Below are positions 1 to 64,000 of a DNA stretch of 64,000 nucleotides, piece after piece. Under the pieces are notes generated by a model. That model saw nothing but the letters and a program-made list of their open reading frames with translations, ran no database searches and was not told the DNA's origin. Within the stretch, counting starts at the first letter, position 1. Each line of letters opens with the position of its first letter. The position numbers were made by a program, and so were the translations under genes. This DNA is from Mesostigma viride (taxonomy: Eukaryota; Streptophyta; Mesostigmatophyceae; Mesostigmatales; Mesostigmataceae): assembly GCA_009746045.1 (NCBI GenBank), contig RPFO01000972.1, positions 175,001 through 239,000 on the forward strand. The letters run 5' to 3'.

Positions 1-117
<117 letters not shown>

Positions 118-589
118 CGCCCAGCCGGTGCAGCGTTCCCGTCGGCGTGCCCGTGTGAGTCGGCTCTCATCGTGAAGTCCAGTCGCAAGCAGAAGAACAT
201 AGACTCCTCTGGGCGGGCTGGCTCGAGCTACGAGCAGGCAACACGTGTGCCTCATGATTTCCCTCGTAAAAATAAACGACGTTAAAATTAACCCGTAATT
301 ATACCTCAACCTTAATTAATTTTATTAGTAGCATCGTGCTCCGTGAATTTTTTGGCCGAAATGCCGCGAGTAAATACCTTATTTGCAGGCTCGATCCGTT
401 CCGGAGGTCGTGAATACTTTGAGGTTTCTGCCGCCATGCTTGCTAGCCCTTACCTGCTCCCTCACCTTTGAGGGGAGCTTACACGCAATAAGTGGATGGA
501 ACAGCAACCTGGAAAACTGTCAATCTCTGCATTGGCGAACGGGCAGTGTCTTTTAGATCCTTGCCGGTGGTGACAGCTTCTATGCCGCC
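118..589. other. Upstream region without recognisable gene
   Basis: No convincing exon is seen. The stretch precedes the predicted start codon at 590, which sits in a good eukaryotic initiation context (GCCGCC before ATG). A 5' UTR and promoter should lie here, but no TATA box or other element can be assigned. Confidence 0.4.
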
Positions 590-755
590 ATGAGCAAACC
601 AAGCGACGCCAGGGACGCCGGTGGAACCTCCATGTTTCCAGCTGCCTTGCCTAGACCCCTGCCGAAACCTCTGTCGGCGAAAAGGGACAAGGAATTGGAC
701 TCTCCAGCGGAAGGAAATGTATCATCCAGGCGCACAGAGAAGCCAAAAGTTGGGA
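590..755 (+). CDS. Giant gene exon 1 (start codon)
   Basis: The ATG is in a GCCGCCATGAGC context. The exon encodes 55 residues rich in Pro, Lys and Asp (starts MSKPSDARDAGG) and ends at a good donor, GGGA|GTAAGT, in phase 1. Reading through the donor meets a stop two codons later, which supports splicing here. Confidence 0.65.
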
Positions 756-3700
756 GTAAGTAGAAACGCGAGCTGCCCATGCAATCTCTCGTGTTCCCCC
801 CCCCTCAGCACTCCCAGCTCATCCGCAGCACATCGGATTCTAGACATGGCGATATTTTGCTTACAGGGCACAGGAAACATCCCTCAAGGTCGGGGGATTT
901 GAGGCTTGGTAACGCGCTGTACCTGAGCTCCTACATATGGCTACGGCTTGTGGGAGGAGTTTAAGGCCCTCTTCGCAGCGCTCCCGGCAAGCCCACACAT
1001 AATTTCCACATCGACATGCGGCCACACATCTTCCATTAATAGGCTCTGTACCTATGCTTTGAACTCAGAGAGTTCGTGGATATTTGTAATACCAATGGAA
1101 GGCTTCCATGAACACAGTAGCTGGCTCCCTGAGTCAGTGCACGCCTAGAGCATTTGCGGTGCTGCCATTCCCAGAAGAGCGAAGAATCCCCAATTTCTGT
1201 GGGGTGCATTAGAGACCTGAGGCATCGCTGTTGTTTGGTAAATTTGGCGCTCTTTCAGTGTTCAAGGTTCTCCATACCATTAGGCTATAGGTTTGTTGGC
1301 TAGGGCTTCTTCCCTTCCTATTGTCTGTTTGATGCGCCAACTGTCGGCGTTCCGTTCACTTTTTCGTGGTGAAACAGAATCTACCTTATAAATAAGATAT
1401 TACCATGCATAGGGCAAGTACACATCATCAAATAACCTGCGTGCCTTGAAACACTTTCGTCGTGCTATCAATCGCCACGCGCTCCTTCATTCAATTCCAT
1501 GATATCTAACAATGCCATCTAATGATATCCATGCTATCTAGCAACCATGGCACCAGGATATCTAACAATGCCATCTAATGATATCCATGCTATCTAGCAA
1601 CCATGGCAACGCTTTGACGGACCATGTACAACATCATGCACATAACGCTATCTTACAAAATAAAAATGCGTTATGTGCATCATGGGCATGGGTCATCATG
1701 TCCATTGGTCATCATGGGCATGGGGCATTAAGGGCATGAAGCATTATGGGCATGGGGCATCATTCCTTTCCCATGCTATCTGACAAAAGCGTTAATCCTT
1801 CCACAGACAACGCCCATCGAGATTGCACAATGTCGGCATCGTCATCGTCATTGTCATCGTCATTGTCATGGTCATGGTCATCGTCATGGTCATCGTCATC
1901 GCCTTCGTTGTCGTCGTCGTCGTCATCTTTGCGCGTTCTATTGGCGTGCAGCGTCCCAGGGCCAGGGCGCCAACCGCCACTTCCAGCAGGTGCTGCAGCA
2001 GGTCGAGGAGGCGGTCGCTAAAAGTAGCCGCAACATGGACGAGGTCATGCTGCAGAACAACACGCACTATCACCCCGGCGCGAACGCGAGACGACGGGGA
2101 CATGGAGGGGGAGCGAAGGGGGAAGCTGGACACTCGCCCAGGGTGCCCTCGGCACGCCGCAACGGTACACAGGGAGGGGGCCGCCTGGTGCGGGGGGGGG
2201 GCGGAGGGGGGAAGGGGAGGGATTGCCTGGTTCCAGGGCGCGAGTTTCTTTCTCTTTTGCTTTGAGGGTGCGGGGGAGGGGTTGGGAGGGAAACGCCTCG
2301 TTTAGGGCTGAGATTTTGAAGATACGGTGGAAAGGAAGGCGCTCAATTCAAGGGTCTGTTATTTGGGGCGTGAGTTTTGCTTTTGAATAGCGCTGAAAGG
2401 GTCTGTTATTTGGGGCGTGAGTTTTGCTCTTGAATAGCGCTCAAAGGGTCTGCTATTTGGGGCTTGAGTTTTGCTCTTGAATAGCGCTCAAAGGGTCTGT
2501 TATTTGGGGCGTGAGTTTTGCTCTTGAATAGCGCTGTTTGTTGATAAGGCAGTCTATGTTCGAGGCTGTTGGGGTTTAGCTAGGGGGTTCAGGGCGTAGG
2601 GCCCAAGGGTTAAGGGGCTCGGGGGTTGGTACTGTTTATAGTCTGTGTTGTACATTTTACATGTTAGGTTGATGGGCTTTCATCCGATAGGCTATAGGCT
2701 TGGACTTCTTACATGGAGTCCACATTGAGTGGTTTCGTTACCTCCTACCTGCGCTCCATTTGGAATTCTGTCATGGCTCCTATCGTAAACTGATTGTTCA
2801 TGGCCCCTATCGTAAACTGATTGTTCATGGCCCCTATCGTACACTGAGTGTTCATGGCCCCTATCGTAACCTGATTGTTCATGGCCCCTATCGTACACTG
2901 AGTGTTCATGGCCCCTATCGTGACCTGATTGTTTATGGCCCCTATCGTAACCTGATTGTTCATGGCCCCTATCGTACACTGAGTGTTCATGGTCCCTATC
3001 GTGACCTGATTGTTTATGGCCCCTATCGTAACCTGATTGTTCATGGCCCCTATCGTAACCTGATTGTTCATGGCCCCTATCGTACACTGAGTGTTCATGG
3101 TCCCTATCGTGACCTGATTGTTTATGGCCCCTATCGTAACCTGATTGTTCGTTTGTTGGTTTGTTTTGCTACCCTGCGCTCCCTCTGGGATCCTTCCACG
3201 CTACGCCACAGCGTCCGTCCCCGTCCCCCCCCCCCCTCTTCGAGCCCTTCCAGCCCCCCCCTCGCCCGGAGTCCGCCCTCCCCTTCCTAGCCAAGATCGG
3301 CGAGCTGTCATCCCCCAGGGTGGTGGCCCCTGACCACCCTGCCGAGGCCTCTCCAGGGCCCCCCTTGGGTGGCCACAGCAAGTCGGGCGGTCCCACACGA
3401 CCTCGAGCACCCAACGCCCATGGCCCTAACAGCGCCACCGTTCAAGGCCCAAACAGCCACAGCGTTAGTAGCGGCCCCAGTAGCCATCCGCATACGTCAG
3501 CAAGGGACCGCCTCACTGGCGGCACCTCAGGTGCGAGTGCCAGCATAAGTTCAAGTGGCAGCACGGGTTCTACTGGCGTCGGTCACGGCGCGCGGCCCAT
3601 GTCGGCCCAGGTGCCCTTGAGCGCGCCCATGGTGGCGCCGCACCACTCGGGGGCCGCCACATGTCGCGGCCTGGGACCATCATCGTCGCCGCCCGGGTCA

Positions 3701-6700
3701 AACGCTGCTGGCATCCCAGAGACGGGTGTGGTAGGTTGTTGCCGAAACTACCGTGGTCGGTTGCAACAACTAATGTGGTAGGTTGTTGGCAAGAGATCGA
3801 GGTGAAAATGCTGCCAAAAACCAATGTGCTGTGGCTCAGATGGTAGAGCATCTGATCAAATGTGGTAGGCCTCGCCGCCGTGTGTTTCTTCACGTCCTGG
3901 TCACCTGTTGGATGTTGCAGGGAAAAACCGGGCAACACTGTGGTCGTTGCCCGTGTGTTGTGTTCATTTTCCAGTCAGTTTTTGGATTGCAACCCTACAA
4001 CCAGGGAGATGATCAGCATTAACTTGCCATCAGGGCTGCAGGCTGTAGCACCAGATCATGCATGCACTACCATACGCAAGTATGTAATTTTTCTTCTTCT
4101 GCCTTACACTTACACACCAGCCGTGGCATCTTGCACCAAATGCACTAACATCCGTGAGTGTTTTATCCCTGCTTCTTCTTCCTTACACTTGAATCCTCAC
4201 ACACACCAGCCGTGGCAACTGCGCCGACCCACCATATGGGACGTTGACCGCAGCCAAGAGAAGGAAAAAGAGAAGGACAAGGAGGTGGAAAAACTCAAGG
4301 AGAGGGACAAGGAACTCGAACGGGCCCGCCCCTCGCCCCCCTCACAACCACGTCCGCAGGGTTCCGCCACCCCTAGCGGCGCCACCCCTATTATGCCATC
4401 CTCCATCAACCCCACCCAGGCCATTCTCCACCAGATCGACGTCTCATACCGCTTTGAGCGCCCTCTCTCCACCCCTAATGCTGTGGCCTCGTCCACCGCC
4501 GACACCGCCCTGGCGGGCAGAGTGGCAGCAGCGGTGGCCAGTTCAGCCACCGGAGACGGCGGCGTGACGGGGGGAAGCAGTACCCCATGGGGCATGATCA
4601 CTGGCGATGTTGCGGCAGCTAGCATCGGTGCCGATGCCAGCCTTAGTGCCAGATCGGAGACGGGAGGGGAAGGGGCCAGGACCGGTGGGGCGACTGCGAG
4701 GAATCCCAGCAGTGGCAGCAGTAATAATAACAAAGCAATGCATCATAATTCTGGGGACGACACTCGCACCGGAAGAAACAGCATCTCCCATGCGGGCTAT
4801 GCCGGTCCGCCGACCGGTGACGGCAGCAGTAGTACCAGCGGCCCAGGAGGCACGGCCAGGGCCGGTGCGGACGCCAGCGCTGCCGCCCCAGGGTCTATTC
4901 CTCCGTCCCTGATCCATGTGCACGCGATTGGTGGACTAGCCACCCCCTTTTGGCCCCAAGTGCCCCCCCGGAAACCCCGCGCCAAGTCGGCGAGCCCTGG
5001 AAGCCTGATGGTGTCATCATCGCCGGCGGTCGTGGCGGCAGAGGCTATTGCCTCACACTCCGCAGCTAGTAATAATAGTTATTTTGCCGCATCGCTGGGC
5101 CAGGCAGCCCCCTCCTCGGCACCCAGTCAGCCCTTTTCTGCGCGGCCTGATGCCGCTGAGCTGGCGCAGTATTCGGCGAATCTGCGCCAGGGTGTGTTGC
5201 CGGATTCAGAGATCCCTGCCCGGTTCCAGATCTTCAGCCACGACCCTGTGTTCAAAGGTAAGGACGCGCTTCGCGGCAACGTTTTCACAATCCAACCCCA
5301 GGGGGGTGCCTTTCGGACCCGTAGGGTGCCTTTGCGTTTTAAAGTAGGAAATCGCCGTGTTTGAAGGCCTCTTGTGATTTTGAAGGTGATTTTTTTTCCC
5401 CACAGAGAATGATGGCGTGGTAGCGGGGAAATCCTAGGGAGACAGGCCCTAGGATCGATGAGCCTGTTACACCACCTATGAGTGGCTGCCTTGCGAACAC
5501 AGGCGCCACTCCTAGGCGGGAGGGGTAGGATAAGATGGGGGCCGGAGGGGGAGGATTGCGTGGGTCTTTGCATGTCCTCCTTCCTGGTGCTGTATAGGGT
5601 CATCTTTCTCTTGGTCTAGCTGTTTGGGCTCATTATCGCTTGGTCTAGCTGTTTGGGCTCATTATCCCTTGGTCTAGCTGTTTGGGCTCATTATCTCTTG
5701 GTCTAGCTGTTTGGGCTCATTATCTCTTGGTCTAGCTGTTTGGGCTCATTATCTCTTGGTCTAGCTGTTTGGGCTCATTATCTCTTGGTCTAGCTGTTTG
5801 GGCTCATTATCTCTTGGTCTAGCTGTTTGGGCTCATTATCTCTTGGTCTAGCTGTTTGGGCTCATTATCTCTTGGTCTAGCTGTTTGGGCTCATTATCTC
5901 TTGGTCTAGCTGTTTGGGCTCATTATCTCTTACTACTAGAGTTGAGCTGTTTTGGATCATCACCTTGGTCTAGCTGTTTAGGGTCATTATCTCTTTTGGG
6001 GTTGAGCTGTTATGGGTTATGTTCTTGGTCTAGCTGTTTAGGGTCGTTATCTCTACTGGGTTTGAGCTGTTTAAGGTCATTCGCTTGATATAGCTGTTTA
6101 GGGTTTAGCTGTTTGGGGTCTAGCTATTTAGGTTCATTATCTCTTGGTCTAACGCGGCAGGCACGGGGGAGGACAGCGCGTCGTAGCCTTGTGTGTCCTG
6201 TGCGTGCCAACCAACCTAGTCGGCAACCGTGTGTGTCCTGTGCGTGCCAACCAACCTAGTCGGCAACCGTGTGTGTCCTGTGCGTGCCAACCAACCTAGT
6301 CGGCAACCGTGTGTGTCCTGTGCGTGCCAACCAACCTAGTGATTTTTGTATCATGGCAACACAAGGAAGGAAAACTTATAAATTATAACATGACTCCGTT
6401 GGGAGATCATGTAGCAATCTGGAGGACAGTTCAGAGTATTCACAAGGAATTATACACTTTTGTGTTCGATGCGTCTGGATGGTGTCGAACAGGCGCGGCA
6501 GGCAAGGGGGAGGACAGCGCGGAACTGTTGCGGCTCGCGGACCCGAGTGTGGCGCAACGCGACCCGACGCAGGGCGCCGCCGACGAATGGCGTGCACTGC
6601 AGTTCCCCTCCAAGAGGTATCGCCGCTTGTGTCCTGAGAAGCGATGGAGGGATCGTTATCTTTTTAGATGCGCCTCCATTTCCCTCAATGAAGTGGGCGC

Positions 6701-9700
6701 TGGTTTTGTCCCTGAGAAGCATTTGGGGTAGTGATTTTTTTATGCGCTTCATTTCTCCTATAAAAGGTTGACACCGCGTTTGGCCTTGTAACAGATTGAG
6801 GGGTGAATTTTCATGCACGCCACACTCCACATCGCAGCACTCCGCACTCAACACACTGCAAACCAGTGGGGGGAAAGATGGGCAGTGTTCTGTTCATGCA
6901 CTCCACGCCTCAGTTCCCTTTTATGGGGTGGGAACCCCAGCGCTCATCGAGAAGTGGGTGTTGGTGACATCTTCATGCACGCTCACTCACGCCGGTTCCG
7001 GGAGCGGTGCATGCCCATCGCTGCCAGTTCCGCGCCCAAGGGGGCAGTGTAAAGTGCAATAAGCATACGATAGGAAACCCCTTGCCTGTCTTGTCGCTTG
7101 TAGCTTCTGGGTCACTTGTGGCTGGACCACTCTTGGCTAAGCAGCGGCTGGAAGACGTATTGGAATCGAACAGTGACGGACACCCCTTCCTGAAGAAACT
7201 CACTTGATTCATAAAGACCCCTTTGTTCTATCAAGGAGACAAACCCTTTGTTCTATGCTCCCCAGAGGGTCCCCCGGCGATGTGCGGCTAGTTGCCAAGA
7301 AAGCAAATAAGAAAGCAAATAAGAAAGCAAATTAGAAAGCAAATAAGAGAGCGAATAAGAAAGCAAATAAGAAAGCAAATAAGAAAGCACATTGGAGCGT
7401 CCCGTGATTCATGCTGATCTGTCGACTTATCCAGTTACAGGTCACTTCCTCCGAGATCCTTGCTTGTGCGTCCAGTCCCTGCTAGCTTGCTTTTTCTGCT
7501 AGCTTGCTTTTTCCTGATAGCTTCCTTTTCCGGATAGCTTGCTTTTTCCTGATAACTTCCTTTTCCTGATAGCTTACTTACTTTACTTGATTGATTTTTG
7601 TCAATAACCCACTCTCCCTGCCAGGCCATTGGTGCCGATGGAGGTAGTGCACTTCATTAAAGCTAGCGCTGTTACCATTCACTACTGACCCACCCACGGA
7701 GCTAACTCATGTTTCTACCCATCTACCGATTACTGTCTTCTCAACTTGCTTAGGGACGTGCGTCCCCACCCTTGCTCCCTGCCCTTGCTCCACCGCCCTT
7801 GCTCCCTGCCCTTGCTCCACCGCCCTTGCCTGCTTACTCGCAAGCTCGGTTGCTTGCTGATACCTACCACCGCTCCAGGCCGTCGGGCCACCCGGTGGCA
7901 TGTGGTATACCTCACAAATGCTAGCTTTGTAGTCCGCTTCATTTGCCAAGATGCCCCCTTTACAAACAATTTCTGCGCCCACTTTCCTGCTTACATGCCA
8001 GACCCTCGGGCTGGCCGGAGGTGGTCTACCCCATCAAGTTCCCCATCAAGTTAGACTAGCTTCCTTGTCAGCACACCTGCTTGTGTGCCCACGTATGTTC
8101 CCACCAATAGCTATAAGCTCATTCGCCTATTTAGTTTAGTACTCACCGATATTCCTTACCTGTGTAAGCGCCTTACCCTGGCGCCCTCTGGAGGTGTTCT
8201 ACCTCGCAAACGCTAGTTCTGCTGCCAACCCACTTCCCGCTAGCTTTCTTGTCAACTTACGGACGCCCTTGCTATCGCGCGCTTGCCATCCCGCCCTTGC
8301 TCCCCCGCCCTTGCTTGCATGCTTTCTTCCTCACTATTCCTTCCCCCCCGCACCCCACCCACCAGCCCGTCGGGCCGACTAGAGGTAGTATGCCTCGCGC
8401 GCGTGCTGGACCTGATGTGTGCAGAGATCATCGAGAAGATGCCGGACAAGGAGGCCCCGCAACAGGCCATGGGCGGGCGGGGGGCACCAGAGGAGTTGGC
8501 CGCGGTGGACCTGGACGCGTCATCGTACGCACTGTGGGACGTGAGTACGAGTCTCTTGTAGGAAAACACTGTTATTTACTATCACAGGACCTGGACGCGC
8601 CATCGTACGCGCTGTGGGACGTGAGCCTTCCTTGGGTCTTTAAGCGTCATGAAAGGACCTCGACATACTGCAGTATGCTACTATCATACCTTGACGCGCC
8701 GTCGTGTGCCATCTGGCATGTGAGTGGTTGCAATAGACCTATGACGTATCATAGCCTGATGATCGATTTCGCCTGTCTACCGAAACCCGCTTCTTACTAC
8801 TATTTGATCTTTGTTAGGTCTACTCGGTGATCTGGAAGGAGCTGGTAACCCAAGCGGGGGCGCACTGCATATTCCTCCATCTCCATTCCATTTACTAAAC
8901 GCCCACAATCCGATTCCATGATTCGACTAACAGATCCCCCCACAAACAAACATGATTCCACTAGCAGGACCCCACACAAACAAACATGATTCCACTAACA
9001 GACTCACACACAAACAAACATCATTCTACTAACAGACGCGCACACTAGCAAACACATTAATCTCCTACCCCCACACTAACAAACACAATTGTACTACCCC
9101 CCACATTAACATTCGCGCCAGGTCTATTTGGCCATCTGGAAGGAACTGGAGCACCTAGTGCCGTGGTTGCTCACCCCAGTCCGCCCAACATGTGTCTTAC
9201 CAAATATTGGCCGCCAGGTCTACTCGGTCGTCTGGAAAGAGCTCGTCCGGCAAGTGTGGGTGCACTGCGTTGAGCGGGGAGTGCTCCTTGAGCGGCTCCG
9301 CCGCGGTGTGGCCGACATCCTGTCCTTCCTCTCTTCTTATGCGGTTGCGGCGCGGTTGGCGCTGGGCGACCTTCTCCGCCAGCTGGCGGAGAAGAAAGAC
9401 GCGCTCATCGGGGTCACGAGGGACGTCTCGGAGAAGGGCGTGCATATCCAGTCGCTGGAGTGCCAGGTCCAGGTGCTGGAGGTGAGGGCTGGGGAAGAGT
9501 TTTTACATGGCCTATAAAGGGGATCTCACGGCTGCCAGCATATATCCTGTTTGGCGTGTCCATCCAGCCGTAGAGTGCCAAGTCCAGGTGCTGGAGGTGA
9601 GGGATTTTCTCTGTTCTTGAAATGGATACGCCATCCAGTAGCATAGATCCTGTCGGGTGTGCGCATGTAGTCGGTTGAGTCTCAGGTCGAGGTGGTGGAT

Positions 9701-12700
9701 GTGGGTGGGGGAGACGGGCGCTTGCACCCCCCGCTTGAGGCTGATGACGGATCCGGCCGATCCAGGGCTGCGATCTTAAACCTGAAATCAAATCCAGGGC
9801 TGCGATCTTAAAGTAGAAAACGAATCCAGGGCTGACCATCTTAAACATCAAGTAGGCACATCCACCCACCCTCGCGTACGACTGACCGCTACTTAGCAGC
9901 GCTTGGTGCCTGCTTTGAGATCTTTTTCCCCCAAACCAGCCCTGCGATCCCCGATTTGCAAAATCCAGGGTCTCGAGATCTTAAACCTGAGAATCATAAA
10001 CCTCGAACTGGGGGTGTATCTGGCTTCTGAAGGTGGTTTTACAGCCCGGGCTTGCAGGTCGGTTTTGATGCACATCGCAGGTCATTTGAGTGCCAAGTCC
10101 AGGAGCTGGAGGTGAAGCCTGGGGATGGCTTCTCATTAGCAGGGCTGGTGTTTCTTGGCCGTCATTAGCGTCACGCATTACTGGGTGTGCGCGTCCAGTC
10201 ATTATAGCGCCTGGTCCGGGTGCTGGAGGGGAGCCAGGGGGGGAAGGGGGGGAGGGAGGGGTAGGCAGCCTGATTGTGTTACAGTAGGCAGCCTGATGGT
10301 GTTACGGTAGGCAGCCTGATGGTGTTACAGTAGGCAGCCTGATGGTGTTTCGGTAGGCAGCCTGATGGTGTTACAGTAGGCAGCCTGATGGTGTTACGGT
10401 AGGCAGCCTGATGGTGTTACGGTGGGCAGCCTGATTTTGTTTTACTGTTTTAACATGATTGTGTTGCGGTAGGCAGCCTGATTGTGTTTTACTGTTTTGA
10501 CCTGATTGTGTTACGGTAGGCAGCCTGATTATGTTACGATGAGCAGCCTGATTACCTTTTTGTAGTGTTCAACCAAGGTGTCTGTCGGTTGGGTAATGCT
10601 GAGTGTCTCGAAGTCTCTCCTCCACGCAGCATCCCTACCATAGAACGCTGCTTTGAGTTCGTTTCGGTGCAGAGAAACTCATGGACGGCCGGTCCACATC
10701 ATGTATTAGTACGACCGGGGCTCATGCGGTGGTGCAGTGAGAGAGGCGTGGAGGGGCTTCCCCCTCCTGGTCGTGTAGCAGAGATCTACTGCACCGCCTT
10801 CCATAGTTCGTTGGTACCTGTGCTGGGTTTTTGCCCCTATTTAAAAGATACCTTAACACATATGATCTTATTTCCTTTCTCTATCTAAGGCCCCCCTCCT
10901 CGTTGTGTATAGGGGTTGGAGGTTCCTTTACTTTGCATTGGCACCCATTTGACGCACTCGCGTGCTTATTAATTATTAATAATTAATCTACGGCCTTGCT
11001 TGTATCCACCCTCAATGACCATCGTACCCTATGTCCTGCTCCCGCGCTATGCACAGGCCATGCTCGAAAAGGAGCGGCCGCGCACGACCCAACAGGCTAT
11101 TGTGCCAATGCCGTTACCACATTTTATGGGATGCACAGTTATTTGCCCCATTTGTCCCATTCGACATGTAATTGTTCTGTACATGCAGGCCATGCTGGGA
11201 ATGGAGCCCTGCGCACAGCCAAGCCAGATTACTGACAGCGCTTTATTATACCAAGCGGGTTGTGAGTGCGTTTGCCATCTCTCAAAGCTAATCAGACTTT
11301 TTTTTTTTCACTCTTGCGCCCCCATCATCTCCGTGTGCAGGCCATGCTTGAGAAGGAGCGCCTGCGCACGGCCAAGCAGGCGGAACAGCTGGCCGAGCAC
11401 GCGGGCCGCGCGACCACGCAGCAGTCGCGCATCGACCAATTGGAGATGACATCCGATGCGCTGAGGGACGCGCTTGCTGATGTGCTGGCGCAGGCGAGGG
11501 GGAAGGGTTCCACGCTGGCGGTGCCGGAGGCTGTACGCACGATTCTTGCGAACGCGGGTGCGGCCAACACGTACGAGGAGGACAGGGAGGTGGGTGGGGG
11601 CTGAGTGTGTGTGTGGGGGGGGGGGTGTTACTCCATCGATAAAGAGTAGGTTGAGATAGTATTGATGGGGGGCCGCATGCACTATCGTGGGTAACACATA
11701 CGAGGAGGACCGAGAGGTGCGCGGGTGGGACAGGGGGCGGTTGCTGGCGGTGGCTACTGTGTTATGAACGAGGTACGTATGTGATATTGATAGGAGGCTG
11801 TGCGCAGTTTTTGTTGCCAGCAAATGTAAGGAGGATTGAGAGGTGGATGGGGAGGGCGCGACCGTGAGGAGGAGGCAGGGGTAGGTGTGGGTGGGGAGGA
11901 GGTGGGGAGTGGGGTCGCTGTGTGTTAATGTTTTGCTGTGTGTTAAGGTGTTTGTCCGCAACACTCGGCTCTGTTTGTCTTGACTCCAATCTATCTCCAA
12001 ATATATTTCTGATGGATGCCTGTTGCTTAACTGTCCATCACAGGCCATGAAGCGGCTGCGCCCTTATGCTTCGCTGTGTGTCTGGAACTCACTCATTCCC
12101 ATGCCTGATGGCTTCACTTTCTGTGATAATGTCACAGGCCGTCGAGCGCCTGCGCTCATTCCGCAACGCTCAGCTGGTCGAAGCGCTGGAGAGCGCGCGC
12201 TCCTCCGCCGCCGCGTGGGAGGCGCTCGCCACCACGGCGATGAAGCAGCTCGCGTTGCAGGCGGTGGAGCGGCCGGTGGTGATGGGGGCGGGTGTCGCGG
12301 GGGTTGGGCTCGGTGAGGCGGAGGTGACAGCTGGCAGGAGCGGGTCGTCCGCGCTGGGATTGAAACGGACGGGACGTGGTGAGGACTTGGACCCAACAGG
12401 CCTGTTTTGCTTGCTTTCTTCATCGTCTGTGATGCGGACTTGAACTAAAAGGTTTACTACAGCGGCTTATCAAGGCAACCCCCTATTTAGGCTGTTTAGG
12501 CTTATTACTGTATTTTACTTTCTTTTATTATCCTCTATTCTCAACCCCCTATCCTGTAATTTCCGTTCTGTAATCTGCTCTCTACATTCTTCAAAGTGCC
12601 TTTACAAAATAGAGCGTCCCAAGTATGAGTGCTTGCGCGTTCTGTTCTCTCTAACGTTAAGGCCCTCTTTCTGACTTTTGACAAGGGCAACTCAAACAAC

Positions 12701-15700
12701 TGTTCTCACTGACGATGGATGCACGGCTGTTCAATAGTAGTAATAGTCTATATTTAACGCACAGCAGGCCCATGAGATAGTCACACAATCATAACATAAA
12801 TATGTTCCCCGAATCATAACATCAATATGGCTGGAGGAATGGCCCCAGCCATCCAACTGGGTCGACACCTCGACCGGTAAATATAGATTTTTTTTGCGGC
12901 CTCAGGATAGCTGCTATGACGTTTCCGGACACTTTTCTGTATGCCCATCCTCGCGACAGCTGAGCATTCTATAATCCTCTTCTGCCCTCTGCGGCGGCAC
13001 ACTGATTCTACTATTTTTCTGAAGTATCCAAGTAGCTGCTTTGAACATGTCCGCCACACGGTCACCATGATTCCAGTTTCCACGTCCTTGCTTATGCTTG
13101 CTTTCGCAAATCCTCCTGCCCGCATGTCCCTCACATCCCCAGTTAGCATCGAACCACACACGTTTGTACTGTAGACGTACGTGCGGTACACATATGCTTG
13201 CAAGCAGTTAGGAGTGTTTCTGAGAACGCTCCTGGCCAACTCCCGCCTTGATGGTTTCTTAATTTATGACGAGATCTGATTCCATCAAGTGACTCCTGCC
13301 TTCGCAAGCCTCCCTACCACCCAGCTCCCTCCTCCCTCCTCCCTCCTTTCTCCTACTGATCCCCCCAGTTGGCATCGAAACATGTACGTTTGCGTGCGTG
13401 TGCGTGTGTGTATGCGTGTGTGGCGACAAGTCTTCCCGAGAACGGTCCTGACAAGTTTCTGTCTTGAAGCGTTCCTGATGGGTCACGAGATTGAGTTCAA
13501 ATTACTGACTCCTGCCTACAAGCAACGTCCCCGACACACCTCCAGGTGTCACCAGGTGGCATCGAGCGAGCATATATTTCTGTGTGCGTGTGGGCATGTG
13601 GCTAGGCCCTAGGAATGTTCCTGACCAGCCCCTGCCTGCAAGCAACGCCCCTGACCAACTCGCTTGCGTCGCCAGGTGGCATCGAACGGTGCGAGGACGG
13701 GAGCACCATCGACATGGGAGGTGCCGAGGAGGTGGACTCGCGCAATGCGGAGGAAGACACGGCGGCGAGTGCCGCCCGTGCAGGTAGGGGCAGTATGGTA
13801 GATGGGGTTCCTATTGTAGGTATCATAAGGCAGGATCATTGGAGGGGGTTATATATAAATATATAAGGGTTATATAGGAATGGAGAGCCGCATTGGATCA
13901 TTGGAGAGGGACGATGTCACATACTCAAAAGTTTGTACTCTCCCAGTGGAGGCACGCGAGTGAGTGAAGGAAGGAAGGAGTGTCACCCGTCACCCGTCAC
14001 CTGTCACCCTCGCCATCCCCCGGCATAACGCTCCCCTCCCTCCCCCACCCTGTCCCCCAACACGCGCCATTGTGCCCCGCCAGATGGCGCCCCCTCAGGG
14101 CTGCCGCAGCCCCGCCCCAGCTTCCACCTCCCCAACCTCCGCATCAAGATCGACGAGGACCGGACCAGCGCGACCACCAGTGGGTCGCCCAGCCCGTCTT
14201 CGGCGACCCTTCGGGGGCCAATTTCGGGCGACAGCTTGCGCGGCGGCGGCGGCAGCGGCGGGCTAACCGATGGCCTTCGCCACGGACTGCTCGTTCGTGT
14301 CCCTCGCAGCACAGGGTCGCCGCGCGGCAGAAAGGAAATGGGGGGGACCGTGTCGCCGTCGCTGCTGTCGCCGCGCAGCCCGGGCGCTAGCCCGAGGTGA
14401 GGGTCTTGGCTTCATGCTGTTTTTTTTTTTTGCTTTTTCTGATGAATGCGGTAGCCCGAGGCAAGGGTCTGCTTCACAAGCTTTTCACTCCTCTTTGCGG
14501 CGCTGTCTTTAGATTCATGTTGATGCCATTTGCTAGCGAGTGCGGTGGCTCGAGCTATGGGTCACATAAGCTTGATTGGGCTCTTGCTATTCTTTTTTAT
14601 TTTCGCCGAAAGCATATCCGATACCTCAGGGTGTCAGGTATCGAGCCTAAAGGTAGAGGGGCCCAGGAGTTTCGGTATCGATCCCAGATGTAGGTGGGTT
14701 ACCGATAGTGCTGGTATTGAGGGTAGAGGTAGGTGCCCAGGAGTGTTGGTATCGATCCCAGATGTAGGTGGGTTACGGTAAGTGCTGGTATTGAGGGTAG
14801 AGGTAGGTGCCCAGGAGTGTTGGTATCGATCCCAGATGTAGGTGGGTTACGGTAAGTGCTGGTATTGAGGGTAGAGGTAGGTGCCCAGGAGTGTCGGTAT
14901 CGATCCCAGATGTAGGTGGGTCACCGTTAGTGCTGCTATTGAGGGTAGAGGTAGGTGCCCAGGAGTTTGGGAATAGGTCCAAGGGACAGGCTTTGAGCCT
15001 GTTTGGTGTATTGATCGCTATTAAGTGTATTGAGCCTACTAGTAAAAGCCGGGGAGCATTTGCAGGTTCAGTCGGAAGGTAGGGACCCGGGGGGTTGGGG
15101 GATCAGGACCTGCTGGACTACAAATCTAATACTACTAGTTAGATGTAGTGGAAGTATGAGACATAGCCATGCGTTGTTAATTCTAATACTACTAGTTAGA
15201 TGCAGTGGTAGTATGAGACATAACCATACGTTGTTAAATCTAATACTACTAGTTAGATGTAGTGGTAGTATGAGACATCACCATGTGTTGCCCTCTCTCA
15301 TAATCCCAGGTGGACTGCGGAAGACCGCGATGACAAGCCAAGTCCTTCCCTGACATGCTTCCCCCCACTCTTTCCTATCCTTTTGCCCTGTGATAGGGCT
15401 GTGATAGGGCTTATGCCCTGTTTGCCCTGTGATAGCGCTTTTTGCCCTATAGTAGGCCCTATAATAGGCCCGCTAATAGGGCTTATTTAATAATGATGAT
15501 TGCCCTTTATTACCATCAATTCCCAATGGCGCCGTGGAGGGCCGCGCTGTCTATGTCATCAGCGCGCATTGCAGGACATACCCAATGTCTATAACGGACT
15601 GCCATCCTCGACTACTTTCATCCCAGGTGCACTGAGGAGGACCGCGAGCTGGTCATGTGCTCCTCTCGGATGCTCCCCGAAACTCTCTCCTCTTCTCTCA

Positions 15701-18700
15701 CATCCAATCATGCGTCATCATGGCCTCTCTCCTCGTCCCAGGTGCACTGTCAAATATTTCGATTGACCAACAAGGTCCATTGCAAATGGAGAGGAGGAAT
15801 ATCTTTCACCCTTATTCAACCCTTATTCAACCCTTATTCAACCCTTATTCAACCCTTATTCAACCCTTATTCAACCCTTATTCAACGTTTGTATTGAGCA
15901 TCATGCGTGGTCCGCCAAAAAGGCTAGGCAAGCCAACAAGGCGTAAAACATGGCCAGCAATGCCAGGCCAACAAGGCCTAAAACTAACCAACAAGGTTAA
16001 TACAGACCAACCAGGTCTAGGCTCCGCGAGGGCCTCCCCTCGCTTTCCCAAGATCTAGGTCATAACTCCGCCATACTTAGCCTCAGGCTTGGAGGCGACC
16101 AACAAGGTGCATCGAATGTGCTAGGCACTTTGCCTTTGACAAGGCAAAAACACTTGTGGCAACCGTCGATGTGAAAATCTACGGTGTAGGACTAATTTAG
16201 TTGACAACAAGCCAAAATCACACATATCATGCTTGCGACGGCGGTACCACTAGAAAGGTGGCGCGGCGCACACCTGAGTGAGTACAAGTCATCTGGACAT
16301 CCAGTCCTAAGCGTGAGTGGCGTTGGCATGTAGGCACTAGGGCTATATGCCTCCAAGGCGGCGCCCGATGCTTACATCGCGCGAAGCGCGGATCCCCACG
16401 CAGGTCACAGTGGCACTGTACGGACGTACATAGGCAGTATGACGAATCAGCCACTGCACCGATCAATAGCTACATCGGCCAGGGAAAAAAGTATTTTCAC
16501 ACCGATTTTTTTTAAAAAAAAACAGCTCCTAGAACCAATACATACGCCTAATTCACTCATAATTGCTCATGTGTACGAAGTATGGCACACCCGCTACCAG
16601 CAGCATGCTTTTGTATTAAAGCAAGGCAACAGAGGGTAGCAATTGTTCACGATGCCAACCCACAATCCGGCCTGTACAAAATCCTCAAAATATGGCAAGT
16701 AGTGCTAGAAATTCTGACATGCGCCGTGGAGGACCGCGAGCTAGCTGTACTGTTCTCTAACATGCTGTGCTATTCTCTAACATGCTAACCCCACAAAGCC
16801 TCACATCCTCTTGCTTCTCCCGGTAATATTTTACTCATTTCAGGTCCACAGCACGCAGGCTGTACCATTCTCTAACATGCTTGCCCTGCACTTTCATATT
16901 GTTTGGTTGTCCCCCCTATACCTTGTGTTCCAGGTTCACCATGGAAGACCGCGAGCTGGCGGCCATCCCTGGGGAGACCTTCCTGGCGCGCCTCATGCGC
17001 ATCAAGCAGCTGCAGGAGTCACAGATGCGGCGGCGGCGCAAGGGCGCGCCCACCACGGCCACGGGGGGCGGAGAGCAGTGGAGCTGGGGGCTGATCGGGG
17101 GGGGTGTCGACCGCGCACCGCCCGTAACCGGCATCTCTGTGAGTGGGCAAGCATTCGTAGGAATAATGGTAAGTGACAAAATGGTCGATGCCTGATGGTA
17201 AGATGGTAAATGATACATGATAAAATTCTAAATGATACGTGGTAGAATTAGATGGTATCATGATTTTATAAGATCGGGATGAATGGGAATGCTCTGCTCC
17301 CGTAGTGCGCGGTTGAGTAAATTGACCAGCGTCCAAGTGAGTGGGCAGGCCTGCTAGGAGCAATTAAGGGCGACTTAATCATAACAAATTTGGGAATGCA
17401 CTCGATGCAGGCATGGTCTGTTGATCGAGGGTATACTTGAGCGGTGTCACCGGCAGATGAGTGAGTGGGCTTGGCATCGTCGTAGAGATTATAGCATGTG
17501 CCCTCCTCTTCCCACCCCTTCCCACCCCTTCCCACCCCTTCCCACCCCTTCCCACCCCTTCCCACCCCTTCCCACCCCTTCCCACCCCTTCCCACCCCTT
17601 CCCACCCCTTCCCACCCCTTCCCACCCCTTCCCACCCCTTCCCACCCCTTCCCACCCCTTCCCACCCCTTCCCACCCTTCCCACCCCTTCCCACCCCTTC
17701 CCACCCCTTCCCACCCCTTCCCACCCCTTCCCACCCCTTCCCACCCCTTCCCACCCCTTCCCACCCCTTCCCACCCCTTCCCACCCCTTCCCACCCCTTC
17801 CCACCCCTTCCCACCCCTTCCCACCCCTTCCCACCCCTTCCCACCCCTTCCCACCCCTTCCCACCCCTTCCCACCCCTTCCCACCCCTTCCCACCCCTTC
17901 CCACCCCTTCCCACCCCTTCCCACCCCTTCCCACCCCTTCCCACCCCTTCCCACCCCTTCCCACCCCTTCCCACCCCTTCCCACCCCTTCCCACCCCTTC
18001 CCACCCCTTCCCACCCCTTCCCACCCCTTCCCACCCTTCCCACCCCTTCCCACCCCTTCCCACCCCTTCCCACCCCTTCCCACCCCTTCCCACCCTTCCC
18101 ACCCCTTCCCACCCCTTCCCACCCCTTCCCACCCCTTCCCACCCCTTCCCACCCCTTCCCACCCCTTCCCACCCCTTCCCACCCCTTCCCACCCCTTCCC
18201 ACCCCTTCCCACCCCTTCCCACCCCTTCCCACCCCTTCCCACCCTTCCCACCCCTTCCCACCCCTTCCCACCCCTTCCCACCCCTTCCCACCCCTTCCCA
18301 CCCCCACCCTAAACGATTACTCCCTCCTCGTCCCCCAACCCCCAAACCCTCCACCCTCCTGGCCCCCCCACCCCTCCCCCCCCAGGTCCCCCTCACCGTC
18401 GCCGTCGACGTCAACGGCACGTGCGAGATCACGGTGTCCCGGCTTGGTCCCTGGCAGCTCCCCGCCGGCTTCCGCGTGCACCTGCTCCTCCTCGGGCGGG
18501 CTGACTTGGCCCTCGTGCGCGGGCCGGACTCGTTTGACCTGCGCGACCCGGCGTCCACGAAACAGATCGTGGCAGGTCTGTCCGGTCTTGATGAGGCCAC
18601 GTTTGTAATCCTGGTCGCTGTGGGGGAGGGTCATCGAGACGCCGCCTCGGTCCAGCGCGTGCAGACGCTCCTGCACTCGTGCGGGGCCAAGTTCTGGCAG

Positions 18701-21700
18701 CAGCTGGGCGCGGCGGGGCGGCGGGCAGCGCTCCAAGGGGAGCCAGAGGCTACCGGTAATGCTGGCGTCGATGCTGATGCGGACACGGGTGCAGACGCTG
18801 GTGGGGCCGTGTCTGCGGGGGTGGCCAAGGATGGGAAAGATGGACATGTTCTACCGGGTGGCAGCATTAACGCCCCCAGTGGCAGCAGCGGAGGAGGTAC
18901 TGTAGGTATGTCAGGGATGGAAGCCTTGAGCTCCCCGGGCGGTGATGCCGCCGCGGCGACCGATGGCGCCCCCAGGGACGCGCCAGGGACCGCCATTCAG
19001 GGCAACGGGCAAGGCACCGCCGGTGCGCCAGGTGGCGGTGAGCGAGGGGGGCAACCGTCGCAGGGTCTTTTGGGCGGTGCCACTGGCGCGGAAGGGACTG
19101 CTGGGGGACCAGGGGCACACCCGGGTCGAGGCCTCAGCAGTCAGGCGGACGTCAGTAGCAAGGAACCTGGAGGAAGTGCCCCGTCAGGCATGCCGGCCTC
19201 TGGAGGGGAGGATATGGGTCAGGTGGGGGCCGGCGAGGGTCAGACAACTGACAAGGTTCAACCAGATGACAAGGGTCTAACGCAAGGGCATGACCAGGAG
19301 GGCCAACCACAAGGCCTTAATCGTCAGGAATCTTTATCGGGGGGCATCATCCCTGTCCATGGAGACAAGTCGCTTACCAACATGCTCCCGCCCGCCCACT
19401 TCTCGCCTTCTTCTGGCGACGGTCACGTCTCGCCCTCGTCTGCCAGCGGGGTGCCGTCCCCTGCTGGCGCGGCGGCTGCGGTGGCGCCAGCTGGCGTGCC
19501 GGGCGGGGGCGAGGGTGCCTCTGCCGCAACGACAAGTGGAGCTGGGGAGGGGGAAGTCACAAGGAGTGATGGAGAGGGGAGGAAACCGAGCAGTGCTGGG
19601 GGGGGTAATGGGGCGGAGGGGTCAAACCCAGGGGGTGCTAATGCTAGCGCGCCCAGTGATTCTGTCCGCGCAGTCACTGCCGTATCGCCAGAGACAGGTA
19701 CCAGTGGGTGTCATCCAGGCACTGTGGGCGCCCACAAGGAAGGGGAAGGCGCCCTGAACGTTAAACAGGGAGGGGTGCCCTTGGCTGCCGATGCGGCTAT
19801 CAAGGCAGAGGGCATGGGAGCAAATGATGCTGGGCCTGCGGCCACGGAAAAGGTGGAGGGGGCAAAGGACGCAGGGTCGGACGGGGAGCAAGACCGAGCC
19901 AGGGAGCAGGCTGGTGGGCAAACTGGCACCAGCCAGCCAGAGGCGGGCAAGGGGGCGGAGGGCGGTAAACAGGAATCCGGGGGGGCAGTAGAGCCGCAGA
20001 AAGCGCCTGCAGAGCCGAGTGTTGGGAAACCACAAGATGGCGGGAAGGAATGGGATAGGAGCAAAGCTGGGCAACCACAACCACAAGGGGTGGATGGCAG
20101 CAAGGCGGGGGTGGTGGATGGCGTGCCCCAGACGCTGGCGTATTCCTTCATCGGCTTCACGGGCGCCCCCTTTGCACCCGAGAGCAGCGTGGTCGGGTCC
20201 GGCGTGCAGGGCTGGTTCGTGTGGGACCCGTCGACTCGGATGTACGACGTGCTCACGCAGCCCCATGCATCTGCGCTCGCAGGTACGTATCTTCATCACA
20301 CTAGTATCTTATGGCTCACATGTCTTTACAGGTATTAAAGATAGGAGCGGCTGCGCTCGCAGAGATGTGGCAGCGCTTGTCCGACGACACCCCTCGTGGT
20401 TGCGGTTTCAGGGTTTAGGGTTCAGGGTTTTTAGGGTTTAGGTTTTACGATTTTATGGTTTATGGTTTAGGGACGACTATGCTTTTCGCGCTTGTCCGAT
20501 GACTATGCTGTTCATGGGGGTTTCGTTGGGTTTGTATAGCAGTCGCGTGCTTTAAAATTGATCTACAGAACTTTCATCAACTGACTTAAACGTTGCAAAG
20601 CACAGCCAGCTGTCTCTTTCCATTCCCGTCTAGCCCCTAGGACATGCTCATGTATGTTCATGTGTATTAAAAATAGGTGCGGCCACGCTCGCAGGTGGGG
20701 TGGGTAGGTGTTGGGTTTTGCGTAGCGGCTGCTTCGTTTCATGTTTGTGGGGTGTGCCTAGCCTGGTCGGCTGCTTCTTTTCATGTTTGTGGGGTGTGCA
20801 TAGCCTGGTCGGCTGCTTCTTTTCATGTTTGTGGGGTGTGCCTAGCATTGTCGGCTGCTTCCCTTTGTTCCCTATGAATAGTAGAACTGGGAGAAATTTG
20901 CTTGAACTAGATTTGTTAGATGAACTCAGGGATCCCTTTGTTCCTGTAAAAATAGCAAAGTAGAGATTTACTTGAGCTAGATTAACTGTTTTCCCAGCTT
21001 ATTAGATTGGCTGGTTCCCTTAGTTCCCTTAGAAGTACTAGAACTAATGGAAATCTACTCGAACTAATACTAGATTCATTAGATTAACTGCTTTCCTTTG
21101 TTCCCTTCTAACTCCTATGATGTGCTCATCCAGCCTCAGCACGCCACGCTCACAGGTGGGTCGTTGCTCTGGTAGGGTGCCCATGCAGGTTTTGGCCAGA
21201 GGCACGCGCAGGTGGAGTGCTGTGCTGCACGTGTGTAGCATTGCTACTATGCCACTAGTGCTGGTTTGAGACCAGACCGGGACATGACAGGCCCGTGACT
21301 GACGCAGGATCCTGATTCCATCAGCGATGCTATTTCAACATGTTTTTATCATAGTTAACCCTGCTAAGGGTTGCTGCACGTTCTGTCTGTCGCACTTGTC
21401 TTTTCCTGTAAGATACTAGAGCACTCCCATGCTAATTTTCTGCCCTCTACCCTCCCCCCCCTCCCCCCTCCCTCTTTCTCCCTCTCCCCACACCTATGCA
21501 CCCGGGCACCACCCTCCCCGTCTTTCGGACCATGCCCATGCGGTCAAACGCCCCTGGAACACCCGCCAGGTGTCCGTGCGCTTGTGGAGGGCGCGGAGCT
21601 GGTCGCCCCCGGCATGAACAGCGCCCAGCTGGCGCTCTGCCTACAGTGCCAGCTAGCGCAGTGCATGCGTCCGTTGGAGCGCGTCTTCCAGCGTTACTGC

Positions 21701-24700
21701 CTCATGCTGGACTCGACAGGGCAAGGTGGGCCTTCCAATCCATGAGAGCAAATAGAGAACATGATTTTTTAGTCTCCATACGACCTGCAGGGTCTTCCAG
21801 GGCGACTGCCTCATGCTGGCAAGAAAAGTTTTTGTTGCTCATGGTCTTGTTGGTCATGTTGGGGCTCCATGTCAAGGCTCATGGGTAAATTATCGTGGGG
21901 CTCCATGTTTCTTGTTTCTTCTCTTAGCTCCTCTCATGCCCACTTTATCTTATTCCTCTTATTGTGTAGTAGTATAATATTTCTGCAGCGCTCATTTGGT
22001 TTGGAACAGGGCGGAGTTCAGTCTTCTTCACTTCCACCTCTCGGCTCTCCCCCGCCCTTCACCGCCCCTTACTTCCCATCGCCCCATTGCATTCACACGC
22101 CATCCACTCAACTCACTTTCCCTTCAACCCCCTTTTCTCTTATTCAACCCCAAGGGACCCACCCTACCCCACCCCCTCCGCATCCCCATTATATTGCCCC
22201 CCCCCCCCTATGATCCACCCCTGGTCATCCCTGGACCTATGATCCATCCCCCCTGGTCATCAACCCGTTGCGATATACCACGCACGCGCCCCTCTTCTGC
22301 CCGCGCCCCCACCGCCACCACCATACAAACACCCCTTCACCGCCTGCAGTCACAAGCCACCCCTTCCACTGCGACCTGCGCCAGTTTGAGATGCTCTGCA
22401 AGGGCAGCCGCCTCAAGCTCAAATCCTCCGAGATGGCCCAGCTCTACAGCGACCCACGCCCAACGCCCAATGCCACCACGGGGGGTGACGGCAGCAGTAA
22501 CAACTCAAGCCCTGCCTCCTTTGAGCTCAGCTCCTCTCCCCGCAAGGGGGGTGTTGGGGCCAAGAACTCGTCCAATTTGTCCAACTTGTCGAATCTGTCC
22601 GCCAGCTCCGGCGAGGGTGCCTTGATGCCAGGGTACCAGGCGCCCCCTGAGATGGACTTCATCGGCTTCCTGGAGTCGTTGGCGCGGCTCGCGGTCTTCC
22701 GGTGGGCGCTTGTGGACGGATCATGCTCAGGATCTGGTCACTATCCGCGTATTGTGTACTGTGCTACAATACGCCCCCGTATTGTGTACTGTGCATGTAC
22801 TACAATGCTGCATGCGCTACTAGTACCTACCTTTTAGCCTTAACTACGATACCGCATGCTCTACTAGTACCTACCGTGAGCCTTAACTACGATGCTCCAT
22901 GCTCTACTAGTACCTACCTTTTAGCCTTAACTACGATACCGCATGCTCTACTAGTACCGACCGTGAACCTTAACTACAACGCTCCATGTTACACTAGCAC
23001 CGACCGTGAACCACTGCTACCGATGCCAGACCGACAGTCTACCGGTGGGTGCTTGTTTAGTATGGGTGCTTTGTAACCAAGCGTGCTTGTTAGCATGCAT
23101 CCCCTTGTTGTCTCTTGCACGCCTTTTCGCCTACTGTTGCACCATACTAGGGTATCGCACCGGTGCATTCGCATCCTATACCAGTACTATGTGCCATAAT
23201 TAGTCCACAGGCTCGCGATATACCGGCGCATGCTTATGGGCTCTCTGTGAGCTTCACCAAGAGTGCTTGGTAAATATATTGATTGAGAGTGCATGATAAA
23301 TAAATTAGTTAAGAGTGCTTGGTAGATAAACTAATTGAGAGTGCTTGGTAAATAAAAACCACACCATCTGTCTGTCAACCTTTCCCCGTGCCACGTTACC
23401 CTGTCCGCCAGCAAGCTCGGCCTCATGCAAAGTTTCTACCATACTCCTTTTAAAATTTGCCTAACTGTTGAACTATCACTTCCTTGATAGCTATTTTTCT
23501 TTTGCCTTTGATGGCTTTCCCTTGGCTATCTCTTTACCATTCCTTGCCGTCTCTCCTTTTCCCGTGCTATCTCCCCGTGCAGCTTCGCCATGTCCGCAGG
23601 CAAGCTCGGCACGGTCTCTGTCCTCCAACAAGGGAGCAGCGCCACCGCCGGTGCCGCCTCCACAGCCGCCACGTCAGCAGCCAACGAGACCAGCTTGACG
23701 GCCTCGCTGACCAGCGGGGGGGGTTCTGGTGCCGGCAGCAGTGGCGGAGGCGCAGCCACCAGCACAGCCACCACGATCCCGGAACACCTGGCGGAGGTGC
23801 TGCACAAGCACGTGCTGCGATATGCCGCTGCCATGAGGCACCCGCGCAACTTCTTCCGGGAGTTGGGCGATGACAACGTCCAGGTATTAAGTAACACAGT
23901 TGCCCGCTTTAACTACGCTGCAATGTTCGCTACTACTATCTATGCTTTGGTTTGTGTTTCTTCCGGGAGTTGGGCGATGCCAACGTGAAGGTATTAAGTA
24001 ACACAGTTGCCCGCTTTAACTACGCTGCAATGTTCGCTACTACTATCTACGCTTTGGTTTATGTTTCTTCCGGGAGTTGGGCGATGACAACGTCCAGGTA
24101 TTAAGTAACACAGTTGCCCGCTTTAACTACGCTGCAATGTTCGCTACTACTATCTATGCTTTGGTTTATGTTTCTTCCGGGAGTTGGGCGATGCCAACGT
24201 GAAGGTACCCCATCTCCCTCTCCTAGCCTTACACCCCACGTCCAACTATCGATGTATTACTTGATTGCCTCACTCCTTGATTTTCCAGTTGAATCTGATA
24301 AAATGCTTTGTTATATACTAGGTGACATGAGTTGGGATAACCAAGTTAAAGTATTATGTACACTGGTATCTCAATACTACTTGTCGACGCTGGTACTTAA
24401 CTACTATCAACTGACAAAAGCAATTGTCATCTTTGCCTTTGACCCTTAGCGCCGGCACTTACCAGCTTGCTCCCATTTTCCTTGCCTTTGACTCGATATC
24501 CCATCACCATCGCCACCCTTTTGCCTCACACCTGTACCACCCCGTTTGCGCGCCTTCGTTCCCACCTATCTTCCCTACCCCTTCTAGTAAATACCCGTTT
24601 GCCCCCCCCCCCCCCCCTTGTGGTCCTCACCTTTTTGCCCCCCCCACCCCCCTCTTTTGGCCCTCACCTCTTTTGGACCCCGCCCCTTTTGGCCCTTACA

Positions 24701-27700
24701 TATTTTAGCCCCTCACCCATTTTGGCCCTCACCTCTCCCCCCCCCCCCCCTAGTGGCCCTCACCTCTTTTGGCCTCATCACCCCCTTTGGCCTTCCACCC
24801 CTTTTTGGACCCACCCGCCCACCTTTACCCCCCCCCCGGCCAGGCCATGCTGCGCATCCCCTACGCCTCGTTCCTGCGCAAGTTCTTCATGTACGCGCGT
24901 ACGCTCGGCGCAAACCCCGGGCGTGCAGACAGTGATGACGAGGGCAGTCGGTCAGGCACCCCGCGTGCTGACGCCCGCAACAAGCCCCACCCCGGGAAGT
25001 ACAACAGCTCCAACAACGACAACAACAATGACTCCCCAAAGGAGCCGAATCGCCCCGAGCTCTCGATATCTCGTCGGGGGCAGCGCGCGAGAAGCCTCGA
25101 CGGGACTGCGTCGAAAGACAAGGAGTTGGACGCGGCGGTGGAGGCAGCGATGGCGAGCAAGAAGGCCCGGTCGAGCGGGCGGGGCGTCACCTACTCAGCG
25201 TGGCTGCGGCTGTGTGACGTGTGCGAGATCACGTCAATGGACACGTCGCGCCACGCGCATGACGGGTGGGCGGGTCACGTGATGGCGCCCGACACGGCGG
25301 CGCAGGTGTGTGGATGGGATGTTATTTTATGGATATATATAAAGCAGTATGGGGATGGACATTAGGTGTGTAATGGTGTGTACAATGACAGTCACGTTGC
25401 GAGCTGGTGGACGGGGGTCGATGAAGTTATGCTGCTGTACGCGAGTGTTTGTGTAGTGAAGTGAGTACGTGTACATGGCTGGAATCGAACATGTGACTTG
25501 GAATGGAGGGTCGCGGTGGTCTTGATGATGCAGCCGAGTCGCCCGTGACAAGAGATTTTGTTTGCCATTATTATAGAAGTCTGTTAAACAAAGGGGGGGG
25601 GGGGGGGGGGGGGGCGCCCGCTATAGCTTGATTCCACCATTAACTCGTCGTCTGTCCCAACTCAGTCCTCACAGGAGGACTGAGTTGACAACTTTCAACC
25701 GCGTGTAGCGACTAGGTGGGGGGTCCATCCCAAATGTTTTGATGTGGATCAGGGGTGTACTAGATGTCATTTTGTTGGCAAAAATACTGCATATGTGAAA
25801 ACTTGACCCGAACACCTGAAAATTACACGGACGTTGGGCACCCCTCGCGAATTTGCATTTTTCGGGATAAGAACGAGTGGGAAAAATTCAATCAAATCCT
25901 GGTGCATGAAGAAAAAATATAGGCATGTAAACAATATAGTTCTTGAAACGTGGCAAAAAACTGGGCTCGATTTGGCCACTGCAACTGCCTGAAACAATTA
26001 AAAAACTCTCAGTCCTCAGGAGAGGAATGGGGCTTTTGCTAACTTTGCTAGCATGTAAGTGCGGTCATACTACACACCACCGTGGCCACCAACCATCCCA
26101 ATCAACTCATTTCCCTTCAAGCATTACAGGACAACACACTTGCATCATCATACTTCAGGTATATCATACCTTATCATGTAGTGAGAGCCTATGCATGCAT
26201 GTAGGGAATGGGCTTGGATACCTACCAACAAAGGGTTATGTTATAAGTGTCAACCACCAATATAATGGGTAGGTTAAGCATATTTCCATTGTTTCTAACA
26301 ACAATAGATATGGCTATAACTGTTTTGCCTTGCCATTATGTGGCCAACATAGTTGCTGGCACATGATGGCAGTGGTTTGTCACCAAGACTTTTCACTCAC
26401 CCGTAAAAGCTTGAATGCACCCTTGACGCAGCCCGTGGCCACACAATCATGCAGTATGAACGTAGCAAGAGAATAACTAACATCTATGAAGGTGTTTAAA
26501 CCTGCACAGCTCCTAAAACCCTGCACAACTACACTGGGTTAAGGTACATCCCCGGGTTAGGCTACGTTTTTTTCTCGTGGGCGGCGACCGTAACGTAGAC
26601 CGGGTGTGACTCTATGTGGATATATACTCTGTGTGGATAGATACTCTATGTGGATAGATACTCTATGTGGATATATATGGATGTAGCTTAAATGATCATC
26701 ATAACAATAGAAGCCATCAGGACAGCACAAGGAAGACATCCTAACTAGAGAAACGAAAAGTCCAAGCAAACAAAGAGAATGGAACAGCCAAGGTTGGTTT
26801 ATTTATTAATACAACTGTCAGATAATCAATTGATTTTGTTCATTTTATTGATGTTTAATAATTTAACTGTGGTATCACGCAGACGGCGACAAGATGGACA
26901 TATACAGAGATATCACTTTTTTCCCTTCATCCGCTCGCCCTGCCTATCCATACAATCCCTCCCTCCTTCAGGTATTTGTCGAGGTATTAACAGAGGACGA
27001 CACCGACCCGATCCTTCGCCAGCTCAAGGCGCGCAGCGAGGCAAACCCCCCTCTCCAGCGGCAAAGCATCAGCACACGGCAGGGGTCCACTGACAGCGCC
27101 AACAGCACGGGCGTCAGCATAAATGAGTCGGGCCGCGGCGACAGCGGGGGTGTCGGCAACGGGTCCTCGGTTGGGGGAAGCCGCGGCACCCTCTGGCGTG
27201 CCGGTCTGGACCAGCTGCGGCGGGTGCAGTGGGAGCCATCACTTGACTTGGAGTCGTTCTCTTCGGCACTTGCACGGTGGGTTGGTGCATGGAAGGGCTT
27301 TTGTTCGGCACTGGCGGTATGGTTTGTGCGCACATGTTGTCATAAGTGGTTGCGTCTTGCTGTACTATCACTTTGTTGAAACCGTGAGAGATGTTTATGC
27401 ATTGTGCTCTTCTAGAGCTTATAAATCTAAAACTAGAAATCTAAGACTGAAATCTGTGTTCTTCTGTTGTTCTGCTGGTAGAGTCAAATAACAGAGAAAG
27501 AGCTAATCATTTAGGTACCTATGTTGGCTTTTCACCTCACTGCCATATGCTGCAGAAAAACACAGTTATGTCCTGTTACAAGCTCCACATATAGAGAACT
27601 GCAAGGCCAGTACATGGATGTTCTCATTTGTGCCCTTGTTGCCTTCCTGTAAGTCTTCTCTGCATGTTGCATGTTGCATGTATGGCTGTATGGCTGCATG

Positions 27701-27834
27701 GGTGCAGGTGCGCGGACCTTCTCTTTCATGACGAGGGTGAGGGCTTTGAGTCCCTGGAGGCCAAGATACAGCTACTGATGACAAAGAAGCTCCTGCCTAT
27801 GGTGTCTATCCTGCCTTCCTTCCCTGCTGTTTGA
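590..27834 (+). CDS. Giant 19-exon axonemal-type protein with p28/TSNAXIP1-like motif, coiled coil, split ILEI-like domain and EF-hand-like C-terminus
   Basis: Exons: 590-755, 1952-2142 (end uncertain), 3212-3730, 4210-5257, 6493-6616, 8366-8540, 9218-9481, 11341-11589, 12138-12378, 13676-13783, 14084-14396, 16934-17138, 18386-20282, 21570-21725, 22350-22701, 23583-23883, 24844-25305, 26972-27276, 27708-27834. Together they give 7203 nt, or 2400 residues plus TGA. All introns begin GT and end AG, and the phases join without a stop, which is strong evidence that this is one gene. Residues about 740-830 carry ELVRQVWVHCVERGVLLERL, the motif shared by axonemal dynein light chain p28 (DNALI1) and TSNAXIP1/AXDND1-type proteins; coiled coil follows to about 990. 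Residues about 1202-1833 hold an ILEI/PANDER-like domain. Residues about 1834-2400 look like degenerate EF-hands. The likely setting is the flagellar axoneme (inference from the motif). Alternative: two adjacent genes, one ending before exon 13; no stop supports that. Confidence 0.72.
1500..1607. repeat. 58-bp direct tandem duplication
   Basis: The GATATCTAACAATGCCATCT unit with its downstream part (ATGATATCCATGCTATCTAG) occurs twice in intron 1. Confidence 0.8.
1826..1932. repeat. (CGTCAT)/(GGTCAT) imperfect hexamer repeat
   Basis: Imperfect hexamers of the GTCATC/GTCATG type end about 20 nt before the exon 2 acceptor. Long frames on both strands here are by-products. Confidence 0.8.
1952..2142 (+). 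CDS. Giant gene exon 2 (3' end uncertain)
   Basis: Acceptor GTGCAG. Phase 1 from exon 1 opens a helical frame with heptads (FQQVLQQVEEAVAKSSRNMD). The donor is ambiguous: GAG|GTCATG at 2043 and AGG|GTGCCC at 2142 both give phase 0, as exon 3 requires. No clear decoy copy settles the choice. Confidence 0.45.
2335..2533. repeat. 47-bp tandem repeat, about 4 copies
   Basis: The unit begins GGGTCTGTTATTTGGGGCGT and ends TTGAATAGCGCTCAAA. It lies in intron 2. Confidence 0.85.
2775..3155. repeat. 27-bp minisatellite, about 14 copies
   Basis: The unit starts CATGGCCCCTATCGTAACCT and ends GATTGTT, with scattered substitutions. Because 27 is a multiple of three, three frames stay open (for example HGPYRNLIV repeats). 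The array is intronic, so none is likely translated. Confidence 0.95.
3212..3730 (+). CDS. Giant gene exon 3, Pro/Ser/Gly-rich linker
   Basis: The acceptor GCCACAG and donor GTGTG|GTAGGT frame 173 codons of low-complexity Pro, Ser, Gly and His sequence with no known domain. Phase 0 at both ends. Copies of the donor region (TGTGGTAGG) recur near 3773 and 3861 in the following intron. Confidence 0.6.
4210..5257 (+). CDS. Giant gene exon 4, charged coil and low-complexity region
   Basis: Starts after CACACCAG. It encodes an E/K-rich coil (EKEKEKDKEVEKLKERDKEL) followed by about 270 residues rich in Ala, Ser, Gly and Thr, and ends with the ordered-looking motif RFQIFSHDPVFK before AAAG|GTAAGG (phase 1). 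A decayed acceptor copy (CACACCAGCCGTGGCA) lies about 80 nt upstream at 4122. Confidence 0.68.
5605..5937. repeat. 29-bp minisatellite, about 11 copies
   Basis: The unit is TCTAGCTGTTTGGGCTCATT followed by ATCTCTTGG. Degenerate copies continue to about 6150. Intron 4. Confidence 0.95.
6183..6342. repeat. 40-bp tandem repeat, about 4 copies
   Basis: The unit contains CGTGTGTGTCCTGTGCGTGC and CAACCAACCTAGTCGGCAAC. It follows directly after a decayed copy of the exon 5 start. Confidence 0.93.
6368..6422 (-). mobile_element. Short LINE 3'-end fragment
   Basis: On the - strand it reads GATCTCCCAACGGAGTCATG then TTATAATTTATAAG. This matches the 3'-terminal hairpin and AT-rich tail of the LINE copies at 28741, 36440, 47521 and 54560. 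Only about 50 bp remain, within intron 4. Confidence 0.5.
6493..6616 (+). CDS. Giant gene exon 5
   Basis: Acceptor TCGAACAG, donor AAGAG|GTATCG, phase 1 to phase 2. It encodes about 41 residues (GEDSAELLRLADPSVAQRD...) and links exon 4 to exon 6 in frame. A decayed copy of its first 30 nt sits at 6150-6182 in the preceding intron. Confidence 0.62.
7296..7393. repeat. 12-bp tandem repeat (AATAAGAAAGCA)n
   Basis: About eight units with single substitutions, in intron 5. Confidence 0.9.
8366..8540 (+). CDS. Giant gene exon 6, start of p28/TSNAXIP1-like region
   Basis: Acceptor CCACCAG, donor GGGAC|GTGAGT. It encodes VVCLARVLDLMCAEIIEKMP and ends DASSYALWD, directly joined to the ELVRQV motif of the next exon. 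Phase 2 to phase 0. Four decayed acceptor-side copies precede it and two donor-side copies follow it. Confidence 0.72.
9218..9481 (+). CDS. Giant gene exon 7, ELVRQV...ERGVLL motif and coiled coil
   Basis: 88 codons, phase 0 at both ends. It starts VYSVVWKELVRQVWVHCVER, then GVLLERLRRGVADILSFLSS. This matches the ELxRQVxxxCxERGxLLxRxR pattern of axonemal dynein light chain p28 and TSNAXIP1 N-terminal families (family knowledge). It ends in a coiled coil (LECQVQVLE). Partial copies of its first 40 nt lie at 8819 and 9122; copies of its last 30 nt lie at about 9573, 9676, 10088 and 10204. Confidence 0.8.
10262..10560. repeat. 23-bp minisatellite, about 9-12 degenerate copies
   Basis: The unit is GGTAGGCAGCCTGATGGTGT plus TAC, degenerating toward the 3' side. 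It lies in intron 7, after the decayed donor copies. Confidence 0.93.
11341..11589 (+). CDS. Giant gene exon 8, coiled coil
   Basis: 83 codons, phase 0 at both ends: AMLEKERLRTAKQAEQLAEH onward, a clear heptad pattern, ending NTYEEDRE. Decayed acceptor-side copies lie at 11055 and 11187, and donor-side copies at about 11690 and 11825. Confidence 0.75.
12138..12378 (+). CDS. Giant gene exon 9, coiled coil then Gly/Ala-rich
   Basis: Starts AVERLRSFRNAQLVEALESA after GTCACAG and ends GACGTG|GTGAGG in phase 1. One decayed acceptor copy (CAGGCCATGAAGCGGCTGCG) lies at 12041. Confidence 0.72.
13676..13783 (+). CDS. Giant gene exon 10, acidic linker
   Basis: 36 codons (GGIERCEDGSTIDMGGAEEV...), phase 1 to phase 1, with acceptor TCGCCAG and donor GTGCAG|GTAGGG. 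Three decayed acceptor copies (CAG then TTGGCATCGA-like) lie at about 13140, 13366 and 13552. Confidence 0.68.
14084..14396 (+). CDS. Giant gene exon 11, Ser/Pro/Gly linker
   Basis: The open frame has no ATG, so it is easy to miss. It encodes SFHLPNLRIKIDEDRTSATT and then a Ser/Pro/Gly-rich stretch ending GASPR|GTGAGG, phase 1 to phase 2. Decayed donor copies (GTAGCCCGAGGCAAGGGTCT and a shorter one) lie at 14450 and 14541. Confidence 0.68.
14640..14965. repeat. 74-bp tandem repeat, about 4 copies
   Basis: The unit runs GTGGGTTACGGTAAGTGCTG through TCGATCCCAGATGTAG. Each copy carries GGTAAGTG, a good donor-like sequence. Intron 11. Confidence 0.93.
15121..15298. repeat. About 58-bp tandem repeat, 3 copies
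   Basis: Units contain CTAATACTACTAGTTAGATG and AGTATGAGACATAACCAT, just before the first decayed exon 12 edge at 15305. Confidence 0.9.
15811..15885. repeat. 10-bp repeat (CCTTATTCAA)n
   Basis: Seven exact tandem units in intron 11. Confidence 0.95.
16934..17138 (+). CDS. Giant gene exon 12
   Basis: Acceptor GTTCCAG. It encodes RFTMEDRELAAIPGETFLAR, a basic RMRRRRK segment and a Gly-rich tail. The donor is ATCTCT|GTGAGTGGGC (phase 0). Five or six decayed acceptor-side copies are scattered over 15305-16842, and two donor copies lie at 17327 and 17460. Confidence 0.72.
17511..18305. repeat. 10-bp minisatellite (CCCACCCCTT)n, about 79 units
   Basis: Nearly perfect CCCACCCCTT array of about 795 bp with four or five 9-bp units (one C lost). 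It lies in intron 12 and ends about 80 nt before the exon 13 acceptor, so transcripts carry a very long polypyrimidine stretch there. The other strand has G4/G3 runs in every unit. Reading frames through it (TPSHPFPPLP repeats) are artefacts of the array. Confidence 0.97.
18386..20282 (+). CDS. Giant gene exon 13, split ILEI/PANDER-like domain
   Basis: 632 codons from VPLTVAVDVNGTCEI to DVLTQPHASALA. The first 115 residues include FDLRDPASTKQIVAGLSGLD, FVILVAVGEG and LLHSCGAKFWQQLGAAGRR. These follow the ILEI/PANDER (FAM3-type) pattern: F-D-T, a residue run ending in V-L-V-A, then L-x-S-x-G-A/S and L-G-x-R. After about 460 residues of Gly/Ala/Glu/Gln-rich low-complexity sequence comes YSFIGFTGAPFAPESSVVGS, which looks like the missing last ILEI strand (W/Y-x-x-I-G-x-K-G-A). 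Assignment is by eye. Confidence 0.72.
20404..20472 (+). repeat. Degenerate interstitial TTTAGGG-type repeats
   Basis: About 70 bp of imperfect GGTTTAGGGTT, GGTTTAGG and ATGGTTTAGGG motifs inside intron 13. They match the plant/green-algal telomere heptamer, but are too short and degenerate to be a telomere. Confidence 0.6.
20735..20862. repeat. About 42-bp tandem repeat, 3 copies
   Basis: The unit contains TTCATGTTTGTGGGGTGTGC and CTGGTCGGCTGCTTC. Intron 13, near a decayed exon 13 donor at 20680. Confidence 0.9.
21570..21725 (+). CDS. Giant gene exon 14
   Basis: Acceptor CCGCCAG, donor GGCAAG|GTGGGC, phase 1 to phase 1. It encodes a helical stretch with LERVFQRYCLMLDSTGQ, resembling the first helix of an EF-hand pair. 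A decayed copy of its last 35 nt lies at 21789-21822. Confidence 0.7.
22350..22701 (+). CDS. Giant gene exon 15
   Basis: Starts VTSHPFHCDLRQFEMLCKGS after CTGCAG, has a Ser/Asn-rich insert, and ends PPEMDFIGFLESLARLAVFR at CCG|GTGGGC. The DLRQFEMLCK and MDFIGFLESLARLA segments have the spacing of EF-hand helices without clear calcium loops. Donor copies (ACCGGTGGGTGCTTG) lie at 23041 and 23213. Confidence 0.72.
23583..23883 (+). CDS. Giant gene exon 16
   Basis: Acceptor CGTGCAG. It encodes a Ser/Thr/Ala/Gly-rich insert followed by HLAEVLHKHVLRYAAAMRHP and FFRELGDDNVQ, ending at CAG|GTATTA. Phase 2 to phase 0. The last 30 nt plus the donor are repeated three times in the following intron. Confidence 0.72.
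23884..24205 (+). repeat. Tandem repeat carrying exon 16's end and its donor site, 3 intronic copies
   Basis: A unit of about 110 nt holds TTCTTCCGGGAGTTGGGCGA, TGACAACGTCCAG and GTATTAAGTAAC followed by intron sequence. It is repeated with copies ending at about 23990, 24098 and 24205. Two copies carry CCAACGTGAAG in place of ACAACGTCCAG. This is the clearest example of exon-edge amplification in the window. Confidence 0.95.
24844..25305 (+). CDS. Giant gene exon 17
   Basis: 154 codons, phase 0 to 0: AMLRIPYASFLRKFFMYART, a polar insert, then VTYSAWLRLCDVCEITSMDT and ending DTAAQ|GTGTGT. The acceptor is preceded by a 230-nt C-rich pyrimidine tract. Confidence 0.72.
25593..25614. repeat. Poly-G run
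   Basis: About 22 consecutive G in intron 17, the longest homopolymer in the window. It is prone to assembly error. Confidence 0.95.
25659..25686. repeat. Perfect hairpin, 12-bp arms
   Basis: Arm AACTCAGTCCTC, loop ACAG, and the exact reverse complement. It lies in intron 17 just after the poly-G run. A related CTCAGTCCTCAGGAGAGG occurs at 26007. Confidence 0.85.
26612..26681. repeat. About 20-bp tandem repeat, 4 copies
   Basis: CTCTATGTGGATAGATA-like units in intron 17. Confidence 0.85.
26972..27276 (+). CDS. Giant gene exon 18
   Basis: Starts VFVEVLTEDDTDPILRQLKA after CCTTCAG, has a Ser/Gly insert, and ends SLDLESFSSALAR at GCACG|GTGGGT (phase 2). A donor-side copy (TTCGGCACTGGCGGTATGG) lies at 27306. 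Confidence 0.72.
27708..27834 (+). CDS. Giant gene exon 19 (stop codon)
   Basis: Acceptor GGGTGCAG. It encodes CADLLFHDEGEGFESLEAKI, then QLLMTKKLLPMVSILPSFPA and TGA. The joining phase (2) gives Arg at the junction. No obvious polyadenylation signal was assigned downstream. Confidence 0.7.
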
Positions 27835-28319
27835 GGTGCCGAGTGGTTGACTGGATCACCAAGTAATTTTATTAATGAAACATAGTGGTATTACTTCAAA
27901 ATGTCTTTAAAGTGAATATCTTAAGTACACAACATGTTGTCACATTGACATGGTCCACTTAATTCATGAAGAGGCTGGTCATGCTCCATTGATATAGCTG
28001 GTCATGAACGATATATCCTGATTGATGTAGGATGCGCGAGGACGCTTACCTTTCATGCATGCTTACCGTGCACATGATTCTTTCAGGCCAGTGAGACATG
28101 TGTACGTACACCTTGAAGGTGTATACCTTCAACCTTGCAGTGCTGCGGTTTCGCTTAATGGTGCACCCATGTGTAGGCACTTTTGTGGGCTGGCTGCTAT
28201 AGCTGGACATCCATTCCACAGATATTGTCAATCATGCAAGTGGTGCACATAAATCAATTTACATCTAGTCTACTGGCGCATGTGCATGTGAGCATATTCT
28301 TGAAAGTGCATTCATTTTA
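27835..28319. other. Intergenic, nothing recognised
   Basis: AT-richer sequence between the giant gene's stop codon and the first TTAA element. It should hold the 3' UTR and polyadenylation site. No gene is supported. Confidence 0.5.
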
Positions 28320-28373
28320 TTAACCCATAGTCCGGAATTAATTAATTAATTAATTAATAGATAATAGTCCGGA

Positions 28374-28443
28374 AACTGGGCGATATATCGCCCAGTTTGA
28401 CCCCCGGTGGCGCGGCGCTTAATTCCAGGAGCGCCGCGCCACC
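28374..28443. repeat. Two adjacent strong palindromes
   Basis: First, a 26-bp perfect palindrome with half-site AAACTGGGCGATA. Seven bases on, an inverted repeat with 14-bp arms GGTGGCGCGGCGCT and a 9-nt loop. Both sit close to the left end of TTAA element 1, where transposase-binding or end-structure sites would be expected (inference). Confidence 0.85.
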
Positions 28444-28740
28444 CGTGACGGATGTAAGTTGTCCGGTGGGTCTGGGAACACTTTGGGACGAAGGTGATGC
28501 ATAGGTTTGGGGGTAATATTCGCCATAGCCTGGTAATTACAACGTGTATTGAGAAAGTATCACGTGACTTTGGCGGGAAATTTTCACTCGCGCGCGCGCG
28601 TAACTAGATATGGCTGCCAGCGTGCCGTTGTCATGGAAATTTGCGTCTCGCGGCTTGGAACGGTTCAGAATGTTGCTCAGAATGATGATGCGTGATTTTC
28701 GTAGGTCAGGGGTGGCCACATGTATAGCATTGGGAAAACT

Positions 28741-29350
28741 AAAATTAAATTAAATTAAATTATAACATGCCTCCGTGGGGAGGTCATGTAGCACATATTT
28801 CATGATGGATGGGGTGGAGGAAGCCGCGTGATCGAACTATCCTAACTCTATCTAGAAAATCCTAACTACACTACTCATCAAAACGCCTCCTCCGCTTGGG
28901 GGGAGGTGGCTTGCCCACAGGGTCGGGCGTGTGCGCCTTGACAATCTTCTTCCACCGCGTCTTGTCCTGCATGGCAGTCCAAAGACGGGAGAGAGAGTGG
29001 ATGCGGTGCTCAAACTGGGCTGGGACCACTAGGTCGTCCAGCAACATCTGAACGTAGTTGGTGACAGGTTTCCCTACCCTTTTGGGAATGTCCGCGGGGC
29101 CAGGCCAGGTCAGAATGTGCCGCCCTGGCTGGCCAAGCCGCTGGGGGCCGGCCAGACCAAGGGTGGTGTCGACCTGGCTGGTGCGTATTTTAATGGGAAA
29201 ATACAGGTAGGGAATTGCTGATTTCTTGGTCGCCAGTACCAGATGAGTAATGGCACGTCATATTTCGATTTTCTTCTTATGGCCGGGCAGGCTTCGCCAG
29301 CCCGAGCACCCAGTTTTGGTACTGGACATCCGCAGCAGCGTCCCTATGAA
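28741..29350 (-). pseudogene. 5'-truncated LINE with ORF2 C-terminus, 3' UTR and AT-rich tail
   Basis: On the - strand a frame from about 29245 to 28875 encodes AITHLVLATKKSAIPYLYFP, then GKPVTNYVQMLLDDL, RLWTAMQDKTRWKKIV and the basic end PPPPKRRRRFDE with a stop. The short N-Y-V/L-L-D-D-L and W-x-A-x-Q-D-(K/R)-x-x-W blocks are typical of the region after the reverse transcriptase in plant and algal LINEs. A 3' UTR, the hairpin ACCTCCCCACGGAGG and a (TAAAT)n-like tail follow. The frame is broken upstream, so this is a dead remnant nested in TTAA element 1. Confidence 0.7.
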
Positions 29351-30178
29351 TTCGGATGCGTTTATTATAGGTCATCTTTGCACAGAACATCAACCTGGTA
29401 ATCATGGTGGATGCATGCATTAATTATCAGGCTATGGCGGCCTATGCCTGGAAATCATTAGCCCGTGTGAGATATGAGGGTCCCGGCCAGCAGAACCCGG
29501 AAAGGTCGTGATCGAGCCAGGTACGGCAACGTGTTTGCATGTTGTTTGCACGGGAATCTGTCGTTTATGCATCCTTGTTTCACGAGTGTATCAGTGCCTC
29601 TTGCAGCAGGTTTCCATGCCTGCTGTATGAGTGCTATTAGCCCCAAATCTGCTCAGTTTGTTGTGTTTCTTTGGAGGATGCCATTCCGTTGGTGCTGGTT
29701 TAGCAACTTCTTTGTTTTCCAGCACTTTTGACAGTCCTATGTGGCTGTATACAATGCATAAGTGTGTGGCAATTCATGGATAGCTGCATACGCGCGCGTA
29801 ACCCACACACGTAAGTGAGCGGATTATATAGGTCAGTTGGGCTATCCGTGCGGTCTGACCCAAGGAAAGCATGGTGGCACTATCTATTGACATTGTCCAA
29901 CCCCAGAATAATTTTTTAGAACCCTCCCTGCAGGGGTAAACTACTAAGGGGATTTCCCTTGCCTGAAAATGATCGTCTTTTGGCCAACTTTGACATTAAA
30001 TATCTTGCAAACCACTTTATAAACTCATGATATTATTGCATATTCTGAAAGCCCTTGAAGTGTAGATATTCCTAGCACCTTGGTTGGGGGTATTTGGAGT
30101 TGTGGTCTATGAGTTATGATTTTTTTCATTTTCAGGGGTCAAAAAATGCCAAAAACCCATTCCCGGACTATGGGTTAA

Positions 30179-31027
30179 TTTCAGACAACACACACACTGA
30201 CAGGCAGCTCATAACTAGATCATAGTACCCGAGCTACGTAGCGAAAGATCCTTTCTTGCTGGAGCTAGGGAAAAGCTGAAAGTGGCCTAATGCAGACTGT
30301 GCTTCACGACTGCGGCCGTGAGGTTTCTGGCATGCATCACGACATATGCCAACCTTATACCGCAGGGGCACACTTATATAATAGAATAGAATAGAATAGA
30401 ATGAAGATTCCTTTATTGGTAACCACATGACACAGTCTACGTGATAATTAATTAATGGAAGAGCAAGCTGCTTGCGCTGGGCTTATGCGTATGGCTCAAG
30501 CCGGACAGCACGTCATAAGGTATTAAATAAAACAATTTATAATTATAGACGTGCTCCCATTTCCAGTCACGGAGCACATCCAATGAGAGTGCTTTACATC
30601 ACGAGGTATACTATCATAGAGACTCACGCACATTATACTATACATGCTCATGCACGCATGCACTTAATTTATCCTCCACGGCTAGCTGGATGCCGGATGG
30701 TCATCTCACAGCAGCACTCGGATCAACAAGAGTGCGTGGCGCGTGAAGCCCAAATTGCCGATCGCGCCTTGTGTGGGACCATGCATCCCATTTCGATCCT
30801 GCGTGGTACACCCTGCCGGCCACTCTACCACCCTATATCATCCCACCACCCTAGGTCGCAAGATTGAAACTTCAAACCGGACTTGATGTGCACCTCGACA
30901 GAATGGCCGGACAAGAGAAGACACGGCGAGACCCAGGCTAGCTCGCACACGCCTACCACTTTCACATTCTCTGACGTTCAACCATGGCCATTCGTAAGAC
31001 GGGCCAACCAGGTAGACACCTCCTCCT
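30179..31027. other. Intergenic, no supported gene
   Basis: Contains only a short (AATAG)n run near 30380 and scattered AT-rich sequence. No frame here looks coding. Confidence 0.5.
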
Positions 31028-31390
31028 ATGGCAGGGTCCCCTTGTCCCATCGCAACCTACTCGGGCAAACTTGCGCGGGCCCGGCACCGGCGCGGCGCGA
31101 CCCGGACCTATGTGACACAACTGCTTGAAGATGCAGGGCTTCTGGGACTATCTGTACTCCGCGCCCGCATGATTGACAAGGAGAAATGGGCTGCCATCTG
31201 CGATAAGCACCTTCCTGAGGGGTGTGCTCCTGTTTTCTCCCCACGGGCCCCGCGGCCCGTTGCTAGCCAGGGTAGAAGTCCGCAGGTGGAGGTTATTGGC
31301 CCTGAGGATAGCTATAGTAGCCGCTACACTACCGCCTCGTCTGCAATTACAGTAGAGGACAGCTCGGATGAGGATTACATCCCCATCTAG
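31028..31390 (+). CDS. Unrecognised small protein, 120 residues
   Basis: The open frame starts MAGSPCPIATYSGKLARARH, has a possible helical core (RTYVTQLLEDAGLLGLSVLR, then DKEKWAAICDKHLPEG) and ends with an acidic tail SSDEDYIPI. Composition is balanced rather than repeat-derived. I do not recognise it. It lies among transposon remains and may be element-derived or a final exon. Confidence 0.3.
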   Translation: MAGSPCPIATYSGKLARARHRRGATRTYVTQLLEDAGLLGLSVLRARMIDKEKWAAICDKHLPEGCAPVFSPRAPRPVASQGRSPQVEVIGPEDSYSSRYTTASSAITVEDSSDEDYIPI

Positions 31391-31518
31391 TGCTTGGTCG
31401 TTCTCGTTGGTTGGGGAATGATGCAGACGATATTTGTTTAAACTTTTGTGTAATTATTTTTTCTAATGAGATTAGCATAGTACTCCTCCGTGGCATGCCT
31501 TTGCGCATGACACGCAAG

Positions 31519-31656
<138 letters not shown>

Positions 31657-32055
31657 TGGCCATTCTGGGATCTACGAGCCATTCGGCTTCCTACTCCCTC
31701 GAATAACACGCTGAGTGTGCTTTGCGGTCTTTGCAACACCGGTCTATCCTCTGACGGATAAGTTCATGGAATCTACCCATGTGGTGCTTCAGCAAGCTCA
31801 TAGCAACACAGCTAGATAGATACAGCCATGAAGCCCTGCATTATTTACAGAATGAACCAAAAAGAAAGAAGTCCACACCCAATGAACTGTGATACATATA
31901 CACAATACGGTTTGCAGAAAAATAACAAAATGAAAATAAGATAAAATATGCTAACACAAAAACGAAATTGTATGCACCCATGCCTGAACTGGTTGTTGTA
32001 CGGATGATGGAGAGACTATTATAGTGTCATGTATGCATGCAAAAAAAAAAAACAC

Positions 32056-32253
32056 CGCAAAGCTTTCTGGCACTGGCAGGCCCATGAGCAGGCCCCGGAA
32101 ATGCCTGAAGTCCAAATATGAGCCGCACCCGCAGCCCTTCAACCAAAGGGCCTGGCATTCCATCTCCCGCACTGCCGGGCCAGCTGACCCTTCCCCTATG
32201 GCAACAGCCTTCCCGGCATCCTTGCTGCTGATCTCAGTGTCCAGAGGCCTCAA
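32056..32253 (-). pseudogene. Paralogue of F-box gene exon 4 (3' part)
   Basis: The - strand frame ends CGCGSYLDFRHFRGLLMGLP then VPESFA before GCG|GTGTTT. The intact F-box gene's exon 4 ends CGCELVDDVAHFRGVLLGLP then EAFA before GCG|GTGGGT. Cys spacing, HFRG, LxGLP and the splice position all correspond. No other confident exon of this copy is nearby. It lies on the same strand as the F-box pseudogene 7 kb to the right and could be part of it. Confidence 0.6.
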
Positions 32254-32331
32254 CTGAGGCCTTTTGGCTCAATTGAGGCCTTCAGTTTTACCAAGATCTC
32301 ACAAAGTACGGTATTTTGGCGGGAAGGACCG

Positions 32332-32462
32332 GTCCTATGGGTCGTCCGGCCACAGTGGCGCGAATCTGGTACATGTGCTGAGCGTCCTGACCCGTTGGGG
32401 TCGACAGGGGTCGACGGTTACTGAAAAATACGTGAGGTGGAAAAGTACCTATTTTGGCCACT
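32332..32462 (+). repeat. Dispersed repeat, copy A (partner at 50094-50232)
   Basis: Shares TTGGGGTCGACAGGGGTCGA-like sequence, GGTCCTA, GGCGCGAA and GAAAAGTACCTA in the same order with 50094-50232. In the other copy the segment sits just upstream of a three-exon gene. Confidence 0.75.
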
Positions 32463-32690
32463 TTCGTGCAACGGGACGAGGAATTTTGGGTGGTCCCACG
32501 CCGAATGGGGTAGTTTTTCGCGCATTTTGCAAGAAAAAAACGCTGTTTTCGACTTTCTGTTTCGAAATTTTTTCTGGCGATTTGAGAACGCCCGCAAAAT
32601 TTTGCACAATTTCGCGTGATTTTCGCACGATTTTCGCACAATTTCACACAATTTCACACGATTTCACAGGATTTCGCATAATTTTACACG

Positions 32691-32716
32691 AAGGGTCTAG
32701 CTGCAGAGAGACCCTT
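32691..32716. repeat. Hairpin copy 1 (AAGGGTCT ... AGACCCTT)
   Basis: 8-bp arms enclose a loop with the palindrome CTGCAG. An identical second copy lies 226 bp downstream. Confidence 0.85.
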
Positions 32717-32916
32717 TGAAAATTTTCGCATGAATTCACGCATTTTTTACATGTCGTAATTTTTTCACAATCGAACTTTTTTGCATGAATTCGCACTTTT
32801 TTGGTCAGTTTTTGGTCAATTTCAGCAAAATTTTCAAGATTTCGCATGATTTTACACTTTTTTGGCCTGGTTTTGGTCAATTTCAGCAAATTTTGCGCGA
32901 TTTCGCACGATTTGCG

Positions 32917-32942
32917 AAGGGTCTAGCTGCAGAGAGACCCTT
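32917..32942. repeat. Hairpin copy 2 (AAGGGTCT ... AGACCCTT)
   Basis: Identical to the hairpin at 32691, on the same strand, inside the same foldback element. Confidence 0.85.
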
Positions 32943-33260
32943 TCCGGCCGGCGGAAAATTCGCTCGGCTGCAAATTTTTCGGCAAGAATTTCGGCGCAAT
33001 GTCCGTTTTTCGGACGATTGAAACTAGCGTTTTTTTCTTGCAAAAATCTACCCCATTCCGCGTGGGACCACCCTTTTCACGAATGCACGACCATGGCGGC
33101 CTCGAGTAGAATGGACCGTATGGCCACGTTCGTGCATCATTTCGAGCAGTATGGAGCGCGTTGGGCAGATAAGTTATCCTTGAAGCTAGCCCAACCGCTA
33201 AATGTGTCAAAAGTCGATTTATAGATTCGTGGGGTCGTTATTTGTGTGCTGAATGCCAGG

Positions 33261-33686
33261 TTAGTGAAGATAAGATGGGGCGTAGATGGCGTTGATAGTG
33301 CGCCTGCCCGCAGGACGATGCTTTGATATGTTGGGAAGGAGACTAGCGGAACGGCAGGGGGGGATGTTGGCCGGGGCAGCCGTGACTAAAGGGGCACTGG
33401 CTATTTTCGAGCCTTTTGTCGTGAATCCATAGGTAGAGGAAGCTAGGGGGGGGTTAGCTAGGAAAAACTGGATTGCGGACAATAAATGCGCCCGCGCCCC
33501 CAGATATGCCGGGAGCGCAATTATGCGAACAGCGCTGGTGAGGCCGCTGCAGCCGCTTTCATACGTCCACGGACGACGCATGGAGCGTCTGTCCGGCCAG
33601 ATTAGCGGGCTGCATCGCTTCCGGACAACTTGAAAACCAACGCCGAGCTTGAACAGCTTTTCTGATGCAGCCACGTTCAGCGCCAA
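33261..33686 (-). CDS. Unrecognised open frame, 141 residues
   Basis: The ATG frame starts MALNVAASEKLFKLGVGFQV and runs to a stop near 33261. It is hydrophobic in the middle (RIIALPAYLGARAHLLSAIQ). Not recognised and without splice support. It may be chance or a relic of a mobile element. Confidence 0.2.
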   Translation of the reverse strand: MALNVAASEKLFKLGVGFQVVRKRCSPLIWPDRRSMRRPWTYESGCSGLTSAVRIIALPAYLGARAHLLSAIQFFLANPPLASSTYGFTTKGSKIASAPLVTAAPANIPPCRSASLLPNISKHRPAGRRTINAIYAPSYLH

Positions 33687-33913
33687 CGCATATGCGTGCT
33701 TAGTGATCCCGGGTGTGAGGGGTGTGAAAGGTAAGTGCGTCCTGGTGGCAGAAAGGGAATGGCATCGATTTGCTTGTGATATCGCCTGTTTTTAGTTGCC
33801 TATCGGCGCCTAGTGCCGAGGTGACGTAAGGCAGGCTATACTACTTCGTGCAGTGCTCTGCGGCTGGCCCCCACCGTGTAGACGTGTTTGCTTTCCATAA
33901 GAAGCATGGCAGT

Positions 33914-34107
33914 CAGTGTGAGCTAGTACGCCGTATTATACGCCGTATTATACGAAATACGCAATACGCCGAGGTTTGGCGTATTGCCGTACTAGAAATT
34001 TTGCTAGTAGTACGCCGTATTATACGCGTATAATACACGTATTATACGAAATACGCAATACGCCGAGGTTTTGCCGTATTGCCGTATTGCCGTACTAGCT
34101 CACACTG
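33914..34107. mobile_element. hAT-type MITE, 194 bp
   Basis: Perfect terminal inverted repeats CAGTGTGAGCTAGTACG are flanked by an exact 8-bp duplication ATGGCAGT (33906-33913 and 34108-34115). An 8-bp target duplication with CAGTG-type ends is diagnostic of hAT transposons. The interior is an array of CGTATTATACG and ATACGCAATACG palindromic units. Confidence 0.88.
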
Positions 34108-34603
34108 ATGGCAGTTCCTGCCATGCTGGCCATGTCTCAGGCAACCGTTGCAAAGCTTAAAATCAAGCTAGAGGTCTAGAAGACAGTGCAAATGGTGTCC
34201 AGTTATGCTTGTATATCTTGCCATGTGCTGTTCATCTGCTGCCGCGGCAGCAAACCCCTGTCAAAATATACCGTAACAATGTAGATATTGGGGCTATGTG
34301 AGTGAAGCTAAGCGCTTGGAAGGTTACACCTATCATTATAATGCATGATCCTTGTGCGTGTTTGTAATAGCGGCTTTGGATTCCTCATGGTTACGTGCAA
34401 TACCTGGGGCATGGCATGGCAGTTTTGTTTCACAGAGCCTGCATATGTTGCCCAGAGGACAAATTCCGGCCACGAGGTAGCCATGGCTGTCGGAGCTCAT
34501 AACTTTCACGTTTGAGCACCGAATTTAGCCGTGAATATCACAATCGCTTCGTCTTTCTAAGACGCACATGCTGATATAATTTTCCGACGCTATTACGCAA
34601 TAT

Positions 34604-35959
34604 ATGGCGAATAAACGCGCCTCGACGCAACGCAGCCTGGCGGCTGCGCTCGGCAATGAAAATACGTCTGCAGCTCAGGCTGCAGCTCCGCCATCAGGTC
34701 CGGCAGGCAGCGGCGACACTAGTCGTGCACTGGTGGTCGTCCAGCAACCTCCCGGGCTTAACGCCTCGCCATCTGCATCGCCTGACCCCAAGCGCACCCG
34801 CTCAGCCGACAAAACAGGAGGGCCCTCCCGCCCCTCAATCGAACCGAGCTTTCGGCAACTGCCTTTCATGGTCACTGATTACGACTGGACCAACCCGTCT
34901 CCGACCGATGCTATGAGATGCATCTTATTCGGGGACTACGCTTCGCTTTACGACCTGTGCCTCCATCTCCACGAGAACAATCGCCTCCTTCTCCCGGACG
35001 GCCGCCTCTGGCGACACCTCACCCTGCTGCCCGGGTGCAAGCGCCCCGAACTCCAGCACGCCATCCTCAACTCCCTTCTCAAGCGCTCCGACGGCGAGAT
35101 CTGGGCTCCATCCATCTCCGCCCCCACACTCCGTTCCATCCTGACGGAAGCCTTCCAGCAGCACGTGACCCCCCTTGCTGCCGACATTTCAGCAATCGGC
35201 GGCACGCTGACTGCTGAACTTCCTCAGATTTCCACCGCCGCCGCCTCCACCTCCACCGCCGTTTCCGCCTTCACTGCCGACATCAAAGCCCAGCTCCTCG
35301 ACCTCGACCAACGCCTTCAAGCCACCGCCACCGCCCTTGAGAGCTTGCATGACACCGCCGGCCTCACCGCCCAAGCGGTGCAGGAAATCGCTGCCCAGCC
35401 GGCACCTGCTGGCCCGGCCAGTGATGTTCCCTCCACCTGGGCGGACTTGCTTAAGCATCACACCACCTCCACCACCTCCACCATCGCGGCACAACTCAAG
35501 CAACAAGCCCTCGACCTTCGCGAGGCGGCCGAGCTCGACAAGCGCAGCCACAATGTCATCGTCAAGCACTTCGACCAGCCGGCAGGTGAGACCTCCACGA
35601 GTCTCCTTGAGGCAGTTAAGCGCGCCATTCTTGCCCCCATGTTACTCACTGGTGAGCTGGACATGTCGGTTGTCCGCCTCCCCCGCGCGCGGGGGAAGGC
35701 TGGCCCGGCACCCGTGCTCCTCACCTTTAAGTACATGACGGACAAGCTGGCGTTCCTTAAATGCCGCAAGAAGCTCTCGGAGACTCGCTTCACGCTGGAC
35801 GACGACTTGACCTTGGCCCAGCAACAGCGGCGACGCGAGCTATGGCCGACCTACCTTCAGCTCCGGCAGCGTGCAGGGGGGAAGCCGGTATACTGGAGGG
35901 GGGCGGTCATCCACGTTGACCACAAGCCCTGGCAGGCCCCTCCTGCCACTCCAGGCTAG
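34604..35959 (+). CDS. LINE ORF1-type nucleic-acid-binding protein, 451 residues
   Basis: Single intact exon. The N-terminal 90 residues are disordered and basic (KRTRSADK). Residues about 95-170 are compact and rich in Leu/Trp; residues about 185-315 are a predicted coiled coil rich in Thr/Ala/Leu (DIKAQLLDLDQRLQATATAL). The C-terminal 140 residues, from HNVIVKHFDQPAG through VLLTFKYMTDKLAFLKCRKK to LTLAQQQRRRELWPTYLQLR and GGKPVYWRGAVIHVD, follow the fold order of LINE ORF1 RNA-recognition and C-terminal domains. Its role would be binding element RNA as a trimeric chaperone (family knowledge). The intact frame suggests recent insertion. It is GC-richer than its flanks. Confidence 0.75.
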   Translation: MANKRASTQRSLAAALGNENTSAAQAAAPPSGPAGSGDTSRALVVVQQPPGLNASPSASPDPKRTRSADKTGGPSRPSIEPSFRQLPFMVTDYDWTNPSPTDAMRCILFGDYASLYDLCLHLHENNRLLLPDGRLWRHLTLLPGCKRPELQHAILNSLLKRSDGEIWAPSISAPTLRSILTEAFQQHVTPLAADISAIGGTLTAELPQISTAAASTSTAVSAFTADIKAQLLDLDQRLQATATALESLHDTAGLTAQAVQEIAAQPAPAGPASDVPSTWADLLKHHTTSTTSTIAAQLKQQALDLREAAELDKRSHNVIVKHFDQPAGETSTSLLEAVKRAILAPMLLTGELDMSVVRLPRARGKAGPAPVLLTFKYMTDKLAFLKCRKKLSETRFTLDDDLTLAQQQRRRELWPTYLQLRQRAGGKPVYWRGAVIHVDHKPWQAPPATPG

Positions 35960-36119
35960 GGAATATACCAGTAGTGTAGATTAGATAGGCTTAGCCTTGC
36001 AAGTGGCCCACGCGCATGTGCGCCCATAATGGCCCCCATGGATGATGCTTTCAGTATCTAGCCGCGCCCAGCCTACAATGGGACCTCCCATGGATGATGC
36101 ATTAAGAATTTAGCCATGC

Positions 36120-36445
36120 GATGCCTATGCAGGGAGTTACTCTCTGCTGAGATGCCATGTGTACACCAGCTATAGCCTAGCCACATACCCTCCACCCCAT
36201 ATGTCATGCAGGCCTTCTAGGCCCTCTCCTCAAGCCCCCCCTGGGTGCCTGTGCTTGTTAAGGAGGCATGAACCATCATGGCGGTGCAGGTGCACCTTGT
36301 GCACCCAGAGCAGGTGACAGTTGTACATCCTCCACCTGCAGGTTGTAGCCCTGATTGTATTACAAACCCATAGATGCCCCTTTCTCAGGGCTATGTGTTA
36401 CATATGCTCCCAACGGAGCTATGATTTTAATTAATTAATTAATTA
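36120..36445 (+). repeat. LINE 3' UTR with terminal hairpin and (TTAA)n tail, copy A
   Basis: Over 300 bp this is about 90% identical by eye to the reverse complement of 47521-47870. It ends TACATATGCTCCCAACGGAG, CTATGATTTT and a TTAA repeat. Confidence 0.85.
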
Positions 36446-36457
36446 ATGGCATGGCAG

Positions 36458-37290
36458 GCTGTTGCTGCCTGCAGTGCTGCGCGACAGCCCAGGCCGTGCA
36501 ATTGTGCATGAGGCGTCCCTTGGGGAGCATGCCATGTCATGCCATGCTTACCGTGTTGTGGGGAAACCTCGTAAGGTCCAAAAGACACCTAAGAGGCAGA
36601 GGGAACTGAGTACTAGCGCTTTTTTCTGCTTGCATCTATGGTCATGCTGTGTTGATGGTGCCACCGCAGCGACACCCTGTTTTGTTAAATCATAATTAAA
36701 TAGGTATTGGGGCTATATCACTGATGTTAAGTGCTGGCAACCCCAAAACAATCATAATAATGCATGGCCTATGCTCATATTTGGAAAAAAGTTGTTTGGC
36801 TGCATGCAACACCCAATATAAAAAAGGCCCAATTGAGGCCTTTTTCTGGACATTGGGACAGCTGGAGGATGAAGAGAGTCTCTTCTCGCTGCTACCCGCC
36901 GGCACGGTGGTGCCTATAGTGCCACCAGTGATGACGTCAGCGCCACTGTGCTCCTGTGCGTACCCTCCATGGACTCCTCCGCCGCTGCTGGCACCTATAA
37001 ACCCCCTCACTATCATTGACGCTACTGCCATCTGTCACCCAATCATCACCCGCTGCACCGAGGCCAATACAGGCACGTCTGGGGGGACGCAGAGACCCTC
37101 GGACGCTCCCCGCCATTATCATCGAGGTCATCGTCATCGAGGTCATTCGCGTCAACAAGGCTATTCCATGTGTGCGCTCCACCCCCTGCAAAATACTCCG
37201 CATCTGCATTGACAATATAGGCATGAGTTGGACCTGCATGAGGCGATCACCAGAAGCACAGCGACATGGTAGTAGTACAGAATTATGAGG
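36458..37290 (+). other. Degenerate repeated, possibly coding sequence flanking the LINE
   Basis: The stretch 36690-36770 (TATTGGGGCTATATCACTGA...) is a diverged copy of 34278-34350 (TATTGGGGCTATGTGAGTGA...). In one frame both give YWGY followed by E/D-V/A-K. The flanks of the LINE insertion therefore contain two copies of an older unit, perhaps a decayed transposon gene. A frame at 36724-37212 is open (PIEAFFWTLGQLEDEESLFS) but unrecognised. Confidence 0.35.
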
Positions 37291-38035
37291 GGCCACCCAA
37301 CAAGAGGGCTTGCCACTCGCCCTCTTAACGGAGGTTAATTGAGAGGGCCCCTCACCCTTAATTACCATTGACAGTGAGAGGGTATAGCGGACACTGTCAC
37401 ATTGGTAGCCCCCCCCCGACTAACATTAGTAACAGCTGTTTTGAACAGTCAAGCAGCGCACATATGGTATGGAAGCACAACACACATATGCTAGCAAACC
37501 AAATTAGCGTGGTGAGCGAGAAGCAGTACAATATCGAAAGTACCGTTCGCCAGCATCCAACGTACCGTCTGCCAGCATCCATGAGTATCCAATAGACCCA
37601 GGAACCGCCGTGCAAGGCGCAAGCTACCTCCTGATCCAACCCACATCCATTTCAGTACATTTGTGCACAGAGTTTGTAGCTTCGCCTGAATAACCAGGCA
37701 GGGCGTGGAATGGGAAATGAACTCTGGTATAATAAATTGGTATAATAAGAATAACACTGGGCAAGCATGCTATAGCCAGCCCTGATAGCATAGTGGGAGA
37801 ACATATTTGATCAGACATGAGCCAGCAGCTATTTTTCAGCTCAGCTTGGTTTGGGGGGTTGGGGAAAAAGGCCTTGGAGGAAACCGGGCTGTTGATGCAT
37901 TGAAGGCATTAGAGAATAGCGGGCAAATTTGTAAAAGCGGGCGGTAGGGGTGAGGGGAGGGCGGATGGGGGGTTGGGGGTGGAAGTGTTGGGAGCGGCAT
38001 GGTGGGGGGTATGTAAGGGGGGGGGGGGGGACTGG
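37291..38035. other. Intergenic, no supported gene
   Basis: Contains a small duplication of GTACCGT..GCCAGCATCCA near 37540 and purine-rich sequence leading into the GT repeat. Confidence 0.45.
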
Positions 38036-38151
38036 GGACTGTGCGTGTGTGCGTGCGTGTACGTGTGTGTGTGTGTGTGTGCGTGCGTGCGTGTGTGCGT
38101 GTGTGCATGTGTGTGTGTGTGCGTGTGTGTGTGTGTGTGTGTGCGTGTCTC
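38036..38151. repeat. (GT)n / (GTGC) dinucleotide repeat
   Basis: Imperfect GTGTGTGCGTGC array of about 115 bp preceded by a poly-G run. Confidence 0.95.
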
Positions 38152-39406
38152 ACTGCGGAAATTGAGGTGGTGGACAGGAAATATGAAGCATCTTCATACC
38201 TCGTCAGCGATCTAAACAGAATTAACGGCAGCTGGCTTTCCTAAAGTATGCTAAACGTGAAGCATTAGACCAGTTCCAACCTTGATGTATTTAGGTAGTA
38301 TTTAAATACACTCTTTTGTCTTCCTTGGAACCATATTTAAATACACTCTTTGTCTCTTCCTGGGAACCACGCTGTCTGGAAAAATCACCGCGTGTATGTG
38401 AAACAGTCTTCAACAGGGAAAGGCGGAAAGGAAACCGAGGAAACATGGGAAATGAAATTGTATGCTGCAGCGACAATACCATTAATAAGAATTCTCCCTC
38501 ATCATCGTATTTGCGGTCAACCACAGTAGGATGCAAGCAGCTAACATAAATTGTTCAACTGCCTGGGCTATCTATACAGAATTTTTTTATTTATAACGTA
38601 ATAGCAGTAGTATATATATTCCCTCTTCGGAGGCTCTTGGTTGTTTGGTAGTTAGTTTTGTTGGATTTGGATTTTGTCTTGTGTGGTACAGTTTGGGTGC
38701 ATTTACTCTGATGTAAGTAATTATATTTTTTAAGTACACCGAAAGCCTTCTCTTCTATCGAACGCCTTCTACTTCTAGGAAATCATGATATGTGTTGGAT
38801 ATTTGTGGACATACATATTACACAGTATCTTCAGTGCCAAATCAGAATATTACATAGTATCTTCAGGATTTAGTTCCGACATTGAACGGAGATGGGGGTT
38901 GAGCGTTGCGGAAAACTTGCAAGTTCCCAAATGGGCGGCCGTCACGTCCCCTTGGGTGTGGCTCATGCAGCCACACCACAATATCCGCATGCAAAAAGAG
39001 GGCGGGCTCCGCGAAAGCAGAACTATCACTACTTCATAAAGTTCAAGTCAAGGGCGAACAGTTTAGAGTCGCCATCCCAGCACACAAGTGGCCTTATTTG
39101 TTAGACAAAAGGAGCAATAACTCAGGCAATGATACACTGATGTTAGCAAGCCTACTGGCTAGCATGACCCTCATAAGCGGAGAGGTTAACACCATTGTAA
39201 TTACATGGCTCACCCATGTATGTCCCACTGACAAATGAACCCAGAGTTTTTCCAGTAGTACCGAAGGGAAGTCAGAGACAAGGAAAAGTTCATACAGCAC
39301 ACCAAATATCAATCTGGGCAAACAAGAAAAGCCGAACAAAGAGGAGCTACCAACTTGAGCGCCCAATTTCAACACGTAAAGGCAGCGAAATGCATGCTTT
39401 TCTCAC
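38152..39406. other. No confident gene; short duplications only
   Basis: A TATTTAAATACACTCTTT unit is duplicated at about 38297 and 38333. Short frames with VVDRKYE/VVDRKYD occur on opposite strands at 38165 and about 38500 and may be relics of a duplicated element. Other exons of the F-box pseudogene could be expected here on the - strand but were not recognised. Confidence 0.4.
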
Positions 39407-39816
39407 CATAAGAAAACCCGGGCCAGCGCAGCCCTGCCGTCCTCTGCGACATGGCCTTCCAGCCGATGGTACAGATCCTTGCCCAGCTCCTTGAAGCACT
39501 GCTTCTTCCAAAGCTGCGGTCAGCCACATTCAATAAAAAAGCCGTAGATTAGGTGGAAAATATATAACTGCGCGTCATAATCAATAATAATAAGAAAAGA
39601 AAATAAATCAGAATAGTAAGAAAGAAAAGATAAAGGGACAAGAAGGGGTCTTAATTGGCATACCTCTTGATTTTGTCCTAGTTTCCGCCAGGCTTTGCAT
39701 TGCATGGCACACTACGGCAGATCGCCCGGACTCAACAAGCCAAATATTTTCAAACACAGGTCGTCGCTCAGGCTGGTGTAGTCAGCCGGCTGCCCCAGCA
39801 GCAAACGAGTCTCCAT
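39407..39816 (-). pseudogene. F-box gene paralogue, stop-interrupted
   Basis: Exon 1 at 39816-39664 reads METRLLLGQPADYTSLSDDL, then KIFGLLSPGDLP, a TAG stop, and CAMQCKAWRKLGQNQE. Exon 2 at 39513-39407 reads LWKKQCFKELGKDLYHRLEG then HVAEDGRAALARVFL. Exon 2 is 107 nt, exactly as in the intact gene at 41894-42000, and both donor positions are conserved (GAG|GT and TTATG|GT). The in-frame TAG replaces the residue before CAM, where the intact gene has SK. One stop and preserved splice sites suggest recent inactivation. Confidence 0.8.
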
Positions 39817-40489
39817 TGCTGTCGCTCTTCTATCCACCCCTGGCACAGCTCCTACAAGGTGCAGAGAATTGAGCTAGACATGACGACTTAGTGCTTCATG
39901 TTACCACTCAAATATCGTTTGACCCAGGCAACATGTTCTCGGAAACCATCACACGCACAGCACGTGGGCTCTGCACACGCAGAGTCGCACACGTTGAACA
40001 AACTGAGCTGAAAACTAATATCCAGTTGTCCAAGGCCCGGAATGTTCAATAAGAGCAATGTTGACGTTGAATCTCTCGCAGCATGCACAAGGTGTGCCAA
40101 TTCTTAATAACTCGACATAAACACGCGGTCACAGTTGTTGCATGCTGGCGTATTTCAAGACCCGACACGAGCAATGCCAGGTACACAAAGAACGCTCTCC
40201 CCGTCGCCCCAGGACGCACCACCTTGGAGCATCAGAACGCAATATCAAGGTCACAAGCAGACGTCTCCACCCGAAAAGACTGCACATGATAATAAGCAAC
40301 GTCACTTTACACTTACACATGCACGGTAACTTTCGCTGTCTATCTTTGATGTTGTGTTGCACCGATACACTACAGGCAGAGCCAGATTGATATAGTAGCT
40401 TCCAGGTTACCAGTTTCCACGTTTCCAAGTTCCCACCATGTTCCCACCGCCCTGAATTGATTAAAATTAATAAACTACGTATGTACATA

Positions 40490-41006
40490 CCGTAGTGGCT
40501 AGAATCTATTTACGAATAATGTTTACGAATACCCCCCCGAAAATGCTTGAAATCCGGGTTCATTTTGGCCCGGAAATCATGAAACCCGGGGTACGCTTTG
40601 GGCGCCGCGCTGGCGTTTCCAGCGTCGCGCCGCGCCGCGCAGCGTTTTGCCGCGCATCACATGGCCTCGAGCCTACTTTTTCGTGGTGGACCAATCCGGT
40701 CTCGAGGATTCGGCGCCAACTGTTAATAGCCTGATTGAAAAGGCAGATTGCCTGACATCTTGATACCCTAGGCTTAGCAGGGATTAACTACTGGCTATAT
40801 TTGGAATCAACGTACACCTATTTACCTGGAAAAGGCAGATTGCCTCGCGCATTTTTGCCAATGGCCTAGTACTAGCGTTTGGCACAAACGGGGCCCAGGC
40901 CACGGAAATGTGCAAAACCGGGATGGAAAACCCTCGGAAACAGGAAATCCGGGACCAAAAACCCTCGGAAATATAATTATTCGTAAATAGATTCTGCCCA
41001 CTACGG
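40490..41006. mobile_element. TA-flanked MITE 1, 517 bp
   Basis: The ends CCGTAGTGG are followed by a two-base difference and AGAATCTATTTACGAATAAT on both sides (about 31 bp), and are flanked by TA. A TA duplication fits Tc1/mariner-type elements. The interior holds GAAACCCGGG/CCCTCGGAAA-type repeats in both directions. No transposase. It sits in the shared upstream region of the two F-box copies. Confidence 0.82.
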
Positions 41007-41619
41007 TATATGCCACGTGGCAGGAGGAAGGAAATTGGGTAGGTACGGTAGGCAACCACTTCGAGACTTCGGCTGGATGCATCGCCGAACACAGGATTGA
41101 CAGGAAAACCGCGGATTCGGTAATGGTTGGGGACTTGGGGGGATGGGGAAGCAAACACGAGTTAGGGGACTGCGGAGAAATCTCCCGTGCGCGTTGAGGA
41201 ACGTTTATATTCTTCCTTGGATGGTTATTGCTTTGATGTGACGCTTTTATTTTCAAATATTGCTTTCTAGTGTCGTCCGGGTCGTGCTTTTATTAATGAC
41301 CTAGCTAGGGGTGCAAACCAGTAACAACGCGTTTAGGTCGCTCGTTTATTAATGGTATTCCTTGTATCCGCGTCGGAGGTCAGACTTTGATTAGATTTCT
41401 TTGAAAAAGATGATCCCTTGCGTGTGCAAGGGTGCATCTTCGTTTAGTGCAGCTCCGTCCAGCTCTGAAGGAGCGCGCATTTGTATGGTTGGTAACGAAT
41501 CCGAATGCGTAATTATTTGAAGGTGTTTCCCACTTGTTACGCACAAACAAGGATTTGCTTCGTTTGATACGCGGCGTTCCAGAGCTGAGCTTCCGAGCTG
41601 CAAGAAAAACATCTCAGCA
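41007..41619. promoter_or_regulatory. Upstream region of the F-box gene
   Basis: Unique sequence between MITE 1 and the F-box start codon. It should hold promoter and 5' UTR, but no element can be assigned. Confidence 0.3.
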
Positions 41620-41775
41620 ATGGGGTCGAACGCTCCGGGAGAGGACCACCCGGCTGACTATACGAGCCTCACCAACGATCTATGGCTGAGAATACTCGAT
41701 TTCCTGGAGCCCTGCGATCTGTCTAAGTGCGCGATGGAATGCAGAGACTGGAGCGAACTAGGGCAGCGGCCAGAG
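41620..41775 (+). CDS. F-box gene exon 1 (F-box motif)
   Basis: 52 codons, ATG in an ATCTCAGCA context, donor CCAGAG|GTATTT, phase 0. Contains most of the F-box. Confidence 0.82.
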
Positions 41776-44700
41776 GTATTTTCACGTGAATTTGTTCCCC
41801 TGCTTCTTACTTCTTGCTATTGCGGGATATCATGTGATTTTTTCCTCCCTGATAGCTACGGGCTTGCATTTGTATGTGCTTAACGTACCGCAGCTCTGGA
41901 AAAAGCATCTGTCCAAGCTGCTGGGCGACGCCGTGGTCCACCAGCTGGAAGGACATGTGCTCCAGGATGGTTGGGTTGCGCTTGCCCGAGTATTCTTCTG
42001 GTAAGTAAGATTCCTATTAAAAATTATGACTTTCTCCTGCATAGTTATATAAAGGACATGGAGAAGGTCGCAGACAAAGTCGTGACGTGGTTGAAAGCCG
42101 GACATTGTAATCAACTTTGACTTCCCGCTCTGCTATTATTGCTGGGCCCGTAAGACTTGTTGTCTGCCGTGTTGTGGTAACGTCCAACTAGTGTCATCGC
42201 GGGAGGGTCCTAAAGTAATTCCATTTTTACGAAGTATGTTTTGCTTTCCACATTTAGAAACCTGCTTTGAAGAATGTTCTTCCGTAACTCAGATATGGTA
42301 CCACCCCCCGTGCTAGTTCCCCCTCTTTACTTCCAGTTGCGATTTACGTTAACACGTACTCAAACTGTCCTCAGTCCACTCTTGTGTACTGGGTCGGGAC
42401 AGTTGAAGTGTGAGCGTGTGTCCCGCTACCCTATAGTGTATGGTGGCAATGTTTATAGTGTCGCTATATGCGTGGCTGTGGCGTACATGTGGCCATAGAG
42501 GGCCATGGGCATGGGCATGCACATTGCAGTTTCGGGCTCTGGTCTCGCCTCGCGCATCTCTTGATTGCGCGCACATGCGAGCAATCGGACGGCGTATCCT
42601 CTGCTGGGTCCTTGCTGCAAAAGGTGCTCAGTGAGGCACATTGAAGTAAAGCCGTAATGTCGATGCCGTTTATTTCCATGCGCAGTTGCCTAGGGAAGCG
42701 GAGGCTTTTTGCCACATTAATCGCATACTAGTGAAACATGTCCCACTTAGTATGTACTACTTTTCCCATCCACGGCATCTCTGTATACGATCCTGCTCTG
42801 TTTTGTGCGGTGAGCCTGCCATGGTCCAGTCCTGTAAGTTCTGTTTACCTACAAGTTTGGACGTGGATGCGCTTCCAATGGTTGTTTGCCCCAGGGTCTT
42901 GATGCAGGTACTCCATTACCATAGCATCATAACCAGCAAGTCCTGAACACTAAAGTCCCAGCACTCCCCAGAGGATCCGCATTGTGCAGTGTATGCTACG
43001 TAGTGTGACACCGAGACCTTTTCTTTCCATTTTCTTGGCTGGCTTCTGCACCCCTCCTTTGCACCGCCAGGTGTCCCTGCAAGAGGGCGGAGCTCTCGCT
43101 CCTCCCTGAGATTTCTGCAGTAGTGCCTCTTGTGGGCAAGGATAGGAAAGGCAAGAAGTCGGTCAAGGGCCACAGTGACCAGGCGTCTGCGTCACAGAAT
43201 TGGGATTGGGATTATCCGCCGTATTATAGTGCCTCCTGGAAAACGGAGTTCACATGGTTGGTCAGTGGCTTTGATGATTGCCTTGGCAGTGGCAGAAATT
43301 GGCTTGACAAGGAGGTGGCGCGCTACACCGATGCGGCCAGGGATCATTTCAAGGGACTGCGCGGACTGTCGCTGTGCCCTTCTGTGTACCACTACGCGGT
43401 ATGTGTGCCATGGGGGGGGGGTATGTGTGCCAGCAGTGCCACCCCTGGTTACTAGCGTGGGAACACATATGCCAACAGATGCCAACTTGTTAACTTGCTA
43501 GCATTATAACACAATTTTGGAAAGAGATGGATAACATCCATCCGTCTGCATCCATCCAGGTTGTTAGCATCTGAAACGTGCTAGGTTTGTTTGCGTAGGT
43601 TGTCATGACAAGTAATAATGATACTAGCACGCTTACATCGGTGAGCTACAGCTAGCATAAAGGAAGCTTGATAGCACCATGACATTGGCAACATCTGGAC
43701 ATAATAGAGGTTGGGATAGTCAGGAGTCGTCCTGTACATTTACGTTGTCCTGTGCATTTAGGTAGGTCCTGTACATTTACGTTGTCAGCGTAAGGGGAAC
43801 GTTCTAGTACTGACCTATGGAATTTTTCAAATGAAATTGATGCTGACATGCTACGATGCTCACTCGCTAACTTTGATCATTTAAATGCGTGCTCTCTAGA
43901 TTGGGATGCCCAATAGGGAGCCCAGAAAAGTCACAGAGCACTGTAAGTGCTGTAAATGCCGCTACGCAATGTGGGATGGTGTGGGACACTGCACCACGCA
44001 TCCTTCACCGCCGTCTAACGGTGCGCCTTGCATACAACAATCCAGCTGACTAGCTACTAGGAAGCACACAAGGGTATAATACTGCTGCATGCCCATGTCT
44101 CATCACCCGACCGTTAAGTGAGATAGCCTTTACCTATGCTAAGTTGCCAGCATGATGACACCACCGTGGAAACAAGTGGATGGCAGCCTTGGTTGATAGA
44201 GTGACCCCATTTCTAGGATTTGTAAGAACTTGTTAGCTAGTTCTGTAAAGCATGTATTTGTATGAACTTGTTAGCTAAAGTTCTGTAAAGCATGGATTTG
44301 TATGAACTTGTTAGCTAAAGTTCTGTAAAGCATGTATTTGTATGAACTTGTTAGCTAAGTTCTGTAAAGCATGTATTAGTATACTGAAAATGTTTACTCA
44401 CATTGTTATCACAAAGGATAACAAAGCGGCCTTAGTAGCATGCATGCTAATGTACGTGCAGTTGGTGGCATTAGTAGCATTACGTTGGTAACGAGCTAAC
44501 GTGCTTGTTTTACCACATGACACAACAACGGCAACAAAATGGACATAGGATCCTTATCCGAGGCTAAGTTCTGGACTATGCGATGCGCAGTCTCGGCATG
44601 CCATTGGTTAGTCCAATTTTGGTTGGTCTCACTTAGTAGGATGGTCCAATTTTGCCTTGGCTTTCCAGGGCTCTTTACAGGGTCCCTCTCTGGAAGCATG

Positions 44701-47143
44701 TGACTAATTTAGTAAGTAATGACTCCCTTTCCTAGTGTTGAAACCCCCCCCCCCCCCCCCCAAGTGTGCCTCTGTTGTTAAGTAATTTGGGATTGGTATA
44801 ATATTTCTATTGTTTGCTGACGAGGGCCGCAATTATGTCATCATCATGGTAATGTCAGCTAGCTCACAAAATAAGTTGGTACTTTGGTTTCCATTTACAG
44901 CCAGCGTACGAGTGCTCTCATTTTGTGCATACCCACAGTTAACCAGGGTAAATAGACTGTGGTGTGATTGATTTGGTTCCAAAGTTTTTTTGACACTTTA
45001 TCACTCTAGTGTCGTATAGTATTATGCTAGTAGTAGTATGTATGTATATATGTGCTCTTTGTCACGAGTATGTATATATGTGCTCTTTGTCACGACAATA
45101 TGTGCTCTGCTGTAAGTAGTTATATTTTTTAATGTATATACTACTATGTGTCTGTGTTATGACGACAATATGTGTAGGAACATTGTTAGGAGGCATGCAA
45201 ATTGTAAGAAACTTTTGGAATTAATTAATGACCTGAACAGGACCCTATCATTATCTACATTTTGTAGGCATCACAGAGCCTGGTTTATCTTATATCATCA
45301 TCATCATCATATATCATCATCATACACAACAGCGTATGGCCACACGCCCATCGTTCTACAGGTGCATCTCAAGCCCCTTGCCAGCGCTGAGAAAAGGCTA
45401 CTGGCTGATGCCAACGATGCACTAGCAGAAGCATTTCGCGCTGTTTCCATCAGCGGTGCAGCAGGCGTGGCGGGTAGCAGCGGTGGCCATCCAGGCATCC
45501 CCGAGTTGACGTCTGGAGCCGGCGGGGGCACTCATGCCAACGTCCGTGGCAGGGGTAGGAAAGGCAGGTCGAAGGGGGGGCGTGGTCGCGGCGCTGCGGG
45601 TGCCAGCGCGGCTGTGGGGGACAACCGTGGCTCCGTGGCGGTGAGTAGCATCCAACATGAAGGAGCGTCCAGCAGCAGGAGCGCCGGCGAGGCTGCTGTA
45701 AGCAGCAATCAAGGAGCATCGACTTGCAAGGGCGCTGACCAACCCGCTAGTAGCGCTGGCAAGAGGCCGCCCGCACAGCTGAAGGTGACCTGCCAGGCGA
45801 TTCTCGGGGACACCTGTGGTTGTGAGCTGGTGGATGACGTGGCGCACTTCCGGGGCGTACTGCTGGGACTGCCAGAGGCGTTTGCGGTGGGTTCACAAAT
45901 GTGCATGTAGGATCATGCCTTGTGTTTTTTTGGAGTTTGTTGCCCGTGGCGTGTTAATGCTGTCAGTGCTGATGAGCAACGGGGAGGATGTGAGGTGGTG
46001 ACACACCAGCTGGCCTAGGGTGTCCTGTGCCTGTTCCTTGTGCTGTTCGACACCCGGTGCTCAGGCTAACCAACTCGCGTTAATCAGTAGTAATCGATGT
46101 GGACTTGTGAGGCTTTAAAAGGCTAACAGGACCGGCCAGTTTGTAGGCAACGGTCATGTTTGCCTGGTATGTTTTGGAGCTAGTGCCTGGCATCTTCCGA
46201 TGGATGTGCATGGTTTTGCAAATTATTATTGCTCAATCTAGTACTGAAGCCATTGCTTGTCACGTCACGGCACGGCGAAGCAAGTGGTCTTCCACCACCA
46301 CCAGCCCCTGTAGTTCTTCTCCGACCGTACCTTGCCAGCGAGATAGATCCGATCATCAGTGTCAAAGTCTGACTAGTGGTGCAATATTTTGCTTTGGTCT
46401 CTATATTTTTCCATTTGGGATTTTATTTCCTGGTTTGGGGGTGGGGGAAACCATCAGGAGGCAATTGCTGCCTGGGACCCAAGCCCTCGCGAGGGCCCCC
46501 CTTGGCATCCATCGTACTGCCCCTGGTGCCCCGCGCGAGCGATCTACTTGCGCCTGTCCAGTGTGGATGCACTGGGATTGGTCCCTTCTTGGCTGAAGAG
46601 TCTGGATGCCCTGGCGCTCGTGTGCGAGAAGGTAAGAGCTCTGGTTACTAGCCTCCCGTCGCAGCATTTGTTTTGCCTGCTCTCTGGGAGCACCTTGATA
46701 TTCTTCGATGGAGGAATTCTGTGTGGGCGAGCGTTGCTGTGGCGGTGTTCTTCTAGTGGGTCAATTGCTGGTGTTAATAACTGGTAAGCTATTTATCAAT
46801 GAGACCACCAGATAACAGATTTATGTCTTAGTAGCTAGTTCCAGACTGTTTGTATATGCCTACTATAAGGATGAGATTGCCCTGACATAAAAAGAAAAAA
46901 AAACTGTTGTTTTGGCCTGCGCTGTTTGTCACATTGTTCATGTCATGCATGGCCGGTGACCCATTTGCTGCACTGCAGGGACACCTTGTAGCGTGGAGGA
47001 GGGACACCTTGCGGCGTGACCGCGATGATGTCGATGATGGTCATGATTATGGCAGTGGTGGTAGAGATTATCGCAACTGGCATGGATACGATAGCATCTT
47101 TGACTACGATGAGTGCCGAGAATATAATTGCGAATCATGGTAA
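41620..47143 (+). CDS. F-box protein, six exons, 484 residues
   Basis: Exons 41620-41775, 41894-42000, 43071-43398, 45362-45886, 46458-46631 and 46979-47143 join in frame (1455 nt with TAA). Residues about 15-52 (SLTNDLWLRILDFLEPCDLS, then CAMECRDWSELGQRPE) form an F-box, the motif that docks Skp1 in SCF ubiquitin ligases. Residues 53-88 continue LWKKHLSKLLGD and ALARVFFW. The rest has Trp/Tyr-rich stretches, a basic RGRGRKGRSKGGRGR linker in exon 4, a Cys/Pro/Trp motif (YCPWCPARAIYLRL) in exon 5 and an Arg/Asp/Tyr-rich tail. No WD40, Kelch or LRR repeat is visible, so the substrate is unknown. Introns lack the many exon-edge copies seen in the giant gene. Confidence 0.78.
41894..42000 (+). 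CDS. F-box gene exon 2
   Basis: Acceptor ACCGCAG, donor TTCTG|GTAAGT, phase 0 to 2. Same length as the pseudogene's exon 2. Confidence 0.82.
43071..43398 (+). CDS. F-box gene exon 3
   Basis: Acceptor CACCGCCAG, donor TACGCG|GTATGT, phase 2 to 0. Includes NWDWDYPPYYSASWKTEFTW and ends CPSVYHYA. Confidence 0.75.
44215..44380. repeat. 40-bp tandem repeat, 4 copies
   Basis: The unit contains TATGAACTTGTTAGCTAAAG and TTCTGTAAAGCATGTATTTG. It lies in the third intron of the F-box gene. Confidence 0.93.
44744..44762. repeat. Poly-C run
   Basis: About 19 consecutive C in the third intron of the F-box gene. Confidence 0.95.
45362..45886 (+). CDS. F-box gene exon 4
   Basis: Acceptor TTCTACAG after a TCATCA repeat, donor TTTGCG|GTGGGT, phase 0 to 0. 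Gly/Arg/Ser-rich linker ending in the conserved HFRGVLLGLPEAFA that is also found at 32056. Confidence 0.75.
46458..46631 (+). CDS. F-box gene exon 5
   Basis: Acceptor CCATCAG, donor GAGAAG|GTAAGA, phase 0 to 0: EAIAAWDPSPREGPPWHPSY, CPWCPARAIYLRL, and LVPSWLKSLDALALVCEK. Confidence 0.75.
46979..47143 (+). CDS. F-box gene exon 6 (stop codon)
   Basis: Acceptor CACTGCAG, then GHLVAWRRDTLRRDRDDVDD, a Gly/Tyr/Asp-rich tail and TAA. Confidence 0.68.
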   Translation, partial: GHLVAWRRDTLRRDRDDVDDGHDYGSGGRDYRNWHGYDSIFDYDECREYNCESW

Positions 47144-47326
47144 TGATGCAATTTCCATACAACTCTCGGCGTCCTGGCGTCAGCCGCTCATGTGGTGGTC
47201 GAGGCCTGCGTTCCCCTCAATCATGCTGCTCGATGATTTAGCCCAGCAGCAATATTGACTGAATGACGCCCTCTCAATGCATGATAATATGAGCTTACAT
47301 GAGTGAGCGATTAATTAATTAATTAA

Positions 47327-48572
47327 TAGACACGTGACTGCGTCACGTGAGCATAAGTCCTCAGTGGGAGGGGAACATGGGATGGAATGGATGGTGAGCG
47401 ATATAAAGCTGAGTGAGCGATATAAAGATGAGTGAGCGATATAAAGCGCAAAAAGGCAGACGTATAGTCAATACTTACCGACCCTGTTGGCGGGCCCGCC
47501 CGACTTCCTACCTGTCATGGCAGGAATTAATTAATTAATTAATTAATTAAAATCATAGCTCCGTGGGGAGCATATGTAACACATAGCCCTGAGAAAGGGG
47601 CATCTATGGGTTTGTAATACAATCAGGGCGACAACCTGCAGGTGTAGGATGTACAACTATCACCTGCTCTGGGTGCACTAGGTGCACCTGCACCTCCATG
47701 ATGGTTCATGCCTCCTAAACAAGCACAGGCACCCAGGGGGGGCTTGAGGAGAGGGCCTAGAAGGCCTACATGACATATGGGGTGGAAGGTATGTGGCTAG
47801 GCTATAGCTAGGGTACACATGGCCTCTCAGCAGGGAGTAACTCCCTGCATGGGCAAAGCATGACTCGACATTGCTACGGCTAGTGCAAGGGCGGGTGTGG
47901 GCCCATCACGCAGGAATGGCAGGAATGGCTTCAAGTAGTGTACATACTGCCGTACATTGCGCTTGCATGGGGATCTTTCATATTGGTCTGGGTTTTGCTG
48001 CGTGTCGTCTCTGGGCTCCTTCCCCGGGCACTTGCTTGTGGATTTCCCACTGTAGAGGCATCTTGTTATTAATCGATCAGTCATTCATTAGTTTGAAGAG
48101 CGCTTAGACGCCACTCCTTTGACGCTAGCATTTATCTCATGTTGTCCATGGGCTTTCAGGTGACACGCAGCTTAGTAATATCCTGGTGGCATAGCGTCTG
48201 TTTAACAGTGACCCTCAGATCATGTGTCCCCGTTGGGGGGTCACGGAGTATTAACCCCAGCTAGGATGGGTGGACGGGTGCAAAGATGTCTACCAGTTCT
48301 ATTCGATCTATCTCCTACACTATCTATATATTGTCTATCTATACCGATGAGAAATTGTCTACACTACAAACACGACGGATAAAGGAGACCACCCCCAAGT
48401 CTGTGGGGGCTTCGCGTGTGACCGCGTATGGCGCCATTCATAGCGATTCGGGCCGTGGTGCCCACAATTAACCCTGTAACTAGGATCGACCTAGGTAGCT
48501 TACACCATCCATTCCATCCCATGTTCCCCTCCCACTGAGGACTTATGCTCACGTGACGCAGTCACGTGTCTA
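47327..48572. mobile_element. TTAA-flanked element 2 with about 70-bp inverted repeats
   Basis: Left end TAGACACGTGACTGCGTCAC, continuing through AAGTCCTCAGTGGGAGGGGA to GAATGGATGG, is repeated inverted at 48503-48572 almost perfectly. TTAA flanks both sides (47323-47326 in a TTAA repeat; 48573-48576). The tip holds a self-palindrome CACGTGAC...GTCACGTG. No transposase. It contains a nested LINE 3' fragment. A third copy of this end lies at 52917. The ends do not start CCC, so the superfamily is less certain than for the other TTAA elements. Confidence 0.75.
47521..47870 (-). mobile_element. LINE 3' fragment, copy B
   Basis: On the - strand this is the same 3' UTR as 36120-36445, ending in the hairpin GCTCCCCACGGAGC, ATGATTTT and a (TTAA)n tail. 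5'-truncated. It lies inside TTAA element 2, so the LINE inserted after the DNA element or into its ancestor. Confidence 0.85.
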
Positions 48573-48589
48573 TTAACCCTTAAACCGTG

Positions 48590-48622
48590 TCCAACTGCCC
48601 TCTATAAATAGCGGGCAGTTGG
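48590..48622. promoter_or_regulatory. Subterminal hairpin, left end of TTAA element 3
   Basis: Arm CCAACTGCCC with reverse complement GGGCAGTTGG and loop TCTATAAATAGC. Related hairpins stand at the right end and at 48946. Likely transposase-recognition structure (inference). Confidence 0.6.
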
Positions 48623-50031
48623 CACTTTCCATGATAATGTCCGCAAACCAACCTAATAATTATTTATGGCCCATACTAGGACCAAAGCACACACATATGT
48701 GGACCTCCTTGGGGGTCATGTCATTGGTCATATTGCAATGTCCTATGGGTGCTAAATATAGCACCCCCTGGCAGGGGGTGCGCAGGGTGCGAGACAAGAG
48801 ACACATATCATGCAATATTGGATGTCAAATCTTACTTGTTGGTCCTGGATTCAACAAGGCAGTGAGAAAGGAAGCTAGAAAGGGCTCCTGACCACTGACA
48901 TCATGGGGTGGAGCAGGGACCCAGCTGCAAGCTCTAAAAATAAATGCCCGCTACAAATAGCGGACAGTTTGGTTGGTGACGCCTGCTAGCATTACAAAGC
49001 TAAATTCTCATCCCGTAGCAACAAAAAACATCATGGATGATCAAACATGCTAATTACATCCTGTCCAGGCTGCAGAACATCCATCATAGCATATAAAGAT
49101 AGGTAACCACGCCTATGCACAGTCACATTTGTACGTATCATAGCATGGTAAGGGCACACCCTTGAAACCACACAAGCCAAACACGATGCTCACTTTTTTC
49201 TTGTGCTGATGCTGTAATAAACAAGTGCAAGTAAGCCTAGCTCAATGACAGTGCTAGCTAGTGCTCCCTGTATGCTGGGCTTTATTATAGTAGCTGCTAA
49301 CTGGCTATGGGGTGTCCTCTACTAACAAAACCAAAAAGCTAACCAAAACCTGGCCAAGATACCATCTTTCCAAAGAATGTAGGCAAGAAAACCCATCACA
49401 ATACCATGCACAACATATTTAAGCATTACATCGATCGTTACTCTAGTATATAGGATGAAGACGCAGCTAACCATGAACAAAACGGATGATAAACTGGGCG
49501 AAATGGTTGTACGCAGCCACCACGACAAACCATTACATAAAAGTAGTAAGGAGGGAACTTAAACACCACGAAACCTTAATAATAAGTCCGGGATTACTTA
49601 CCGAGCAATAAAACCACTTTACCTCCTTCACGGCAGCGGCAGGGACTGCAAACTGCGCCAGGTCCAACTACAGCAAAAAAGGCTGGCTGACAGGTAGCAA
49701 GCTCATGACAGAAACGATGCCCCGAGGCTATTCTGGCCCACAGCGCTGATGAACTATGCGATATACATCATAATAAAGTTAATCGTTGCGAAATATTCGA
49801 TGATAAAACGGCAAATACCAAGTGCTAGCTTCATCGGCATCCCCGTAGTAGTAAACGCGTGTTGACGCAATAAAAACCAGCCCGAGATGATTGCGCGCCT
49901 CGTTAGAGGTTGCGCAACTAGGTCTATAGCATCTTTATGACGTATAAAGTGTGCCTACAAAATTTGGAACCAGTCCGTGCATGAATGCTCCTGCGCCAGT
50001 CAGTTTTCTGCACCGCCATTGTCCAAAAACC

Positions 50032-50054
50032 AAATGTCCTCATTTGAGGACATA
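50032..50054. repeat. Hairpin ATGTCCTCA-TT-TGAGGACAT
   Basis: 9-bp perfect arms. A 12-bp-arm version, AAAATGTCCTCA, lies at 51734-51759. The pair brackets the cargo gene of TTAA element 3 and might mark a nested element. Confidence 0.7.
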
Positions 50055-50093
50055 GTCCTCGTTTGAGACGGGGGGGGTCAGGGGCGCGGTTTT

Positions 50094-50232
50094 GGAGCCA
50101 AATTTGGTCCTAGGGTCACTTGGTGGGTTTTGGCGCGAAACTGGGATAGGTACTGAGCGCGCCAAGCCCCTGGGGTCGACAGGGGTCGACCGTACCTGGA
50201 AAATATGAGGCGACGAAAAGTACCTACAATAG
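50094..50232 (+). repeat. Dispersed repeat, copy B (partner at 32332-32462)
   Basis: Same order of GGTCCTA, GGCGCGAA, CTGAGCG, GGGGTCGACAGGGGTCGAC and GAAAAGTACCTA as the partner. It lies immediately before the spliced gene and could be its promoter/5' UTR. Confidence 0.75.
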
Positions 50233-50938
50233 CAAGAACATCGCAATGCAATCGAGTGTTTTGTCGAGTGGCGGCTATGGGGTCGTGCCAGTTCCGAGGC
50301 TTGCCTGAATGTTATAGGGCATTATTTTGCCCCGGACGAAGACAGCATTTTAGATCGTCATCTAGTGATTTCGAAGATGCTATTCTTCACGTGCAGGTGC
50401 TTTGTATATGTCGAAAATTTTGTTCATGAACGGATTTTGGCATTGTTGAAGAAAATCTGAGAGCTACGTAGATCGCATGATAGGTCAGTTCGCAGTTCGG
50501 TTTTACAATTTCTTTTTCCGCCCAGGCGCTGCGGATATCGCGAGTATGGGTTATGGTACGCTTCTGGGCTTATGGGCGACATGGGGAGAAGAGGGACCTG
50601 GGCAGTTGCATGCGTCAAAGAGTCTCTATTTTTTCGTCGTGATGTCGCAGTCGCGCCTGGCGAAAACCAGGGCGAGCGCGAGCCATATTTTTCTTTTGCC
50701 GCAAGGCTTGGTGCTTCCCACGCGTCACCGTCCTTTAATATATATTTCTTGAGCTGGCCCGCGCAGCTGGCGGCCTGGGCGCACGTAAAGAACAAGGATC
50801 CGGCTGTCATTCTCAACCGCATCCTTCTAAGTAAGCGTGTTAAGCGGATTGTAACCTATAACTCCCGCAGACGTGATAATTCCGGTTGCTTTCAATGCCC
50901 AACTTCGTGGTTTTGATTACGTTTATGTCCGGGGATAA
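50233..50938 (+). CDS. Unrecognised three-exon gene inside TTAA element 3, at least 178 residues
   Basis: Exons 50233-50396 (5' end uncertain), 50526-50830 and 50871-50938 join in phase 2 and phase 1 to a TAA stop. The protein reads NAIECFVEWRLWGRASSEAC, FAPDEDSILDRHLVISKM, then a Cys/Arg/Tyr segment TCRRCGYREYGLWYASGLMG. It continues KESLFFRRDVAVAPGENQGE, SFNIYFLSWPAQLAAWAHVK and ends VAFNAQLRGFDYVYVRG. Introns are short (129 and 40 nt), unlike the other genes. No family is recognised: it may be an unusual transposase-associated protein, a captured host gene, or a host gene flanked by chance. The start codon is not determined. Confidence 0.5.
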
Positions 50939-51733
50939 CGGAAGTTTGCTGGGCGGTACTTTCTTTTCCCGTTGCGTCACTGAAAAGGTAAACGGCCTTG
51001 CGTTATCAAAACAGCAGCAAGTAGAAGTCGCTGTGCTTAATTGCGATGTGGTAGTTTGATTCAACACATATACTGCCTTGTTGCTGAGAAGTTTTTCAAG
51101 GCTTGCTGGTATGTTGCCCATATGTTTCTAATGCTTCAACTCATGTCCAAGTGATCAAGACTGGCTTGGAAACTTGAGCTTGTCATGTTTACATTGTGCT
51201 TGTGTTACAACTTGTGCCTCTTTGCAGTATATGTTTCATATATAACGTAAGGGTTCAACATGATGGTTTAGCACCGTGGTGGCAGCCAAGCCTCTACTAA
51301 CGATCATGGACCTAACCTTGGCAAGTATTTGCATCATATTTCACTCTTTGGACTGAGCTAGCTTTACACCTGCTGTTTGGCCTGCACCATGGTCCCTGGC
51401 TGCCAGTTCATTTTGTGCCCCCCCCTGGCAGGCTGCAGGGTCTAGGACTGCGAGGGTGTAACATAGACATGTTGTGGGCACCATGGGTGCATTTTCAGGA
51501 CCAGCCATGACCTGGCCATGCCTTCTTTCTTGGCATATTGTTGACTTGAGTGCTATTTGGTCACTCGCGTAGCGACCCCCTTGCATTCATAAATCGTAAA
51601 CAATTATACAATGAGCATATTTCATGGATGTTAAGCATTGCAACTCTTGAACATATCATAAATGAACATGGTTCCATGCCGTACCCGTGGATGTGTTGAC
51701 ATGTGTTAGTTATTACAAATGGTATCCATGCTA

Positions 51734-51759
51734 GAAAATGTCCTCATTTGAGGACATTT
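51734..51759. repeat. Perfect hairpin, 12-bp arms AAAATGTCCTCA
   Basis: Two-base loop. Partner of the shorter hairpin at 50032. Confidence 0.85.
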
Positions 51760-52060
51760 TCTTGGTGATTAGACACCATGGCCGCAAATCTGCACGGACG
51801 TCAATATTTTACATTCACGTTTTCGTCCCATTGAAAAGGGTACCCCTTGTACTTGGGTCAATAATTAGTCCCTGTGTACTTGTCAGAATATAGTGATGTT
51901 TAGGTACGGGACGCAGTACACATCTAGCTGAAGACGCCTGGCTAAAAATATCACGGAAATACCTACTGGCATTCGCGTTATTCTCACTACCAACTGTCCG
52001 CTATTTGTAGCGGTCAGTTGGTACTGTCCGCTGCAAATATCAGTCAGCACGGTTTAAGGG

Positions 52061-52120
52061 TTAATTAATTAATTAATTAATTATAATTAATTAATTAGTT
52101 TTAATTAATTAATTAATTGA
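52061..52120. repeat. (TTAA)n / TTAATTAA-rich stretch
   Basis: TTAATTAATTAA repeats begin at the right target site of TTAA element 3. Related AT stretches continue at 52340-52415. Confidence 0.85.
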
Positions 52121-52416
52121 CGACGGAAAGTCTCGTGACGACCTTGCCGCGCGCGGTCCCGGCGTCGGGGGCATGCATGCATTGCCAGTTTTGCCACATG
52201 AGCTCATGAGGACAAAACGCCCGGGCTGCACGGCTTTATAGTGCCAGCTAGTCTGTCTGATGTGTCTGCCTGATCTGTGCGGGCCAGGTGCCCCGCTAGG
52301 CCCAGGCGCCTTTGCCTAAGCATGTCGGAAACATATGGTATAATTCATTCATTAATTAGTACTAATTAATTAATACTAATTAATTAATTAATAAATGTCT
52401 GTAATTAATTAATAAA

Positions 52417-52916
52417 TGAATGAATGAATGAATGAATGAATGAATGAATGAATGAATGAATGAATGAATGAATGAATGAATGAATGAATGAATGAATGAA
52501 TGAATGAATGAATGAATGAATGAATGAATGAATGAATGAATGAATGAATGAATGAATGAATGAATGAATGAATGAATGAATGAATGAATGAATGAATGAA
52601 TGAATGAATGAATGAATGAATGAATGAATGAATGAATGAATGAATGAATGAATGAATGAATGAATGAATGAATGAATGAATGAATGAATGAATGAATGAA
52701 TGAATGAATGAATGAATGAATGAATGCATGAATGAATGAATGAATGAATGAATGAATGAATGAATGAATGAATGAATGAATGAATGAATGAATGAATGAA
52801 TGAATGAATGAATGAATGAATGAATGAATGAATGAATGAATGAATGAATGAATGAATGAATGAATGAATGAATGAATGAATGAATGAATGAATGAATGAA
52901 TGAATGAATGAATGAA
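52417..52916. repeat. (GAAT)n tetranucleotide microsatellite, about 125 units
   Basis: 500 bp with a single substitution (TGCATGAA near 52725). The 176-residue frame of SFIH repeats on the - strand is an artefact. Confidence 0.98.
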
Positions 52917-53060
52917 TTACACGTGACTGCGTACGTCACGCGAGTAAAAGTCCTCAGTGGGAGGGGAACATGGGATGAAATGGATTATGCTAGCTATCAA
53001 GTTCCTAGTTACAGGGTTGTGGGCACCACATATGCTAAATCAGCGTGCGTACAAATCCTC
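52917..53060 (+). mobile_element. Partial copy of TTAA element 2 end
   Basis: TTACACGTGACTGCG...GAGTAAAAGTCCTCAGTGGG and GAACATGGGATGAAATGG match the end of element 2. The part with CCTAGTTACAGGG and GTGGGCACCAC matches its right interior in inverse orientation. The other end is not found intact; TTAATAGACACGTGACTG recurs at 53234. Confidence 0.6.
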
Positions 53061-53337
53061 ATTGCTACTAATGTGCAAACTGAATAATTGGCCTTGCGCA
53101 ACATCTTTGGTTGCCGTATACTTCTCGCATGGAACTTCGTGATTAATTAATTAATTAATAGAGACGTCATCGGAACTTCGTGATGTCACATGCAAGCCAG
53201 CGTTGTGCCTTTCTGAAGTGACGCAACGGTTACATCAATTAATAGACACGTGACTGTGTATATTCTGATCAGGCACTCCGCAAAGGTGAAAACCATTGCG
53301 TTCAGTGCCGGGCCGCGGAAAACGCGGAAAACGCGAT

Positions 53338-53420
53338 CTGCAAATGAATCCGACCGGAATCGAACTGGGGACCTCTCGCACCAATTTTGCTGACGATAGG
53401 ACGGACGTCTCCGGTTACCA
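53338..53420 (-). tRNA. tRNA-like sequence, probably tRNA pseudogene or SINE head
   Basis: On the - strand CCCCAGTTCGATTCCGGTC is a good pol III B-box and T-loop (GTTCGATTCC), and about 60 nt upstream lies CCATGGTAACCGGAGACGTC. I could not fold a clean acceptor or T stem. A similar TGTTCGATTCCAGCC on the - strand occurs at 25486. Confidence 0.3.
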
Positions 53421-54000
53421 TGGCATCGCCAACTTACACCTACAGTCATCCGCAAAAGTTCTCCTGTCCGGGGAGTGATGCAAGCCTTTCGGATTTGGTA
53501 CTAGATAAATCACTCGAGAGGAGTACTACACACGTGTCTGCACGCGAGACTTGTGACGTGTATATGCACATGCATATTCTGATTTACGTACATGCACATG
53601 CATATGTACATGTCAGGATATATGATCTCAAGGAGACAACCAGCGCAAGCCAGAAATCGGGAGAATCCGGACCATGGTAGCTCGAGCCTGCCGTTATCTT
53701 GTCCGCGTGTTCGAGTCGTTCAGGATGATGAAGATGAATGGTGATGGAAATGTGTATCCTTGTGCATTGAAATTATGGCTGGCTTACGTGTAAAGCGACT
53801 AGATGACCTAGACGGCCGGTGGGGCCGGAAACAGCATGCTTGATCAGGGCGTGTGTTTCGAGCCTAACTGGCCGGGAGTGTCTAGTGGTGAGCACCATTG
53901 CTGCGATCGCTCTCCCACCATTTACGAGGCGGAAATACCCGCAAATGGAAAACCACTGAAAAGGTCTAGCTAGTCAGTCATCACGTTAGCCATGCCATGA
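53421..54000. other. No supported gene; possible tRNA-derived fragments
   Basis: Contains GTTTCGAGCCTAACTGGCCG and GTGTCTAGTGGTGAGCACC near 53855-53900, resembling B-box and D-arm pieces in the wrong order. Otherwise nothing recognised. Confidence 0.3.
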
Positions 54001-54327
54001 TTCCAAACGTCCAAGAACTGCACATGGTGCAAAGGCAAAAAGCCGGAGGACAGCACTTTCAAATGTGCGGCAGGAACCAAAAGCCCGCGTATGCCAGAAA
54101 ACATCGTGTTGCTGCAGCAACGCGACGATGTGGACAACGAATCCAGCCAGTGCCAAGCTCGGAACGGCCGCAAAGGAGATCTGGCATCACAGGGTTCAGA
54201 TGTGCCGAGATACTATGCGATCCAGCCGGTCCACGACCTGCATGTTTGTAGAGCTTGTGCCAAGGGGCAGCACCGAACAGATGTGGGTGACGTTGCAAAA
54301 AACACCGGACTTGACGGAGCATAATGT
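54001..54327 (+). CDS. Unrecognised frame with CxxC pairs
   Basis: The frame reads NCTWCKGKKPEDSTFKC, then DDVDNESSQCQARNGRKGDL, DLHVCRACAKGQH and ends at a stop; the upstream stop lies at 53998. The C-x2-C-x11-C pattern is faintly like the C-terminal Cys-rich domain of piggyBac-type transposases, but the following cysteines are missing. It could be an exon or a decayed transposase tail. Confidence 0.22.
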
Positions 54328-54485
54328 CTCGGTCATAGCCTTTGACCAACAAACGATGCAAGAGTTAATTCAACAAGAGTCGTGATGAAATCGACACGAT
54401 AAGAACAAAGACGGGAAAAACGATGTAACTGACTGTGTGACTGACGATGATCTGTTTAATTGATTAGCATGATCAGATCAGCAAC

Positions 54486-54606
54486 CACCAACCACCTGCA
54501 TGCAGGTTGTCGCCTAAAATGTATTGAAAACCATAAGCCCTTTCTCAGGGATATGTGTTACATATCCTCCCCACGGAGGTTTATTCTTAATTAATTAATT
54601 AATTAA
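54486..54606 (+). mobile_element. LINE 3' fragment, copy C
   Basis: Diverged 120-bp copy of the same LINE 3' end: CACCTGCATGCAGGTTGTCG, CCTTTCTCAGGGATATGTGT, hairpin CCTCCCCACGGAGG and a (TTAA)n tail. Confidence 0.8.
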
Positions 54607-55260
54607 TCAGATCAGCATACTTCTAAATGATCTGGTTGTCTCGATTTGATATAAGAGCTGTTGCTGTATTGCTGTTGTAAATTGAACAATTATAAAGCAA
54701 AGGCCATTGCATGCCATGCATGCATGCAGCTGTGGGTGCCAAGGCATGGCCAAGTGAGCTGCTGACGGAGTAAATTAATTAACGCGCTGGCTCGGTCGGT
54801 AGAAGCCTGTACTAGAATACCATGGAATATAGACATGTCAGGTACTCACAATTGCTTGACTTTGCTCGCTCACAATCACCAAACATTAGTGACCCGTGGA
54901 AACCAACAGTTCCACGCTTGCTGTCTGGCCTGCCTGTCAGATTAGCCACTGACTGATGGCTCCTGTACATAGCAGATGCGTAATCTCCTTACTCCTGCAA
55001 TGGGTGTCTCATTGATGCACCACAGCCAGTCTTAAACAGACAACAACGTCCTGGAATAGTTGCCTCACTTAGCACTGGGGGGAGCCGTGTAGCTTTGCAA
55101 CGCAACCAGCCTTTGTGGAGCACCATGCAGCGAGAATGCAATATATCCTTCTGAGCTTCCGCGGTCTGGATGTTCCGGCCAGAGGTCTGACTTACGCTGG
55201 TTGTCTCAAGGACACAATGGTCACTATAGTATAGTCATGCCATGCCTGTGCTGGTTGTCT
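54607..55260. other. No supported gene
   Basis: A GCTGGCTCGGTCGGTAGAAG stretch at 54787 looks like a tRNA D-arm/A-box but has no matching 3' half. No exon is supported. Confidence 0.4.
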
Positions 55261-55261
55261 C

Positions 55262-55395
55262 ATGGACAAACAGCGGCAGCCCATGGCTACCCAGCGGCGG
55301 CGGGGCTTACCTCCAGGGAACCTGAGGCAAGGCACGCGCCAGTGCCATAGGTGCGGCCTTTCAGCAGGAGTGCCCCATCATGCATGCGATGATGA
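55262..55395 (+). CDS. Possible first exon with CxxC motif
   Basis: ATG frame MDKQRQPMATQRRRGLPPGN then TRQCHRCGLSAGVPHHACDD, ending at a good donor GATGA|GTAAGT. No following exon was recognised. It overlaps nothing else and could be a small gene or chance. Confidence 0.2.
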
Positions 55396-55593
55396 GTAAG
55401 TACTTGCGTGCACAGGCGTATGTCACGAAGAACTATGAATGCAAAATCGCACCGTTATCTCGTAATGCATGCAATATCTCGAATGCGTAGCTGTAGCACC
55501 CCATGTCAGTTTCTATCGTGGTAGTGGCTTGCCAGCCGCTGATAGTAGTGATGTGATTTACCACGGCTTGTGTGAAGCTGACCTGTACACGTA

Positions 55594-56238
55594 TCACGAT
55601 GACCTGTACACGTTGCACTGGCATTTCCGGGCAGGCTTCCAGGCGGCCAAGCACACGTAGCAAAACTCGTTCCCGCAGCGGCAGGTCACGTGGTTGCACC
55701 CTTGGGTGAGCTCGATGAAACATCGGCACTTGAGGCACTGCTGCCATCCGTAGATCAGCGCATAGCGCTTGAGCGCGAGCTCGTCCTCCCGCTCGTGCGC
55801 GCAGACGCCGGCGTGCGGGAGTCGCCCGCATGAACCGCAGAAGGCGCCGTCGCAGGACGGACATTTGTGGCAGTCCGTCCTCGCGAGCGCTTGCTGAGAT
55901 CCCAGGAACCGGGAACAGCCCAGGTGAGGGCAAAACATCCCGTCAATGGACGCGTGCTCCTTTGAAGCGCGGTCAAATGCCTCCAGTTCGGCCACGTCCA
56001 GTACCGAGCCCACTAGTTCAAGGGCGATAACTGTATTGCAACATTTAATTGGCAACAGCATCCTGTCACGCATCGCCCGCTCGCACCAGCCGCGAAGGCA
56101 CGGCACGCAGAAATGATGCCCGCACGCAGCCGGAGGCAGAGCTGAGGATCTTAGTTCCATGCAAAGAGCGCACAGAACATTGCGGAGCGCGCCGGGATCG
56201 CTGGGAGCGATGCCAGGATGCGCTCTCCATGGAAACAT
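55594..56238 (-). CDS. RBR (RING-IBR-RING) E3 ubiquitin ligase, main exon
   Basis: The 214-residue frame holds RING1 (C23-x2-C26, then CGHHFC, PCLRGWC and KCC) and an IBR (MFCPHLGCSRFLGS, CPSCDGAFCGSCGRLPHAGV with C/H ligands). RING2 follows (CLKCRCFIELTQGCNHVTCR, CGNEFCYVCLAAW). The Cys of GCNHVTC, near residue 181, is in the position of the catalytic cysteine that takes ubiquitin in RBR ligases. The C-terminus is short, and no Ariadne or LDD auto-inhibitory domain is seen here. Upstream, a small exon 56373-56318 (AIRIGISKNFLDAMADRE, donor GAG|GTAAGT) and a first exon near 56666-56507 are likely, but the join into this frame is unresolved. A GTGTACAGGTCA motif is duplicated just past the frame's end, so the last exon may splice on. 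Confidence 0.85.
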   Translation of the reverse strand: MFPWRAHPGIAPSDPGALRNVLCALCMELRSSALPPAACGHHFCVPCLRGWCERAMRDRMLLPIKCCNTVIALELVGSVLDVAELEAFDRASKEHASIDGMFCPHLGCSRFLGSQQALARTDCHKCPSCDGAFCGSCGRLPHAGVCAHEREDELALKRYALIYGWQQCLKCRCFIELTQGCNHVTCRCGNEFCYVCLAAWKPARKCQCNVYRSS

Positions 56239-56317
56239 CGAGTTGTATCCCGATCGGATACAGTATGGCCTGCAGACCCGGGTGTAGCAATGGCAACCTC
56301 TGGCAGCAGTAACTTAC

Positions 56318-56373
56318 CTCGCGGTCCGCCATAGCGTCCAAGAAATTTTTACTAATCCCAATCCTGATTGCTC
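56318..56373 (-). CDS. Probable upstream exon of the RBR gene
   Basis: Acceptor TACCACAG, donor GCGAG|GTAAGT on the - strand. One frame gives AIRIGISKNFLDAMADRE. Phase into the main exon was not settled: the possible acceptors GTCTGCAG and GCTCCCAG both call for phase 2, while this frame gives phase 0. Confidence 0.45.
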
Positions 56374-56506
56374 CTGTGGTAACAGGATCCCTCAACATCC
56401 GTGTTATAACACCAGGGCGAGTCGGTTGCGGTCCACACGTCCACACCCACACAGAAAACGTGGGATCCACTGACTGCACAGAACTCTCGCTTAACCAGTT
56501 GCTTAC

Positions 56507-56666
56507 CTGGAAAATCTCCTGGATGCCAGGTTTGCTGACGACTGCGTCCGTCCGTACGCCACTTGGCACTCCTCGGAAGCGGGGTTTGAAAATGCGGCTC
56601 TAATGCTGCCGACTCCGCTTTTCCCATCTGGCAAGAAAATGAACTTGTTTGCTGATCGGCAACCAT
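56507..56666 (-). CDS. Possible first exon of the RBR gene
   Basis: ATG frame MVADQQTSSFSCQMGKAESA onward ends at TTCCAG|GTAAGC in phase 1, which joins the exon at 56373 in frame. An alternative frame (PSGVRTDAVVSKPGIQEIFQ) is also open. Confidence 0.35.
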
Positions 56667-57158
56667 AGCCGGCAGAGGTGCGGGCAATAGTAACGTGCAT
56701 GCTGAGGTCTCGTCACGCTGGGTACAATTTGGGAAATTGTAGTTCGCCCGCGCATGCGTCAAGTGGCGAGGACTTTATAGAGTGAAATTTTACGGAGCCA
56801 TGCCATGCGGATTTCCGGTCGTTGTGAGGGGCATCAACGCTCTCGAACTTTGGCATTGCGTCCCCTCCTGGCCGTCAATCGATGAAGGGCCGATGCCGTT
56901 GAAGATGCAGATGACCGTTATGTTCCATGGCTTATTGTGACATCACCCCTTCAGTTCTATATACACGCCCTTAAGCACTTTTGTCTTCCTTTTCCACGAT
57001 CGCACAGGACTGGGCTCCTTGCCTTCGCATTGCGTGGTGTTGGGGAGGCTTCGGCCTCGGAGATGCGGCTTGCAATCACGTCCTCCGTTAGTACAACACT
57101 TAGGACTTTCATTTTCTCATAGTGACATTCACAGCTGCAGCAAGGCATTGTCATCACC
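56667..57158. promoter_or_regulatory. Divergent intergenic region between RBR and carrier genes
   Basis: About 490 bp separate the two predicted start codons on opposite strands, so the region probably holds both promoters. No specific element is identified. Confidence 0.4.
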
Positions 57159-57547
57159 ATGAGCATCCAGGAAAAGTCAAGCGCCGCCAACGCTCTCCCA
57201 CAGCTCGCGCTCACCATGACAGAGCAGGGCCGCGACTGCGAAGGTGTCAGCCATCAAAGCCAGCCGTTGCTGGTCCACCTGAACAGCGCGATTACCTCCT
57301 TGCAACGGCTGGCTGGGTTCCGGCCCCCGTCGAGGCGTTCCCGGGAAACGACGCGAATGCGGGCCGCCCGCTCCCAGTCCCTGTTACCGCGCAGTGACAG
57401 CAACATGATCAAGGCAGTCTCTGCCGGCGCCGCGCCGCGCCCCATCGCTCATTTGGAGCACTTTGTGGCGGGCCTGTCCGCCTCGTTTGCCACCAAGTTG
57501 TTGCTCCAACCTTTTGACACCGCCAAGACCGTGATGCAGGGGACCAG
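57159..57547 (+). CDS. Carrier gene exon 1
   Basis: ATG to GGGACCAG|GTAGGT, phase 2. The first about 95 residues are a polar, Arg-rich N-terminal extension that may act in mitochondrial targeting. Helix 1 and PFDTAK follow. A donor-side copy (ACTGCCAAGACCGTGCAG) lies at 57616. Confidence 0.8.
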
Positions 57548-60500
57548 GTAGGTCGGGTGATGGTTGTCTACTAGTACATAGCGGCAGATGTGGTACTTAT
57601 CCCTAACCCGCTTACTACTGCCAAGACCGTGCAGCCGACGGTTAAACCGTGAGTCTATGTGGCACTCCAAGTGCTTGCCGCTGTCGTGGATTGGTTTTGT
57701 TTGTAAGTCTTTCATCCCTGTGCATGTCTCAACTTGTAATGATTATATCATGGTCGCTGCCTCCCCTCCCTCGTCTGGCACCCATCGCGCCTGTCCCTGG
57801 CACCCATTCATACCTGTCATTGCCAGAGAGAGCGTTGCTTCGCCCACGATGTTGCCATCAACTTAATGCTGCCAATTTTCCGTCCCACCAACGCCCCCGC
57901 CTTCCCGCTATAGACGCCGGGCAGCACGATCGCCATAACCTCTTCCTCCAAAATCTCTCCCAATGGAACACTGCTGATCCCATCCCATCCCTCCTCTCCC
58001 CTCCCCTGCACTTTCTCCCCTTCTCCCCCCCTTCCCCCCTTCCCCTTGCTTTCCTGTTCTCCTCCTTACAGAAAGAAAATTAATTTCTTTTCCTTTTCCC
58101 TCTTCCCTTCCCCCCACGCCCTGCACCGCCCCCGATGCTCCTGGCCTCCCCTCCCCACCTTCCCCCTGTCCCATCCCATCCCCATCCCCCCTGCCCCTCC
58201 CAACTCTCCGGCTCCGTCCGCGTGCCACCTGGCAGAGCGAGCATGGCTGGCGGCGCCAACATGGCGGCATGCATGCGCCACATTGTCGCGACACGGGGCG
58301 TGCCGGGGCTGTACACGGGGCTGCTGGGGTCCATGGCCACCTCTGCACCCTCCACGGGCGTGTTTGTCACCGTGTATGAGACGGTCAAGGTAAGTGGATG
58401 GTTAAGGAGGCGCTGTTGGGTCACTATACTAGCTGGTAGCGGATCACTATGGTTAATGATGGCCACACCTCTTCACCAAATCTCAGGCGTGTTCTATGGC
58501 TTCGTCCAAAGGGGTTGGATTCCCACTTACAACCAAGGTCACTACACCTCCTGGTTGGAACGCCGCCTCGTTCACCCCCAGTCTCCAAAGGGGTTGGTTT
58601 CCGTCCTTGTTGGGTGCACTAAGGGCATATGGCGGGTAGGTAGCTCTAATTGCTCTAATACGAGACCCGGGGCGTCGCGAGGCACCCCCCTTTAGTGGGG
58701 TTGGTTTCTGGACTTGTTGTTCTGGAGGCCATCAGGGCTATCGTCCATTGGGTGGGTGGACATTGCTGGGGGACGCCATTGTTTGGTATGGTAGAGAGTT
58801 GGTGTAGTATAGTGATTGTCTAACGCAGTAGAGCGATTGTTTGATACAGTGTAGTGATTATTGAATAGATTATAATGTAGTAGAGTGATTGTTTAGTACA
58901 GTATAGTGATTATTTAATACAGCATAATGTACTATAATGATGGTTTATTACAGTGTAGTGATTGTATATTACAGTAGGCTGACTGTTTGGTACCGTAGAT
59001 GGCTATAGCAATGTCTGCGCCTCGACGGGCGTGTTCATGGGACTGTCAAGGCACGCAAACGGAAGGATCCGTGCTTCTAGTACGGGCTTTTAGCACACAT
59101 CGGACCATAGCAGGAAGTTGGTGGCCGGACCTCAACTTGATCTGAAGCACAGTTTGGTTATATAGGCTTTCAGTCCAACTTAGTATGATAAAGTATGTCC
59201 AACTTAGTATGATAAAGTATGATAAAGTATAGTATGATAAAGTATAGTATAGTATGATAAAGTATGTCCAACTTAGTATGATAAAGTATAGTATGATAAA
59301 GTATAGTATAGTATGATAAAGTATGTCCAACTTAGTATGATAAAGTATAGTATGATAAAGTATAGTATAGTATGATAAAGTATGTCCAACTTAGTGCGAT
59401 AAAGTGCCCAGGTGCAGACCTGGTGTCCCATGTGGAGGTTGACACGGCAGACCTGTGGCTGATAGGCGCATGCCGGCCGTGTTCCTTGCATGAGGACTTG
59501 CACGCCGGACGTCCGATGCGCGGCCTAACTTTATGTCCGATGCGCTGCCTAACTTTATGCACCAGACGTCTGATGCACGTAGTCATATCCCTGATGCGTC
59601 GGACACTGACGCGTGGGAGTCTGATGCGTGCAACACGTTAGTAAAGCACTGGGATGGATGCTGCTAGATTACACGCAAACAATCGCCATCCGCAGGCCAC
59701 TCCAACCACCGAATCAAACCCCGTCCATCCTGTATTTGCAAACTGAAGAATGTAGCCGCAAATATCTCCCTCTGACGAGTGCTCCTCTCCGCAGGCCGGT
59801 TGACCAAGGCCGCCCATAAAACAGTCTATATGTAACCTAATAAAATGATCACAAGATAAATAGTAGTATAAGATAAAGGTAAGATAAGAATAAGATTAAG
59901 TGCTAGCACATAAATCCATCCCTTCCGCAGGCCAGGCTGACCAATCCACCACCATGTGGAAAATAAGTCCATTCCTCATTTCCTGGCTATCGAAACCCTC
60001 TCCCCTTCTAACTTGTCATCCCATGCGCAGGTCGGGCTGACCAATCCACCACTATGTAGTAATAAACAGTAGCGAATCAGTCCATTCCTCATTTCCCTGG
60101 TATTGAAACGCTTTCCCTTTAAACTTGTCGTCTGCTGCTACCTGTGCGCAGGCGGCGCTGACCAAGGCAGCACCCGCGACGACCCCCTTTGCGCCCATGG
60201 TGGCCGCGCTCGTGGGCAACATGGTCGCGAGCGTGGTGCGCGTGCCGCCCGAGGTGGTCAAGCAGCGCGTCCAGATGGGGCTGTACCCCAACATGGTCGC
60301 GGCGTGTGGCACCATGTGGCAGCAGGGGGGCGTCCGGGCGTTCTACCTGGGGTACTGGGCGCAGCTTATTCGGGACATTCCGTATTCCGCGCTCCAGTTT
60401 GCGACATTTGAGGCGCTCAAGGCCCGCACGGCGGATGCAGACGCCAGGATAAAAGCGGCAACGGCCGCAGAGGCCAGGAATAAAGTGGCAGCGGCGGTGG

Positions 60501-62411
60501 CAGCATTTTCCACGGATGCCAGCAATAATGCGGAACCAGCAGCACCGCTTTCAGTAGAGGCAAGAAATGCGGCCGCAGCGGGTTCCGCGGAGGCTAGCAC
60601 TATGGCAACGGATGCCAGGGCGGCAGGGCTTGCCACAGGTGGCATCAGTAGGGCGATGGCGGCAGGGAAGCAGGGGCCGGCAAGCAGCAGAGAACGGCAG
60701 CAGGAGGGAGTAGGGGCGATAGGGCTGATGGGGCCAGTAGGGGCAGAAAGGGCAGAAAGGGGGAAGGCGGCGCCAAAGCCAGCATTAGCATTGGATGGGC
60801 ATGATCGGGAAGCCATGGCACTGGCAGGGAATTCTGCGGTAGGTTCTGCTAAGGATTCTGCTGTAAGTTCTGCGGTACTGGCGCAGGTTGCTGCCGCCAG
60901 CATAGCAACGGCTGCCGGCAATGAGGCAGACGGGAACATGCGAGCATGGCAGGACAAGGGGCGGGTGGCCCCGTCGAGGGAGAGAGAGGCTGATGCCAAC
61001 GCGGGGCCAGAATTTGAAAACGTCGCCGTGAAACTTGCCCGTCTGGGTACATGTGACGGCGCCGTAGAGGGGCAGCACCCTGTGCCCAGCAACGGGGGGA
61101 AGGGGGGCGAGAACCCTGGCATTCCTGGTGGCCGTGGCAAGGGGGGGATGGATGCCCAGGGCAGTGGTTGCCCCCTCGGTCAAGAGCGCCACCCGTCTTC
61201 GCAGATGTTTCAGGAAGGCGGGGGTCCTTTGGCAGGTGCTCAGGGGCATGAAAGGGCACCGGCGGCAGCTCACACGGGGACAGGGGACAAGGGGGGGGGC
61301 AACGTGGCGGCTGCGGTGCGGCCGAAATGGCAGACAAACCTGATCAACGGAGCGGTGCGTTGTCTTGTATCTGCTGTCTCACTACGATGTCTTCCATGGA
61401 GCGGTATATGGCCTTACTGTACTGTCTTAGAAAAGGATTCTACTCTCAAGTTTCTTCATTATGACATTACTATCACGATGTCGGCTTCAGATGAGTTCAG
61501 CATCAGCACATGGCCACAATCGGTGATAGGGGCAATCTGGGTCAGATTGCCCCTAGATTCTTTCTTGACTTGAGAATAATTTTAATAACCTATGTGCCCG
61601 TCATCTGCGGTGCTGCCAGTTACGATGCTACCTTCATTGCTTCAGTGGTGTAGTGGCAGCTGCGCTTTTGCTTGATGCAGGCTCAGTCGTCAATGGGCGA
61701 ATCATTGGTCGATTGGTGTGATACGCTGAATGCTGGCATCCCCCCGTACATTGGGGGCGAGGTCGCCAGCTCTGCAAGCTCGCTCACCCGTTTTGCTTGC
61801 TGTACAGTATACTGTTTATAGTCCCTTACCTCTTGGTGCACTCGTCGAGTTACTGTCTGGTGCACTCCTCAATTTACAATCTATTAATAGTAGATACTAA
61901 TAGTAGGTATAAATCTTACCCATCTATTAACTTGGTGTACTTGTCTATCAACTACCTCTCCCTACTACCGGCTTGCATCCACCCCCAGATGCTGGGTGTG
62001 GTCGCCAGCTTGGACACCCATGTCATTTACCGTACAGATAGCGTGTATAGTGTATAGTGTATAGTGTATAGGGTATAGTGTATAGGGTATAGGGTATAGG
62101 GTATAGGGTATAGTGTATAGTGTATAGTGTATAGTGTATAGTGTATAGTGTATAGCGTACAGTGTACTGTATGTATACCAAACAGATAGTATGATAGCGG
62201 TGTGGTAGAGACTGCTTCTGATAGTAGACATGTGACTCGTGCCCCTTGCTCTCCCCCCCAGATCGCCGGGGCGGTCGCCAGCTCGCTCACCAACCCCCTG
62301 GACGTTGTCAAGACCCGCCTCATGACGCACGCGGGGGCGGCCGCTGGTGTTGGCAGCGTGGGGGCGGGTGGCAGCATCCAGGGCACTGTGCGGACATTGC
62401 TGGCCAATGAG
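57159..62411 (+). CDS. Mitochondrial carrier (SLC25 family), S-adenosylmethionine-carrier type, 3' end outside window
   Basis: Exons 57159-57547, 58236-58389, 60152-61354 and 62262-62411 join in phase (2, 0, 0) to 632 residues, with more to come. The three carrier signatures are PFDTAK (about residue 118), PPEVVK (about 213) and PLDVVK (about 594). The linked second halves RGVPGLYTGLLGSMATSAPS with FVTVYETVK, and VRAFYLGYWAQLIRDIPYSA with LQFATFEALK, are present. The RDIPYSALQF stretch and the overall order match SAM carriers (SLC25A26/SAMC), which exchange cytosolic SAM for S-adenosylhomocysteine across the inner membrane (family knowledge). A low-complexity Ala/Gly-rich insert of about 290 residues separates repeats 2 and 3, which is unusual for a family near 300 residues. 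The second half of repeat 3 should lie beyond 64000. Confidence 0.85.
58236..58389 (+). CDS. Carrier gene exon 2
   Basis: Follows a long pyrimidine-rich tract and CTGGCAG; ends GTCAAG|GTAAGT. Completes repeat 1. A decayed copy of its 3' half (CTCGACGGGCGTGTTCATGG, GACTGTCAAGG) lies at 59020-59053. Confidence 0.85.
59186..59400. repeat. (TATGATAAAG/TATAG) complex tandem repeat
   Basis: About 60-bp units of TATGATAAAGTATGTCCAAC and TTAGTATGATAAAGTATAGT in the second intron of the carrier gene. Confidence 0.92.
60152..61354 (+). CDS. Carrier gene exon 3 (repeat 2 and low-complexity insert)
   Basis: AALTKAAPATTPFAPMVAAL, PPEVVKQRVQMG and repeat 2, then about 290 residues of Ala/Gly/Arg/Glu-rich sequence ending QTNLINGA|GTGCGT. 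At least four decayed acceptor copies (GCAGG..GCTGACCAA) precede it. Confidence 0.85.
62040..62158. repeat. Heptanucleotide repeat (TATAGTG/TATAGGG)n
   Basis: About 16 units in the third intron of the carrier gene. The 7-bp period and the TATAGGG variant recall a telomere-like heptamer, but the composition differs. Confidence 0.93.
62262..62411 (+). CDS. Carrier gene exon 4 (repeat 3, first half)
   Basis: IAGAVASSLTNPLDVVKTRL with MTHAG, a Gly-rich loop and VRTLLANE|GTGGGT, phase 0 at both ends. Decayed acceptor copies (GTCGCCAGCT context) lie at 61760 and 61998. Confidence 0.85.
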
Positions 62412-62568
62412 GTGGGTTTTGGGGGGTGGCTGGTAGCATTTGAAACACAGTGTGAGGTGGGTGTGACACCATCCTTTTTTTTTCTAATCGTGTGAGAGAA
62501 GGGGGGCATTCTAGGGGTGATGCTTCTAGGTCTTGGCTGGCACTACTGAAACCGTGGTCCACTGCATA

Positions 62569-62954
62569 CCGTAGTGGTCAAGATCACTTTGCGACAAACT
62601 ACTTTGCGACCCAAAAACAAGGTGAAATTTATGGTTTGCGACCCAAAATGAAGGCAAAGTTTCAGGTTTGCGAGCCGATCGACTTGTTTATGGTCAGTGG
62701 CTCGTACCTACTTATCAATGAATGATTACCTATGTGATTTGATTGATCAATTGGGTTATTTGGTAGCACTATCATAATATACTTCATGAAATAGTTGTCT
62801 CATTTAATAATATCGCGAAGATTGTGGTGCGCCAACGCGTTCGCTGGCTAGACGGGCTGTGCGGCACGACAACTTTTGAACTTTGCGACCCAAAATGAAG
62901 CCCATCAAAAGTAGTTTGCGAGGTCAATTCGCAAAGTGATTTTGACCACTGCGA
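62569..62954. mobile_element. TA-flanked MITE 2, 386 bp
   Basis: Left CCGTAGTGGTCAAGATCACT and right TCGCAGTGGTCAAAATCACT (inverted), both continuing TTGCGA, flanked by TA. The tip matches MITE 1 at 40490. The interior repeats ACTTTGCGACCCAAAA in both directions. It lies in the carrier gene's fourth intron if the gene continues. Confidence 0.8.
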
Positions 62955-63155
62955 TAGTTACATGCGGGTAAGGGGGGCGAATGGAGAGATAAGGGAATAA
63001 TAATAATGGCGAGGTGGTGCATCATCAATTCACCATACTAGCATCTATTGGATTGCAAACGGAAGAGTCAGCCGTGAGCCATGGCTGGTAACACCAGCAC
63101 GATGAAAAGGTACTACTACGACAACCGTGGATGGTGATAGCCTTGGGTAGTCCTT

Positions 63156-63436
63156 GACCGACCGACCGACCGACCGACCGACCGACCGACCGACCGACCG
63201 ACCGACCGACCGACCGACCGACCGACCGACCGACCGACCGACCGACCGACCGACCGACCGACCGACCGACCGACCGACCGACCGACCGACCGACCGACCG
63301 ACCGACCGACCGACCGACCGACCGACCGACCGACCGACCGACCGACCGACCGACCGACCGGCTGACCGACCGACCGACCGACCGACCGACCGACCGACCG
63401 ACCGACCGACCGACCGACCGACCGACCGACCGACCC
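63156..63436. repeat. (GACC)n tetranucleotide microsatellite, about 70 units
   Basis: Near-perfect array with one GGCTGACC variant near 63360. Open frames of DRPT and SVGR repeats on the two strands are artefacts. Confidence 0.98.
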
Positions 63437-64000
63437 ACCGACTTGGGTAAATTGTTACAAAAGCTAGTGGTTGGGGCACGGGGCCTCAGAAGGGGCATTG
63501 CACGGCCTAGGCTGTGACCCACTGAGGCCATCATCACAAGGACTGGAGCTAGCGGCATTCACAAGCAAAGGCTGTGAAATCCTGTTTTTCGCAGTATCAT
63601 TGTGCACGTCGCTGTCATTGCTGTCATTGCGGCGTGTTTGTCCCCTGTCATGCTGTCCAGGAGGCAAACTGCCAAACTCCTGCGATGAACGGGATGAAGC
63701 TGCCACTATAATCTGGGATGTAGATTAAAGTGAACACGTCAGATTTTTTAGTAGACAACATGGGATTAGATTGTGCGGTAGATTTTCTCCGCGCCAAGCT
63801 CCGTACAAACCTGCAAGGTTCACGTAGTAAGCTACTACAAGCACATGATATTGTGCATGTATGGTAATCTATGTTGGGAGCACGCATACATACCAATCTA
63901 TATCGAGAGAACTAATCATCTTGTTCTGCGACCCGTCACATCAGGGGAGCAGGCCATGCTTATAGCCCTTGCCTTAAAGCCCTTTGAAGGAGCCTGATGG
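63437..64000. other. Right edge, no supported exon
   Basis: Probably intron of the carrier gene; the missing second half of repeat 3 is not seen here. Confidence 0.4.

Follow-up and report, generated by a model that had tools for sequence, protein, structure and literature searches.

Introns of Mesostigma viride very probably lengthen by recurrent short local duplication throughout their length, and the decayed copies of exon edges and splice sites found beside many of their junctions would be silent fossils of this neutral growth. We came to this reading from one window, by which we mean the whole stretch of 64,000 nt that was analysed (assembly GCA_009746045.1, contig RPFO01000972.1, positions 175,001 to 239,000), where a first-pass annotation had noticed such copies in the long introns of a giant gene. 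Of the five gene sets that we sampled, four show the pattern (the giant gene, a mitochondrial carrier gene, chaperonins and kinases) and the fifth, an F-box gene, does not.

The genome searched comprises 440 Mb in 2243 contigs; the genome description of M. viride in PMC6947507 gives 441.8 Mb, 2363 scaffolds, a mean intron of 1141.87 bp and repeats in 30.1% of intron space. Joining exons E4 to E19 of the giant gene (4210-27834, + strand) yields one open frame of 2108 codons with a TGA stop, all 15 introns being GT-AG; exons E1 to E3 are tentative and stand outside the 135 introns counted below. The exon model is as follows:

4210-5257, 6493-6616, 8366-8540 and 9218-9481, + strand: exons E4 to E7, open frame, GT-AG
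11341-11589, 12138-12378, 13676-13783 and 14084-14396, + strand: exons E8 to E11, open frame, GT-AG
16934-17138, 18386-20282, 21570-21725 and 22350-22701, + strand: exons E12 to E15, open frame, GT-AG
23583-23883, 24844-25305, 26972-27276 and 27708-27834, + strand: exons E16 to E19, open frame, GT-AG

An exon-by-exon Pfam scan of E4 to E13 returned a single match above cut-off, to axonemal dynein light chain, covering 31 residues of E7 (9218-9481; E 6.8e-6, 26.7 bits against a cut-off of 26.4), and one below cut-off in E8; by the E7 match the gene may encode a flagellar protein. Condensed queries from the C-terminal part (E13 to E19) gave no Pfam match (750 residues) and no homolog among the 7998 candidates sharing most words that were scored (518 residues), so that orthologous introns are not comparable for this part of the protein. 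Two further genes of the window were included in the search, of which the neighbouring mitochondrial carrier has streptophytes as its best named relatives:

57159-62411, + strand: mitochondrial carrier gene, partial exon model, acceptor copies in introns 2 and 3
59780, 59921 and 60003, + strand: acceptor copies in carrier intron 2, from the own-junction search
41621-47142, + strand: F-box gene with 5 introns, 0 junction copies beyond all shuffles

Each own-junction query consisted of 34 nt of exon and 8 nt of intron, and was scored against its own intron and 100 dinucleotide shuffles. Seven of the 15 giant-gene donors (E6, E7, E8, E11, E13, E14 and E16) and eight of the 15 acceptors (E5, E6, E7, E8, E9, E10, E12 and E16) exceeded all shuffles, donors E12, E15 and E18 being equalled by 2, 1 and 1 of them; a repeat with 200 shuffles gave eight donors (the earlier seven and E15) and seven acceptors (E6 was lost). 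The first-pass annotation had named 11 donors and eight acceptors. Seven of its donors were confirmed, E12, E15 and E18 are borderline (E18 also weak by eye), and E3 depends on where its uncertain exon end is put, 2 or 8 of 200 shuffles scoring as high. Every one of its acceptors passed a test, E4 with 0/200 shuffles and the other seven with 100 shuffles, that of E6 passing at 100 only. Alignments showed one to about five copies per copied junction and agreed with the size and number first described (one to six copies of 20-50 nt). The copies lie at these positions:

4072-4137, + strand: copy of the E4 acceptor edge (0/200 shuffles)
6153-6180, + strand: copy of the E5 exon start, without the acceptor AG (27/28 in exon-only search)
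7610-8030, + strand: three decayed copies of the E6 acceptor edge (7610, 7821, 7998; not beyond all 200 shuffles)
8587-8625, + strand: first copy of the E6 donor edge (-34..+5, 37/39)
8688-8725, + strand: second copy of the E6 donor edge (-32..+6)
8772-8868 and 9108-9147, + strand: two copies of the E7 acceptor edge (shuffle test, alignment)
9553-10246, + strand: four copies of the E7 donor edge (9553, 9655, 10069, 10169; shuffle test, alignment)
11054-11097 and 11184-11224, + strand: two copies of the E8 acceptor edge (shuffle test, alignment)
11693-11927, + strand: copies of the E8 donor edge (shuffle test, alignment)
12016-12075, + strand: copy of the E9 acceptor edge (shuffle test, alignment)
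13106-13568, + strand: three copies of the E10 acceptor edge (13106, 13365, 13516; shuffle test, alignment)
14448-14602, + strand: two copies of the E11 donor edge (shuffle test, alignment)
15306-16745, + strand: E12 acceptor edge in several copies, most plainly at 15306, 15623 and 16724 (shuffle test, alignment)
17325-17500, + strand: two copies of the E12 donor edge in which intron tail predominates (borderline, 2/100 shuffles)
21116-21157, + strand: copy of the E13 donor edge (also a 12 nt exact copy at 20351)
21792-21819, + strand: copy of -43..-15 of the E14 exon end, without the splice site (shuffle test, exon-only search)
23383-23421, + strand: copy of the E16 acceptor edge (shuffle test, alignment)
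23851-24207, + strand: E16 donor array, period 107, 3.3 copies (repeat finder)
24329, + strand: one further decayed copy of the E16 donor edge, array region to 24408 (alignment)

Exon-interior segments and other giant-gene junctions scored at about shuffle level (some 1-2 points over the shuffle maximum). In a sliding scan of the giant gene, matches peaked at 6/15 at both donor and acceptor edges and fell to a trough of 1-2/15 just inside the donor, and exon windows centred 45-120 nt from the junction had none at any offset (12-15 junctions each). Own-junction matches are therefore commoner than matches to random exon segments, the comparison put forward in the first pass; the finding stands and is not confined to the window, and random intron segments are the more informative control. 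That copies become more diverged with distance, as was also claimed, holds as a trend only: across 22 arrays pooled from all gene sets, the nearest copy was better than the farthest in 13, worse in 6 and tied in 3 (p = 0.17).

Chaperonin genes (PF00118) were found in the same genome, and the exons of ten of these loci, modelled by spliced profile alignment, gave full or partial proteins with GT-AG introns and no internal stops. Across 72 chaperonin introns, 21 donors and 7 acceptors had own-junction copies beyond 200 shuffles (antisense, 0 and 1). A single locus, L037, supplies 5 of these 21 donors and 5 of the 7 acceptors; lying at G000:C1407:75801-84800 and bearing copies at 10/16 junctions, it is the richest gene sampled. 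Two other chaperonin loci (G000:C887:341605-349664 and G000:C1641:60944-67934) have identical scores over their shared exon spans and are probably duplicate or allelic contigs. Forty kinase introns, modelled in the same way, had copies at 8 donors and 6 acceptors (antisense 0/80), the carrier gene at 0/3 donors and 2/3 acceptors, and the F-box gene at 0/5 donors and 0/5 acceptors when a match beyond all shuffles was demanded. The pattern thus recurs in three gene sets besides the giant gene, and in total the 135 introns bear copies at 37 donors and 22 acceptors, with 1/270 in the antisense control; other shuffles gave 38 and 23. These counts leave out 11 kinase introns for which one of the flanking exons had little support, and an uncertain 15 nt exon of chaperonin L035 with the two introns around it, and the interior and profile counts that follow exclude introns below 260 or 300 nt.

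Random 42-mers from intron interiors were copied within their own intron as often as junctions were (114/500 against 59/270, detectability being only roughly equal in the two), and a second draw with 100 shuffles gave 210/1000. The systematic amplification of junctions proposed in the first pass is for this reason not supported; the emphasis on junctions comes from exon conservation, which keeps those copies visible. Exon interiors behaved differently from intron interiors, with 3/350 segments copied and 10/489 overlapping windows of the first eight chaperonin loci (100 shuffles). Junction copies were found within the junction's own exon in 1/158 cases, a near absence that is expected if exonic duplications are removed. 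Junction and interior copy rates rise together between genes (rho = 0.42, p = 0.019, 31 genes) and between introns (rho = 0.29, p = 0.001, 125 introns). Given equal copying of interiors and the correlation between genes, what happens at junctions looks like the margin of a process that affects whole introns.

This process is uneven. Overlapping intergenic blocks from the window (28000-55400) contained local self-copies in 40/480 cases (8%), significantly fewer than the intron segments above (p = 3e-10), so the rate at which local duplications arise or survive must vary. Per gene, the junction copy rate ranged from 0 to 62%, with just 2-6 junctions behind many of the zero values, and interior copies numbered 31/90 in the giant gene versus 0/24 in the F-box gene (37% and 6% in other draws). 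As the sole suggestion we can offer, differing duplication or deletion rates may account for these between-gene and intergenic differences. Copy-rich interiors go with longer introns (rho = 0.31, 125 introns), the introns with junction copies were not significantly longer (median 824 versus 698, p = 0.13), and GC content showed no significant correlation. Donors exceeded acceptors among discordant introns, 28 to 13 over all sets (p = 0.028) and 19 to 5 in chaperonins (p = 0.007). The giant gene, with copies at 8/15 donors and 7/15 acceptors, and the carrier, with 0/3 and 2/3, lack this excess.

Traces of the duplication itself came from a repeat finder, which in the 38 copy-bearing introns out of 95 (window genes and chaperonins) detected five arrays crossing a donor (periods 40, 48, 48, 76 and 107), each holding 16-33 nt of exon. 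Such adjacent units across donors, with no preference for the junction over the neighbouring intron, are what local tandem duplication leaves behind, and together with the recurrence in unrelated conserved genes they support the earlier proposal that introns grow by short tandem duplication across junctions. For 41 of the 45 positive junctions of these 95 introns (the extent search gave no copy for four), the exon part of the best copy had a median length of 26 nt (IQR 20-36, maximum 57) and its intron part 11 nt, at a median spacing of 121 nt, and only 3/41 had an exon context above 45 nt.

We compared these figures with simulations of neutral short tandem duplication under substitution, indels and silent-only acceptance. 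Units of 45-60 nt, the best-fitting length (75 nt was similar), gave copies at 24-29% of donors, a peak at the junction, a trough at +20..+40, a median spacing of 107-198 and a median intron extent of -12 to 15 nt; in chaperonins, copies at donors (21/72) fell to a trough of 9/66 at +20 and +30. Units of 120 nt also produced peak and trough, with copies at 17 and 26% of donors (0.257 at the higher rate tried), so that in the model unit length is not fixed by donor rate, peak and trough alone. Their exon parts had medians of 60-62 nt and they predicted matches 50-90 nt inside exons, which are absent from the data: on the donor side, 0/268 chaperonin and 0/110 window-gene windows matched there, against 0.00-0.13 per window in the simulations with the shorter units. 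At 100 nt inside exons, 1/39 chaperonin windows matched. With 45-60 nt units, too, simulated exon parts were longer than those observed (medians 38-52, upper quartiles 67-98), no limit having been imposed on them. The short exon parts are compatible with selection against decoys carrying more exon context, and also with a unit-length distribution narrower than the one simulated.

On the preferred reading of neutral growth, short local duplications, mostly tandem and roughly 40-100 nt long, would arise frequently in introns, presumably by replication slippage or end-joining. Those within an intron would be silent, and those within an exon would alter the protein and probably be purged by purifying removal. 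A duplication spanning a donor or acceptor would remain silent for as long as splicing keeps to the outermost site, the upstream one of two donors or the downstream one of two acceptors, and the open frames suggest that the outer sites are indeed those in use. The duplicated exon edge and splice site would then lie within the intron and decay, and the copies would move apart as further duplications and indels arose in the tails. Copies of exon edges would stay readable because their exon reference is conserved, whereas intron-intron pairs drift on both sides.

The donor excess lies outside the predictions of the symmetric duplication model. First-come-first-served splice-site choice would probably make acceptor duplications more harmful, and hence leave more donors. 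A variant of the preferred reading builds on this, holding that local duplication is a property of the introns of certain genes and not of the whole genome, as the uneven interior and intergenic counts above may suggest, and that the junction copies which become fixed are filtered by their danger as decoys. Short exon context and the surplus of donors over acceptors are as first-come-first-served splicing would predict under such a filter, and the neutral alternative of a narrower unit-length distribution could also account for the former; we regard this variant as unlikely. If it were true, the genome would amount to a natural mutagenesis experiment on the choice of splice sites, and the duplication process might be linked to transcription.

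It is improbable that mutation favours junctions as hot spots where some -30..+10 around the splice site is preferentially copied, for example at transcription-coupled structures or the spliceosome. The exon part is short for its spacing (ratio against a uniform expectation, p = 7e-10, 34 junctions), the copy profile has its peak at the junction and its trough at +10..+30, and in an exon-only search 29/33 donor copies (9 of the 33 from one array) and 11/14 acceptor copies ended no more than 3 nt from the junction. Exon parts were also more alike than intron flanks: among pairs of intronic copies, flanks rose above the 95% null in 7/41 and exon parts in 35/41, and among original-copy pairs in 17/43 and 40/43. 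Double divergence and fast-changing intron ends could, however, cause the unlike flanks, and the spacing is probably inflated by later insertions and hence is not the original unit length. Junction-specific copying is weakened further by the chaperonin copies with long matching tails and the full tails of several arrays, by simulations that yielded the same peak and trough with no hot spot built in, and by the equal copying of interiors; we rejected it as a candidate.

It is highly improbable that the copies are functional decoys or recursive splice sites under selection, regulating splicing. In many of them the donor is intact and GTGAG-like or the acceptor is a pyrimidine-rich AG, and 7/15 giant-gene acceptors read AG|GT (E7, E10, E12, E13, E14, E18 and E19), which makes acceptor copies look like recursive splice sites. 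The core dinucleotides are nonetheless not above background. Counted over 95 introns (kinases outside, near-identical copies of 97% or more dropped), the exon-only search found the donor GT kept in 23/28 copies, where exon identity predicts 22.2, and the acceptor AG in 7/13, where it predicts 10.0 (p = 0.09); nine of the donor copies belong to one array, without which GT is kept in 14/19 (expected 14.4). There was thus no sign in these introns that copied splice sites are maintained, and the suggestion that decoys are kept for function finds no support. Junctions also do without them, at 0/10 in the F-box gene having any and 116/144 in chaperonins having none.

Decayed alternative exons or tandem exon duplications are barely credible as a source: the E6 copy at 8587 does lie between an AG and a GT and would make an in-frame 33 nt exon, but the best copies hold one exon edge only, their exon part never exceeding 57 nt (41 junctions), where a whole exon would bring both, and several have frame-breaking indels in their coding part. 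We give as little credence to the idea that these introns were born when exon segments with AGGT underwent tandem genomic duplication, for which the 7/15 giant-gene exons beginning with GT after AG could speak, since resemblance of intron start to downstream exon start and of intron end to upstream exon end was found in 0/135 introns each in ungapped tests and in 1/135 and 0/135 in local ones; recent births are thereby disfavoured, old births not being visible.

Several known systems resemble what we describe. Internal gene duplication across exon-intron boundaries was reportedly treated by Gao and Lynch in 2009; it shares the boundary-crossing duplication within a gene, whereas the units we see stay under 110 nt and deposit no more than an exon edge within the intron. 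Intronic minisatellites share the short-period arrays, five of which overlap a donor here, whereas these arrays include 16-33 nt of coding exon with the splice site, and most copies are too decayed for a repeat finder. Tandem genomic duplication of AGGT is described as a route of intron gain in a review (PMC3443670), with Drosophila cases of gain by tandem duplication in PMC2891723; the local tandem duplication of a splice motif is the same, but here existing introns lengthen and the 135 introns bear no birth signature. Introner elements also add sequence in introns (PMC9860276); they differ in that copies here match their own junction and not the junctions of other introns. An introner would be the same element in many introns, and 13/14 donor and 2/3 acceptor matches in chaperonins beat every swapped junction. 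Among the titles and abstract openings of the matches listed on intron duplication, none described junction-spanning intron duplication, a weak negative.

The copies provide direct sequence evidence for intron lengthening in one green-lineage genome, in which about one in five sampled junctions bears the fossil of a duplication across itself. They place many natural decoy splice sites beside real ones, and can show how much exon context competition needs. They also counsel caution, as own-junction matches need comparison with intron interiors before a role in splicing is claimed.

Other repeats of the window are of a different kind. The E12-E13 intron holds a minisatellite at 17508-18304, 80 copies of CTTCCCACCC with 98% matches, and long near-perfect tetranucleotide arrays lie at 52403-52917 (AATG x129) and 63156-63442 (GACC x72). 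On the minus strand, 55594-56313 is an open frame with an IBR match and a weak RING match, resembling an RBR ubiquitin ligase.
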